Shown here piece after piece: positions 1-64,000 of a stretch of 64,000 nucleotides of DNA; within the stretch, counting starts at the first letter, position 1; the number at the start of each line of letters is the position of its first letter. The notes under the pieces were generated by a model, which did not search any database, was not told where the DNA came from, and saw only the letters and a list, made by a program, of their open reading frames with translations. Source of the DNA: Massariosphaeria phaeospora (taxonomy: Eukaryota > Ascomycota > Dothideomycetes > Pleosporales); contig JAADJZ010000020.1 of the NCBI GenBank assembly GCA_011032825.1, positions 620,001 to 684,000 of the forward strand, in the 5' to 3' direction. Both the position numbers and the translations under genes were made by a program.

Positions 1-1669
1 TGTGGTGCAAGTCCTTGGTTGCGCTGGAAACAAACACGTCGCTGTCTCTGTCGGGAGTGCGCGCCGAGGGACTAGCGTGAGTGTCTCCAGGCTTCGAAGT
101 GCTGATCTCCTTCATCAAGGCCGAGAAGACTCGCTTTGGGTCGACGGGCGCGGAGACGTCCTCGACAAGACTGTCCATTTCCATTGGCTCACGGAACGCA
201 GCGAAGCCAGGGATCGGGGGTGGCTTGCGCTTTGGGGACTTGGGTGCGAACATGTGGTCGACCTCGCTGCTAATGCTATCCTTGGCTTCATGGATGACGG
301 TCAGCCGCTTCATCTCGCGCTGTGTGAGGGTGCCGCCAGCGGAAGAACTGCCCCAGCTGGTGACGCGCGACGTTGCAGGGAGGCTGGCCTCGGCCTCACT
401 ATGTAGACTTCGATTGCTGCGGATACTGCGAAGACTTCCGCGGGAGGTCGGACGGACCAACGCCGGCCTGCCGCCCTCCAGCGACGGTGTGCGCGATTTG
501 ACTCGCTGAAGAGTAGCATGATCTGGGCTTGGGATGTCTGGCCGGTGCTGAAGCCGTGAAGGGGGATCCAGTCTACCGGAGTGACCGCCGTAATAGTCGC
601 GGCTTGCATCAATCTGCTGCACAGGGAGCGTCGTGGAGTTGTTCGAGGTCCGTCTGAAGACTCTTTTCAGCTTGTTCTTTAGTGAGCCTGAGAACGACCG
701 CTTCTCCTTCTTGTCCTTCTCCGGCTGGAAATCGCAAAGCGTAACGTCCACTGTGGTGTCGTTGGATATGTACTGGCTCTCGCTCGAGACGGCCCTAGCC
801 GCCAAGTTGTCCTTCTTCTTGCCTTTGTCTTGCCTCTTCTTGAACGGCGCGAGGAACAGAGACGGCTTGTGCTTGACCTGTCGTTGCTGGAAGCCTTGCA
901 GGTACTTGTCTCGCGCTTTGTCTACCGTCTCGTCGGGGGCAACGGTGACAGGCAAGCGTGGAGACACAAGAGGCGAGACTGCCACGGTCCGGCTAGCCAC
1001 GAGGCTAGTCGAGAGCGCCGATGAGGGTGCGGTTGAGATAATATCCGGTGCCGGGCTGACGATGACCGGTGGCGTGGTCAGATACTTGGCCGGCGGACGC
1101 GCGATGGGCGAGCCCGTCTGGACACTGCTGGCATAGTACATGGAGCGCGCCTTGCGGATCTGCTGCGACGCTGCTGATGATGTGGGGCCTATCCGCTGCG
1201 GCTTGGGCTGTGAGGTGGGACGGACATTCTCGTTGAACGCAACCAAGGGCTGCGTCGAGGGCGGGCGGTCCAGGGCGGGCGTGGGGTAGAAGGCAGGGAA
1301 TTTCTCCAAGCCCGCTGCTGTCGACGGTCTTGTCTGGCGGCTCACACTCGGCGCCTGCGGGCCTTTCAGCGGATTGAGGGAGCGCAGACTAGACTCGCGC
1401 GGCGGGAAGTGGCTGCCCTGCGAGGTCAGCGACTTGCGGCTGGCATTGCTCTTGCTCCTCGCCACGTCGGAGCTGCGCTTCTTCTGCCGCGGCGAGACGT
1501 CCTGCTCGTGGGCTCGGACGTAGGCTGTGGCGGCGGCAGCTACAGCATGCTGCTGGGCGACGTCAGCGTCGAACGGCTCTGCCACAGAGGGAGCATGGCG
1601 ATGGGCCGTCGACGTGGATTTGGAGCGGCGGAGACGGGTGCCAGCATCGCTCGACGCCCGAGAGAGCAT
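1..1669 (-). CDS. Conserved fungal protein, Ser/Pro-rich and basic, 3' end outside window
   Basis: One uninterrupted reading frame runs on the minus strand from ATG at 1669 to the window edge (556 codons, no stop), so the C-terminus is missing. It begins MLSRASSDAGTRLRRSKSTS. A middle segment near residues 320-350 is rich in Lys/Arg and reads SGSLKNKLKRVFRR, followed by VQQIDASRDYYG. A further patch reads TQREMKRLTVIHEAKDS. Most of the chain is Ser/Pro/Arg-rich and looks disordered. The N-terminus and the SGSLKNKLKRVFRR block match a type of large uncharacterised Pezizomycotina protein that I remember only as hypothetical, so I assign no function. Basic amphipathic patches in a disordered chain could suit membrane-edge or scaffold roles, which is speculation. 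Plus-strand ORFs over this stretch are shadows. The divergent BTB gene starts 767 bp away. Confidence 0.8.
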   Translation of the reverse strand, partial: MLSRASSDAGTRLRRSKSTSTAHRHAPSVAEPFDADVAQQHAVAAAATAYVRAHEQDVSPRQKKRSSDVARSKSNASRKSLTSQGSHFPPRESSLRSLNPLKGPQAPSVSRQTRPSTAAGLEKFPAFYPTPALDRPPSTQPLVAFNENVRPTSQPKPQRIGPTSSAASQQIRKARSMYYASSVQTGSPIARPPAKYLTTPPVIVSPAPDIISTAPSSALSTSLVASRTVAVSPLVSPRLPVTVAPDETVDKARDKYLQGFQQRQVKHKPSLFLAPFKKRQDKGKKKDNLAARAVSSESQYISNDTTVDVTLCDFQPEKDKKEKRSFSGSLKNKLKRVFRRTSNNSTTLPVQQIDASRDYYGGHSGRLDPPSRLQHRPDIPSPDHATLQRVKSRTPSLEGGRPALVRPTSRGSLRSIRSNRSLHSEAEASLPATSRVTSWGSSSAGGTLTQREMKRLTVIHEAKDSISSEVDHMFAPKSPKRKPPPIPGFAAFREPMEMDSLVEDVSAPVDPKRVFSALMKEISTSKPGDTHASPSARTPDRDSDVFVSSATKDLHH

Positions 1670-1887
1670 TGAGAGAGAGGGATAAGACTAGATGGGGGCA
1701 GAAGCGTGATCCGGCCCTGGTGTCTGCAAAAGCGAAGTTCTGCGGACGAGTTGGGGAGGGAATGGCTGCTGGGTGCAGAAGAAGAGTTTGGGGCCAGCAG
1801 AGGCGCCGCGAAGAACAAAGATAGCTGGGGGCAAGAGATCGAACGATACGGCAGCGCGCCTGCCATGATGCAGGCGGTGTCGCTTGC

Positions 1888-1926
1888 TCGCGGGTGCCTC
1901 TCGCGGGTGCCTCTCGCGGGTGCCGC
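1888..1926. repeat. 13-bp tandem repeat, three copies
   Basis: TCGCGGGTGCCTC starts at 1888, 1901 and 1914, the last copy with one change. It lies in the 767-bp divergent spacer between the minus-strand gene ending at 1669 and the BTB gene at 2436. No gene is seen in that spacer. Confidence 0.85.
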
Positions 1927-2169
1927 CTTTGCGCTTTCCTCGCCTGGCGGTGCGGTTGCTGCAGAGGACACCACGACCCGAGCAATGCAACGCATCACTG
2001 TTCACTCCTTCTGTGGCAAACCCGCCAAAAACTGACCAACAACACATGCCCAAACGTCTGAACGGCATTGAAGGAAGGCTAGAAGTAGAAGCGAAAAGAC
2101 CAGCAAAGACGGAATCGGAAATACATGTTTGGCATTCCTACGGAGGCTTTCAACCCGTTACGCTTTCTA

Positions 2170-2242
2170 CGTGAGGCTGGAGAGGACCTGCACAATGCAC
2201 GTATTCTGCGTGAGGCTGGAGAGGACCTGCACAATGCACGTA
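2170..2242. repeat. 39-bp-period direct duplication upstream of BTB gene
   Basis: A 34-bp stretch beginning CGTGAGGCTGGAGAGGACCT occurs at 2170 and again, identical, at 2209. The perfect identity implies a recent duplication. It lies about 200 bp upstream of the BTB start codon, in promoter or 5' UTR. The period is a multiple of three, but no supported coding frame runs through it. Confidence 0.85.
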
Positions 2243-2435
2243 GTCGTGCTCGACCGTTGGACGATGAGTGCTGGAAAGCGTTGCTGGCGCTTCCTGTCCC
2301 GTCCTGGGCCAATCACGTGCCGTTTGCCAAGACCAAAAACCTCACCCGGGGCAGGCAGCAGCAAACCCAAACACATGCGCGTCGACGTCGTCCCACCATT
2401 ACATTTCTTTTCCAATATCACCGTCAACAGCAGTC

Positions 2436-3431
2436 ATGGGGGCCTCTCAGAGCTCGCCTTCACCACGTCGCGCCTCCGAACCCCCCGCAGGTGGCGCTGG
2501 CGACCCAACAGCAACCTGCATCCGCCCTTACCGTGCCCTCGCCACGAACAGCAGACATATCGCACCCAGCAGCTCCTATTGCAATCTCTACGACGGAATC
2601 GTGTCGCTGGTGCAAGATAACAAGTATTCCGACCTCATCGTCATCTGCGGCGACGACCGCTACCCCGTCCATCGCGCCATTGTGTGTCCGCGGAGTCGCT
2701 ACTTCGAGGAATGCTGCGCGCCAAGAGACGGCGAGATCGATATGGTAATTCTCGCTCGGAGGTCTCTGGCATTATGGTGCTGACTTCAATTGGAGGCGTC
2801 TCCCGGAAAGCCAACGAAGATCTGGATCGACCCGTCCAAATGCGAATCGCACATCGTAGCCGCCGTGCTCACATTCTTGTACACGCTCGATTACACAGCA
2901 GGAGGCCTGCAAACACTCTCTTTTGGCCTACCGGCGGCTGAGTATGATGCTTACGAGGACGCGGATTCGGCGATAGACGACTTCGGTGATCTAAAGATCG
3001 AGAACGAGCCGTCGCTCATGAGTGACGACAGCGCAGAGTCCGTCGCGACCGCATCACTCGACACTCCCGACCGATCCTTCTCAGCATCGTCCACCCTCAC
3101 GTTCCGGCCTGACCCAGCCACTATGCCCAACGAGTTAGTCTTCCACGTCCAGACGTACGTTGCAGCCCAATGCTTTGGTATCACGTCATTGCAGGATGTT
3201 GCCAGGGACAAGTTTGAGAAGCGCTTGAGGTGCGGGCCTTGGAGCCTGGAGATGATCTCTTGTATCCGCGAGGTGTACCGACAAGGCAGCACTTGCATGC
3301 TGGTGTGTTTGAAAGAGGACATACTGAAGGTGGCGAAAGCACGTTTCCGAGTACTGAAGAACTGCGAGGGCTGGAACGATCTAGTGTTTGACTTCCCCGA
3401 GTTCGCAGCAGACATACTGAGGCGCATGTAG
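2436..3431 (+). CDS. BTB/POZ domain protein, two exons
   Basis: The coding sequence is join(2436..2744, 2796..3431), giving 314 residues. The 51-nt intron has donor GTAATT and a CTGAC branch site and keeps phase 0. After a disordered N-terminus (MGASQSSPSPRR), the BTB core reads DNKYSDLIVICGDDRYPVHR, then SRYFEECC, and after the splice site VAAVLTFLYTLDY. This is the usual fungal BTB pattern of a short domain with an acidic linker and a helical C-terminal part (QTYVAAQCFGITSLQDVARD). Such proteins are generally thought to be protein-interaction or Cullin-3 adaptor factors, and the substrate is unknown here. The acceptor reads GAG rather than the commoner CAG/TAG, so a slightly different splice is possible. 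A second BTB gene lies at 12572. Confidence 0.85.
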
Positions 3432-3473
3432 AAACACTAGGTATGATGCGCTCCATGTATATTCTTCAAGGGT

Positions 3474-5179
3474 TCAGGTTGAATATCGAAGTGGGCCTTC
3501 TCTGCCCCAAGTGGGACTGTTAGCCAATGGAGAATCTGGCTCCATAGTGTCCTCAGTGTCGAGCCCCGAGTATAACACGTCTTTGTCTCTAACGGAGATG
3601 CTGGCAGTTGCGAAGGTCATACCAGCGAAGACAAGCGCAGCGCCGAAGAAGGGAAGGCCGAGCCACATCCCGCCTCTCTCGATGCCCATCTGGAACATCG
3701 CATTGATCAAAGGGCCCCCAAACATGCTCCCGATGCTCTCGACGATCGCGATCAAGGACATGAGCCGACCAATATTTGGACTGGATTGCCCGCCTACTAC
3801 GTGAATCGAGGTCGATCGCATTGCCGCATTGTAGCCAGTGCCGAGGTTATATATGAGCAGGCCCAAGATAAGGAGGGCCGGGTAGGCCGAGACCCCCATG
3901 ATCAAGAAAGAAACGGTCGTGAGCGCGATGGAGACGCGGGCAATCCATAGATCGGCCCAGTGGGCTGCGATGCGAAGTCTTTTCAAGAGGATGATGTTCA
4001 CTAGCGGAACAAACACTGTCAAGGCCACAAGATTGGTGGCTGCGCGGAAGGAGGTGAGGTATGCAGCCTGCATGCTTGTTAGTTGACCATCCCACAGGTG
4101 CCGGTTGCCCACGTACCTTTTTGATCTCCCAGCCGTACCGCTTAGACGCATATCGGATCAACAGGGTGATTGACTGTCGGCCTAAGCGGTTGCCCAAGAA
4201 CGTCAAGACAACGAGTCCCAGGGTGTAGTCACTCCGCAAGAACGCAAAAGCATCCTTCAAATGATACATTTGTGCCTGGAAGCCGTAGCCGTGGTGCTTG
4301 GTCTGCAATTCGATGCTCTCATCGTCGGCGTCCTTTGGTTCAGGCAGATCGCGCATATGCAGCGTCTCAGGAAAGAGCATAGCGAGGAAGATGCCGAGTT
4401 GCTGGATGGCAAGAGCAAGGAGGAGGGGAATGTAATCGCCTTTCTCCATGAGCCGTGCAGCCAGTATGGGCGCAAGGAGCTCCGCGACTAGGACACTCGC
4501 AGTCAGGTAAAGGAAGACCGATGTTCTACACCAGTCAGCAGACGTCTTTGGCGTGACTGGGGGTTCCTCACCGTTTCTCTGGCGGGACAATGTCTGAGAC
4601 CATGGTCATGCCTATCGCCGTAGCCACCATGGGCCCGCCTCCCATGGCCAGGAAGACCGACGACAACCATGTCAGCTGCAGCGGCAGACTGCGGAAGTAA
4701 CTTATCAACAGGACCCACGCCAGCTGGAACTGCAGTCCCATCAAGCTCGCCGCGAACACCCACTTCCTGCCCACCCGGTCCGCTAGCAAGCCGAACGGCA
4801 CCGCCAGCAGTATCCCAGGAATCGCATCGAACATGTCCTGCCACCCGAAGATCATAGCCAACTTCTGCTGTATCTCGTCCTCCTTGCACAGATGTTCGGC
4901 AACGGTGCCATCTGGGCCGATCTTCGACGGGTCGTGGGTCTCGTAGTAGCGGATGCAAAGGTTCGCTTCGAACACGCGTGTTTTGGGGGCTTCGGCGAGG
5001 TAGGCGCCTACGTCGATGATGGCGACGAGGAGGTAGATCACTCCAATGAGCACTATCCACGGCTTCTTCTTCTTGGGCACGAGGGGCGGTGCAAACGGCG
5101 ATTCGGAGAGCGTGGGCGATATTAGAGGCGCACCCTCCTCCCACGCACCGCGAGGCGCATAGGGGTCCTGCCCAGCCAT
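3474..5179 (-). CDS. Major facilitator superfamily transporter, three exons
   Basis: The coding sequence is complement(join(3474..4067, 4117..4525, 4572..5179)), giving 536 residues; both junctions keep frame. The start at 5179 (MAGQDPYAPRG) is preferred, though an in-frame ATG at 5191 adds four residues. A cytosolic N-terminus of about 40 residues ends in a KKKK cluster before TM1 (41-61). A long first extracellular loop (about 65-105) contains Cys and precedes GLLADRVGRK at 130-139, the MFS motif A between TM2 and TM3. About twelve hydrophobic segments follow. A hydrophilic central loop (PETLHMRDLPEPKDADDESI) separates the two halves. It is a plasma-membrane or vacuolar solute or drug transporter, and the substrate cannot be told. 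No biosynthetic cluster surrounds it. Confidence 0.9.
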
Positions 5180-7352
5180 CGTGAAGCGCAAAGAGACCGG
5201 CGTTTAGGAAAGACGTAGGGAGTCGGGGACAAAGAAGCTAGAATTCGACAGAGCGAAGCGTGGACAATGAGGGTCGTCAAGACGCTATTGTAGCGTAATG
5301 TAGCGCTCGCACTAACGTCAGCCAACGCCCTGCCATGCGGAGAGGGTGACCGCGGCGACGGCTGAGGCGCATCGTAGAGGCATTGTTGGAGGCGCTACGT
5401 TTCGAGTCGGAGGATAGGGGGGACGGGGGCGGATGCGCCGGGATGAATGCAGATCAGATCTTGGAAGCTCTGTGATGGGGTTTAGGGCTGAGTCATCGGC
5501 TAGCTCACACGTCACCCATGCCAGCCACCGCCACCGTCAACCCCGCCGTCCAACAACCATCCGACACCATGTCTTCTGGCTTGCGCCCATCGTCGTATTC
5601 GCACTGCATGCACGCGCCCTGGCTCTTGCTTGTTTGTATTGTTTCGGATTCCTGGACCCGCGCAGTTCCGCCCGGCTGGCTTCGCTAGCAGCTTGCTGCC
5701 TAGAGGACGCGCAACCGCACCAAAAGACGCTGGGTCGACCAATGGCGCAAAGCACACGGTTTCGTAGCAGTGAGCACGAGAGTGGTACTCCTTGCGAGGC
5801 ATCCATCAACTCAAATCCAGCGAAGCTCCACGAAGCCACGTGTTCTGGATTCCCACACCTTGGTGTCTCCGAGATCCGATCTCGATTCGAGATACCCTTT
5901 CAGACTAGTGTGCGCTAACCAGTTCACGCTGCAAATTAGTGCACAGGGTTGGGCAAGTCTTAGCGATTGGTCTCTTCTACGCCGATGTTTTCCCCGGGCT
6001 TGACTTCATGTCAAGTCAGGCATGGCTGTTAATACCTACAATGAGGTCGACTTTGAGTCTGCGTTACAAATTTCCCCAATTACTTCACGCGTGATGATGC
6101 CATCGCACCTAGTTACTCGGCAAGTAAACGCCTGCCGTAGTTCGGATTGCTCCTTTGGCCACGGGGCCGATACCGCTCAGCCAACCGGTGTACCGGCCGA
6201 TTCAACCGTTTGCCTTTCCACACTAGCAGGTAATTGAAGGGAAGCGGTTTCTTGACGATGGTCGAGTCACTTACTCGTGCAACTGTATCGACTCGAGATA
6301 CTTGCAAAACCACTGATGATTCGAATCATGAAATCCGAACTCAGTATCCTAAAGTAACCGAGAGCACTGGATATGCCCCGCCTGTTTTCATTGAGGCGAT
6401 AAGAGACTCCGTGTGGTACTCTCACAATGATCCCTATATTCTTTCGTGGTTCGATTTGGGGTCTCGTCCGTCATCGAGGCTATCCTTTGCCAAGGCACGC
6501 AAAACATTCAGAGCCAAGTCAATGTTTACGTCGAAACATGCCAAACGCTCGAAGAGATATTTTCCGCCATCCATGTTCCGACCGGTCACCACCATCATTC
6601 CACCTTCTATCACACCATTTTCCTTAAGTCGTTCCCTGTTTCTTCATATGCCTTAGACTCTGATCCAGCGAACCTAGTAGCGGCCAGGGAATCGAACATG
6701 CCTGCCAATCTTATAGCGGCTTTTCCATCTACGCTACTATTCAAGAGTGCCCTACACACCACTACACCAGGCCCACTAACTCAAAGCACCCGCGCTCGTA
6801 ACGTGGTCGGTGCTACGACCATCCGTCAAGGTCTCAGGCTATACCTGACCTGATGCAGCCTTTGTTCGAGGCTCCAGCGGTCAGGCAGCGCGAAGCGGTC
6901 AGTGCAGATGAAGCCGGCGGATGCTATGGCCTCGTTGCGGTATATGGAAATATCTACCGCTCCACCTCCATCTCTCCTACACCTAACATAAAGACACTCA
7001 GGAACCCACGAAAAGAGGCGGCTATAGTTTGCATGTGCCTCGGCTGCAAATTAGCTCGATAAAAGATCTGGTATATTGAATTTCATGGAGATTTTTGCAA
7101 CCAGACTCGAGACTGACATGGGTTTTCCGGTGCAGGTTTTTATCAGGCCGCCTGGATAGTGAGCAGCATCATCAGCAGCTTCTGGTATGTTTCCCCGTCA
7201 TCGGAGCTTGCGCATCTTCCACGTCGCTAACCGTCTCTGCCTAGCCTTACAAACACTCCGGCCAATTCAAGCCGCTTTAGTTGTGGTTGACAATTCCCCC
7301 TTCACATGTTCTCGGAGCCCCATGGGCTACTACCATTCACAGCATTCAGTAT
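5180..7352. other. Intergenic, no supported gene
   Basis: About 2.2 kb with only short overlapping ORFs on both strands, none with a recognisable domain or good splice structure. It includes the promoter of the MFS gene (5180-5500) and the upstream region of the F-box-like gene. Confidence 0.6.
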
Positions 7353-8246
7353 ATGAACATGGCTTCATACCACACGTCCTCTCTTGCTCACACTCCTGCA
7401 TCCGTCATGGTGATATCCCCGAGCAGGATATGCGAGATCCCAGAGCAGACGCCTGCCAACATCCAGTTCTCCGACCTTCCTGGCGAACTCCACAACAAGA
7501 TCTACTCACACCTCATTGCCCTACTTCCCCGGACTATCGATGTCGCAGTCGCTCGAGCTAACTCGAGAATCGTACTGGAGAAGCATGGCGTACCTCCAAT
7601 ACCTCACGCGCCTTTCCCTCTCCTGAGTGGACTCCCCGGCATGGTCTACGTGAGTCGCCGGGTATACCGCGAGTTCGTCCCCTTGCTGGTGCGCTCCATT
7701 AGCTTCCACCTCTTCTCTTCGCCCGATATCCGGTATCTATCGCGCTTCCTCTTCTCCAAATCTCTTCCCTGGACCAGCCCCCTGTTCTGCCACATCCGCC
7801 ACCTCGAGTTCCCCACCTACACCACCCGCGCAGACGCACCCTGCCTCATCGCGCACTACATGCAGTTCGCCCGCCTCTGCATCTCGCTCCACTCCATCAC
7901 CCTCTCCTTCTCCACACTCGACCTCCTAAAATCCCACTTCCCCAACCCGGTAATCCGAAACGGCCCGCGACGCAGCAAGACCGTGCAAGAGGTCGCCGCA
8001 GCTTACGAGCTGGCGACGCTGCATCTGCTGCCGAAGCTCACGCGCGTCAGCATGCGCTGCTATGCTAACCATCTGAGCAATCCGCCGTCGGTGCTGGATG
8101 ATCCGCTGCAGACGTTTTGGGATGTCGGGGATTGGCTGGTGCAGGGGTGGAGGGGTGTGCGGGGTGTGAGGGGCGTGGTGCCGCATACGGTGGGGTTGGT
8201 GGATGGGAGTTTGGCGGCTTTTCAGTTGGTGGTTCAGAGGGGGTAG
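7353..8246 (+). CDS. F-box-like protein, single exon
   Basis: This is a 297-residue open frame starting at ATG 7353 (a second ATG lies two codons on). Residues about 38-55 read IQFSDLPGELHNKIYSHLI, the LP-E-ll-I pattern of F-box or F-box-like domains in fungal proteins. The rest (VYVSRRVYREFVPLLVRSIS, ITLSFSTLDLLKSHF) resembles the C-terminal halves of the uncharacterised fungal proteins in which this short domain is common. Such proteins usually join SCF ubiquitin ligases through Skp1; here that is inferred from the domain only. There is no intron. The last 30 codons are very GC-rich, with a WRGVRGVRGVV duplication. Confidence 0.7.
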   Translation: MNMASYHTSSLAHTPASVMVISPSRICEIPEQTPANIQFSDLPGELHNKIYSHLIALLPRTIDVAVARANSRIVLEKHGVPPIPHAPFPLLSGLPGMVYVSRRVYREFVPLLVRSISFHLFSSPDIRYLSRFLFSKSLPWTSPLFCHIRHLEFPTYTTRADAPCLIAHYMQFARLCISLHSITLSFSTLDLLKSHFPNPVIRNGPRRSKTVQEVAAAYELATLHLLPKLTRVSMRCYANHLSNPPSVLDDPLQTFWDVGDWLVQGWRGVRGVRGVVPHTVGLVDGSLAAFQLVVQRG

Positions 8247-8679
8247 GGGAGGGAGGGGTTGCACTTCTGGTTCCCCTCGTGTACTCTGTGTTGGTACTGG
8301 AGTGTATTTGAAACGGGCTGGTAGGATCAGGGGTGACGGTAGATCTCCTTTCTATTCTTTTCTTTTTTCTTACGGGTATGTTATGGGCGTGGTTAGATTG
8401 GAGTTTGATTGTTTCACTATCTCGGGTAGATATCGAGAGTTGGCGTCGTGTAGACTAGATCTGATTGTAAGCCGTTTTTGGACTTTCATTCCCCCGTCGG
8501 CTTGTGTGCTGTGTGGGGTGAAGCTGACTACCCTACGGCGGTATAGGTCGTGGGTCATGCGGATGGACGGATGGGTACGATGGAGGACTGATGGAGGGAA
8601 AAACGGCTCGGGGCGTATCGTGACGTGAGTGGGGTTGCTGACGAGGTGTAGGTTGTGGAAGGCCGGCGGGACTGTCGGT

Positions 8680-9310
8680 GGACGACGCTCGACCGAGCTG
8701 GACGACGAGCTTACCAGCGGCCGAGTACTCGTTGTGTCATGGTATTGACCTCCGGAGGTATGTGGAAGTCATCTGGATCGGTACGATGATGAGGGTACAG
8801 ACGGAGGGTGGCATGTGCTGTGGGATTTCTGATGGGGCGAGATCGTGTGGATCAGAACAACGCTCGACCGAGCTGGACGATGGGTCTACGAGCGGCATGG
8901 CATTGATGACTCCCGAGGTATGCATAGATCATCTGTTCCGGTACGGTGATGAAGTTCCAGTTTCCCAATCCGTGTCCTGCTCTGATGTCGCCAGCCCGGG
9001 ACGATTCTCTACACCGCAAAAACGCTTGACTACACCGCATGACCGACCCACAAGCAGCCCAATACATATTACATCCTGGTATAAACAACTCCTGACCTAT
9101 GCGTAGATCATCTGTATCGGCACAATGATGATGCTATAGTTTCCACTCCCCGTCCTGCCATGATGTGACCAGCTCGGGACGATCATATGCCCTGGGAGAT
9201 TGATGCTGCCTTTTATGGTGCCGCCATCGTAGTCGGTGCGGCGGACGTCGACGAGGAGGAGGGACCAACGCTCGACCAAACCGCATGAGCTCCCCACAAA
9301 CAGCCCAGCA
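8680..9310. repeat. Diverged tandem repeats, about 160-250 bp period
   Basis: The phrase AACGCTCGACCGAGCTGGAC (or close) recurs at about 8684, 8861 and, shortened, 9268. A second phrase (ATCATCTGTTCCGGTACGGT and variants) recurs near 8769, 8926 and 9107. A third (CCAGCTCGGGACGAT and variants) recurs near 8992 and 9170. Order is kept, so this is an old tandem array of roughly four units. It sits between the F-box-like gene and the gene at 9929 and has no coding frame of its own. Confidence 0.65.
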
Positions 9311-9725
9311 GCCATTACGCCCACACTCCCACTGACCGGCCGTCCGTCACACCCCCCACGCCGATGCTCCAGCCCATCCACGCGATCGCATGACCCGTTC
9401 CCCCCTAGCCAGCCAGCTATATAAAAAGCCCGCCGAAACCGCTCATCCCAATTCCCTCCTCCCAGCATCAGCTCGGCTCAGTTCCTCTACCTTATCAGCC
9501 GCTCTTCTTCCTTGTTATCAGACCCCAGTATCCCTGCTTATCGATTGCCATTCCTTGGTTGTTTGGTAGGCAATCGCGCGGTGGGGCGAATGCCGCTTGC
9601 GTGGGCTTGGCGCCCTGTCTCTCTCACCGGAGGGGGCGTATTTGTGGTCACTGCGGGCTTTTTGCGCCACGGGGTGGGTCAGGTGCGTGGGGGAAATTGT
9701 GGGGTGGAGGTCGGGCCGGGGGAGG

Positions 9726-9733
9726 TATATAAG
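9726..9733 (+). promoter_or_regulatory. TATA box of the 9929 gene
   Basis: A perfect TATATAAG lies 196 bp upstream of the chosen ATG at 9929. The intervening leader is rich in TC and CATC, typical of a fungal 5' UTR, which supports the downstream ATG over the far upstream in-frame one. Confidence 0.6.
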
Positions 9734-9928
9734 CACCGTTTCTTTCGGCGGAGGGGGACTATCGCTTCTACATCATCTTCTGATATCGACTGCTACATCG
9801 ACTTACTCCACTGCTTTGACATTCTCGACATTCTCGACCATCACCTCTCGATACTTCTTCGGCTATCCACACTATCCCTTTATACAACTTCGTCTACGAC
9901 ACTTATATCAACACCTCCACACGTCAAC

Positions 9929-10654
9929 ATGCAGAACCAGGTCCAACCGCTTGCTGGCGCCGGTGCCGTCGTATCCATCCGAGGTGAACGCGAAAACTTC
10001 GTCAACCACGCCGCTCCTCGGTTCCTCGCTCCGCATCTGGCGTTGATCGCCAACCTCGCGACGCTCGCTTCCATGGTCTTGCCTTGGGTGTCGACTCTCA
10101 TCTTCGAGATAGAGTCTGCGGCTGACATCTCATGGTTCCATGCGTTCCTCACCTCCGCTGCCGGTGCCGCATTCCACCCCTACATCACCCGCGTCCAGTT
10201 CCCCAAGTTCCATTGGTTCTCTGGGATCAATCAAAGCAAGACGGTCAACCCGTCTCTGGAATTCAGCGCCTGGCTGCCAAACCTGCAAGAAGTCACCCTC
10301 CGGTTTCACACGGCTGGTCTGACAATCTCACGATGGTCTGAAAAGGTCCGGATTGAGAAGGAGCTGGCTGGCGACTGGCCGGGATCCAAGCAGCTGAAGC
10401 TCCGCAAGCTGGACAACGTCGTCGAGTTCTACGACCTGCCAGCACTCTTCAACTGCAACGAACTGAAGATTGTCCATCTGGAATGCGTCGACAGCTTGAT
10501 GGTTCGTGGCTATCTGACCCATGGCAATGCCTTGACCGTATTCGACGAGATCGCCGTCTGGATGAGGAATGAATTCCACTCTCGGCATAGGCACATCACC
10601 ATCACGAAGGACGTGATTGCGGTGACTGGGCAAGTCGATGAGACCTGGGACTAG
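9929..10654 (+). CDS. Small uncharacterised fungal protein (family with 11428 copy)
   Basis: This is a 241-residue single-exon frame starting MQNQVQPLAGAGAVVSIRG. The open frame extends further upstream, but that part would cross the TATA box and leader. The protein has a hydrophobic stretch (about 50-75), then PNLQEVTLRFHTAGL, and a C-terminal pattern of FDEIAVWMRNEF followed by a basic stretch. The neighbouring broken gene has the matching pattern (KEI-DLRFNQD, LREIKFEAM, LGDLADWLEREFLG), so the two are paralogues. I know such roughly 240-residue proteins only as recurrent hypothetical proteins of Dothideomycetes, often near F-box-like genes. Function unknown. Confidence 0.65.
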   Translation: MQNQVQPLAGAGAVVSIRGERENFVNHAAPRFLAPHLALIANLATLASMVLPWVSTLIFEIESAADISWFHAFLTSAAGAAFHPYITRVQFPKFHWFSGINQSKTVNPSLEFSAWLPNLQEVTLRFHTAGLTISRWSEKVRIEKELAGDWPGSKQLKLRKLDNVVEFYDLPALFNCNELKIVHLECVDSLMVRGYLTHGNALTVFDEIAVWMRNEFHSRHRHITITKDVIAVTGQVDETWD

Positions 10655-10851
10655 TTGGCTGCTTTGTGTCTGAGCCTACTTGGGATCCATCCTGTAACTG
10701 CGCTGGATTGATAGTAGATGGATTTGCGATTAGAATGGTTTGCTTTACGATTGCGAGTGTGCCGTGTCCCGATTTGGGGCATTCGACGATTGAATTAGTA
10801 AATAGCTTGTGTACAACAATTGATTCTGCAAGATTGTTGCAAAATCACTTA

Positions 10852-11085
10852 TTCTCAATGCTGTGACAGTGACATTATGTTTCTTCTCACCAAAGCCATG
10901 AACCTTCTGCACGTGTACTCGTTTTCAGTACCTTGATAATCACATTGTCCTTATCTTATCAAATCCGCGAACCTCCTGTAGCATACCAGTCTCCAGCATC
11001 GTGACAATTACATCGTGTTTTCTCTATCAAACTCAGGAACGTCCTGTACGTATACCAATTCTCAGCACTATAGCAATCGTATCAG
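10852..11085. repeat. 69-bp diverged tandem repeat, three full copies plus a partial
   Basis: Units begin at about 10852, 10922, 10990 and 11059 with TTCTCAATGCTGTGACA-like sequence, each followed by a CACATTGT-like block and an AACCTCCTGTA-like block. Periods are 70, 68 and 69 bp. The copies differ by roughly a third, so the array is old. It lies in the spacer between the 9929 gene and its broken paralogue. No ORF is conserved across units. Confidence 0.7.
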
Positions 11086-11368
11086 AGCAATCAAGGTATG
11101 ATCCCGTGTAGGCACCATACCGGGTAATGACCTGACCAGTTATACGACCTTCTGACAGGCCCCCAGCAAACTCGTAGGAACCGGATGTATATAATACTGC
11201 CTCATGTAGCCACCAGATCTCTATAGCCCTCCCTTATCACAACAGTTGCTGCGGTGATCTCATCTGAGGTACCTTTCCAAGAGGATGAGTGAAAGGACCT
11301 CAGGTGACTGCCGGCGGTTGCCGGGGTGTTGGATAAACTCAATATTGGCGAGGGAGGGAGCGCGGAAG

Positions 11369-11375
11369 TATAAAT
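11369..11375 (+). promoter_or_regulatory. TATA-like box upstream of 11428 gene
   Basis: TATAAAT lies 59 bp upstream of ATG 11428 and only about 29 bp upstream of the alternative ATG 11398, which favours 11428 as the original start. Confidence 0.45.
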
Positions 11376-11427
11376 TACCATTCTCTTTCGACGATATATG
11401 TACAATACACCCACAACCACCGCGACA

Positions 11428-12062
11428 ATGTCAACCAATGCCAACTCCATCGTCGACGCGCTCAGCCAGATGACGCTCTCCTCCTCCGCGCCTTCTACCC
11501 TCAACTCTACGCCCGGCCATACATGCGCCGACTTCTCGATCGAGATCCGCGAGAGCATCTACGAATGGGCAATGCGCATCGGCGGTCACTTCAACGGCTC
11601 AGTCAACGTCCAATCATATACAAGCTCGACTGCTGCTTCCCGACCGGGTTTCCTCCCAGCTTGCTGCTGGACTTCGAACGCTGAGTGGGCTATCGCCGCT
11701 CGCGTATATATCCGGCACACCACTTTCGAGATCCGTACGATACATGCCAACCGCTGCTTGGAGCGGTTCCTCGCCTCCCTTCCAAACAACACGGGCTTCG
11801 CCGCGCTGAAGGAGATATCGACTTGAGGTTCAACCAGGATATCAACGACTACGAGCGCGTCTCCAAATCTGTTAGTGAGCTTGTAGCATTCTACCAGTTT
11901 GACAGGCTCTTTCTCTGCAGAGGACTCAGGGAAATCAAGTTTGAGGCTATGGCCGCGGATTCGGATCCATTGGCATTTACGGCTCTGGGGGATTTGGCGG
12001 ATTGGTTGGAGAGGGAGTTTCTGGGGAGGAATGGGCAGGTCGTGAAAGTAACGCGACTTTGA
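11428..12062 (+). pseudogene. Frameshifted paralogue of the 9929 gene
   Basis: From ATG 11428 (MSTNANSIVDALSQMTL) the frame is open to a TGA at 11824-11826. The next frame then carries the rest of the family pattern (DLRFNQDINDYERV to the stop at 12060-12062). The break falls in GAGATATCGAC at 11812-11822. Reading it without one AT dinucleotide gives continuous KEIDLRF, so a 2-bp duplication in an ATAT run explains the shift. Without it the protein would be about 210 residues, close to its relative of 241. A sequencing error cannot be excluded. The first part includes TCADFSIEIRESIYEW. Confidence 0.6.
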
Positions 12063-12571
12063 CTGGGCTGGATCAGATGGCACCCCATCGGGGAAATTTC
12101 CGGACTGTTGTCTATTAAATCATTGTTGATATACTACACGGCTTCGAAGAACTGAGATAAGGAACTTGCCAGTTTACGTTCAAGCGCAATATATGACCAT
12201 GATTATTCTCAACCAGATGAAAGAGATGTGGTGGTGCCGGTGAATTATTGTGGTGAATGCGCATGGGTCACATGACAATGTTTCGGGAAATGTCTTTCAA
12301 CTTAAACACACCTCCTATAGACGACCAACTCAAAATTAGCTTGCACTTCTTACTGCATGTCTACTGTTCTCTATGCCTTGTGAAACCTTAGATGCACTGC
12401 TGATGTCGTGTCTCGCAAACTTTCATCATGTCGTGTCTCACCCAAGTTAGAGCTAAACGGGACTAGGTTTCTACTAGCGTCATCTTGGCGCCCTCCCAAC
12501 TTCGACTCTTCCTCCTACCACCCACGACATTTGCACGGCAATATTCACCAACCCGGCGTCACTCCGTCAGT

Positions 12572-13584
12572 ATGTCGCACGAACACCATTCGGACCAGGC
12601 TCTAAACTTGCTCAAGTCGTAAGTCGTCAATTTGGCAACATCCCTGGAGATAATCGCACTAAATGTCGTGGTAGCTTGTTGCAGACCGGAAAGCACTCGG
12701 ACTTCGTCATCACCTGCGGCAATGATACATATAACGTTCACAAGTCTATCGTGTGCTCTCAATCCGATTTCTTTGATGGCGCTAGCAGGTTCGGAAAGGT
12801 ATGGATCTCTCCGAGCTGATATGGTGAATACCTTCTTTCCGCTGAACGTACTGATATGAGAATAGGAACGTGAAGATGGTATAGTTGATTTGCCGGAGGA
12901 TGAGACAGAGATCGTCAAATACATGATCCAGTACATGTACGAACAGGATTATTATGCCGCTAACGCGGATTTCATAAGTCCTATTCCGCTTCGCTTCAGG
13001 GCCGAGAGTGTGGGAGGCCCCAACCCAAACCTGGACCAGCAACAGCTACAGCGATATCTAGATCAGTTCGATTGGCGTTCCGCGGCAAACCGAGACGCTA
13101 TTGATGCCAACCCTCACAACGTCAGTACTTAACGCACCCGTTGTCCAGTGCACATACTAAATTGTCTACTCAGCTTTCTACTACTGTACCGCCTGACTGG
13201 AGCACGGATCTCTTCCCGACAGGAAAATTGGAGGACTCAATTTCGCCCGCCGGGAGTGATATCCTTGCCCCACACGCGAAGGTATATGCAATTGCCGACA
13301 AATACAATGTCAAGTGTCTGAAACAAGCCGCGGTGGAAAAGTTCAAGACAACTTTGGACGAGTTTTTCACAGGCATCGAGTTCTACGAAGCCGTCACCAT
13401 CGTCTACACAACGACTCCACACACCGACATTGTGTTGCGGGATATTGTCGCTCAGCGAACTGCGGACGAGAAGGGGAGATACGCCATGTATCCTCTACTG
13501 GATCATCATCTGCAGGAGCTTCCAGATCTGGCGTATCGAGTTCTCCGCTGTCAGTACCCGAAGCATTCGTCTGAGCTCGCTTAA
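12572..13584 (+). CDS. BTB/POZ domain protein, four exons
   Basis: The coding sequence is join(12572..12618, 12675..12798, 12866..13120, 13174..13584), 278 residues. All three introns (56, 67 and 53 nt) have GTAAGT, GTATGG or GTCAGT donors and TAG/CAG acceptors and keep frame. It starts MSHEHHSDQALNLLKS. The BTB core reads LLQTGKHSDFVITCGNDTYN, VHKSIVCSQSDFF and VDLPEDETEIVKYMIQYMYE. A Pro/Asn/Gln-rich loop follows, then HAKVYAIADKYNVKCLKQAA, the usual post-BTB helical stretch. It is the classical fungal BTB type with the acidic DLPEDE turn. Likely an adaptor for protein-protein contacts; partners unknown. Confidence 0.88.
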
Positions 13585-14134
13585 GAAAACTACTTTAGCG
13601 AGGATGGATATGGTAGAGTGGGTATCATCGTGATAGTTCTGTGGGGAAGATAGATTGGTCTGATAGTTGAGCGTAGACCCGAGTACTCATACAATCCAAA
13701 GCACGGAACTGAGGGAGACTTTCAAGCTTGAATATCGCAGTTCGATGTCGATTTTCCTTGCGGAATATAATGCATATATTCAAATCACAACGCCGAAGCG
13801 GCATAGCCATCTGGACTACTCACGGTAAATATCCAACCAGAGGAATTAATTACGAATTCGTGCCTAGTAAACACTCCAGATTCTTAACACGTAATTCAGC
13901 TCTATGTCTCGGCACATCACTCATTTCTCAATAGGGTAAAAGAATCAACAAATATCTATATTGTTGTGTAAAATCTTGTATTACTTCTGGACACTACATA
14001 CTAGGTCTGAGTCCAGCCGACACCTTCAGATACATATTGCTGAGCCATGGAACTACCATACTAGCTCATGGTGAAGGTAGAGGACCTCAGGTTCTTCCTC
14101 TGGCATAGGCGACACAATTTGCAAAGTAGCCGAG
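13585..14134. other. Intergenic, no gene seen
   Basis: AT-richer spacer between convergent genes (BTB on plus, BCS1-like on minus). It should contain the 3' ends of both transcripts. No conserved frame or repeat was found. Confidence 0.6.
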
Positions 14135-16000
14135 TCATCTTCCTCCTGAGGTTTGGTCACTATCGCGCTCGAGGATCGAGTCAGCTTTGCCGACGGAAGA
14201 GTCTGGTGTGTAGAAAGCATCACTATCCTCTTCTTGGGACGGTGCGATCTCTTGACCCTCGTCTTCGTCAGCACGCACGACCTTGTCTTTGGTTTGCGTC
14301 TTACCTAAGCTGTCATCGAAAGTCTTTACTTTGCCCGTAACATTCACGCCAACACTGTGCTTCGTTGCAGAGGTCTCGAGGGGAACCTCCAGACGCCCCT
14401 TCGGCACCCCGGAGAAGTTACCCAATGCCGGTGGCCTAGAAGCACAAGGGATGGGAGTCGCATCTTTTTCCTCCGGGACGCTTACATCTCCGTGGAGGCC
14501 GAAGATATTGTTCAGACTAGAGAAAGCCCAGTTGCGGAGCTTCCCCTTTATCTTCTCTTCAGGGCGATCTAAGGCACGGTCTTGTGCGGGATAATAGGTC
14601 CCATAGGCAAGATCGATATCCAAGTCTTCGTCTGCGAAGTCATCGTGAGTTGGGGACGCGTATCGATACCCCGAGCCTGATACAGAACATGAATCTTTCC
14701 CCAGCGAAATCTTGTCCGAGCCTGATACAGAAGATGACTTTTCCTCCAGCAAAATCTTGTCCGATTCGGATGATGAAGACTCAGGAGCTTTCTCATCGAG
14801 CGTTGGCGAGTGCTCAGATGCTTCTGGAACAGTAAATGATGGACCCTGCTCATACCCCTCGTATGTGAAGTCGTCCAAACCTTCCATACCCTCCTCATCT
14901 TTTCCAGAATCAGGCTGATCACGATGAATGTCGTACTGAAATTCAAGCTTGCCGTTTCGCTTCTCCTCGAGAAATTTCGGGAACTCGTCTATGGCCTTTT
15001 GCGGTAAGCCTTTTCTATCCAAGCAGAACTTTTGCTTCGGTAGCTTCTTAAATTCTGTTTGAAATTTCAAGTCGTTCATGCCCGACAGGTCAAATACGAA
15101 GAGCGGTAGATCATACTTGCTCGCAATCGCCTTGGACAAAGACGTCTTTCCGGTACCGGGAGGGCCGTAGAAGAGATAACCTCGTCGGTAAGGAACCCCG
15201 TTCTCGAAGTAGAAGGTTTCCGTTTTATCGTCGAAAAAACCGTCCAGATCTGTGACTAATTCCTTCATAGAGGATGGCTCCATGTCGATGGTGTGCAGAG
15301 GCCGTTTTCGTGCGGTTAACTCATCTGTTTTATCCGACCGGACGTTGTGTAATTTTAGGATCTTGTTCTTAAACTTCTTGTCTTTTCCTGCTTCGAGGAG
15401 GAGATCTCTAATCGGCTCTGAACTACCCCAAATACAGCGTAGGGTTAACCGCGGATTGTAATCGTCGAAGTTTGGTGACCTACCCAGGAGGAAAGGGATA
15501 CCCCTGAAGAAGAAGAAGCTGGATCCTTCGGCGATCACTAGTTTATGAGTCGGGTCACTCTAATTGCGGCCATACTTACCCCTCTGGTCCTCCCATTCGA
15601 GATGTTCGAATACTGGTAGACATCCAAGAAGACGGCTGGACCGCTGCTTGCCGATCCAACCCAGCAATTCGGTCGAGAGTGCATCCCTCGGATCCAACTG
15701 AATAGAGTTCGTACAGTTGTTGAATGCCCACTCCAAGGCGCTGTGGGAGTATCGGTACATGGGCAGAAGGACCGCTATAGACCAAACGATATACGAGATG
15801 TCCACGCCACTCTCATTACTGACACATTCGCGGATAGCTTCGAACAGAGGTTGCTTCATACTCCGGTCCAAGTCGACGTTGATTATCTGGTCCAGCCAGT
15901 TAGGTTGGCGAGTAAGTGCCTGATCCTTTTTGTGACGTCGTGGATATTCTTCCGCCGATTCCGAGACCCAGTCCGGATCTTGTTCATCGTAATACGACAT
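14135..16000 (-). CDS. BCS1-like protein with truncated AAA domain and acidic repeat tail
   Basis: The coding sequence is complement(join(14135..15537, 15580..16000)), 607 residues. The 42-nt intron has a GTAAGT donor and splits one Val codon. Residues about 30-200 form the BCS1-N-like region (ISYIVWSIAVLLPMYRYS, FEHLEWEDQRG, FFFFRGIPFLLG). An AAA start follows: SSMKELVTDLDGFF, then YRRGYLFYGPPGTGKTSLSK (Walker A). After FVFDLSGMNDL and FKKLPKQKF the expected Walker B (usually hxxEDID) is absent, and the sequence turns into a roughly 270-residue acidic, Ser-rich tail. The tail holds two copies of an SDKI-L-SVSGS repeat. Family knowledge: BCS1 proteins are AAA translocases; paralogues without mitochondrial roles are common in fungi. 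ATP binding may remain, but hydrolysis is doubtful. A shorter paralogue lies next upstream. Confidence 0.75.
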
Positions 16001-16863
16001 AACAGTGGATTAACTTGTATAAACTTGGGTGTTGGACGGAGATGGTAGAGTTGCCTTAGAGGAAGTAGGTGGTTGAGTTTATAATTTAGTAGAGAGTCGG
16101 TGTGCGCTATATAATATATAGTGCGTGAAAGCTACTGGAAACAATGTTCATGAGGTCGATGCATTGTCAGGTTGTCCCGTCATCAGTGGATTTTGACGGT
16201 ACACATCTGTGAAAGGAAGCGAAACTGATGTTCCGCCGCCCTCCTAGCAACATACTATGACTTTTTCATCGCACACGCCCTCGCTTAATGCAAGTCGTCA
16301 ATTCCAGGAAGGGTGAGTAACGGGTACCGGAGATTACTTGCGATCATTCCTGCTATCATTGTTAGGTATCTCTTAAGAATATGCACAAAGCGCGAGATCA
16401 GGAGCCGCTTATACTTTGTAAATGAAGTTTTTATGTAGAGGTGCGACCTCTAAAAGACATACTCGCGACGGTACCAGCACGAGTACAGGCTACTTGCATT
16501 CTTATATCACATTGTTCGAACACAAATCCACATAACTGCTAGCAAGCTGACTGAACCAAGCGCAAACCACGCAACACGTTTCTATCTCGATAAGACAGCA
16601 AACATTGTTAAACAAATACAACATAGTTAACGATTCACTAGAGTGGATGTAGTGCGAAAGTCTCTCCGTTATCAATACAAAACATAGAGCTAATAGTTTC
16701 AATTACGACCATAGGTATCATGCACGAGACTATTGAGATGTGATTAAGCTAGAACTTTTCGCAGATATATTTGTATAGTTGCCTCTATGTTTATAGGGCG
16801 TAGTGAGTCGTGACAGCACGTTAAGTGCCCTGTCTTTAATTTTCAGCGTGTCCTAGACATGCT
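16001..16863. other. Intergenic between the two BCS1-like genes
   Basis: 860 bp, AT-rich, with a run of TATA-like sequence (ATATAATATATAG at about 16108) suited to the promoter of the BCS1-like gene. No ORF is supported. Confidence 0.5.
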
Positions 16864-17406
16864 TCAACAAAGCCTTGACGTTTTGGTGCTTAAGGTATAC
16901 CCGTCAGCGGCCACAATCTCGTGGGTCTCTTTGGTTTCGGGATTCTTAGTCCTCCTGTGATAACCGAAGTCCCTCCACTCGAGGTGCTCGAAGGTGGGCA
17001 GCCACGAAAAGAGATGACTGGTCGGCTGATTGCTGATCCAGATCACCAAGTCTGACGCCAAAGCATCATTCTCTTGAATCTGGAATGCATTCATGCCATG
17101 ATCCCTGACCCATCGCAGAGTCGTTGCGCTATACTTGCGGAGGGGTATCAGCACTGTGATTGCCCATATAACCGCAGCTATATCAACCCGGAGAGACTCT
17201 TTAACCCAAGACCGAACAGCTTGGAACAAGGCCGTGTCCATTGTGTTCTGCATATCTAAGTTAAGAATCTCGCTTAACCAATTGGATGTCTTGTGTTGTT
17301 TTGTTGTTTCTGTACTTGACGTACGAGGCGGTATGTCGTCATTGTAGTCGTCGCTGTAGTACTTCTCATCCCTGCCTGGCCCGTCATTGTAGCCGTACTC
17401 TGACAT
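16864..17406 (-). CDS. Short paralogue of BCS1-like N-terminal domain, lacks AAA part
   Basis: A single open frame of 180 residues from ATG 17406 (MSEYGYNDGPGRDEKYYSDD); an upstream in-frame ATG at 17460 is less likely. It matches the first exon of the neighbouring gene in order: NWLSEILNLDMQNTMDTALF versus NWLDQIINVDLDRSMKQPLF, then VIWAITVLIPLRKYS versus IVWSIAVLLPMYRYS, then TFEHLEWRDFG versus VFEHLEWEDQRG. It ends soon after the point where the neighbour's intron lies, so all AAA sequence is missing. It may be a truncated duplicate, or a stand-alone domain that acts on the full-length relative. Both are on the minus strand, 864 bp apart. Confidence 0.6.
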   Translation of the reverse strand: MSEYGYNDGPGRDEKYYSDDYNDDIPPRTSSTETTKQHKTSNWLSEILNLDMQNTMDTALFQAVRSWVKESLRVDIAAVIWAITVLIPLRKYSATTLRWVRDHGMNAFQIQENDALASDLVIWISNQPTSHLFSWLPTFEHLEWRDFGYHRRTKNPETKETHEIVAADGYTLSTKTSRLC

Positions 17407-18063
17407 GCTGATGGTTGCAGGAAGCTGAGATCGATGTTGGTTGAGGGTAAAGGTATGCACGCGGTGTTGCGATACTCTCGTGCTGAACTGGGATCGGTAT
17501 ATTTGTAGTATATGTGGTATATATGGTCAGCAAATGTGACTGGCAAGGATGCGGTGTCGCTGTGATGTGCGCCAGCGTGTCTTGAAAATGCGCTCGATGT
17601 AGATTCCAGAGCTCGATATCAATATTCAGTATTTCCACCCCGTCGCACTACCAGCCGTATACCTTGCGTAATTTCGCCTGCATGAGCTTCCATTCTTTTG
17701 TATCTGAATGTTGCGACGAGACGTTGAAGATATACTTCCGACAATCATCCTACTGTAAAACGACAAACCTCACCGCAAATTACAAACCGACAGAATGTTT
17801 GCTTGCCTGATCGATTGCATGCGCATGCGACGTGGAGACTGCTTGCCATAAAACAGGGACCAGATGCAATCCGGGTGAACAATGTCGTCCTATATTCAGA
17901 AAACGTAGTTTGGACGGTTCTCAGGTTAAAATCAGACAGACCCCAATAGACTCTTACCGACTCCGGGAATTAAGAGTAGGAATTAAAATGAGATGCCGTC
18001 ACAAATGATGTTTAAAGGAAAGTCGGTGTTGAAGCCTGAGCGAGGAGGTGAATAGCCGGCTTG
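17407..18063. other. Intergenic, no gene seen
   Basis: Short AT-rich spacer with the upstream region of the 17406 gene and the 3' side of the membrane protein gene. Nothing else is supported. Confidence 0.5.
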
Positions 18064-18657
18064 TTAAATCCAGTATTGAGGTGAACGGAGATCGAAAACC
18101 TCAGGGAAGAGAAGTTCTGGATGCTCGACATTGTAGGCCACGATGCAAAAATTCCAGGATAATTCATGATCCATTATTATAGCTATATACAGAGATAGAG
18201 GCATTGTAGCCCCTCCGGTTAGCAGGAACACAAAGAAATACAAGCCCACCATCGAACCGCCAAAACCTCGGACTATTAAGGAAAGTGTGCCGTAAGTAAA
18301 AAGACCAGACCAGAATGAGTCGCCCAAATTAATAGAACCCAAAAACAAATACAGAAAGAAACAAGAAATTGAAAATACAGCCCTGTCAGGTAACTGTCCG
18401 TGAACCATGAATCGGAGAAGTGGAACGTGGATCAGACACCAGTCCAGAATCAGTTTACCGAATCGACCGAACGTGAGAAGAAGAAAAATAAAAATACAAA
18501 AGTTACATGCAATGAAAATAGAGACCTGTGAAATTATCGATGCCCCGAGGTCGTTGCGTGTCCCGATGAATACGATAGGCCTGTGTTGGGACATATCGAT
18601 CCTCTTGCCGGAAAGTGGGAATGTTCTCAAGCATCGAGTGGATGAGAATATGTTCAT
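18064..18657 (-). CDS. Uncharacterised polytopic membrane protein
   Basis: Open frame of 197 residues from ATG 18657, with an alternative start at 18594 (MSQHRPIVFIGTRND). It has about four hydrophobic segments: one near IISQVSIFIACNFCIFIFLL, one near AVFSISCFFLYLFLG, and a longer pair near MVGLYFFVFLLTGGATMP. It ends VFDLRSPQYWI. No family is recognised. Codon use is AT-richer than in neighbouring genes, and the dead gene just upstream points to a low-constraint neighbourhood. It could also be one exon of a larger decayed gene. Confidence 0.4.
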   Translation of the reverse strand: MNIFSSTRCLRTFPLSGKRIDMSQHRPIVFIGTRNDLGASIISQVSIFIACNFCIFIFLLLTFGRFGKLILDWCLIHVPLLRFMVHGQLPDRAVFSISCFFLYLFLGSINLGDSFWSGLFTYGTLSLIVRGFGGSMVGLYFFVFLLTGGATMPLSLYIAIIMDHELSWNFCIVAYNVEHPELLFPEVFDLRSPQYWI

Positions 18658-18815
18658 CCAATTAATCTAGCATAAGAAAAGAGCCAGAAAAGAAACACAT
18701 GATAGGAAAAGGTTTTCCGCTGCAGGGAGCTCCGTGGGGCAATCAGACACCGATGGAGCCAGGAGAGATGAAGCCGCCGTGTAGTCGCTCGTATGAGCTC
18801 ACAAGAACAGGGGTC

Positions 18816-20419
18816 TTATTCTCGTTGCTTTCCCTTCTTGTTCGACGACGGCTCGTCTTCATCCGGTGGGCCGCTTCTCTTTGTGGAACTTCCAGCAGTC
18901 GAAGTGAGACTCGCACTCTGTATTCCATGGGTAACAGCAGCGACGGAGGTATTCTCGTCAGTATGCGCAGTCTGTCCGGTGACTTCGGTCGGAGAGTTGA
19001 TGGAGAAAGGATTAGAACTGGACGCCGATGCGACCGCTGGCTGCCATGGGGGATTGGAACTGTACGCTGCAAGTACTGGTTGCCCTGACAGGTCGAATGG
19101 AGGCGATATTTCCGTATATCTCCCCCTTAGGACATCATTCCAGAATTTCGGATCCACAATGTTAACGTGTTTGTTGTCGGTATATTTCTCATCCATTAGC
19201 CAGTTCATCTATTCATTGGTAGGCCATATAAAACGGTGAAGGTTGCCCATGTGGGTGTCTACGCCAAATACTGGCTGAGTACCGTACCGGTAGTTGCAGC
19301 TTTTCATGCCCTTGGTGAGTGGCCCGTCTGCATAGCGCTGGTTGCTACACATGATTCCTTCCTGAAAGAAGTTTTGACGGCAGAAACGTTCTTCCAGTTT
19401 GTCCGGGTTTCCGATATTCCATATAGGTTTGGTTGAAATTGCTGGTTAAAATGTGGCCCACCCACATCGCCCATCCCTTCCATGACCTATCTTCTAGCTC
19501 AGTCGGAATTTCGTCTGACCGAACGCTACACTTAGGACAAGGCCATGCCACAAACCAATCCTTCCTGTGGCCCTCCTTTCGTCGATAGTTTTTGAGATCC
19601 ATCAGAGTGATCCCTTCTGAACCCGTGGCAGGGCCTAGGCTCCCGAATTCACCCCGAATTCCATCGCACTGATGTATGTGTCCTTGTGTGTCTATCCAGG
19701 CGTGACTGCATTCATTCTCCCAAGGAACCATCCCAAAGTACGCTGTTCTCGAGCCTTGCTGTAAATCTGGATAGTGGTTGAGGATGACGTCCGAAACCGC
19801 ACTCGCAGGCAACGTTCTGCATGGACGGGGGCGGAATCCGCCCATAGCCCATGGAAAAAATCCATGGATTTCCAAGGGCGCCGCGCCGGATATCCCGCCT
19901 ATAGTAACTTGTATAGGCTAGCTATCTGTACAGTCTAAGAGGCAAAGAGGCAAAAAGGAAGAGAAGCGTAGGGAGGGGTAGAGAGGGGTAGAGAGGGGTA
20001 GAGAGGCTAAGGCAGCTAAGAAGAGAGGCTAATCCTATTAAAGCTAGATTATATCCTACTACAGTTAAGATAATGACGATATATGAGCTTAGTACCCATG
20101 GAAATTCTCCATGGTCAACGGGCGGAGGTGGGCGGAGACGGAAGCTATGGAATGTCCGTCCATGCAGAACGCTGCTCGCAGGGTCCACCTCCACAAACCC
20201 AGATTGTTCACAGTGCTCGAAACGATCTTCTCCCTCGGGTATGGCATTCTTTGGGCACAGCCACCTGGTTGAGAAGACGTCGATTCGCTCTAGAAACAAC
20301 CCTAAGCCTGTTTTACCATGAGGGCTCCTCAGTGTATCTTTAGGTATGCCGATGGCCTTAGCTTTTCTCGCTCTTTCGAATATGTCGATCTCTGGCATAT
20401 TCTTGGAAGGGCCAGCCAT
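18816..20419 (-). pseudogene. Unknown gene split by a hAT-type MITE, plus frameshift and stop
   Basis: The reading starts at ATG 20419 (MAGPSKNMPEIDIFERARKA) and runs to the MITE at 20174. Removing the element and one target copy (19802-20174) joins EVDPAS to AVSDVILNHYPDLQQGSR in frame. Further on it reads AYFGMVPWENECSHAW and WFVAWPCPKCSVRSDE. Near 19440 the sense frame moves by one base (into KPIWNIGNPDKLEERFCRQN). That frame meets a TAG just before 19208 and then continues as MNWLMDEKYTDNKHVNIV down to the stop at 18816. Paired Cys (WPCPKC, FCRQNF, KSCNYRY) hint at a metal-binding fold. I do not recognise the family. Three separate lesions mean it is dead in this genome. Confidence 0.65.
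19810..20174. mobile_element. Non-autonomous hAT-type MITE, 365 bp, 8-bp target duplication
   Basis: Left end CAACGTTCTGCATGGACGG (19810-19828) and the reverse complement of the right end, CAGCGTTCTGCATGGACGG (20156-20174), match at 18 of 19 bases. The element is flanked by CTCGCAGG at 19802-19809 and 20175-20182, a perfect 8-bp target duplication. An 8-bp duplication with TIRs starting CA(G/A) is the hAT pattern. Inside each end lie CCATGG palindromes (19849-19867 and 20096-20114) and GGCGGA/CCGCCC motifs, so the ends can fold further. The centre holds an AGAGGGGTAG triplication near 19978-20003. It has no transposase. It differs in TIR from the two large hAT elements in this window. Confidence 0.88.
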
Positions 20420-21635
20420 AGTGAATATCAATCACTAGCTGAACAAACTTGAAGTGTCTCGTGAACCTTTGTTGGTGTCGATTCACGAATGTTGGAGACT
20501 GTGAATATGGATAATGTATGATAGTACGTGCAAGAGAGTACAGTGGTTATAGTGGTTGATGGAAAGAAGAAAGCGGAGAAACGAGGTCCAGGGAGGGAAT
20601 TTATACTTCTCGTAAAACTCCATCTGAACTTGTGTCAAGCCGTGACTCGACAATTGTGACTATGCCGACCTCGGCGTCACAGACACGGACGCGCCCCATG
20701 CACCGATGACCCCGCAACTCATGATGCATTTGCTCATAAGACTCACGATCTGGAGGACAACCACCAACCACAGTTCTTGTTGCCAATGACTCGGCGAGGA
20801 GGGACTCATCTGCGGAGGTGTTCGCCAGGGCTGAAATTTGCGTTTAGCGCACCGACGCGATGCACAAGCCAGCACTCGGCGCCCGCTGCAGTCAACGCCT
20901 CATTGAGGTTCCACAAAGTGGTCATCGCGGGGACGGATGAATTGACGCCCGGCGGGGACGATATCGATCACCAGTCCACGGCACATTTCTCTATACCTAA
21001 CCAATTCCCTTAGCAGTGCAAACGATGAGAGCACGATGTATAAGGTTGGCAGTTTTCTGCGAAGTCCTATCGTGTCCACTACAGTGGGGTTTGAGTTCGA
21101 AGATTTTACTCGAGGGAGAGGGTGCGAGCAGCACTGGGAGCGTGAGAGCTCGCATTGAGTCACCCCTTTTGACTCCAGTGTCTGGCGATAGTGTCATCGA
21201 ATACTCGTCACGTCCTACAGTCATAGATAATCACGTCTAATGCTCGGAACGGAGGGCAACCGGTGGTGTGAGTGGTGTGGTGAGCGATGACGAAATTCCA
21301 AACGTGGGAAACGTGGAGGTTCGCGCACAGACGACGGGAGGTGCAGGTACCACCGGGCCCGGCCAACGCAAGGACTACGGGTAGCCTCAACCGACTTCAT
21401 AGCACCTCAAGACGGTCCCCGGCTCCGCACTTGACTCACGCATGCTTCACGGATGACTGTCGAAGATGACAAGCTGCGCATCGTCAGTCAAGGAAGGCAA
21501 CCCACGATGCTCGCATCCCTCACTTTTGTTCACCTCCTACACTCGAACCATATCATACATCCGCGTTACGTATCTACACAACAGATTTACTCTTCGACAC
21601 ATCATACTATTCGCAACGACCCGAGAGCCTTGACG
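20420..21635. other. Intergenic, no supported gene
   Basis: About 1.2 kb with only short overlapping ORFs on both strands. No domain, splice pattern or repeat could be supported. Confidence 0.5.
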
Positions 21636-22079
21636 ATGGGTGCCGGTTGCCCAGGCCCATACATATGCTTCATCAAGGAGCTGGAGGAAGATCTTCGGCA
21701 AATACTCGAGGAAGGAATCTGGCTCCGGCACGCAGAAGTCATCGAAGCGGACGCAATGGATGATCCCAGGGGAAATATCGGGGAAGCTAGCAGTACTGAA
21801 GGTGGCGATCAGAGGGAGGGCGATGCGAAGGATAACATGGGCGCAGGCCGCCGATTCGAGCATTGGTACTCTGCTCTCGCCTATACCAACGTAAACACCA
21901 ATTTGGCTCTCAAAATCTCCACTTTCCAAACCTCCGCTTCCAGGTTCGGCGCTGAGGAGTTCAGAACCCGAGCCGTGGGTTCAAGCAGCGATTCTCCGGG
22001 AGTTACGGCGCTTCAGCGAATCACGCAACGGAAGACGCTGGACTCACACACTTCTCAATGGCCGAGAAACCACATTTGA
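21636..22079 (+). CDS. Hypothetical ORF, weak support
   Basis: A 147-residue frame from ATG 21636 (MGAGCPGPYICFIKELEEDL), open further upstream to 21453. The first half is acidic and helical-looking (KELEEDLRQILEEGIWLRHA); the rest is low in recognisable motifs. No family is known to me. It could be a small gene or a chance ORF; the opposite strand is open over much of the same span. Confidence 0.3.
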   Translation: MGAGCPGPYICFIKELEEDLRQILEEGIWLRHAEVIEADAMDDPRGNIGEASSTEGGDQREGDAKDNMGAGRRFEHWYSALAYTNVNTNLALKISTFQTSASRFGAEEFRTRAVGSSSDSPGVTALQRITQRKTLDSHTSQWPRNHI

Positions 22080-22769
22080 GCTTTTTGAAAAACGACACGA
22101 TCAACAGTGGGAGCCGGTTGTATTAGTAGAGTAAAGCATGGCCTGCGATCAATTCGGGCATCTCCGGCAGGTGTTTCACGACCCATGGGCTGGTGATTTA
22201 CACAGTCGACTCTGAGAGCTGGTCGTATAGAGTTTCCATACAGCGATGTGAATCTACTTGGATAATTTTATTCTGCTAAGCACGTGTGCGCTTTCCCAGG
22301 AGCGGCAAGCTGTGTCCCCGCGATTGGTGATCAATTCCACTCCAAGACTCTGCCACTTTAACTCATACCAAGCGGTTGAACAGCATTTATTCCACTGCAA
22401 GTGACATTCATAAATGTTCCAAGGCGCTTCGACTTGACGCAGAGGAGCTATGGTGGTCGGTGTGCGCTGACATCTGATTGGTCAGGTGCCTCCTAACGCC
22501 TCGGCGCCCAACCGGGAGGGTCCTCGCCTCGCACCGCCTCGAGTCCTCCAAAAACAACCACCCCCACTGCGCCGCCCTCCGAGTATACCGCCCCACCGCC
22601 CTCTCGCCCGACAGGAACACCGTGTCTACGCGTCTTTCACAGACCACGGGTCCTTATACGACAACATGCAGACCAAATACCCGCTGTGCGGCGCATCCAA
22701 CGAGCCCGCGACCCTTCCAGTTACAACGCATTGCTTCCCTTACAGCAGTATCGAATCCCTTCTTGAACG

Positions 22770-23116
22770 ATGAGAACCAGACGTAAATTCAATCTTTTCC
22801 TCGTCGTGACGTGGACGATGGTTCTTCTCTTCGCCTTCTGCTGCTACTTCATCAACCTCGATAACAGCTGGGAAGACGCAGGCTTCGATTCGTACGATGC
22901 GATCGAGATACATCGGGCTCAACAAAATGCGCCGAAGATACAAATTTCGAGTGGCGTGGGCGATTCGACGACTTCGTGAGTAGACTAGACGCAGTGTGCG
23001 GAAAGGAACTGATTGTAGCACTTAGGGAAGTGTTTCCAGACCAGACGACGTTTGTGCTGTCATTCACTCGCGGATCCTCGGAGCCTACGGATTCAGCTGC
23101 TGCGGGATTCGAGTAG
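22770..23116 (+). pseudogene. N-terminal remnant of a DUF3431-type gene
   Basis: ATG 22770 opens MRTRRKFNLFLVVTWTMVLL with one membrane segment, then NLDNSWEDAGFDSY. This parallels the start of the intact DUF3431 gene at 28465 (MHIRRQFHLCLAAAWMVILI, NLGDTWKDF). A GTGAGT donor at 22976 and a TAG acceptor before 23026 give join(22770..22975, 23026..23116), 98 residues. That frame ends at TAG 23114-23116 without any of the large DUF3431 domain. It is therefore a truncated duplicate; it could still make a small single-pass membrane protein. The splice is inferred. Confidence 0.5.
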
Positions 23117-23489
23117 CGCGGTATTTCGTGTCGACCCGGGGCTGTGGAGTCGTTTGCCGCTACGCACACATGCAATCTAGGCTTCTTACCCACATACCGA
23201 TTCCTTCGCGGCCGTCAACTGAAGCCATATCCTTCGCTCGAAGCTCATGATATGAATTCAAGGTCGAAAAGATAAAGCCGCGTGGGACAAAGCACTTCAG
23301 TGGTCTGGCCATATACGATGAAAAGGGTTTGTGAGGAGAAACCCAGCTGTGTTCGTCGCGATTAATGAAACAACTGCTTTCGTGGAGTGGACCGAGATAT
23401 AAAATACTGAATAGTAAACGGTTAGGGCCGCGAGCAACTCAAGCATCAAAGCCGTGATTCTGAACTATTGATTGAAACATGCACACAGC

Positions 23490-25252
23490 CTACAACGTAT
23501 ACCTGAACAACGGATGTCGATGTCCCAAGCGTGAAACATCGCCCTCCAGCAGCCTGCCATCCCGATCACCGCGGTCGCGTTTCTTGTTCTCCCAGCGCAG
23601 ATACAGAATCTGGGCGGATGCGAGTATGAAGGTTATGACGAGTGCGCCGATGTTGACGGAATGGCCAAGGGTGTATTTGGGACTACGCGTGGATTTGTCA
23701 GAAAAGAGCTAGTCACATGAAGGATTTAAAGAGGCGACGTACGCATCACGTTGCAGATAGATGAACGTTCCGATGAAGGCAGAGCAGTTTGCGATGGAGA
23801 TGACGACACCCACGCCGACGGCTCGGACGTAGTGCGGCGCGAGGTTGTTGGAGACCCAGCCCTGAAACGCGTTAGTATCCTGCGCCACAGGCATGCATCC
23901 AGCGAACATACCATCAACATCGGAGACCCTTGGAATACCCCTGTCGCGATGAGAAACGTTCCGCCATACTTGACAGAGTTTTTGTCAGATGCGAGAAGCA
24001 TGATGTAGCCGCAGAGCGCGACGACGGAGCCCACGACAATGAAGATGCCCCGGCTCTTGACCTTGTCCGAGTACCGGGCCGTGAGAATGACGACGACGAA
24101 GCCGAGCATATTGGGTGGGACGGTGAAGAGCTGCGCGGTGGTGGACTTGTAGCCCATGCCGGCGATGATGGACGGGAGGAAGAGGGAGAAGCTCTCGTCA
24201 CTGTTAGTATGGTATGGCTTACAAGAGTGGACTAGTTACATACGTAAAGAGGCACTAGCAAGAAGAACCAGAGGAAACCACAGAGATAGACCTGCGGTGT
24301 CTTAAGCGCCATCTTCACCCAGTACCAGTCCAGCTTCTCCTCGTCGACATCAATGTCCGTGGCCCCACTCGCATCGAGTCTCATGCGCCGCAGCGCCCAG
24401 TCTTTCTCCTCGGCTGTGAGAAAACGAGCTGCGGCAGGCGTGTCGGGCATAAAGAAGAAACAGATGATGCCGAAGACGACCGTGATGGCACCCTCAACTA
24501 TTCAACGGGTTAGCTCTGTGTGGTTCTCGCCGGGATCCGCCATGCACCTACTGAAAAAGATCCACGGCCACTTGTTGTACCCGCGATACTCGATCTTGCC
24601 CAACGCGCTCGCCAGTAACCCGCCGAAAGCCCCGGACAGCGGCGCCGCGCAGTAAAACAAGCCGCTCCGGTACAGCATCTGGTGTCTGCGATAGAACATG
24701 GCCAGGTAAATAATCACGCCGCCCAGGATCCCGCCCTCAAACATGCCCAGCAGCAGTCTGCACACAATGAGCCCCGCGTAACTCTTCGTGAACCCCATAA
24801 AACAACACACGAGCCCCCACAGCGTGATCAACGCGGGCAGATACACGCCCGCGCGAAACTTCTTGAGCAGCAGGTTCGAGGGCACGTCGACGAGGATGTA
24901 CGGGATGTAGAAGACGAGCAGGGCGACGTTGAACGCGGTGCCGGTGTCGATGCCGAGGTCTTTGGGGAGGCCGGCGATTTTGGCGTTGCCGATGTTGCTG
25001 CGGTCGATGAAGGAGAAGAGCCTGGGACTGTTGTTAGACGATGCCGTGATTGATAAGGATGAAGAAGTCGGAGACGCACCATATCCCGAACAGCCAGGGC
25101 AGAATGTGCAAGTCGAACTTCCAATTCAGTCTCTTGTCCAGCGCGGGGTTCTCGACTACCGTGGCTGCGGCATCAAGTGCTTTCTCGACGTGGTCGGCGG
25201 CTGACTTCTCGACTTCGTCGCTGGGGCGCTGTGTCCCTTCTCCTATGGCCAT
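23490..25252 (-). CDS. MFS permease, anion:cation symporter (Dal5/Tna1-like) family, six exons
   Basis: The coding sequence is complement(join(23490..23682, 23743..23861, 23912..24193, 24244..24497, 24552..25021, 25080..25252)), 496 residues; all five junctions keep frame. Start at 25252 (MAIGEGTQRPSDEVEKSAAD). TM1 ends in FSFIDRSNIGNAKIAGL, the family's typical first-loop motif. Then come VDVPSNLLLKKF, MFEGGILGGVIIYLAMFYRR, PWIFFIEGAITVVFGI, LYSFSLFLPSIIAGMGY, LTARYSDKVKSRG and, near the end, RDAPKYTLGHSVNIG. These fit the fungal Dal5/Tna1/Liz1 group that moves carboxylic acids such as allantoate, nicotinate or pantothenate. The substrate is not determined. The GAG acceptor before SFSLFLP is unusual but is the only one that keeps the family sequence. 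Confidence 0.9.
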
Positions 25253-25938
25253 TTTGCAAGAAACAAGAGATCGTACGTCGAAGGTTCCAACGCGAGGAAC
25301 TCCGAATCGATCTAGACAGTGATCCGACGAGCAGCGCGCACCTCTGATAAACCATCGTGGACGCACAGTGCGGCTATGCACGTGGGCCACAGTGGAAGGA
25401 ATGCGGGGTAACACCAATTCGGGTCATGGCCAGGGTGTGTTGTGGGGAAGAACACATCACTCCACGTCGGTTAAACGTAGCTTGGGTCGAGCTAGTGGTA
25501 GAGCAAGATGGATGTGGGATGGCTGGGGAAATTCAACGAATCAGTGCATATGCGATGTCGAGTTGAAGGAGCACTAGCCGGCGTTGTCGGATTGTGAAAT
25601 CCAAATGCCGGGGACGTTTGGGGAAACGGTGTGCGCTAGGGGAGTTAAGGTCGTCTGGACTGATCTCTTTTTGCGCCGGTGGGCTGGTGGTACAACGGAG
25701 TGGTTAGGTTAAGAACATGGAGCTGTGTACGTTGCGGTTAATAGGGCGGGGAGCTTGGAGCCAAGCTGATTTCCGCTGGGCACCGGCTACAGATCTGCTT
25801 CCGACATAGTTTGAGATGTGGAGTACAGCGAGGTCGTGATTTTGGACTTTAACAAGTTGCCGTTATTGGTTACTTAGCACTGTGTCATTGGGCCGATCAA
25901 GCTATAAATCATGCCTAAAGCCAGCGACCTTTCTTCGG
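25253..25938. other. Intergenic, no gene seen
   Basis: Promoter side of the permease gene and 3' side of the aspartic-protease-like gene. No supported ORF or repeat. Confidence 0.55.
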
Positions 25939-27681
25939 CTACCTAGACGACGACGTTCCGTCCAGTTCCGCGGCGTCACATTCACCCTGCAACTCAGACC
26001 ACTTTTTCTCCTGCGGCTGGTTTTCTGGTAGCTCGCTCGGAACAGTTAGCAGATTTGGACGGCTGTGGTATGGTGGCACGGGCGGCGTATCTTCTTTCCC
26101 GTCTTCCCGAACTTGAACGCCTCGTCTATTTCTACGCAGTACCAGGAAGATCAAAGTGGCGACAATGAGTAGGCCAATTACGATCCCCACGACGATTCCG
26201 GCTATTCTACCACCGGATAGCGGTGCGGCTGACGAGCGGGGTGTCGATGTCGGCGTCGGCGTAGAAGTAGCTCGCGGGCCAGGAACTTCGCTCGTCCCAT
26301 GGCTTTCTGCCGCGCAAAACACATCGTTGATCTGATTCTTCTCATCCAGCCCAGCTATGTTTCCCAACTCTGCTTTTGTGTCCGCTTGCCAGAGGGAAAA
26401 GGTTTCGGTATCATGATTCACACTTAAATAAGCCGAAGAGAAGAACAAGCGCCCAATCACTGGCAGATCGTTCACGTTGCCGGCTTGAATTGGATTTAAA
26501 ACGAGGTTGCGCACGGTATCGTTCGTAACAATCTGTCCGTCTGAAGGTGCAATGCTGCGGTCGGGTACGACAAGCTCGGTGTTCGGGATACGTATCGAGA
26601 TGCTGTTTTGAAAGGAGAAAGTCAGGTCGCCGTAATAACTACCCACGAATATGTCAGCTTTGAAAAAACTGGAAGAGCATCAATACACTCACACGCCCTC
26701 CGGCTGAAACAACATCGTAAAGTAATTGATGCCAACACTCCGTGTCTCCGTTCCTTCCGGATACTCCCCGCCAGCAAGGGTGCGGAAGTTTCGCCAGTAG
26801 AGGAAGGGAATGGTCATGAGACCGGCAAAGCTAGGCGCGATGCAAGCCTGGATAGCAGAAGACTGTGACCCCATGAAGATGCTAGTATCTGTGCCGTTCG
26901 GCCAATTAAGCGAGATGTCGTTGATGGAGACCAGCATTCCGGTCGAACAGTTCGACTTGTAATTGAGGGATGATGTGAGGTTCTCGGCTTTTCCATTTCC
27001 GATGAAGGCTTGATCTAAGCCGCCTAAGACGAGGGATCCGGGCATTTGCTGATTCTCCGGCCCACCCACGAGACCCCAGAAGAGCGAGTAAGCACGCGAA
27101 GTGATACGACCGGCGTTTTTGAGCACGTTAAGAAGTGTGGAGTTACGACCAAGGCCGAGTTGTGCTTGGCTTATCCATTCAGCATTCAAGTCGGCATAAG
27201 GAATTCCAAATCCAAAATCCTTGAGCAAAAAGTTTGTCTGTAGTTGGAAGGTATCCGTCAACCAAAGGGCGTCGACGCCATCGCTGGACTTTCTGCTTTC
27301 CGTTGTGCCATTCGAGTGTGAAGATTCCGGATCGTAAAATCCACCACGGAAGGTCCTACAGGCCGAGTCCGAAAACCCTTCAGGACAGTGCCCTCCGCTT
27401 TTTCCGTATAGATAGGTCTCGTTGTTATCACTAGGTAGGTAGTTAACAACAAGGTCTAACGCAGAGAAGGTAGGCGCGACATACGCACTGGCAAACACCG
27501 AGAAAGTCTGCGGCGCGTCACTTCCAACTCCGATCGATATACCACGCATTCGAGCTCCGTTTGTCATTGCGACATCTTCGACCGGCACCAATAGTGGCTT
27601 CGATACACAGGAGGAAATCGCACTAGAAACGAAAAGCTGCAGTAAACAACTGTGTTTGACCATATTTGGAACGAATGGCAT
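25939..27681 (-). CDS. Membrane-anchored peptidase A1-like protein lacking catalytic motifs
   Basis: The coding sequence is complement(join(25939..26638, 26693..27681)), 562 residues. The 54-nt intron has donor GTGAGT and acceptor TAG. The start at 27681 (MPFVPNMVKHSCLLQLFVSS) gives a signal peptide; ATG 27663 is possible. The body follows the pepsin fold in order: ISIGVGSDAPQTFSVFA, LGLGRNSTLLNVLKNAG, GSLVLGGLDQAFIGNG, SINDISLNWPNGTD, PVIGRLFFSSAYLSVNHDTE. However, no D-T/S-G motif is present: the first site reads FSVFASAY and the second QACIAPSFAG. A Ser/Thr/Pro stalk leads to a TM helix (about 474-497, IAGIVVGIVIGLLIVATLI) and a basic cytosolic tail. It is probably a surface protein without protease activity, possibly a sensor or binding protein (inference). 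Confidence 0.82.
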
Positions 27682-28464
27682 GGTCTGGACGATTAGCTGA
27701 TGTAAATGCAGCGAGCATACGTTGGATAAATGAAAAATAAGATCAACCACGTAAGTGAACGAATCTCATGATGGAGTCGGCATAGAAGATGGAAAGGGAG
27801 TCGGAGGCCAGTTGGTAACGCGGTAGGTGTAGCAGGTAGTGCGGCGTGGCGGTACACAGTGCGGCGTAGCATTTCAGCTTGTCGAATCCCATAACAGCTC
27901 GCCAGGCCCAAAAGGACCTCTTGCGGGCGGCAAAGCGAGTGACGGCACACGTGCACCTTGACCTGCGCCAATCAAGTCCGATAGAGTTTCAGCAGAACAC
28001 ATACCGTAGTGAAGGGAACGTTTTCTTTAGAAGAGATAGCTACCAGCTCTTTATATCCTAGATAACACGATAGGTACTCATAGATGCATCAGACGGTCAC
28101 GTGGGTACAGAACACTAGAAGGCTTTCATCTTAGCTAGACAAGATGCATCGAAAGCTAGGTATGAAAAGGACTTTGAGGCCTTGAAACGAGAGTATATCC
28201 ATGAGATGTGTGACGTGCGACGTGCGACGTGTTGCAGAAGGTGGGCGGGTGTTGGCGCGTACTGGGTGTTGTGATAGGCTCCGCTTAGCGCCCGTGGACC
28301 AGGCTTGGCGTGAAGGTTGGGAATCTTAAAATAGCGTGACTGTGCCGAAGAGTTTTCGCGGGAGCTGCGCCGCAACCACTCGCCATGCTAAGTCTAGAGC
28401 CCGTCGTGTGCATCAGAGAATACGACACACCTACTCTCTAGATCTTCCTTTTCTCATCCAGACC
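27682..28464. other. Divergent spacer
   Basis: Upstream regions of the peptidase-like gene and the DUF3431 gene. It contains a doubled GTGCGGCGT phrase near 27838-27872 and a GTGACGTGCGACGTGCGACG run near 28211. No gene is seen. Confidence 0.5.
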
Positions 28465-29636
28465 ATGCACATCAGACGGCAGTTTCATTTGTGTCTTGCG
28501 GCAGCGTGGATGGTCATCCTGATCGTGGTTGTTCGATGGGAGTGGGCTTCAAATCTCGGCGACACCTGGAAGGATTTCAGAAAGACTGCGCGACTGAGCA
28601 GATATGAAGCGACCGAGCAGATTCCAATCGAAAACGATAAGAATGACATAACGGCAGCACCTACTAGCGGCAGTCCGTAAGTTGTCACATAGAGAGCCAT
28701 CGACGGTCTAAACTAAGGTCGTATGCGTAGAACCCACGAAGCACAGTTACAATCGGCGATGCAGCAGTCGCCGTTCCTTGCTTCATCTCAGCCAGATCAG
28801 TCCCACGAAACTGGCACTGCATCCCCCTCACCACGTCTACGGTGATAGTATCATCAGTCCCTAAATCCGAGCCTACGCCTCTTCCAAAACGTGTCGTAGT
28901 GATGGGAAAGCTCGAATCCGAAGACACCAGCTGGGTTAATACCGATCTCTCGGACTGGCATCACGCAATCTATGTTGTAGACGGCCAGAACTTCACTACT
29001 CCAGACTCTAGTATCCTCCGGACACCCATCAACAAGGGCAACGAAGCGCTGCCCTACCTAACGTATCTCGTGACCAACTACCACAGTCTGCCAGCTACAA
29101 TAGCATTCGTCCACTCCCACCGTGACGGCTTCCCTCGAGCCTGGCATACAGACGCACCCAACCACAGCGCCGCAGCCATGCTCAAAAGTCTCAATATCGA
29201 CTTCATACAAAGAAATGGTTATGCCAACTTGAGATGCATCGCGGACCCGGGATGCCCCGCCGAAGTCCAATCATTCCGCGACCCGCCGGAGGCTCATCGT
29301 ACCATCGAATCCGCAATGCCTGACGCCTGGCGCACATTGTTCGACAATTCGACAGTACCACCCATCTTGGCTACGCCGTGCTGCAGTCAGTTCGCGGTGT
29401 CAAGAGACCAGGTGCTAACAAGACCATTGGCGGACTATGAAAAATATAGAGACTGGCTGATCGAGACGGAACTGGATGATGACACGTCAGGTCGCGTCTT
29501 TGAGTATCTGTGGCATGTGATTTTCGGCCAAGAACCGGTCTAGTATGTTTTCTATGCTTGTAGATGATCAGTTGCTGACATTTGCAGTTGTCCGAGCTTG
29601 GAAAGATGCTATTGTGACGTCTACGGCAGATGCTGA
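28465..29636 (+). CDS. DUF3431 domain protein, type II membrane, three exons
   Basis: The coding sequence is join(28465..28676, 28742..29542, 29588..29636), 353 residues. Introns of 65 and 45 nt have GTAAGT and GTATGT donors, and the second splits the Tyr codon of EPVYCPSLERCYCDVYG. One N-terminal TM segment (LCLAAAWMVILIVVVRW) suggests a signal anchor. The DUF3431 body is complete: VVVMGKLESEDTSWV, DWHHAIYVVDG, LPATIAFVHSHRDGFPRAWH, NGYANLRCIADPGCP, ATPCCSQFAVSRDQVLTRPL, DTSGRVFEYLWHVIFGQEP. The family is fungal and uncharacterised in detail. The SHRDG and CC motifs and the lumenal topology suggest a secretory-pathway enzyme, possibly glycan-related (inference). A truncated relative lies at 22770. 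Confidence 0.9.
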
Positions 29637-32402
29637 ACGTGTTAGTGGCCTTTGAATCAACGGATCTACGGGTACGGGGGTGACGGGGGTGTTGCGACGA
29701 TCGAGGCCCACGGAGCCCATACGCCATGTGCCCTCGAGAAGAGTTCGCCGCGGACCCATGAAATCATACGTGAAAAGAGGAGCCCAAGGGAGGAAGTAAC
29801 TGTAAAATACTGTAAGGGAAGAGAAGAAGAAATGGGAGGGGACTAGACCATGACCATGGGCCAGGTATCAGACGCCGGTAAGGAAAGAAGCCGGTCGTTC
29901 TGTGCTCGAAGACGGTCGCTTGAATGCACGACGAAGATATAAGGTTTCGGCGGCAAAGTGTACACACACTATTTTCCTCTAGGATTTGAGATGATAGTTT
30001 CCCTGAGCTGTATTAGAAATATAATAACACGTGTGCAATAGTTTCGACGTTACTTTGTGTTACGAAATGGGGCATAAGTCTTCTGATCCGTCAATGTCAC
30101 GGGCTGTGGATTACCTAATGCCTTAGCCCACGTCTCGTGACCGTCCTTATCGATAAGGTACCTGCACTTTTCCTAAGCCGAAGAAAAAATCTTCCACCGA
30201 CTCCCCCTGCACCGTGTCGAAGCGAGAACTTATTCATTGAGGACCGTCCGCCATTCATCGAATCCAGCTCATGGCTTCTGTCCAGGGAGTCATCGTGTTG
30301 AATGCGCCATTACTGGCCGCCTAGCTCCCGCATTGAAGACATCTGGAAGTCCGTGTCGGATGGATGCCGCAGAGCCTCAGGAATTCATTTCGGACCTTCG
30401 AAAACCCATTATGCCAGCTCGTACTAATGGTGATGTTTAGCACGACGAAGCTCTCGATGAGGGGGGTGGAGAGCCTCCCGCCTGATAGCGATTCCGACCC
30501 GTGCTTGGTAGTCTTGCTAGACGACGACAGGTGAAGGCTTTGGTGAGCTGGAAACTCGTGGTCGTATGGACTGCATTCAGAGGTTGTGGCCCGCGTTGCC
30601 TCTGGATCTCAAGCCAGTCATCGTTTACGTCACGACTGCTCGTTCCCACTTTTTACTCTCAACTCGTCCTTGTCATCGTCTTCCTACATCTCCTTCTTTT
30701 CTCCATGGTCCCACTCGCCGGCGGCCAAGACTCATTCAAGCGAAGCTGGCCAAGATGGTCGAGAATGCAATATCTTCTTTTTCGGTGTCTTATATTTCCT
30801 CCTCAACAGCACGCAACCCTCGCCCGCCAATTCGTTCCGCAACCCGCCCTTTCCCGGGCTCACTTTCTCCAACGTCGCAAATGGGTCGGCTTCCTCGTCA
30901 CTAGGCAGAACGCCTCTTTCTATGTACAACTTCGTCAAAGCGTCGATTCCTTCGGTGCGCCGAGCCGGTTGTGGCAATTTCGTAAACGGCCGCGCGACGA
31001 CGCGCTTCACGACGTGATTTTTGCGGCATACACACACCTTATCAAGGATTTATACCAGACTGGTGGCTGAGATTTGCTATTACTGAATTGGGTCGGCGAT
31101 GCATCGCGCCGTCGTCAGGCGATGGATCGGAAGCCTTCGTTGAAGCTGTGGTGCCTGATTTCCACTCTTGCATCGAGTCCACGGTGCGCAACCTCACGCA
31201 GTGGCACTACGACGGGGCGGTATTGCAGCTCAATATACTCGCGCTGTACAGCGAGGCTCTGGATACTCCGGGCGAGGCAGGACAGCGGGTTGCAGCAACA
31301 TCACAGGTTTCTGCTCTGCGTGTTCATTGTGAGTATTCCCTCCATACCTCGGGGTCAACGTTCACAAACGTACCTACGACAAGAAATACTCCATCAAAGT
31401 ATGTCGCATCCAGAAAGAGTTCTTTGGGCTCGAAGCGCTGCGCCTACACTTTCCATCCTCGATGCGATGGCTGTGGGCGTTGCGGCGCAGCTCAGGAATA
31501 ACGCCGTTATTGGCACGAACGCGACAACTCCGTCAGTAGTGAAGTTAACGGGTAGCGCGGTGTCGATGGAGCGGAGTCCCAGGGCGGTTTCAGGTGCGAT
31601 CTCCGACATCTGTCTTTCCGTGCTTGTCGTCTGAGACATATGGCATACCCACCATGCGAAAAAGTCTCGCCATAGTAGAGGATGCCGACCACTATATGGC
31701 CTCGAGTCTAAAAGTTCGCTCACCTGGCGGGCTTATATCATCACGCGGCTTCAGATTCCCCGGATGAGCACATCGGGTAATGCGATGCTGGAATCAGCCG
31801 CCCCAGCTTCTGCAGCATCAATATCCACTCGCATGACCCGGAGATTTGGCGACGCAGGTTCTACGGCCAAAGAGGGTAATTCACAGTCAAGTGTTGAAAG
31901 ATGCGCTAGCCGCACGGAGAATTTTGCGATTATGGGGATTGCGGATGATGGCGCTGTGCTGGAACGGCTGGGGTTCGAACGTTCTACTCCCTTATTGTTA
32001 CTTGCTCACTACTATCTTCTCCAGATCCCTCGCACCGGACTTTTTTCACGCCATTTCCCGAAACGGCGATTCAGCTATCACAGTTGCCACATGCGGTTAG
32101 TGTCTGCAGATCTGATTTGCGAGCCGAAGGATCTCACTAGTTTAGCCCCTGCTTACCTGCTCGGACGGGGAATTCTGTGATCGTGGAATCTTGGTGTTTG
32201 GAGTGGGGCAGTGCGGGTAGTCAATAAAGAACAAGAGGCAGAGGGATATGAGAGATGGTATAAGTATGGGAAGGAGGACGAGAGGAAAGTATCACGACAA
32301 CCAACATTCTATCTAATAGTCCAGTCCTTCTTCCAACTGTTTCGACACTCTCGCATTTCTCCATTGTTTTCGTACCTTGATTACTCATACAAAAGTCGCA
32401 TC
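29637..32402. other. 2.8 kb without a firm gene; possible decayed gene
   Basis: 29637-30480 shows no supported ORF. Between about 30500 and 32180 several frames on both strands stay open, e.g. plus-strand segments reading FFGLEALRLHFPSSMRWLWA near 31410 and PDFHSCIESTVRNLTQWHYD near 31150. The first resembles the C-terminal half of fungal F-box-like proteins, but no single frame or good splice path joins the pieces. It is either a decayed F-box-like gene or GC-rich noncoding DNA. A TATA-like ATAAGTAT (32259) and a long TC-rich leader near 32290-32400 belong to the lactonase-like gene. Confidence 0.3.
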
Positions 32403-33685
32403 ATGCATCTACCCAGCTCCAGCACCCTTATCTTCCTCTCAACCCTTCCGCTCCTCACCGCCGCGCTTCCAGCATCCAACGGTATCCACGGCCGCAACCC
32501 AGCGCACAATGGAAAAGCCATCTACCTCATCACTAACGGCGTCGAAAACAGCGTCGCCGCCCTTCCCATTAGCGCAGACGGTACACTCGGCGATGCCAAA
32601 CTCACGCCGACGGGTGGGAAAGGCGGCGCGACAGTGAATGCAATGGGTCAGCCTGCGGCACCAGATTCGTTAGTATCGCAGTCCGCGTTGACGATTGCGG
32701 GCAAGGTAAGACTCTCCTTTACATCCTCCCGGTCGAACACGAACTAACCGACCACTAGCACATCTTCGCTGTAAACGCCGGCTCAAACACCATCTCCATG
32801 TTCGCCATCGATTCCAAGGACCCCACCTGGCTCAAGATGGTCGGAGAGCCCGCCGCTCTCCCCGGCACCTTCCCTAACACCGTCGCGGCATCCGCCAAGA
32901 ACTCCCTTGTCTGCGTCGGCACCACAGGCTCCAAAGCCGGCATCTCGTGCGCCAACTTCGATGCCAAACACGGCATCGGCGCCATGGACGCCCTCCGGCC
33001 ATTCCCGCTCGGCCAGTCCGACCCACCGTCGGGCCCCGTCAACACCGTCTCGCACACTTTCTTCTCCGCCGACCAGCTGACGCTCTTCACCACCGTCAAG
33101 GGCAACCCCATGGTCAACAACACGGGCTTCCTCAGCGCCTTCTCCGTCGACAGGGGCGAGACAGCCGACTGCGCCGTCACCCTCTCCACCAAGGAAACAC
33201 GCTCCAAGCCCAACGGCACCGCCGTGCTCTTCGGCTCGCAGCCCATCCCCGACACCAACCCGCCCCAGATCTTCAGCACCGACGCTTCGTTCGGCGCGGC
33301 CATTCTCTCCGTCTCGCCCTCGTCTACCGCCACCACGCTCGCCCTCGGGCCCATCGCCGACCAAATGGCCACGTGCTGGGTCGCCATCTCGCCCGTCACC
33401 AAGACCGCGTACGTGACCGACGTCGCGATCAACCGCATCGTGGAGATGAGCCTCAAGGATGCCAGCATCACCGGTGAGATCGACTTGAGGATGCAGACGA
33501 AGAGCCCCGGCTTTATCGATCTGCGGGCTGCGGGCGGGTATTTGTATGCGCTGGCCCCTGGTAACGCCACCGTGAAGGCGGCTGTGAGTGTTGTGGATTT
33601 GGCGAGCAAGGCGCTGGTCCAGCAAAAGGAGTTGGCACCGTTTGGCATCGCGGCTACAGCGATGGGCATGGCGGTGTTGATGTAA
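32403..33685 (+). CDS. Secreted lactonase-like (3-carboxymuconate cyclase-like) beta-propeller protein
   Basis: The coding sequence is join(32403..32705, 32759..33685), 409 residues; the 53-nt intron has donor GTAAGA, branch CTAAC and acceptor TAG. A clear signal peptide (MHLPSSSTLIFLSTLPLLTA) is followed by NGKAIYLITNGVENSVAALP, the typical blade opening where a displayed value is compared with a name. Repeated blades follow: KHIFAVNAGSNTISMFAID, SLVCVGTTGSKAGISCANF, TTVKGNPMVNNTGFLSAFSV, TAYVTDVAINRIVEMSL. The family (lactonase, seven-bladed propeller) includes abundant secreted antigens of fungi. The catalytic role of these secreted forms is not settled. Exon 2 is strongly GC-biased at third positions, as in a well-expressed gene. 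Confidence 0.85.
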
Positions 33686-33949
33686 GAGGAGCGGACGTTC
33701 CTGTGATTGGTTCGCTAATCTCTTCTTATCTGTTTCGGATTTTCTTTGTATAACCTTCTCTTTTCCCGTTGCATTCATCGGCACGAGCATATAGCATTGC
33801 ATTTTTTACTCCAACGCGTTTAGCGCCTCGCTTCTCGAATATAGATGTTGTGACTTAAAAAGTGCTTTGGCGATTGTCTTTGACCTAGCGCGGATGTAGT
33901 GTTGTTCCATCGGCATACCCCGACACAGCCCGGTGTTCGAATGCTGCTC

Positions 33950-36900
33950 ATCATCATTATCTACCCATTATCACATTTTCACCACCACTCCACCTGAACG
34001 TTCACCATCACACTCTTCACACATAGCACCGTCCAGAAATATTCCGGCACTCATTTCAGCGAGTTGACCAGAGTTTTTCGCTGAGATATTTCCATTCTCG
34101 ACGGAACGACTCATTACTAGCGAACTGAGGGCTTTTGGACGGCGGCTCCATGTTCAACAACGTTCTTGGTGTCAGTGGTTTGGATACTATCTTCTGTCAA
34201 GGAGGAGACACCGCAGACATAGGCCAACGATCCTCAATTCTATTGGAGTGCACCGCATGTAAATAACCCAAGTGATATGGGGCAAATTCGCGTTGACTTG
34301 GAGATGTAGGGAGCTGGCTGTCGGTTTTTCACATGGGTTCGAAGCGGATCTTGTTTTAGAGAGAAATCGGAAGGCTAAACCATACACACGATGTTGAACG
34401 GTTTTCGTCCATTATATCTTTGCGACAGAAAGCGCGCAAGTCCCATGTTCGGAGCTGCGCTAATTTTGGATCCCATGAACTCGGCGGGAAATGTTTTTTT
34501 AGTCAGACCACGGCAATACGGTAGATTACCACTCGGAGTTCAGGAGGGAGGGAGACGCTTGCGTTTCTTTTATTTACAAACCGCCCGCCACACATCGCCG
34601 TCCTCCCGGTGGGGTTTCTTGTAGTTTCAATCTAATATATCTTTTGCGGCCGAGACAGCGCAGTCTCCATTGACATCCGAAACAACACATTTGCTTCAGG
34701 ATTCTAAAATCGATGATTTTCTCGAGTCAACGTGTGCAGGCTGAGCTTGCGAGGCTGGGGAGACATGGGTAAAGTGGACCCGTGTTTTGTTTCTAAAGCG
34801 AGCGCCACACATCGCGTTTTCTTCTTGGTTCTTTTCGGCAGCACACCTCATGGGTGAATGCCAGTATAGCCTGTAGTTCTGTACATTGAGTGAGTGAACT
34901 TGTGCTGAGAAGCTGCGCTCGACATGGTTCTATCTAGCTGGCGTTTTCTACCCGAAGCATAGTATGGCCGGCCTTCGGTTTAGGGATGCATATTATGGCA
35001 ATGCATCGCCTTTTTAGGAGTCAAAGAACGCATGAAACGTGTTGGTATTGTTTTTAAGAGAGTGACTCCTATAGGGAATGTTGTGACGCGAAGAGAGGAG
35101 AACCCATACATCGATCGTGATGACTTTTAGTTGATTTCCCGCTTATAGGAGTTGGTGTGACGAAGAAGAACATGTTGGCTGCGACTAAAGCTGATTTTAC
35201 GCGGCCCATGTGGAAGTACTCGGACATGGACGTGTTCAAGTGTCTTTTTCAAGTTCATTTTCAAAGCCTTCATTCATGGATACGTCCATCTAGTTTTTTC
35301 TTTGGCTTGTTTCTCATCATCCGACGACAGCGAAAGCGCTAGATCCATGCATGATATTCTTCACTGATTTATCATCGTCTACCATATGCAGTTGTCTGCG
35401 GCCATGATCGCTTGGCATGTTTATTTCTATTGAGATCGCGGTTACTCGCGAAGGTCATGAATATGTCCACAGTGCGTTTTAGGACTCCTATGCTTATTGT
35501 TTCATTCATCTAAATATCGTATTGCGAATTTTGTAACAGTTCGAGGGTACGACAGCATCTCTTCAGCTCATAGCGGTTGCCAAGGTCAGTTTTCAAAGCA
35601 GTGATGCTACCCTTGAGATCTGCGCTCATACGAGTTATCGAATAAAGGCGCATAGAGAGTGGTTCTCCAGCGGGTTGGAAGGGAGAAGGTCAAGTAGCGG
35701 ATGATGTAGGGTTTGAGAATTGGTGAGGGGAATTCTCATAGGGAAGGTTCGTTTCACTTTTTGATAGTCTAAAGCAAGTTGTGTGTGCAGGAGATTCATG
35801 GAGAAAGAGAAGGTGCTTTTATAGCCGTCTTTGATATATGGCCGTAGATAGATCGCGAAGATAAGCGGCACTGCGCATGAAACTTGACCATGAAGCTTTT
35901 CGCGGGCTTCTTTGGACATGGTTCGTCGCAATCTGATATTTTTATGGAAAACAGTACGGGCGTTTATCTTCGGAACATGTTACGATGTATCCGTGGCTTA
36001 TACTATTCGTTCCGGCAGACGGAAATATCGATAAACAATGTGAATAACGCGTATAGAACCATATGAGGCATAGACGGCGATTTTGTCGAGGCCAAGAGCT
36101 AGAGTGGTGGAGGTTTTCCGTAGCCTATTTAGTATCAGAATTTGAGTCACTCACTCACAGAGTGCTTCACAACATGATCTTGGTTCACTCGTATTTTCAT
36201 CCATTTGCGATACGTTGATTTGTTTGTAAAGAGATAGACCACACCCAAGATATATGGAATACTGCGTCGAAGAGACAGGATAACCATTTGCATATCAAGT
36301 CTTCCTTTCGTATGTTGGGTGGCCTGGTCTTCGAATGCTCCTCACTCATAATCAGGAGTCTTGAGCCATTCTCAAGAGACAGGAGGTCCGTCGCAGTGTA
36401 TAAGCCTCTACAGCGAGGTGCGTATGAGTTGGTATAACCCCTCATTCACTCAAGCCGTCCATAACTTTTGTGCATGACAGGGTGAATTTTCGAATTTGAT
36501 TCAGGTGGCGGAGTAAGCGAGTTGTCTCATTTCATTTGAATTCCAGCGTTATAGGTTCCGGCGTACAGAACATGTCGAAATTGGTGTCAATATTGGTATA
36601 GTCGAAGGCCATTGAAGTTCAGGACCGCCCATTTTGAATGCCTAAACTGTCCCCATGATAGGATTACCAGTACATAAGATATATTCAAAGTATCGAAATC
36701 CACAAGGATGTATATGAACGCAACGGCGCTTCAGCATAGTTTCGCTCAGTCGATCGTGTAGCCGCTTTTTGAGCCAGTGCGGGAAATTCCGCAACTCTGT
36801 GTACTCCGTCACACCCATGACTCCTTTGCACAGGTGTTTTTTATCTCATTTTAACCCCAACCGTGGAACATCGTTCAAGTTTATTCCAGAACAGTGATCA

Positions 36901-37170
36901 GGATGTTCGCCACGCCCGGAACCACAACATGGGTATATACTCTCAGTTTCCAGACGAGAACCCAGCCCATGCGGCTATCGTGCTTGAATTTCTGATAGCG
37001 TAGAAGCTCCACTATCTCTACAAGCAAGAGCGAGTCGAGTACATCGATCTCCGAAGGGGTGTTTTTGAATGCTGCGGACTGTTTCATAGAAGTGTGGGAG
37101 GTGTATGAGGTTTGAAGAGCGAGGAATCTTTATATTCTTTTTGTGGCGTACTTTCAAGACGAGTGATGCC
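33950..37170. repeat. Left, most degenerate part of the cassette array
   Basis: No gene is seen in 3.2 kb. Phrases of the array to the right recur in weakened form: CATG followed within about 20 bases by a T-run (about 34478, 35033, 35459), CGCCACACATCGC (34585, 34801), GAGAGGAGAACCC. One cassette is still readable on the minus strand: a TATAAAAG box at 35816-35823 and an ATG at 35739 that opens 34 codons ending at 35635 (MRIPLTNSQTLHHPLLDL). The left border is uncertain. Confidence 0.4.
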
Positions 37171-40100
37171 CAGAGATGTCAACAATCAATTCAGATTGCG
37201 AGATTGAATTGATTGATTGATTTGTCATCAATCAATCAATCAATCTCGCAGGCGCTCTCATAGCAATCAATTCAATCTGAGATGCCTGGATTGATTGGAT
37301 TGAATTGATAACGATCCAAGCCCCCCCTCCCTCGCCCCCCTGCCTAACTTTGGTGTTGCTGAGGGCGTAAAGTAGCCAAAATATAAATTGCCTAAGTTCG
37401 ATTCTCGCCAAAAACGTAAATATTAAAATATTTTCGCTTAGCTGCCTATCTTAGGCTTAGCGCCGCCGCGTAAAATTTTCTGAAAATCTCAATTTCTTAC
37501 GCGCCTCTCAACGCGTACATCTACACTCTCATTGCCGCCGCCCACGCCGCCTACAGTACGTATTTTTGACGCGCTTTTCGCTCGTACGCTTACCTGTTAG
37601 ATGAACTGTAACCTTTTCGCCGTATTTTCGCAGCGCGTCGATCGCGAGGCAACGCAACTGTCGGGTGCTGCGTCATTCTACCAGGCAACTGATACCGATT
37701 CTACGATCGACGATACGCCCGCCTACGATCCGTTTACTGCCTCTGCCGATGGAGATTACCAAGGCCTAGATTGGACGCGCGTCCTAAATCTGATAAAGCC
37801 ACCGTACAGCGCAAAGCGCAAACGCGAGAGCTGGGTGTTTCAACATGGCTAGCGCCTATGGCACCGAAAAGAGGAGGCGATATACTGGCTCTGCAAGTTT
37901 TGCTACACACACAAATCAATGGGTGGATTATACAAAGCGGCAGAGGCTACCTCAGCTATAGCGCGGCATCTCGGCGAGCAGAAACCTGGCCATGGTGTTG
38001 ACAGAGGTGGCTCTATAACGTTCAAAAAAGAAGCCTCTATCGTCGCGCATTTGCACCGCCGTGGCCTCGGCGTCAGCCAAGCAGTTGCTAATGAGATTGT
38101 TGACAGCTTCTCGCCGCGCGTTTTTCAACAGGCGCTTATTGACTGGATTGCGACTGACAATCAAGCTCTCCGCGTTATCGAGGTGCCTGCGTTTCGTGAG
38201 ATGATCCAGGCAGCCAATCCGCTCGCCGAGCGCGCTCTCTGGCGGAGTTACAATACGGCGCAGGCGTACATTATGGAGGAATACAACGCCTACCTGCCTG
38301 CTGTTGTTAGCTACCTAAAACAGGCGCGCTTAGCGATCTACATTTTATTTGACAATTAGACGTCAATCGGCGGCAAACGGGCGCTTACTAGAATCTGCGT
38401 ACATTACCTAAACGCAGCGAGCGAGCAGGTAAACTACCTGCTTGGCCTGCCAACGCTGTCGGGCGAGCACTTCGGCGCAAACGTTGCAGCAATCGTAAGC
38501 TCAACTCTCCGTACGTTTCATATAAGAAAAGAAGCCCTAGGTTACTTTGTACTTAATAACGCTTTTAACAACGACACCGCGATCGACGCTCTAGCAGAGG
38601 AGTGCAGCTTCAACGCAAAGCACCGGAGATTGCGCTGCACCTGCCACATACTCAATCTCGCCGCCTAGCGCGTAATATTTGGCCAAAATCGTGAGGCGTT
38701 TAAGAACTCAAATGACACTCTCGCTGTACGTACGCCTCGCTCTCTCAAATCAACCTAGCTAACCTATACAGGCAGAGGAGGAGTACATGAACGAGTGGCG
38801 CAAAGCTGGCCCGCTTGGAGTACTGTTTGACGTCATCGCCTCAATATGTACTCCGCAGGCTCGTGAGTTGCTAGAGCGCTTTCAACAGGATGAGGCTACT
38901 TAGCTGGGCACCGCTACACCCAAATTTACGCCTAAGGAGCTCAAAAAACCAGTCAAGACGCGCTGGAATTCTTACTACGACTGCTTTAAGCGCGCTGTTG
39001 AGCTACGGGCGCCACTTGATGATTATATAGCGCACAAATCAGGCGAGTACAATCGCCACACAGCTCGCCGCCAACCTCGCGCAGTTGCTCGCCCTCTCGA
39101 CGCCAGCAAATCTCGCCTGTTTATTAGAGAGAGCAGGCTTACAGGCAAAGATTAGGCTACTATAACGAAGTATCTCGAGCTGCTCAAGCCTTTCAAGGAG
39201 GCGACTAGCTGGCTTGAAGGCCGAGGCAGTGCTGGCCGCCATGGCGCGATCTGGGAGGTGATCTCTACGTTTGAGTAGCTTACTAATGCGCTGGAGGCTC
39301 TGCGTGAGCGAGTTGACGCCGTGGATTACAACGATCCCGACGCGCCTGAGAATCACGTCAAAACCAACCTCAATCTCGCTATATCTAAGATTGAGGAGTA
39401 CTACGCAAAGTTTGAGGACGCCCTAGCGTATTACGCTGCTCTACGCCTTCATCCCGCCTACAACAATTACGTTGATATCGCCTGGAGAGTACCGCCAGAT
39501 GATGACGTAGATGGCCACCCGCGAGAGGAGTAGCTAAAGGCCAACAACAAGGGCTTTCAACTGCTCTGGGCGAGAGCCAAGGAGAAAGCTGCCGCTGCCG
39601 ATCCTGAGTCACCACAAGCGCCCTAAAGTAAGAAACTACGGCCTGATTACGCACTCAATCGCACCGAGTTTATGAGAGCTACGATGAAAGAGGGGGAAAC
39701 TCTTATAGATATAGAGGACGAGTATGAACTGTGGAGATTAGAGAAAGCACTTGATCTCTCTCACAAGCTCGCTCAGCAGCCGATCGCCTACTGGCTGTCA
39801 AAAGAGCAACAGTACCCCGTCTTGGCACAGTTTGCTATGGATATTTTGAGTATCCCTGCCGCTGCGGCAGATTGCGAGAGGACTTTTAGTGAATTGGCAG
39901 ATTTAATAGGCGTACAGAGATTGCGGATGCTCCCTGACCTACTCTCGGCGCTGCAGAGCCTTCGCTCCTAGAAACGCCTTGGAATCCAGAAGTCTAAAAC
40001 GCCCTACAAACCTAGCTATATACCAGACCTGACGATTTGCCAAATCAACGAGTACTTAAACCAATTCACTGAGTTTGGGGCTGAGGAGTAGGATTACTAA

Positions 40101-40231
40101 TCAATCAATCCAATTCAATCCGAAAACTCGTCAAATCTTATCAATCAATCCAATCAAGCTAGGCAGAGATTTTTGAGCAATCAATCAAGCTCGCGGCAGC
40201 GAGCTTGATTGATTGATTATTGACAACTCTG
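37171..40231 (+). mobile_element. hAT transposon copy 1, 3061 bp, degenerate
   Basis: The ends read CAGAGATGTCAACAATC (left) and, reverse-complemented, CAGAGTTGTCAATAATC (right). GTGATGCC flanks the element on both sides (37163-37170, 40232-40239), a perfect 8-bp target duplication. Subterminal regions are packed with AATCAATC/GATTGATT repeats, probable transposase binding sites, some arranged as hairpins. Inside lies one plus-strand transposase gene with many stops. It belongs to the same family as copy 2 at 49308. Confidence 0.92.
37601..40091 (+). pseudogene. hAT transposase, broken by about nine lesions
   Basis: A 5' UTR intron (GTACGT donor, TTAG before ATG 37601) precedes MNCNLFAVFSQRVDREATQL. 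The BED-like region is damaged by a frame change near 37850. The RNase-H-like core follows (PAVVSYLKQARLAIYILFDN, then GGKRALTRICVHYLNAA, EALGYFVLNNAFNNDTA, RRLRCTCHILNLAA). After a short intron (donor GTACGT near 38733) it continues with EWRKAGPLGVLFDVIASIC and VKTRWNSYYD. The hAT dimerisation region at the end is well kept (ADCERTFSELADLIG). In-frame stops are nearly all TAG, mostly where the other copy or the family has Trp or Gln (TGG or CAG), i.e. TpG-to-TpA or CpA-to-TpA changes. Confidence 0.9.
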
Positions 40232-41377
40232 GTGATGCCCTACTACGTCAATTCCAACGGACATGCTTTAATAAGCTCGGTCATTAGGTATTTTGGATTA
40301 TGTCAGAGGTCCGACGGAGATACATTCCAAAAGGCCTAGGGTGCTTTTGAGTTGCGTAACCGCTTGACGTTTTCTGCGGAGTTTAGATAGGGGTTGAGGG
40401 AGTAGAAATCTTTCGGAGTCCACAAGAGTTTACACAACTTGTAGGCTTTGTGGTACAGGAGAGATGTTGATGTCGAGTAATTAGGTGAACCACGGAGGAC
40501 ATAGTGAATGTTCTTTTTCGATATTTAAGCGCAGAGACATGCGCTAGGATGCCATGCGTTTTATATTCAATGATGCTCCATTGAAGAATACGCGAGGAGA
40601 AACATGTATAACATCGCGGCGGGTTTGAATTGGAGCGAGCGATTATGTAGAGCTAGAGGGGCGACCGAGAGGAGTAGAGGATCCTTACAACGCTGTCGGA
40701 GTACCTCGACCAGGAGACGCAGCACGCCATGATATGCCATTGCGGAGAATTCCATAACATGGCTGAGGAATGGAACAACTGGAGTTCCCAACGAGGCACA
40801 TTCGGCCAAGCCTTTGGTAGTTTTAATACTGGAAAGTGTTGATTTCCGTGTAAAGAGACGGAGGTCAGGTAGAGTGGGTTCTTTCTAGATCTCCTCGCAA
40901 AGGACCATACAAATTGTACCCCACACTTTGCGTCCATGGAACAGCCAACAAGATTCCCAAGGAAGCGCCAGAATCCGGATCCCTCAGACAAACTCATACA
41001 GCGTGAAGAATCTGAATTTCAGTAACAAAATTGTTCATGCCGTGTGAAAAGCCAGGGTATTAAAGGAGTAAGTTCTGATTAATTCCCAACTCCGTAGCCT
41101 GCAGAAGCAAGCCGCGCGACATGCATACTGTTGTATATGTTTTCACATAGCTGAGATTCGTGAAGCGTAAGCCCGTTAGAGATACATGAATTGTAAGTCG
41201 TACAGTTTATAGCAATGAGGACTGTGATATGATGCGGAGTAGGAAGCAAGTGATTCCCACGGTCGAAACTGTCCGCGCAACATGGAACCCATTGAGACTT
41301 ACTTTCTGCGTCGACATACATAAGGGTGCTTGAGAAAGAATTACACAGGAGAACCATTGAACGCTTAAAGAATGGGT

Positions 41378-41698
41378 TTATTGTAGTGAGAGTCGTGAGG
41401 TTGTGCGGCGTAGAAGAGAAAGAAGCAGCAGGAGGGTCTTAATATCGTCTTTTAGGAGTCGTGGCGGATGCATGGGCTTTAGGTATGCATTTCTTCTATC
41501 CAAGACGTCCATTAGAGTGCGTATCTGCGTTTTATAGGTATTTTGGTATATATCGTTCCCGAAATGTACATTGAGAGAGAACGTAGGAGGTGAACGAAGA
41601 GCTTCATATCCGCGGTCTTCGTGCACAGATAAGATCCGCATTACGTTCATTATTCGGAGTGTGTGGATTTTGAAACATGGAAGCCGCGCGCAAAACAT
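41378..41698 (-). CDS. Cassette ORF, 106 codons
   Basis: The longest ORF of subfamily 1. It starts exactly at the cassette ATG (41698), 79-85 nt downstream of a minus-strand TATAAAG at 41777-41783. N-terminus MFCARLPCFKIHTLRIMNVM is similar to the neighbouring cassette ORF openings (RCPRFKMHTFF in the ORF from 42067). The rest matches nothing I know. Translation is unproven. Confidence 0.25.
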   Translation of the reverse strand: MFCARLPCFKIHTLRIMNVMRILSVHEDRGYEALRSPPTFSLNVHFGNDIYQNTYKTQIRTLMDVLDRRNAYLKPMHPPRLLKDDIKTLLLLLSLLRRTTSRLSLQ

Positions 41699-43487
41699 AT
41701 GTGTGATCGTTCCCCAATCTTTTAGTTAGCTGAGCGCTACAGGGTGCGAGGAGGAAGCGAGAAACGATACAGGGTCCTTTATATTTGCGATCTTTGCGCA
41801 AGAGGGCCGCACCACAGTCATAGTGTTAGTTTGATTTGAGCTTTTGGAATGCGAAGGCGCGCAGAACGGCACATGTCAGTTATCTCCCCCTCTTTTAGTA
41901 CAGCAAGTTGCTGTAAATATATGAGGAGGAACAGTAGAAAGACCGAATCCAGGGTCTTCATGTCGGCGTTCTTCGCAAAACAGGGGAATCGCACGACGAT
42001 CATGATAGAAAAATGTGTGCATTTTGAATCGTGGACAGCGCCCGGAGGCCCATGTGCTGTTGTCCATGTTCTTTTTAGTGCAGCTAGATGCTGCGATTTG
42101 CTTGAGGGAAGGAACTCCAAGGACGAGTCAATAAGGTCTTTGCCAAAGAGAACGACTCCTTGTTCATAACTTGATTCGCTTGTGACTTTTCAGCCGCGGA
42201 CAGCGCACAACACACATAGGGAGGTTTGACATGTATTTTTTAATGTAGCTGAAGACCCACGCGGGTAGGAAGCGAAGTAGAAAAGAAGATATCTGTATAT
42301 GTGCCTTCCCGGCGGCAAAAGTCGCACCACGTTCATAGAATGTAGGGTATGTGGTTTCTGAGACGCAGGAAAGACACATTTTGCGGTACAGAAGGTTTTA
42401 AGTGCAGCCAACCGCGACGTAGCCCTGCACTAAAATAGACGCCCGATGTTCATACATACGTGATTTTGAGAATTAAAGACACCTTGTATGTTCGGACACC
42501 TAGCGCCGCGCAAGCAGGCACATATACGATCGACCCGGCAAGTTTTAGTGTAGCTAGATGCTGCGACCTTATGTGGAGAACAACAGTAAGAAGTAAGACT
42601 CATTGAAATCCTGATAGTAGTCTTTTCCAGGAGTTGAGACGCAGAACCATGTACGGGACGATCTCCCGTTTTAATCCAAATATCCGACATGGCATCAAGG
42701 AACCGAAAGCGCCTCCGGCACATGAACCGTAACCTTGAGTACTTTTTGATACAGCCAAGAGACTACGGCATGTTGTAGGGACAGGAAGTAGGCAAGTAGA
42801 ACATAACAGAAGATGATATAGATCTTCGTTTCCAGAACTACCATAACACACACTTCAAATATTTCAAGTGTTCGTAACGCCCAACGTGCTCAGGCAGCGA
42901 AAGACGCCCAAAGAGGCTCATACCAGACTGGATTGGGCCATTTATAGCCGTCAAGAGCCACACCTTAGTACGAAAATCTAGGTAGAAAGCAAGAGAACAT
43001 GGATTTCTGGATCCGCGATCTTCTCCCCAATCCAAAAAGCACATCATGTACAGTGCAAAGTCTTTCAATGATTCCAGACGGTCAATATGTTGACGCTGCA
43101 AGACGCACAAAACGACATGTCGCTTTCGCTTTCGGATTTTCAGCGCCGCAAGACCCAGATCCGTGTTGTCGAAGAAGGGAGAGCACACGACCACATGTCT
43201 AGTCGTGGACGTTTTTTTTATATGTAGTAGACGCTCGAATCCTTCGCTGCGGTGTGCGGGAAGGCAGAAGGCAGCGAGAGGCATGACTTTTCCGACTACC
43301 TTTTTCCAAACTCAACACCCTCGACATGTCGGCTTGGAGAGAAGTTTTTGGATCTGAGATGCCTGCCCTAGTTTCGAAGAACAGAGAGTGCACGACGAGA
43401 CATGCGTTCAATGCCTAAATCTTTTGATGCAATAGAACACTGAAACGCTGCACCGTGGCGGTAAGGAGAGAAAGCAGGAAGCGAGAG

Positions 43488-43607
43488 TCATAGGCTCGTC
43501 CCTCTATCATTTTCCAAAACGAAGACGCGACATGTGAGTTTGTTGAGTAGTTTTAGAGTCAAGACACTCGCGCTGTGCTCGGCGAGCAGAAGGCCCACGC
43601 GACACAT
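43488..43607 (-). CDS. Cassette ORF, 39 residues
   Basis: Opens at the CACATG motif (ATG 43607) with MCRVGLLLAEHSASVLTLKL and ends TGA 43488. The homologous ORF one unit away (ATG 43813) is cut by a stop at codon 4, so conservation is not uniform. Confidence 0.2.
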   Translation of the reverse strand: MCRVGLLLAEHSASVLTLKLLNKLTCRVFVLENDRGTSL

Positions 43608-43995
43608 GGCCTACCTCTTGGACGTTTTCAATGCAGTGAAACACTTGAACGCTTCACGGCAGTGTTGAGAAAGGAAAGAGGAAGCAAAAGCCGTTGAGTC
43701 GTCCTGGTGGCGTTTTCCAAAACAGCGAGACGCGACATGTGAGTTTGTTGGTTAGTTTGAATCTAAGACACCCGCGATGTGCTTAGCAAGCAGAAGGCGC
43801 TCAACGCCACATGTACTTGTTTTTGGACGTTTTCAATGTAGTGCAACACTCAAGTGCTTCACTGTTGTGTTGAAGAACCATCATACGATCCGAGACCATT
43901 TTTCGAAACGGGAGACGCGCAACATAGCAAATCTGCTCAGGAATTTCCAGATTCCAGAACAGGAAGGCGCACCCAACGAGATATCAGCATTATTG

Positions 43996-44142
43996 CTAAG
44001 ATCTTCTAATGTCGCAGGTAGCATATCTGTGTCGAAGAACCAAAGTCGCACCAAACACATGAAGAATGTCGAGAGTGCTTTTCAGTGCATTGAAGGAAAA
44101 CATGCACGTTGTCGAGCACGAAAGGCGAGCAGAACAACACAT
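43996..44142 (-). CDS. Cassette ORF, 48 residues
   Basis: Starts MCCSARLSCSTTCMFSFNAL at ATG 44142, about 93 nt downstream of a TATAAAG box (44234-44240, minus strand), and ends TAG 43996. The opening resembles those at 41698 and 41874. Confidence 0.25.
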   Translation of the reverse strand: MCCSARLSCSTTCMFSFNALKSTLDILHVFGATLVLRHRYATCDIRRS

Positions 44143-44330
44143 GTATTGTCTGGCAGTAATGTTTTAGTACAGCGTAATGCTGAAGAGTAGTGTGAGGAAA
44201 GAAGGAAGAAGAGAGAGAAGACGACGAGGGGTCTTTATACTTCGGCAGATCTGCGGCTCACGTGCGTGATATGAAACGCAGACTCGGATTAGCGCTATGT
44301 AATGCTGTGCATAAGTAAAACAATCATATG

Positions 44331-45315
44331 ATGTTTGTTTTGCATGCTCCCAACATCGACGTCAGGGGCACATTTCGATGAGGTCTGCGCGATTTGTTCG
44401 GCGGGTTTCCCATGATGATTGATTTGTGGACATTTTTAGGTTGAGTCTCGTGCAAGAGTGCAAAGGGACGAGCGTGGTGGCATTGATGGCGGGATGTTGG
44501 ACATGTGCGGTAGTGAAAATCACGTGGTGAGCCTACCGATGCGGATATTGGAATGCTTTGCTGCGTTGCTGTCTTTTTAGTTAAAGCGTGGAGTTGAGCG
44601 AATTTCAGTGAATCATCCCATGGTTGCACGTACCCAGTGCAGAAGTGGGAAATCGGGATACACACCCTCACGGCTGAAAGTCGCCAGCAGAGCAGGAAAC
44701 CAAAGGCAAGTTCGAGTTCAAGAAAGAGGATCTGTTCTTTGCAGAATTGTGAGAGGATGTGGCAAGGCCAGTGGCTTTTTTCCAGTGGTCTGTGTGAACG
44801 GTGTTGGCAACCTTGGAAGAGGGGACGAGTGTGCGGGCGGAGCGGGGCCGCGGCACGTGACATGCACCGTACCTAGGTAGTTACGGGCCCCGGGAATATC
44901 GCAGGTATTACCACTCGGAGCCTACCGAAACTCTCACTGCTCGGGTTGTTCGCCCACAACTCGACATAACTCGACATGTCTCAGCTTTGCAACCGTGACT
45001 CGGATTTACCAAACAGCGATTTGATGTCAGCGCGGCGGCTTTCCGCCCGGCCGCTGACTGATGTAGGGTGGGTTTAGCGGCATCGGCACGTGGGCTTCCG
45101 GTCGCCGAAGGCCAATTACGGCGGCCAGCACCTCAGCTCCTTCTCGAAACACCCCATCTTCAGCCTTTTACTGTGCAGCCGCTGAGGCAGCCATTTCCAA
45201 TTCCGCGTCCGAGCATGTCTGCTCAACTCCCGGCGCCGGGAGGCCCTCTATCTCGCACGCTCATCTACGCACCCCAGCACGAAATATCGCGCATCAATCA
45301 GCCCAGCATGTCGCC
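44331..45315. other. Edge of array and promoter side of nitroreductase gene
   Basis: A minus-strand ORF (44863-44324, 179 codons) and overlapping plus ORFs are open here, but none has a recognisable domain, so I do not call them. 44880-45315 is GC-rich and should hold the nitroreductase promoter. Cassette motifs are not seen between about 44.33 and 46.8 kb. Confidence 0.4.
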
Positions 45316-46536
45316 ATGGCAATAAACACGCGATCCCTGACAGCTGGCCTCTTCGCTGGGCTAGTCCTGGCCGTCGTCCTGCAGCAGCTCTTCCTTGCAC
45401 TCGCCGCCCCCCAAGTGCCGGCGCCTCTTACCCACGCAGCCGCAGACGCAGACCTACTCCATCCAGGGTCCACTTCCTACCCGCTGCCCGCTCCATTCGC
45501 AATTGACGATATGGCGCAGCTGCTGAGGAATTCCTTACAAATCGCCAGACGGCAGGCGGTCCGCTGGGGGCCCGGCGGCTACAAAAGCAGCCCCCTCGCA
45601 GCAGCTCTCTCGCCGACAGGACACCCACACTCGACCTCGACCTCGACCTCGACACCAGCAAGCTCCACCTCTACCTCTCCACGCTTCTCGACAACCGCAG
45701 CAGCCATGACGTCCCTGTCGCAGAAGTCGTTCGCCCAGGCCATCAAGGAGCGCCGCACCATCTACGCGCTCAACAAACAGCCGACCATCGACGACAAGAA
45801 GATTGTCGAGATCGTCAAGGACACGGTGCTGCACGTGCCGTCGTCGTTCAACTCGCAGTCGTCGCGCCTGGTGGTGCTGCTCAACGCCGAGCACGACAAG
45901 TTCTGGGACTTTGTGCTCGAGATCCTGAAGCCCATGGTGCCCGAAGACCAGTTCGCCAGCACCGAACAGCGCATCTCTGGCTTCAAGGGCGGATACGGAA
46001 CGGTGAGTCGGCGCTGCTCTGTATTGAGAAGGTGTTGCGACGCGGGTGAATGAAGCTCTTCGGCTGCTTCGGCTGCTGCCCCACCACCCCCACCATCACA
46101 CCATGACCCCGCGCCACACCCGTCAGCCACCTTACTCATCCCATCACCCCTGACACTCATCCCCCTCCCCTCACACTCCTCGCAACCACCCCCGCTAACA
46201 CCCCTCCAGGTCCTCTTCTTCGAAGACCCCGAGCCCGTTCAAGCCCTGCAAAAGGCCTTCGCCCTCTACGCGCACCACTTCCCCACCTGGTCCGAGCACA
46301 CGTCGGCCATGCACCAGTTCGCGCTGTGGGTCGCGCTCGAGGCCGAGGGCCTGGGCGCCAACCTGCAGCACTACAACCCCATCATCGACCGCAAGGCCCA
46401 GGAGCACTGGAACATCCCCATGGACTGGAAGCTGACGGCCCAGCTGGTGTTCGGCGGCGTCGTCGCGCCCGCCGGCGAGAAGGAGTTCAAGCCTGTGGAG
46501 GGCGAGCGCATGTTTGTGCATGGCGCGAAGGTGTAG
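45316..46536 (+). CDS. Nitroreductase family protein, Frm2/Hbn1 type, with N-terminal extension
   Basis: The coding sequence is join(45316..46002, 46210..46536), 337 residues; the 207-nt intron (GTGAGT...CAG) is long for this window but keeps phase 0. The conserved core starts at residue 131 (MTSLSQKSFAQAIKERRTIY), then KKIVEIVKDTVLHVPSSFNS (FMN-binding start), SSRLVVLLNAEHDKFWD, LFFEDPEPVQALQKAFALYA, SAMHQFALWVALEAEGLGAN and AQLVFGGVVAPAGEKEF. These fit the fungal FMN-dependent nitroreductases related to yeast Frm2 and Hbn1 (oxidative and lipid stress). The core of about 207 residues is the usual full length, so the true start may be ATG 45706. The extension has one hydrophobic segment (10-31) and a Ser/Thr repeat (STSTSTST). 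It is the only solid host gene in the right half. Confidence 0.9.
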
Positions 46537-47445
46537 GGGAGGGACATGGGAGTATGAGATGGGATACACGGGTAGCTAGGAGCAATGAAGATGTGGAATG
46601 AATTGCAATGATGGCTTTGGACTTCACCGTACACTAATGCCCAGCAGCACTTCCGCACTCGGTCGATGCTCATCACCATCAACCGGCTAGCGCTCCAAGT
46701 CGCCACCCCGTATCCCGACGCAGAGCGTATTGACTCGAAGCACCTCCTCACATTTGTCTTCTCTTTCTCACTTCCGTCCACCATGGCATGCTTGTCTGGC
46801 AATTTTATGGTTCTCGCTGCGCGACACCATGTAGATATAGCGTCTATGTTTTAGTGTGAGGACAAGCACCGCGTGTGGTAAAGAGTTATTCCAGAGGGCC
46901 GCAGAGGGGGTTTATATACCCTCACTCGTCTCTTTGACCACCACGACTTCTACAACCACTCGTTGACGATAGTCACCATCACCATCACCATCTCTTCTCC
47001 CTCTCTCCCTCTCTCCCGCCTCTCCTCCTCACACCTCTGATCTATCTATCACTCCCTCATCCGCCATCTTCACATGCGTCGCGCCGACCTTCGTTTCTCG
47101 TCCTTCCGCCATGGTAGTAACGTTCTTTTTCTTTTTTTTCTCGACGGCTTCTCCCAGCGGCACCATGGATTGAATGGAAAACAAGTTTCATTTGGGGGAT
47201 TATAGTCTGTGTGCGAGAGAGAGGAAGGTGCAGAGGGGCTGTAGGAGGGATCATAACTATAATAAACCTCTCTTTTCTTTCTGCTTTTCCGCACATCTCT
47301 CTTTCTCCGCAAGCAGCGCCACATTCCCAGTTATACCATCCGTTTCTAGTCTGTCCACCATGAACAGATCTTGCATGTTTTTTAATGTGCTGATTGTACT
47401 GTAAGTGTGTGTATAAGAAGAGAAGTAGAGGGCTGCGAGGGGGCC

Positions 47446-47673
47446 TTATACCCTTCTCATCTTCTCGCTAGCACTCCAACTCGTGTCCGCTTCCGGCACC
47501 ACATGCTTTCTTTCCCTCGTCGTTTCTCCCCCGAGACGCCGCGCCATTGGATAAGACCTCTGGATATTTTTAGTGTACGGAGTCCGGACTGGAGTGCTCG
47601 TGTCAACTGTTTCTTCTTCCGGCACCACATGGTTTTTTCCGCTAGGTGTCTTCTCCACGAGACGCCGCACCAT
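47446..47673 (-). CDS. Cassette ORF, 75 residues with in-frame internal repeat
   Basis: Starts at cassette ATG 47673. Two 42-codon repeats are in the same frame: MVRRLVEKTPSGKNHVVPEE and MARRLGGETTRERKHVVPEA. It stops at TAA 47446-47448, inside the next cassette's TATA-like box (TATAAGG on the minus strand). Retention of frame through the duplication is suggestive of coding, but 126 bp happens to be a multiple of three. Confidence 0.3.
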   Translation of the reverse strand: MVRRLVEKTPSGKNHVVPEEETVDTSTPVRTPYTKNIQRSYPMARRLGGETTRERKHVVPEADTSWSASEKMRRV

Positions 47674-47766
47674 TGGAAAAAGCCTTTGGATATTTTTGTG
47701 GGCGGATGCACGGTGGGTGTGTGTGTGGGAGAGGAGGAGGAAGGAGTGCGGAGAGGAGTGCGGAGC

Positions 47767-47782
47767 GGGGGGGGGGGGGGGG
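47767..47782. repeat. 16-bp poly-G run next to a cassette TATA box
   Basis: The G-run that precedes CTTATATA in every cassette (usually 4-5 G) is expanded to 16 G at 47767-47782, and to 12 G at 55293-55304. Such runs are prone to slippage and could form quadruplexes. Confidence 0.8.
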
Positions 47783-48591
47783 CTTATATATCCTGTTCTT
47801 CCTGTCCTTGAGCATTCTGTCAAGTTCGGTCGACTTGCTCCGAACTCGGTGATTGTCGACATCACTGCGCTCTTTACCCCTCATGCCCTGGACGTCTTTC
47901 CCATTTTTCCGCACCTTCTCAAGCAACAACGCATTTTCTGCATCATCACCAGTTTTACAGCTGTCCGGCATGACGAGAGATAATTGTGGCTTTTAGTTCA
48001 GGGCTTGCTGCAGGCGCCACCGCACCATGATATTGTGATCCCTAAGTTTTTAGTGTGCAGATCGTACCGCTGGTGTGGAGAAGAGAAAAGAAGACGAGGA
48101 GAGGGCGGCGAGGGGAGGCTTATATGCGCGAGTCCGTCCTGATTCTGCTCAAGGACTTCCATGAAGGCTACTTCGGCCGGTTTTGAACTTGGGGGTTATC
48201 ATCACTACCGCGAATGTCCATCTTTGCTACTTCTCCGCACATTTCGTATCCGGATCTAGCTCTTTCAACACATGATTACATGCGTTCCTAGATTCTCGCC
48301 CACCATGCTAGAATTTGCATTTCTTTTGGTTCGGAGGCCTCCGCACCATCACGTCTACTGCTTTTTGCTTTTAATGTGCAGATTGTACCGCTGGTGTGTA
48401 GGGAGAAAAATAGACGACAAGGAGAGGACAGCGAGGGGGTGCTTATGTATTACTCTCTCCTCCTAGATCTGCTCCAGCACTTCCATGAAGGCTACTTCGG
48501 CTGGTTTTGAACTCGGCGATCATTATCATCACCGCGAATGTCCCTCTATTTGTTGACGTTCCGCACATTTCGCATCCAAATCTAACTATGT

Positions 48592-48690
48592 CTAACTGAC
48601 ACCATACATGTAGAGCTGTCCTAGTTTCTTGTCCGCTATACGGCGAGCCGGAACGTATTTTTTCTTTTGGTTCGGAGGCTTCCGCACCAT
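48592..48690 (-). CDS. Cassette ORF, 32 residues (MVRKPPNQKK type)
   Basis: Opens MVRKPPNQKKKYVPARRIAD at ATG 48690, 84 nt from its TATA. The next cassette (ATG 48349) opens MVRRPPNQKKCKF and stops after 13 codons: a shared start with a different remainder. Confidence 0.25.
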   Translation of the reverse strand: MVRKPPNQKKKYVPARRIADKKLGQLYMYGVS

Positions 48691-48819
48691 ACGTTTGATG
48701 GCCTTGTTGTTTTAGTGTAAAGATCACGCCGCAGGTGTGTGTAAAGAGAATGTAAGAGGACTACAGAAGGGGGCTTATATACCTCCACGGCTGAAACATG
48801 TACTTCTAGAGTTGACAAT

Positions 48820-48936
48820 CTACATCGAGATTCCGACAGCCAACAACACATGTCTCTGTCCGTTGCCGCTTTCTCGTCCGTCATGAGAGCTGGAGAGACG
48901 ATGTTTTAGTTCCGCGTCTTCTGCAGACAGCACCAT
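48820..48936 (-). CDS. Cassette ORF, 38 residues (MVLSAEDAELK type)
   Basis: Opens MVLSAEDAELKHRLSSSHDG at ATG 48936, 90 nt from the TATATAAG at 49026. The segment DGRESG is matched by NGERESG in the ORF of the next cassette (ATG 49200). Confidence 0.3.
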   Translation of the reverse strand: MVLSAEDAELKHRLSSSHDGRESGNGQRHVLLAVGISM

Positions 48937-49026
48937 GTGGTGAGTAGTGTGTTGTTTTTAGTATAGCGAGTACGCCTCTGGTGTGTGTAGAGAGAAAGAA
49001 CAAGAAGTAGGAGGTCTGTAGGGGGC

Positions 49027-49200
49027 TTATATATGTCCGTGGCTGAGACTTCCAAAGTTATACTCCCGGCGTCGACGATCATCACCATCATTGCCACCAC
49101 TATTGACTTTTTTAAACTCGGATGCTTGGCCACTTTCTCGTTCGCCATTTTGGAACGTACGTTTTTGTTTTAGTGCGCGGTCTTCTGCAGGCGACAGCAT
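49027..49200 (-). CDS. Cassette ORF, 57 residues ending inside next TATA box
   Basis: Opens MLSPAEDRALKQKRTFQNGE at ATG 49200, 92 nt from the TATATAAG at 49292. It ends ...GHI-stop, where the stop TAA (49027-49029) is part of the TATATAAG box of the following cassette. Confidence 0.3.
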   Translation of the reverse strand: MLSPAEDRALKQKRTFQNGERESGQASEFKKVNSGGNDGDDRRRREYNFGSLSHGHI

Positions 49201-49307
49201 GCGTGTGAGGTGATCGTGTTTTTAGTGTGCAGATTGCGCCGCTGGTGTGTGTGAGTTTGAAGGAAGAGGAGGAGAGGACGATGGAAGGGGGCTTATATAT
49301 TCGTGGC

Positions 49308-52300
49308 CAGACTTGTCAACAATCCGTCCGGATTGACAGATTGATTGGACGGATTGATTAATAAGCAATCCGTCCAATCAATCCGAGACCTTGATTACTA
49401 GCAATCCATTCAATCCAGAGGTCCCAGATTGATTGGACGGATTGTTTACGGATTGATTGTTTTGCGTACAGAGGTCCTTCAAGATTCTAGGTGTTAATAG
49501 CTAGCGGAGGCGTAAAAATATAAAATATAATATACTTTCCAGTTCGAATCCTGTAAAATTACTTTCTCGCCCTCGCTCAACCGGCCGTATTAGGCCTAGC
49601 CGCCCCAGAAAATCGATTACGCTGCCCCGAAATATCTCGCGACCCAAGATTTTCGACGCGCCGAGATTAACGCGCACTCACTACGTTCGCCCACACCCAC
49701 GAAAGTACGTATGTTTATCGCGATTTTTCGCCCAAACTAACCTCGCAGATGAATCGGCAGCTTAATGAAGTATTTGAGCGGGTCCTTGACTCCCAGTCCA
49801 CGCAAAACGCCGCCGGCGCAGCTTCCTCGTACCAGGCAACCGATGCACAGTCAACATCTGACGCGCCACTCGATCTCGATCCTCTCGCTGTCTCTGCCTC
49901 CGCCGACGATGATGAGGACTATGAAGGCCTTGTTTGGTCGCGCGTACCTAATTTACAGAAGCCTCAATACGCTGCTAAACGTGCCTTAACAAGCTAGGTT
50001 TTTTAATACGGCTAGCGCGTATACCATCGCAAGCATAAGGCGCTGTATTGGCTGTGCAAATACTGCCATATACACAAGCAAAACGGGTTGTTTAAAGTGG
50101 CAACTTCAACCTCTGCTATCCATCGGCACCTCGAGGCGCGGCGACCTGGCCACGGAGTCAGCAAAGATGGCCCAATTCGGTTCAAGAAGGAGGCATCTAT
50201 CATCTCCGCCCTACAGCGACAGGGCGTTGATGTGAGTCAAGAGGTAGCAAACGCCGTCGCCGATACCTTTTCGGCGCCCGCTTTTTAGCAGGCGCTCATC
50301 GAGTGGGTGGCCGCCGATAACCAAGCTCTGCGCGTTGTAGAGGTGCCTGCCTTTCGAGATATGATCAAGGCTGCTAATCCGCTCGCTGAGCGCGTTTTGT
50401 GGAGCAGCCACAACACTCTCCAGTCGCACATTATAGATGAATACAACGCCTACCTACCCGCCGTCGTGAGCTACATAAAGGCAGCCAAATCCGCTATACA
50501 CGTATCCTTTGACAACTGGACCTCATACGGCGGCAAACGCGCTATCACCAGAATCTGCGTACACCACTTGAACGCAGCGGGTCAACAAGTAGATTACTTC
50601 CTTGGCCTGCCGACGCTATCGGGCGACCACTCCGGTTTAAATATCGCAGCAATCGTGAGCTCAACTCTCCACCAGTTTCATATACGAAAAGAAGCCTTAG
50701 GTTACTTTGTGCTTGATAACGCGACAAACAACGATACTGCCGTTAACGAGCTAGCAGAGGAGTACGGCTTCAACCCGAGCCACCGGAGATTGCGCTGCAG
50801 CTGCCATATACTCAATCTCGCTGCCTAAAACGTTATCTTTGGCCAGGATCGCGACGCGTTTGAGAACTCGCAGGAGAATTTAGTAGTACGTATTGCCTTT
50901 TTCTTTCCTGCCGCCGTCTCTCGCGCAGCACCTGCTAACTCGCCCTAGGCAAAGGAACAGTACATGAACGAGTGGCGCAAAGCTGGCCCGCTAGGCGTAC
51001 TGTTTGACGTCATCGCCTCAATCTGTACGCCGCAGGCGCGCGAGCTTTTGGAGGGATACCAGCGAGATGAGGCAACGTCGCTAAATCTCACGAACTTTAC
51101 GCCAAGAGAACTCAAAAAGCCAGTCAAAACTCGCTAGAACTCTTACTACGATACGTTTGAGCGCGCCGTCGACCTCAGGGTGCCTCTGGACGATTATATG
51201 GGCTACAAAATCGGCGAGAGCAACCGCTCCGCAAACCGACAGCGATCTCGGGCGGGAGCTCGCCCTTCGGAGGCTAGCCAGCCACGCCTGTATATACGTG
51301 AGGAAGGGCTTACTGGCAAAGACTAGGCTACTATTACTGAGTATATCGAGTTGCTTAAGCCTTTCAAGGAGGCGACTAGCTGGCTCGAAGGTCGAGGCAA
51401 GGCTAGTCGCTACGGCGCGATTTGGAAGGTTATCCCTACGTTTGAGTAGCTTCTTGCTACGCTACAGGCTCAACAGGATCGCGTAGAGGCAGTGGATTAC
51501 AACGATCCTGACGCGCCTGAGGATCACGTCAAAACAAACCTCAATCTCGCCATTAGTAAGCTAGAAAACTACTACGCCAAATTCAAAGACGCCCCAGCGT
51601 ATTACTGTGCCCTACGCCTCTACCTAGCGTACAAAAACTTCATCGATACTGCCTGGCGAGTACCCGCTGAGTACGATGACGTAGATAGCCTCTATCCCCG
51701 CAAGGGGTAGCTAGAGGCAAACAACAAAAGTTTTCAATCACTTTGGGCGGGCGCTAAGCTAGCATCTAAAATCGCCGCCGCTGATCCAGCTACGCCGCCG
51801 CCTGCTAAGCGGCAACGTTTTGACTACGCCGTTAACTGTACTGAGTTTATGCTAGCCTCTATGAGAGAGGCGGAGATTGCGGAGGAGATTACTAACGAGT
51901 ATGAGCTCTGGAGCGCAGAGAAACCAATTAATCTAGCCTACAAGCTTGCTTAGCTGCCAATTGCCTACTAGTTGTCAAAGGAGCATTAATACCCTGTTTT
52001 GGCGCGGTTTGCTATGAATATATTGAGTATCCTAGCCTCAGCAGCCAATTGTGAGAGGACTTTTAGTGAACTGGCTGATCTTTTAGGCGTACGGAGACTC
52101 AATATGAGGCCAGATTTACTATCCGCTTTACAGAGCCTCCGATCCTGGAAACGCCTTGGGATTGAGCGCTTCAAAACGCCTTACAAACCTACGAACACGT
52201 ACGATATCACTATCCATAAGATCGACGAATATATTGGGCAATTCACCAATAGTTAGCTTACTAATCAATCCATCCAATCTATCAATCCGTCCACCCCCCA

Positions 52301-52401
52301 AATCCCTAAACAATCCATTCAAGCCAATCCAGGAGAGATTTCTTGTCAATCCATTCAATCCGGGGACCCGGATTGGATTGGACGGATTGTTGACAAGTCT
52401 G
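49308..52401 (+). mobile_element. hAT transposon copy 2, 3094 bp, degenerate
   Basis: TIRs are CAGACTTGTCAACAATCCGT at both ends in inverted orientation, flanked by a perfect 8-bp target duplication TTCGTGGC (49300-49307 and 52402-52409). Subterminal AATCCGTCC and AATCAATC repeats are numerous. TIR and coding region show the same family as copy 1 (TIR core TTGTCAACAATC). It is inserted within an array cassette, just after (plus sense) its TATA box. Confidence 0.93.
49749..52256 (+). pseudogene. hAT transposase copy 2, broken by about ten stops
   Basis: A 5' UTR intron (GTACGT...CAG) precedes ATG 49749 (MNRQLNEVFERVLDSQSTQN). The order of blocks is as in copy 1: PAVVSYIKAAKSAIHVSFDN followed by intact WTSYGGKRAITRIC, EALGYFVLDNATNNDTAVNE, then LRCSCHILNLAA-stop, a short intron near 50890-50948, EWRKAGPLGVLFDVIASICT, and the C-terminal dimerisation block ANCERTFSELADLLG. 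Stops are mostly TAG in place of Trp or Gln. Four stops (after LNLAA, GKD, TFE and before LxANNK) lie at the same places as in copy 1; others are private to each copy. Confidence 0.9.
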
Positions 52402-52515
52402 TTCGTGGCTGAGAATTCTAATCGCGTAGTCGACGATTGTTCACCACCATCGCCACAACCATTGGCCTTTTTCGACCGCTTGGCCGCATGTTTCCGCATA
52501 CAGGTTTGGCTCTTT

Positions 52516-52617
52516 CTAACAGCCATCGACATATCCTGAACGACTCTCAATCTCGCATCCAACATAACAAGGTGTGCTTCTGACTTTTAGTTGAGCGTCT
52601 TTTGCGGGCAGCACCAT
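52516..52617 (-). CDS. Cassette ORF, 33 residues
   Basis: Opens MVLPAKDAQLKVRSTPCYVG at ATG 52617, 94 nt from its TATA-like box (52711). The neighbouring cassette at 52915 opens MVLPAEDAELKVGWRD and then stops. Confidence 0.28.
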   Translation of the reverse strand: MVLPAKDAQLKVRSTPCYVGCEIESRSGYVDGC

Positions 52618-53649
52618 GGGTTGCTGGAGCGGACCTTTTTAGTGTCGAGAGTGTTCTGCGTATGTGTGGGAAGAGAAAGAAAGAGAGGAGGGAGAGGAAT
52701 GCGGAGGGGGCTTATGTACCTCGGGGCTGAGGTTTCCAAGGCTCTACTTCTCTCCTAGATTGGACGATCATCAGCATCACCTCCATTTCCCCTCTACCAA
52801 TCTTATATAACGTTCCGCATCTACACGCACAATCTCCGCACAAACACCACAGTCTGAACCGCTCTCAGTCTCTCCATCCGACTTTTAGTTCAGCGTCTTC
52901 TGCAGGCAGCACCATAATCGGGGTGCCTTGTCCATTTTAGTGCTGAGAGTGTGCTGCGTATGTGTGGGGAGAGGAGGGAGAGAAATACGGAGGGGGCTTA
53001 TGTAGTATGCACCTCGCGGCTGAGGCCTCAAGGTTTTACTCCCGGAGTGGACGATCATCTCCACCATCTCTCATTACTTCTTCTCCGGAAAATTCTCAAT
53101 TAACACTGACTCTCGCTAGCGACCAACAACACATATTTGGATTCGTTGCCAATTTCTTGTCCGCCATGAAAACTGGTGCTCTCTGTTTTGTTCGGCGTTC
53201 TCCCCAGGCGGCACCATGTTATTCATTCTGAATTCTTTTTAGTGTGAGAATTATACCGTAGGTGTGAGGAGAAGAAAGGGAAATAGAAGGGCTGCGAAGG
53301 GGGCTTATATACACCCGCTCTTTCCCTAAACCCGGCAATTATTATCTCCATCATCACTACGCACACCTCTCAACCACACCTGGGCGTTCTCCCCAAGAAT
53401 AACACGTGCCCGAACTGTTTCCCAATCTCTCGTTCCACCATGACGACTGTGGTTTTTGCTTTCTTCGCGGCTTCTACTTTTCTCCAAGCTGCATCATGGT
53501 CCATGTCCTTGGTGCTTTTGCGCTTTAGTGTAAGGACTATGCCGCGGGGGCATGTGAAGAGTGAAGGGGTAGAAGCAAGGGGTTTATGTACCTCTGTGAC
53601 TGAGACTTCGACTCCTAGATTTGACGATCATCACCGCTATTACCTCTCT

Positions 53650-53763
53650 CTACTCCCCCATACGTTGCTCATCTGTGTCTGGCTTTTTAATACAACCAAC
53701 TACACATGATGGAATCTTGTCTTGGTTTTTACTATCCAGCGCCCTCTCCAAGCGACACACCAT
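53650..53763 (-). CDS. Cassette ORF, 37 residues
   Basis: Opens MVCRLERALDSKNQDKIPSC at ATG 53763, 89 nt from the TATATAAG at 53852; ends TAG 53650. Confidence 0.25.
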   Translation of the reverse strand: MVCRLERALDSKNQDKIPSCVVGCIKKPDTDEQRMGE

Positions 53764-54743
53764 GAACATACCAGAGCGAACTTTCAAATGTGTGAATTAA
53801 TCTGCTTGAGGTGTGTAGAGAAGAATGTGGAAAGAGGAATGCGGGAGGGGGCTTATATACCCCTCGGTCGAAGATTCAACTCCTGGTGTCGATGATTATC
53901 ACTATCGCCACGCATTCCCATCTCTACTGCTCTGCCTCACAGCTCTTGTCGCCACATGCGCCCTGTTCACGAACGACCCATTTTTTTGATCTCTTTCAAT
54001 TTCTTATTCCGGCATCACGAGAGGTGCTTTTGTTCCGCCGTCCTCTCCAGGCAGCACCATGGCCAATGCTCGAGCGGGTTTTAGTAAGAGGATACTTCTT
54101 GTATGTGTGTAGGAAAGAAGAGGGAGAGTACTCGAGAAAGGGGCTTATATGGGTAGGCTTGACGCGGGAAGGGCTTCTTTGGCTCCTGATGATGATGGTC
54201 ATGCATAGCCACCATTTCCTCGTTTCTCCAAACGTCACGTTTCTGGAATTATTCTCGGCCTCCTGTCTACGACGCAGAAACACATTCGCTGTTTTCTATT
54301 GGTTTAGCGTCTTCTGCGGGCTGCACCATCGACCGGTACTTTGGCGGTTTTGGTATGTAATCCGAATCAAATCGAATACGTGGAGAGGAAAGAGCCAGAG
54401 AGGACTGCGGGAGGGGGCTTATGCATGTGTCTTTGCGGTGCGAGTGCGTGCCGATTGCCTGCTCCTAGTCTTGATGATCGTCATCATCACTATCACCATT
54501 ATCAAACCTTCGTTCCTCCGCTTATTTCACCCCCCCCTTTCTGCCCATCATGGTGGAATGAATTGGCTATTTTCTTTTTTTTGGCTTGAGGACTTCTGCT
54601 AGCGACTACATAGGAACCCATCGAATGAATTTTAGTGTGTAAATCGAATCGAACGTGTGTGAGGAAGAGGACAGTAGGGGAGGGCTTTTATATTCAGGTG
54701 GGTAGTTTGGAGGCTGGAACTTCAAGCGGCCAGGTGTGTAAGG

Positions 54744-54881
54744 TTACTTGATGATCATGATCACGTCAAGCCCCATCTCCCGATAACGCATTTCCAGAAG
54801 CATTTCCAGTTCTCTGTCCTTGTGCCATGCTGGATTGGGGTCGTAGTTTTTTCGCCGTCGTCTCAGCGCTGCACTCGCCAT
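54744..54881 (-). CDS. Cassette ORF, 45 residues
   Basis: Opens MASAALRRRRKNYDPNPAWH at ATG 54881, 91 nt from the TATATAAG at 54972. It ends ...VIMIIK-TAA at 54744; the MIIK part is encoded by the conserved GATCAT element, which here would be both coding and regulatory. Confidence 0.25.
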   Translation of the reverse strand: MASAALRRRRKNYDPNPAWHKDRELEMLLEMRYREMGLDVIMIIK

Positions 54882-57348
54882 CATTGAACTGTACTATTCT
54901 TTTTAATGCAGACACTTCAACTGATGGTTTGTGTAGAGAGAGAAAGAGGGGGAGAGGACTGGAGAAGGGGACTTATATAGGGAGGTTTGAGGCTGGGAGT
55001 CTAGTCCTTCGAGAAAGGGCGTGCGAGTTTGCGACGGATGCGGATGCTAGGCATCACTATCCGTTGACGATCATCATCACCACCTCGCCCTTCTCTATCA
55101 ACCCTGTTTCTCCAACGATCAACAGCCAAGGACATATGTCCGAGTTTTGCAGCCCTTTCTCGTGCCCCCATGCATGAAGTTCCAGACAATTATATCTTCT
55201 CCGCGCCCAACATCGATAGACGAGGCAAGCTTTTTAGTGAGCACAGAAGCGAGTACATTGGTAGAGAGAAGAGAAAGGAAGGAAAGAGATTTGGGGGGGG
55301 GGGGTGGGGTTTAATATGCTTTTGCCGCAACTCGGGCTTGAACCAAAAAAACAGGAGGCGAGGGCGCAATGCATGCCACGGACACACTTAGGTTTCAATC
55401 TTGTGTGATGATTATCGTCATCAGCAGCAGCACACTCCTCCTATCTTTGTATCCGCTTTCCATGTCCCCATGGCGACCAGTTTTTGGCTCTCGCGTCTGG
55501 ACTCCGGAACACCCTTCTCGAGCATTCAATTTTATAGTAAATACTGGGGCGAGTGCGATGGCGGAGAGAAGGAGATGGAGCGGAGTAGAGGAAGGGTCTT
55601 ATTTACCGTTGCGGATAGGAATTAGACGGAGATGAAAGCGGGGATAGCTGAGAAGGAGTGTTTCTCAGCAATGTCCATCACCACTAGTAACTCACCTTCA
55701 CACGGATTCCACACAACCCATACTTGTCGCTGTTTTGCGAGACGCCCATGCGGAGTGGGTTTTATCTCTCGCTTCCAGGCACCGTAACATTAGTCAGATT
55801 TATGTTGATCTTGTAATAAGCATGGCGGGAGTGCGTCGATAGAGAGAGAAGAAAAGGGAGTAGAAAGGAAGAGCTTATATAACTTTGCCGCGGCTACTCG
55901 CTATTGATCAGACGAATAACCTCTGATGAAAGCATTGCGCCACGACACAGCGTTGACGATGAGCATCATCGCGCCCCGCATTTCTACTCGAAAACTACGC
56001 ATTCTGCACTCCTAACTTTGTTTTCCACATCTCGCTTCCGAGCGCCGCACCATCCATTCTTACCGCTAGGTTTTTGGGATTGCCACAGGTAGTGCGTTCA
56101 TAGAGAGAAGAAAGGAAGTGGTGAACAGAGGGGGCTTATATAACTTTACCGCCGATATGTGGATAGTCAGAGAAGAGCCGATGGGAAAAGGAAACGAGCA
56201 TGCTACGGCGATACTAAGCGATTATGATCATCCTCACGCCTCGGACTCCCAACATGCACATACCGAAATCATATACTTGTTCTTTAGGCTTCATGCCCGG
56301 CAGTTTTAATCTTTCTCTCCAAGCGCCGCATCATGCGTCCCTCGATGAGGTTTTTTTTGTACTGAGCACAGAAGCGAGTGCGTTGGTAGAGAAAATAATG
56401 AATAGTGGTCAGATGCGCTTATATACCTTTACGGGTGAAGATTGGGACTAAGCAAGGCGAGAGGAGAGGATAGGATGGTGTACGAAGTTTCACGTTGACG
56501 ATCATCACCACCATCAGTACCATGTCTCATGCCTTCGGCCTCTCTTCTTCAAGCGCCGCCACATATCCCTATGCTCTGTCTTTTTTTTCTCAACTTTGGC
56601 AGTGTGGTTGTATTTTCGAACTGGGCACAGAATTGAGTGCGCTCTTTGCAGCGGAGAAGAAGGAGAGGAAGTAAAGAGGGGCTTATATACCTTTGCGGAT
56701 GGGAAATCAGGATGGAGGTAAGTCGCAGTCTCTCGTTTGACGATGATAATCATCATCATCGGCACACCTCACACTCCTCTATGCTTCATGCTTTATCCTT
56801 GCATGTCTTTCTTTCACTTCCCGCCGCCCCAACATTCGGGTCGTCTTCGCGGTCTTTTTTCACGAGCGCACGACATAGTGAATTGATAGAGAGGAAAAGG
56901 AAAGTAGAAGGAGGCCTATATGCCTGTGCGACGCAGTGTTTGACGAAAGAGAGTTGAGCGTGTGTGAGGGTGCGGTAATGCGCATTATTAGTCTCCCAAG
57001 TAACGCGACAGAATCCCTGTCTTTCACCATTCCGTTTCTTCCAACCTTACGCGCCCGAACAATCATTCAATAGAGAAATGTTCTCGCGAGCCCATGGACG
57101 AGTCTCCTTTGATTGAACATTCGGTGGAACATTCATTTTCCTGCAACGAGCACAGCGGGAAGAAGTGCGTTAATGAAGAGAAGGAGAGAGAGTAAAGATA
57201 GGGGTCTACCGTAGATACGTTCGAAGGTAGGGCGTGTGAGTGTGTCTCGCGCTTCACGATTGCATCATCATCATCGCGACATCAACAATGAGACTCCGCT
57301 TGAGCTGTTCGCGCAAACTTTCTCATCGCGACATCATCGTCACAGTCT

Positions 57349-57443
57349 GGCGGGTTTGGCGCGTTCTGGCGGGTTTGGCGCATCCAGGCGGGTTTGTCGC
57401 ATCCAGGCGGGTTTGTCGCATCCAATGCGGGTTTGGCACATCC
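57349..57443. repeat. 19-bp minisatellite, five copies, inside the array
   Basis: GGCGGGTTTGKCGCATCCA starts at 57349, 57368, 57387, 57406 and, altered, at about 57425. The third and fourth copies are identical. It lies in the longest gap between TATA boxes (57205 to 57863). Confidence 0.88.
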
Positions 57444-59300
57444 GAGCGATCTCCGAGCGGGTGTGGTGCGCCCGAGCGCGTTCTGCGGATTTCGCCACGA
57501 CATGCCTCCGCCAATCCTCCCGCATCACAACTCAATATCCCACGACACCTCGTAATAGAGAAGTTTCCTTTGCTCTCGAATGGAATGCGATGCAACTACA
57601 TTTACTTGAGAGGGAACGCCAATATTATGTGCAAATCCTCATCATCACTTGCAGACTCCTGGTCCCAACTCACCCATCAATTCATCGATCCCTCTCCCTC
57701 CGTTGACATCCAAGCTTTGCGAAATCTCACATCGTACCGCGTCTTGCCGTTTTCAATTCTCTTCTCACGGCAACATCAATCTGCTACAATGTGGTTTTGT
57801 TTCGGAGGTAGAATGCTCTGTGGGTGAGAAGAGAAGAGAGTTGATGAGGGGGGAATAGGGGGCTTATATCCTTCGCGCAGGCGTGTAGTTGGACAATGTA
57901 AACGCGCCTCGAAACGAAGCATCAGAGATTCGCTATCATCAGGGTGAGATGCTCAACATCAGCGCTGCACTTCGTACCCTCATTCTCCTATCCATCGTCC
58001 CACTCCATCGCCCTTCTTTGAAACATGCCAATCGTATCTTTTCTTTTTTAGTCTCTCCCAGTACATATTCTGATGCTTTTTGATCCGCACCACCCCACAT
58101 TCTCGAGTCTGATATATCTTTTAGTACGGCAGATCGCGCCGAGGATGAAAAGAGAAAGGAACATCAAGGAGTAGAGGAGGGGCGGGGCTTCTGTATATGT
58201 TCCGCTACCAACCAATCTCGAGTATGCGAGTGCGCCGATACGAAGCGTTGAAACATCGGCACTGTTAAAGAAAGATGCTCAACATCAGCATGCACTTCGC
58301 ATCTCCATCCTCACCCTTGTTTTTATTTCAAGATATTCCTTATAAGCTAGAGGGCCATGATTTGGGATCTGCTCCGCACACCAACATGAGGAGGTCGGCG
58401 CGAATTTATTTTAGAGGTAGTAGGCACTTCGTGGAGGAAGTGAAATAACGCGATTAAGACACGCAGGTAGGGACTTATATACCTCGTAGAAACTGCTTCG
58501 ACTAGCGCTCGTGTATCATCACCACCGCTCACGGACGTTCAACTGGCGCATCATCACCTCTTCCAAACACCCCCAATCGCTTCCGCATCGCTTCATGCAC
58601 TGCGTCGAATGTAGTACCACTCAACAACGTCCCTTTTCCTTCCTCCATGCACCTTCTTTTCTTGCACTTTTGTTTGGAATCTACACGGCGCAGCAACATG
58701 ACATCGCTTATCGGATCTTTTCTGGTTTCCTTCAGCGGCGGGAAGACGTGGGGAAGCAAGAGAAGAGGGGGGAGGAAACGGGCTTATATATCCTACCTAA
58801 GGTACAACAAGGGATTCCGAATCATTCGGAGGCTTTGAAGTCTTGTCGCAGCAGTGTTCCTCACTATCATCAGCTCAACATTTTGCACCGCTATAGCACC
58901 ATCAACTCTCTGCGCTCCGCATAGACCGGATCCCACGTTTATAATCTACAAGTCTCCGATCCGAAGTCATAAGAATTTGGTTAGGTCACTTTAATTAACT
59001 GCACAGCAGAACTTCGAATCCACATCGACTGGTGGTCGGCGGTAATTTTAGAGACCGAAAGCACGACATATAATCGGCTTTTTGAAAAGCAGCAGGAAGC
59101 TGGCTAGGTGAGGAGAGAAAGAGGGAGCGAATGAATGGGCCTTTATATCTCTACGTATCTCGTAGCGATACGAATGCTGTTCCAATTTTCGTTCTTGGAA
59201 CATCGCCGTCCTTCGTTTTCCTTGTTGGGACGATGATCGTCACCAACATCTTCTGTCTTTCTCCCTTTACTGCATCTACGATTACGAGTATACTTTGAAG

Positions 59301-61700
59301 TCTTGCACACTACTCAACACAACATGTTGAAGCAGCCCTTGCCATTTAGCAACTGCACAAGCTGTAAATTACCTAAGCTTCTTCCAGAAGACATGCACCA
59401 TTATTAGTCCACATTTTCGAAAGGTCCACATAAAGACATTTCGAAAAACGTAGTTGTAGGATAAGAACCTGAGCAAAGTGCTTCGATTCAAAGCTTAAGC
59501 CATTCGTCTGATTTCCTGAAGTTTTCGTTCGCAAGGAATGCCGAAGCATAACATCAGTCTTCGCGATATTCTATCTGAAAGACGAGTTCACTGGGCGTAG
59601 AAATCAATTCGGATCGTCGGCTCTCACCATAGACTCCCTATGCTGTATTTTTCGTGAACATGCACTGTGCGCCACGACTGCACAGCTTACGCCATGCCAT
59701 AAACACCTCCAGCCCGACATGAACGTGTCTGCAAAGTGTTTCAAGAGAGACGAGTTTGAAGGAAAGTATAACGCTAGAGCTTAGTATGGGCTTGAGCATA
59801 CGCTATCTTTTTTTAGAGGGATGCTGTTGAGGGGCAGGAGGATCTGAATGCCTTTTCACACTCTGCATTCCGCTCATGACTGTATCAATGCATCTTTTTG
59901 ATACTAAGAAGCTGCTGGGACATGGAGAACTTCGCAGAATGTCATTCCCTCCACAGCCAGCATGAAACCGGTCTACTGCGGGCGGCCTCCCGGATATTCG
60001 TTCGCAATCTAGCATTTTCTTCAGAGCATAGTCAACCAACTCGGGACTTTCCAACATGGTAACAGATGCCGAGTCCTTTTCTTCCGAACACACAACATCC
60101 CATAATGCCAATGTCTCTGAGTTTTTCCCCAGGATGAATTCTTATTCGGCTCATGGTATGTCTGCTAGCAAGATTCCGAATAGCCCAGGATACACAGGAC
60201 ATGCTGGGATCGAAGACATACTTTGTCTCTTCTATCCTCGTCCGCGTCCAGACTCCAGTCCATGATTGCTCGATAGCAGTGATTTAAGTCGTCGTGCTCT
60301 CGGTGCAAAAGAGCAACTCCTAGCCATTGCTAGCAAATTTAGTGTTTCCAATCTTCGCATCCTCCTCTCTGCTCATGTCCACTCCATGAAATGCATCCGC
60401 TGGAAATTTCATCAATAGATGCCATAACGATTTGGAAGTAGGTCCGCGAGATAGCGGGGTTACAGCCATGCATCGCTCTCGTAATACTTTTGAGCACAAC
60501 TCAAGCCCCGGGAAACATGGCAAAGGTGAGAGAAGGTTTTTTTTTCAATAGAGAGCCGTCGTCCTCCAGTGATCCATGTGTAGTTTGCTTTCTCCAAATA
60601 ACACCCACAAGATCTCTAGACATCCTTTTCTCTATCTTGAATTCGAGTATTCTCTTAGTCCAGGTTCCACAGCACATCTTGCAGGGGGCTGAATTATTTT
60701 TCGCCCGAACGCACACGCTCTCTTGCCGGTACCCATTCATTTCACAGATCCCGCCTTTCTACGTCCTATGCCTTGTTCATTGTTCGATTCCAGTTATGCG
60801 TAGCCAAGTCCATTTCTTCCTGATCTGCTTTTTTGTAGCTCCCACACATAGTGATGATGTGGCGAGGGTTCTCCCCCAATTCCTTCAACGCTTCCTCCCA
60901 AGGATTAGTAGCTCGCACTTTTTCATATCTAGACCCACGCGTCCAAGCTTCCCGGCCATACTCATAACGATGTAGAGCTTTGAATCTTCTCTTTTTATCA
61001 ATGTCCCCATAGCTGAGGTGCTTTTTTTTTTCAACCATGCCACAGGTTTTCCCATATTTCCATCATCATTACTTAGTACTGTTTTCAATCTCCAATTTTG
61101 ACCGGTACGGCTTTTCCAGCCGCACCATGTAGCGGGCACTACTAGCTTTTGCTCTCCAGCTCCACAGAACATAGCCAAAGCGCCAGCATATTCCACGACC
61201 CACACGCTTCCAGCCTCCCATGACGTGCCAATTTCACTACCTTTTGTCGATATTGAGCCGCCCCACGGAGTTTTCCAAACCATGCATAGAACCAATTGCA
61301 TTTTGAAGTTCCTCTTCCTCCTAAGGTCCAAACTCCACTCCATGCGCTTTCCACTCCTCATAATCTGTCTCAAACTCATTTCTTAATTCTAGTCTCCAAT
61401 TTTCAAACATGTTCTTCCAGTGTGGTGTTTCCAAACCACCTTCCCACACTTCGCTTCATGCGCATGCCGCGTACGTAGCACGCAGTCTTTCCGTGGCTCA
61501 TCACCATCTTTCAAGGTTTATTCTTTGTAACCCCCACAAACAATCTCTCCAGCCAATAAAGACTACTCTTCCTATTTGCAGACTTGCCGTCTTGTTCAGA
61601 CAACACGCGTCCACTTCCTTCGGGGTTTTCCTTTCCAAACGCAGCATAGCTGCTCTGCAACAAACTTTGCTATTGAGGACGCAGGGAACAACATTTCATG
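59301..61700. repeat. Poorly resolved stretch between array subfamilies 2 and 3
   Basis: Array phrases occur only sporadically: GCTTTTCCAGCCGCACCATG at 61110-61129, CCAAACCATGC near 61276, GAGGTGC followed by a T-run and CAACCATGCC near 61015-61040. Minus-strand ORFs of 90-164 codons (61038-60766, 61379-60885) are open but have no recognisable domain. It is either very diverged array or unrelated spacer. Confidence 0.35.
59803..60057 (-). CDS. Hypothetical ORF, 84 residues, weak support
   Basis: From ATG 60057: MLESPELVDYALKKMLDCER, then RPPAVDRFHAGCGGNDILRS and a basic Pro-rich end. The frame stays open upstream to a TAA just before 60150 without an ATG. It reads more protein-like than its surroundings, but no family is recognised. 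Confidence 0.25.
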   Translation of the reverse strand: MLESPELVDYALKKMLDCERISGRPPAVDRFHAGCGGNDILRSSPCPSSFLVSKRCIDTVMSGMQSVKRHSDPPAPQQHPSKKR

Positions 61701-61736
61701 GATAATGCTGTGATTTTAACATCATAGCGAGGCTCA

Positions 61737-62177
61737 TTACCGAGTTCCACTCGAAACCAGACATGAATCTAGTTCCCTCTGCTTTTCGTATGCATCGGCC
61801 AGAAGCGACGTCAAGCGGGGACCGGACATTTGACGTCTTGGGATATTTCTATGGAGCGCGGGAGGGAGCACCATAACGGCTGAAGCTAGATTTTCAAAGC
61901 GGCGGTGGCGTAGAGTGGGAATGTAGTGAGATAGTAGAAAACAGATGTCGAGTACCGAGTCCCAGTGGACACCAGATATGCCATCAGTGGATATGGTTTT
62001 TTCAGACCGCGGGAGAGCGCACCATACGTTACGGGGATTCTTACTTATAGCGCGATTGTAGACCATGTAGTATAGTATATATAAATGCTCAATCGAGACG
62101 TCGAGTACCGACTTCCAGTCGAAAGCAAACATGTCGTCCGAGGCCATGATTTTATAGACTGCGGGAGAGCGCACCAT
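61737..62177 (-). CDS. ORF of 146 codons across three subfamily-3 units
   Basis: Starts at cassette ATG 62177 (MVRSPAVYKIMASDDMFAFD). A WKSVLD segment recurs as WDSVLD about 50 residues later in the same frame although the DNA period is 152 bp, so small indels restore the frame. It ends TAA 61737. It may be chance openness of low-stop DNA. Confidence 0.25.
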   Translation of the reverse strand: MVRSPAVYKIMASDDMFAFDWKSVLDVSIEHLYILYYMVYNRAISKNPRNVWCALPRSEKTISTDGISGVHWDSVLDICFLLSHYIPTLRHRRFENLASAVMVLPPALHRNIPRRQMSGPRLTSLLADAYEKQRELDSCLVSSGTR

Positions 62178-62855
62178 ACATTGCAGGGAGTCTTACTTAT
62201 AGCGCGATTGTAGACCATGTAGTATAGTATATATACATGCTCAATCGAGACGTCAAGGACCGAGTTCTACTCGAAACCAGACATGTCGTGTCTCTCTGCG
62301 GATTTTTTGCCAGGCCCGCGAGGCGCACCATCGTTCGAGACCTGTATCTTTTACAGCGCCATTTCCAGACAATAGAGTCTATGGGGAATCCACGATAGAG
62401 ACATTAGGTACCGAGTTTAAAGCAAAACCAGACATGGGCCTAAACCAGGTGTGATTTCTTCAAAACCGCGAGAAGCAGCATGAAAAGACGCGCTCAGTGT
62501 TTATAGCGTCACTGAATAGCCTTGAACGTACTACAGATGTATGATAGGAACGTCGGGAAGTGAATCTGAGCAAGGGCAGACATTCAGATTCGGCATAGGA
62601 ATTTTACCAAACCCGCAAGGGGCACCATGGCGCGAGGCGTTCAGGCTTTTACAGCGCCATGCCGTGCCGTCCAGTGTAATTCAAGTGCTCAACAGAGCCG
62701 TCGAGTACCATGTCCCAGTCGAGAGCAACCATTTGAGGGGCTCATTCTTGATTTATCGAGGCCGCGAAGAACACCATAAATGGAAACATGTTCCGATTTT
62801 GGTCGAGCCCGCGAGCAGGAGCATGCCCAGAAAATGCTGGTGTTTTTTTACAAAG

Positions 62856-63569
62856 CTATTGCATAGCTGTAGTGTGTAGAGCGAGATCGAAACAAAGATT
62901 GGAGGGGCTTATATAGGTGCGTGAACGAGACATGTCGTATTTGAGTTTAAAATTTATTGAGGCCGCAAAGAACGCCATAAATAGGGTCCACTTTGGATTT
63001 TCGTCGAGGCCGCGAGCAGCAGCATGCCCTAGAATGTTCATGAATTTTAGACCGCTTTGCAGCATGTGGGGTGTAGAGAGAAACCGAAACAAAGATATAA
63101 AGGGCTGATAAGCGGAGCACCAGTCATGCAGGGGCGTTCCTAATGTTTTATCGAGGCCGCGAGGAACACCATGCACTGAGAGACTGTATTGTTTTGAAAC
63201 TGGTATGCAAGCCATGGGGTGAAATAAGAGTTCTCGAAGAAAAGGTGAAGTATTTGATATCGGTTTGTAAGGAGACATGCGTAATGCCGACGTCGGTTTT
63301 ATCAGGGCGGCGAGCAGCACCATTAAGGGTAATATTCGTCTTTTTAGGTTTCCACTATGGATTGTGAAGTGCAGAGAGAAGTTGACGGAAAGGTTGAAGG
63401 GGCCAGACATGTATTCTGTTTCAGTGATTCTGATCAAGGCCGCGAGCAGCACGCACCATCGACAACCTCTGGCTGATTTTTTCACATCGCCACTTGGGAA
63501 CATACTTTGTGGAGAGAATCCCCAAAACAGAAGACCGGAGTAGAGTATGTAGATGCATGAACCATACAT
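62856..63569 (-). CDS. ORF of 237 codons across five subfamily-3 units
   Basis: The longest ORF in the right third. It contains five related segments of about 48 residues, two in one frame sense (CVLLAALIRITETEYMSG, MVLLAALIKPTSALRMSP), two shifted (HGVPRGLDKTLG, HAAARGLDENPK) and one back (MAFFAASINFKLKYDMSR). The shifts argue against one conserved long protein. The individual ATG-started pieces are the more natural unit. Confidence 0.22.
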   Translation of the reverse strand: MYGSCIYILYSGLLFWGFSPQSMFPSGDVKKSARGCRWCVLLAALIRITETEYMSGPFNLSVNFSLHFTIHSGNLKRRILPLMVLLAALIKPTSALRMSPYKPISNTSPFLRELLFHPMACIPVSKQYSLSVHGVPRGLDKTLGTPLHDWCSAYQPFISLFRFLSTPHMLQSGLKFMNILGHAAARGLDENPKWTLFMAFFAASINFKLKYDMSRSRTYISPSNLCFDLALHTTAMQ

Positions 63570-64000
63570 GGCAACTTTTCAACTGCCTTTTTCGGGGAAG
63601 CCGCCGGAAAACACCATACATTGGCGTTCCGTTTGATTTTGGAGCACTATTGCAAGCCGTAGAGTATAGCAAACAATGTTGTCCGAAGAGAAAACAGGAT
63701 TGAGGTATGTAGATAGATAGGCATGTACGCAAACCAGACATGTACTTTGTTGACTTAAGTTTTTCGAACGAAGCAGTGAGTCGCACATTTGGCACCTGAA
63801 TGCTCTTTTTCGAATGAGCCTGATTGCGGAGCCAGGAGTATAATAAGAGGTATTGAAAACAAGACCAGAATGTACGATGTAGGTACGCAACCCAGACATA
63901 CCGGGAACTCCGCTGGTTTTTTTCGAACGAAGCAACGAGTCGCACATTCAGCAACTGGATGGTCTTTCTTGAATGACACCGATCGCAGATCCAGGAGTAC

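What the first reader, a model, noticed from the sequence alone, without database searches (positions are those of the whole stretch)
33950..64000. A 25-30 kb array of promoter-plus-micro-ORF cassettes
Outside the two hAT elements and the nitroreductase gene, the right half of the window is built from at least 35-40 diverged tandem cassettes. Seen on the minus strand, a typical cassette has in fixed order: a GATGATCGTC-like element, TATATAAG (or TATAAAG), a C-run, a CT-rich tract, ACTAAAA, 15-20 variable bases, ATG and a short ORF. Established: TATA box, CT-rich block and leader are what fungal RNA polymerase II promoters look like. Inference: this may be a family of tandem micro-genes (short peptides or short RNAs) with shared control and variable products. 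I know of no described fungal system with this layout. An inert satellite that merely contains TATA-like sequence is the main alternative.
Basis: partly seen in the sequence, partly recalled or inferred. Interest (0 to 1): 0.88.

Follow-up and report, generated by a model that had tools for sequence, protein, structure and literature searches.

The report
Fungal module arrays with variable 18-mers
A mould genome carries, in dozens of places, one-directional arrays of a small module in which about 18 letters of arbitrary sequence sit at a fixed spacing between an A-run and ATG, some of them behind a shared promoter; this looks like a dispersed family of non-coding guide-type RNA genes, but no RNA data were available to prove it.

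Summary
With no selection beyond the two motifs, A-run (4 or more A) followed by ATG 21-24 nt after its start occurs 141 times on the minus strand of 33.9-64 kb and 6 times on the plus strand, and never inside the two hAT elements or the nitroreductase gene. Promoter cassettes (GATGATG, TATATAAGCCCC, CT tract, CTAAAA, V, ATG) form a subset: 31 minus against 0 plus at E<0.01.

The assembly is Massariosphaeria phaeospora and the array is one of many: a strict promoter-module pattern gives 204 genome hits against 3 reversed. Modules often come in pairs (99 of 151 promoter units).

Micro-ORFs fail frame tests. Hairpin microRNA fails pairing tests. An inert satellite does not explain the shared motif order.

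Best reading: non-coding minigenes carrying interchangeable guide-length segments. Limits: V diverges like background DNA, not faster; no outside target of V was found; no transcript was seen. A two-point binding site with a free spacer is the main rival.

The parts
33979..37170 (-). A-run/V/ATG modules (28 in 33,901-37,170), with few or no recognisable promoters
   Evidence: weak promoter hit 35737-35825
40232..45066 (-). A-run/V/ATG modules (29); one good promoter unit at 44139-44238
46744..49305 (-). dense promoter cassettes, left part of the core (10 units at E<0.01)
   Evidence: unit profile; R1 hits
52529..59154 (-). dense promoter cassettes, right part of the core (20 units at E<0.01 and 2 weaker)
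   Evidence: unit profile; R1 hits; sequence
59201..64000 (-). module-rich right end (36 modules); in 61.7-64 kb repeat-spacer layout: A-run, V, ATGGTG..CTCGCGGCCTCGATAAAA, V2, ATGTCTGG; runs on beyond the window
49292..49299 (-). example TATATAAG box of one cassette
49196..49303 (-). example unit in alignment A1: TATA, CT tract, CTAAAA, V, ATG
48932..49037 (-). example unit followed by a clear second CTAAAA-V-ATG module
37171..40231 (.). hAT-type element A, 8-bp duplication GTGATGCC on both sides; no modules inside
   Evidence: 69% identical to element B
49308..52401 (.). hAT-type element B, 8-bp duplication TTCGTGGC, inserted 8 bp upstream of a cassette TATA box; no modules inside
45067..46536 (+). 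nitroreductase-family gene within the array region, opposite strand; no modules inside
   Evidence: PF00881

Best explanation
The arrays are a dispersed multi-locus family of non-coding RNA genes whose working part is a module: A-run, 18-19 nt of interchangeable sequence (V), ATG. One or more modules ride on each transcript. Many are driven by their own RNA polymerase II-type promoter (GATGATG element, TATATAAGCCCC, CT-rich tract), others are read from further upstream or have lost their promoter. The A-run and ATG mark the ends of V, as start and pause/cut sites or as processing sites; the released piece of about 20-23 nt serves as a guide for an Argonaute. Shown here: motif order, rigid V length, no sequence constraint on V, repeated and paired modules on one strand, non-coding and unstructured character, spread over many loci, presence of Argonaute and RdRP genes. 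Inferred: transcription, processing, Argonaute loading, targets, and every step of function.
For:: 141 modules on the minus strand of the array region against 6 on the plus strand; 24 other loci hold 564 on their richer strand against 65 on the poorer (629 on both strands, against 92 and 150 at two control spacings; 6 of the 564 are false, from a 13-bp tandem repeat in L040); of 108 TATATAAG+CT+CTAAAA units, 91 have ATG at 21-24 nt although ATG was not used to pick units; without the 5 loci fetched from ATG-containing patterns, 69 of 83; in the window alone 4 of 5. CTAAAA to ATGG spacing is 17-20 nt in 97 of 125 sense pairs over offsets 5-44; the antisense strand has 4 pairs (19 loci and the window; L043 left out). 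[CT]TAAA to ATGG at 21-24 nt 173 times, at 31-34 nt 9 times; 99 of 151 promoter units have a second module, against 34, 26, 18, 10 and 14 at five control spacings; genome counts 129 v 1, 69 v 0, 204 v 3, 257 v 107 (pattern v reversed); positioned GATGATG; no hairpin or paired precursor; not coding; 14 Piwi-domain matches, grouped by me into 9 loci; a survey gives Pezizomycotina 2.66 Argonautes, range 1-7 (PMC4290597, passages). RdRP matches at 5 places.
Against: No RNA evidence of any kind was available. (30 disjoint pairs, leave-one-window-out): V keeps 0.038 excess identity, like the windows upstream of the TATA (0.023 to 0.047) and those 61 nt or more downstream (-0.008 to 0.036), so V is unconstrained but not shown to be diversified; the earlier contrasts compared V mainly with its two best conserved neighbours, and V does not differ from the window after those (p 0.3-0.65). 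No outside target of V: 146 V; two V, whole genome; 705 V against 228 kb. A few V are copied between modules of one array (L053; L059, L044 and the window). No guide signature: first base of V is A .39, T .30; the last base is C in about half (.47.53 in the window). The constant AAAA would lie in the seed if the sense strand were used. Only 110 of 245 CT-followed TATA boxes have a strict module ending in ATGG. The information content of TATA, CTAAAA and ATG in the profile is partly by construction. Some of the 9 Piwi loci show stops or split matches.
Confidence: 0.45

Rival explanations
1. Two-point binding site with a free spacer. The A-run and ATG are two contact points, 22-23 nt apart, of one protein or complex acting on DNA or RNA (for instance a core-promoter pair, or an RNA-binding protein that binds many sites in a long transcript). 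V is an unconstrained spacer and carries no information.
For: Fixed length plus free sequence is exactly what such a site predicts. V diverges like background. No outside target of V.
Against: As a promoter pair it is weakened by the modules without a TATA box (122 of 141 in the window) and by paired modules about 50 nt apart. The blocks next to the module are kept within an array (excess 0.152 and 0.143) but differ between arrays, which a common protein would not need. No fungal element of this kind is known to me (recalled).
Confidence: 0.3
2. Tandem micro-genes for short peptides starting at the conserved ATG.
For: Promoter-like layout and conserved ATG.
Against:: no third-position excess, 309 of 359 gaps break frame, ORF lengths like the other frames; upstream ATGs not avoided. 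The ATG recurs at each module.
Confidence: 0.05
3. Inert satellite, or decayed duplications of a gene's 5' end that happen to contain TATA-like sequence.
For: Tandem layout, many degenerate copies.
Against: Arrays at different loci are at shuffled identity outside the ordered motifs (cross-array). The module spacing survives where the rest has diverged. No parental gene seen: 7 of 10 flanking ORFs tested hit a family, mostly different ones.
Confidence: 0.08
4. Hairpin microRNA-like (milRNA) gene family.
For: Guide-length segment and RNAi genes. A single unit with a good downstream complement of V (L041).
Against: 115 V: own downstream duplex energy -12.17 against -12.26 kcal/mol for other arrays, p=0.7. 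No excess pairing between the blocks tested. No excess local folding. V1 and V2 not complementary.
Confidence: 0.04

Closest known systems
Nematode type-I piRNA (21U-RNA) genes
   Same: Many small units with a shared upstream motif, clustered in the genome, each with its own guide-length sequence and no hairpin. In the nematode each locus has an upstream motif that recruits Pol II to make an about 28-nt primary transcript (PMC6436959, passages), capped, from more than 15,000 loci (PMC7917550, abstract in listing).
   Different: Here TATA, CT tract and GATGATG instead of the Ruby motif; marks on both sides of V; modules often in pairs and often without a promoter of their own; a fungus; no RNA evidence, no 5'-U sign, Argonaute clade not tested.
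CRISPR arrays
   Same: Segments of near-constant length and mostly unique sequence between short blocks that are alike within an array and differ between arrays.
   Different: Eukaryote; blocks differ from copy to copy; inter-module distances vary; Cas genes not sought; no source of V found.
Fungal milRNA loci
   Same: Guide-length RNA hypothesis; same host machinery.
   Different: No hairpin and no star strand; arrays rather than single precursors.
Fungal satellite / tandem repeats
   Same: Head-to-tail diverged repeats, several clusters.
   Different: What is shared between loci is an ordered set of motifs with rigid module spacing, not a repeat sequence.

Membership tests
Nematode-type piRNA genes | promoter motif upstream of each guide | tested here: inconclusive
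   positioned GATGATG and TATATAAGCCCC in front of many V, but only 19 of 141 window modules have a TATA-like box 45-95 nt upstream
Nematode-type piRNA genes | SNAPc/Ruby-type motif | tested here: not met
   profile consensus is TATA + CT-rich without a GTTTC core; judged by reading, not by a motif-comparison program
Nematode-type piRNA genes | mature 21-nt 5'-U RNA from each locus | not testable with these tools
   no RNA data; first base of V is T in .30
Nematode-type piRNA genes | binding by a PIWI-clade Argonaute | not tested
   Piwi-domain genes exist; clade not examined
CRISPR array | near-identical direct repeats with unique spacers of constant length | tested here: inconclusive
   near-constant length and mostly unique V; repeats only partly alike
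CRISPR array | spacers derived from other replicons | tested here: inconclusive
   no outside matches within 228 kb; two V unique in the genome at 0-1 mismatch; no mycovirus set available
milRNA / microRNA | hairpin precursor pairing with the guide | tested here: not met
Protein-coding micro-gene | conserved reading frame | tested here: not met
Known Rfam RNA (snoRNA, snRNA etc.) | match above the family's gathering score | tested here: not met
   10 matches at E<=5 in 33.9-64 kb, all below gathering; 9 lie at hAT ends, 1 (IMES-5, 25.7 against 96.1 bits) overlaps a cassette on the opposite strand
Inert satellite | no motif conservation beyond the general repeat identity | tested here: not met
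   (cross-array)

The most novel reading that the evidence does not exclude
A fungal small-RNA immune or gene-regulatory repertoire: arrays holding several hundred or more fixed-length 18-19-nt guides, each between constant marks and many with their own Pol II-type promoter, an independently evolved counterpart of nematode piRNA genes with a CRISPR-like repeat-spacer layout, working with an enlarged Argonaute set.
Probability: 0.3. Interest if true: 0.96.

Novelty: categorically new. Interest (0 to 1): 0.84.

Why it matters
If V is a guide, fungi have a genome-encoded guide repertoire made without hairpins: an origin of piRNA-like genes independent of animals, and a clean system for asking how guide repertoires arise and turn over. 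If V is only a spacer, the arrays are still an undescribed family with a rigid two-point signal repeated 141 times in one 30-kb stretch and spread over dozens of loci. Either way one small-RNA library would decide much. My searches listed no paper that describes such a layout; the library holds open-licence papers only, so this does not show that none exists.

Tried and rejected
Peptide-coding micro-ORFs: rejected on frame tests (a first attempt failed on a file key). Hairpin or other structure: no signal between V and its unit, in the 30 nt after ATG, or between the blocks tested. Blocks before and after V related to each other: no (one search failed on an empty sequence). V1 and V2 related: no (48 units that passed a stricter second-module rule). 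Rfam: nothing above gathering. Repeat-induced point mutation as the cause of V divergence: dinucleotide indices of the array resemble the left half of the window, and V has 47% GC.

Diversification of V: I first read that way. The leave-one-window-out control shows V no more diverged than background windows, so I withdrew the claim. In one search one of 98 pairs (L046 with the window) is the same genomic stretch seen twice; it is inside the averages that I quote. The V2 pair test has 6 pairs and is uninformative.

Targets of V: 146 V against the window and 20 loci gave 5 matches of 16 or more of 18 bases against 2 for shuffles. Two V in the whole genome with up to 3 mismatches gave only their own place at 0-1 mismatch; the other places (3 and 3) compare with 6 and 2 for the reversed pattern. 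705 V (17 nt) against 228 kb of DNA: 13 best matches of 16-17 against 0 for shuffles, of which 6 come from one 13-bp tandem repeat, 2 from simple GGT/GAT repeats, and 5 (three pairs, one listed from one side) are copies between modules or near-modules of one array; none of the 13 lies in a gene or transposon outside the arrays. At 15 of 17 it was 44 against 24; I looked at one of these. A concatenated V query found not even its own places, so one search is uninformative.

Other species: not examined. The genome collections offered are prokaryotic, viral, phage, plasmid and E. coli, and metagenome scans were capped at zero.

After the hold-against-calls check I ran. They added the selection-free module count and showed that modules are denser than promoters and mostly lack a TATA box; because that weakens the promoter form of the main rival, I moved the guide reading from 0.42 to 0.45, the rival from 0.33 to 0.30, the novel case from 0.28 to 0.30 and interest from 0.82 to 0.84.
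Full report
What was checked. The finding describes diverged tandem promoter-like cassettes on the minus strand of 33.95-64 kb. The cleanest test uses the window alone and two motifs: a run of four or more A, and ATG 21-24 nt after its start. The minus strand of 33.9-64 kb has 141 such modules (21:18, 22:60, 23:41, 24:22) and the plus strand 6; with ATGG it is 55 against 0. Other spacings on the minus strand lie at 1-9 per offset over 12-35 nt. The left 34 kb has 9 minus, one of them the first module of the array at 33,979, and 12 plus. Density is 4.1-8.6 per kb in the five array stretches and zero in both hAT elements and in the nitroreductase gene.

Promoter cassettes are a subset. TATATAAG occurs 16 times in the window, 15 of them on the minus strand from 47.8 kb on, against 0.94 expected. 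A unit profile finds 33 minus and 0 plus units at E<0.01. A promoter profile from 99 units of other loci only finds 22 minus and 0 plus at E<0.001 and 24 and 1 at E<0.01, all minus hits in 33.9-64 kb. Model R1 (70 units, 9 from the window) finds 31 minus and 0 plus at E<0.01. Only 19 of the 141 modules have a TATA-like box 45-95 nt upstream.

Where it is. A window protein (DUF3431) matches a Massariosphaeria phaeospora protein at 100% over 92% of the query, on a contig of 775,840 bases like the window's contig: a Pleosporales ascomycete. The genome has 42.1 Mb in 51 contigs; the window is C13:620001-684000.

A genome-wide family. Counts of pattern against reversed pattern: TATATAAGCCCCY 129 v 1; TATATAAGNCCCN{46,76}CTAAAAN{17,20}ATG 69 v 0; TATATAAGN{56,86}TAAAAN{17,20}ATG 204 v 3; CTAAAAN{18,19}ATGG 257 v 107. 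Among the 100 listed of the 204 hits I count by hand about 37 places on contigs C1-C16, single hits included. I fetched 25 stretches chosen from such hits and used 24 of them in most counts, leaving out L046, which overlaps the window. They hold 564 modules on their richer strands against 65 on the poorer; both strands together have 629, against 92 and 150 at two control spacings; 6 of the 564 come from a 13-bp tandem repeat. The same stretches and the window hold 117 of the strict kind that numbers 204 in the genome, so the genome may hold some 300 promoter units and over a thousand modules (inference). In 19 of 24 stretches promoter units lie on one strand only; L043, L048, L053, L057 and L058 have both.

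Anatomy of a promoter unit. GATGATG 41-120 bp before the TATA (78 occurrences over 181 units; 3 between -40 and +140); TATATAAG and a C-run; a CT-rich stretch; CAC near +46 (about 1 bit); CTAAAA on average 73 nt after the TATA; V at 0.0-0.1 bit per position; ATG. The information of TATA, CTAAAA and ATG in that profile is partly by construction, since units were picked by them; V is not. Of 108 units picked by TATATAAG, CT content and CTAAAA only, 91 have ATG at 21-24 nt; leaving out L055-L059, fetched from patterns that contain ATG, 69 of 83; window alone 4 of 5. CTAAAA to ATGG over offsets 5-44: 97 of 125 sense pairs at 17-20, 4 antisense pairs in all (L043 left out). [CT]TAAA to ATGG at 21-24 nt 173 times against 9 at 31-34 nt. 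Many copies are degenerate: of 245 CT-followed TATA boxes 110 have a strict module ending in ATGG.

Paired modules. Of 151 promoter units with a first module, 99 have an ATG 35-95 nt further on with an A-run start 21-24 nt before it; control spacings give 34, 26, 18, 10 and 14. At the right end this reads as repeat and spacer: A-run, V, ATGGTG..CTCGCGGCCTCGATAAAA, V2, ATGTCTGG. V1 and V2 are neither alike nor complementary (48 units).

What it is not. Not coding: in 135 same-array pairs mismatch rates at codon positions 1-3 are .243.242.207, 309 of 359 gaps break frame, and ORFs from the ATG have median 21 aa against 17 aa in the other frames (114 units). ATG inside V is not avoided (81 against 54.6 expected). 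Not a hairpin: V against its own downstream 150 nt gives -12.17 kcal/mol against -12.26 for other arrays (115 units); no local folding after the ATG (175 modules); no pairing between the blocks tested. No Rfam family reaches gathering in 33.9-64 kb. Of 10 flanking ORFs given, 7 hit a family: sorting nexin, ankyrin, TauD, Zn2Cys6 factor, MatE, RTC4-like, and a weak PX; no common neighbour.

How V evolves. Within an array the 19 nt before CTAAAA and after ATG are the best kept parts and V is not: pairs with flanks of 0.7 or better (18 of 98, one a self-overlap) have left .71, right .79, V .45; disjoint nearest pairs put V below both neighbours (p 0.0007 to 0.02) but not below the next window downstream. 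The fair control is: for each 19-nt window, pairs were chosen by all the other windows. V keeps 0.038 excess identity over shuffles; upstream windows 0.023 to 0.047; windows 61 nt or more downstream -0.008 to 0.036; the block before CTAAAA 0.152 and the block after ATG 0.143. So V behaves as sequence without constraint, held at near-constant length beside constrained blocks; I do not claim faster than neutral change. A few V are shared between modules of one array (L053; L059, L044 and the window): V is copied with the module and then drifts.

Mechanism. Keeping borders and length of an insert, on one strand, in hundreds of copies, but not its sequence, is what guide-RNA genes look like; nematode piRNA genes are the precedent (PMC6436959, passages; PMC7917550, abstract in listing). 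The genome has the machinery: 14 Piwi-domain matches that I group into 9 loci (C4, C12, C15 three, C27 two, C30, C48) and RdRP matches at C1, C4, C5, C17, C48. A survey gives Pezizomycotina 2.66 Argonautes (1-7) and 3.04 RdRPs (2-5) on average (PMC4290597, passages). Some Piwi loci show stops or split matches (introns or decay), so the excess is only suggestive. Against: no transcript, no outside target of V, no 5'-U or seed sign, and the free-spacer rival explains the V pattern equally well. I give the guide reading 0.45 and that rival 0.30.

Novelty. No known kind that I tested fits: not a microRNA hairpin, not a Ruby-motif gene, not a plain satellite, not a peptide gene; the CRISPR likeness is one of layout only. 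Ten paper searches listed no description (open-licence papers only). I read passages of two papers and otherwise saw listings with abstract openings.

Noticed in passing
window 37171-40231 and 49308-52401: Two 69%-identical elements of about 3.1 kb with CAGA..TCTG ends and 8-bp duplications (GTGATGCC; TTCGTGGC), hAT-type; no transposase domain in the ORF pieces given; the second sits 8 bp upstream of a cassette TATA box.
   Followed up: partly
G000 C4, C12, C15, C27, C30, C48: About nine Piwi-domain loci in this ascomycete, more than the 1-7 reported for Pezizomycotina; several with stops or split matches.
   Followed up: partly
window 62004-62289: A 152-bp unit repeated 1.9 times at 90% inside the right-end array: a young duplication.
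   Followed up: no
window 43169-43873: A direct repeat of about 205-bp period at 67% in the module-rich stretch without promoters.
   Followed up: no
L053 about 2896-3320; L044 (minus strand) about 1190-1520; L059 (minus strand) about 2514-2645; window array (minus strand) near 48.2 and 48.5 kb: Neighbouring modules that still share most or all of V: recent copies that could date V turnover.
   Followed up: no
L040:7331-7413: A 13-bp tandem repeat (AAAACTGGAGATG) that mimics six modules and must be masked in module counts.
   Followed up: yes
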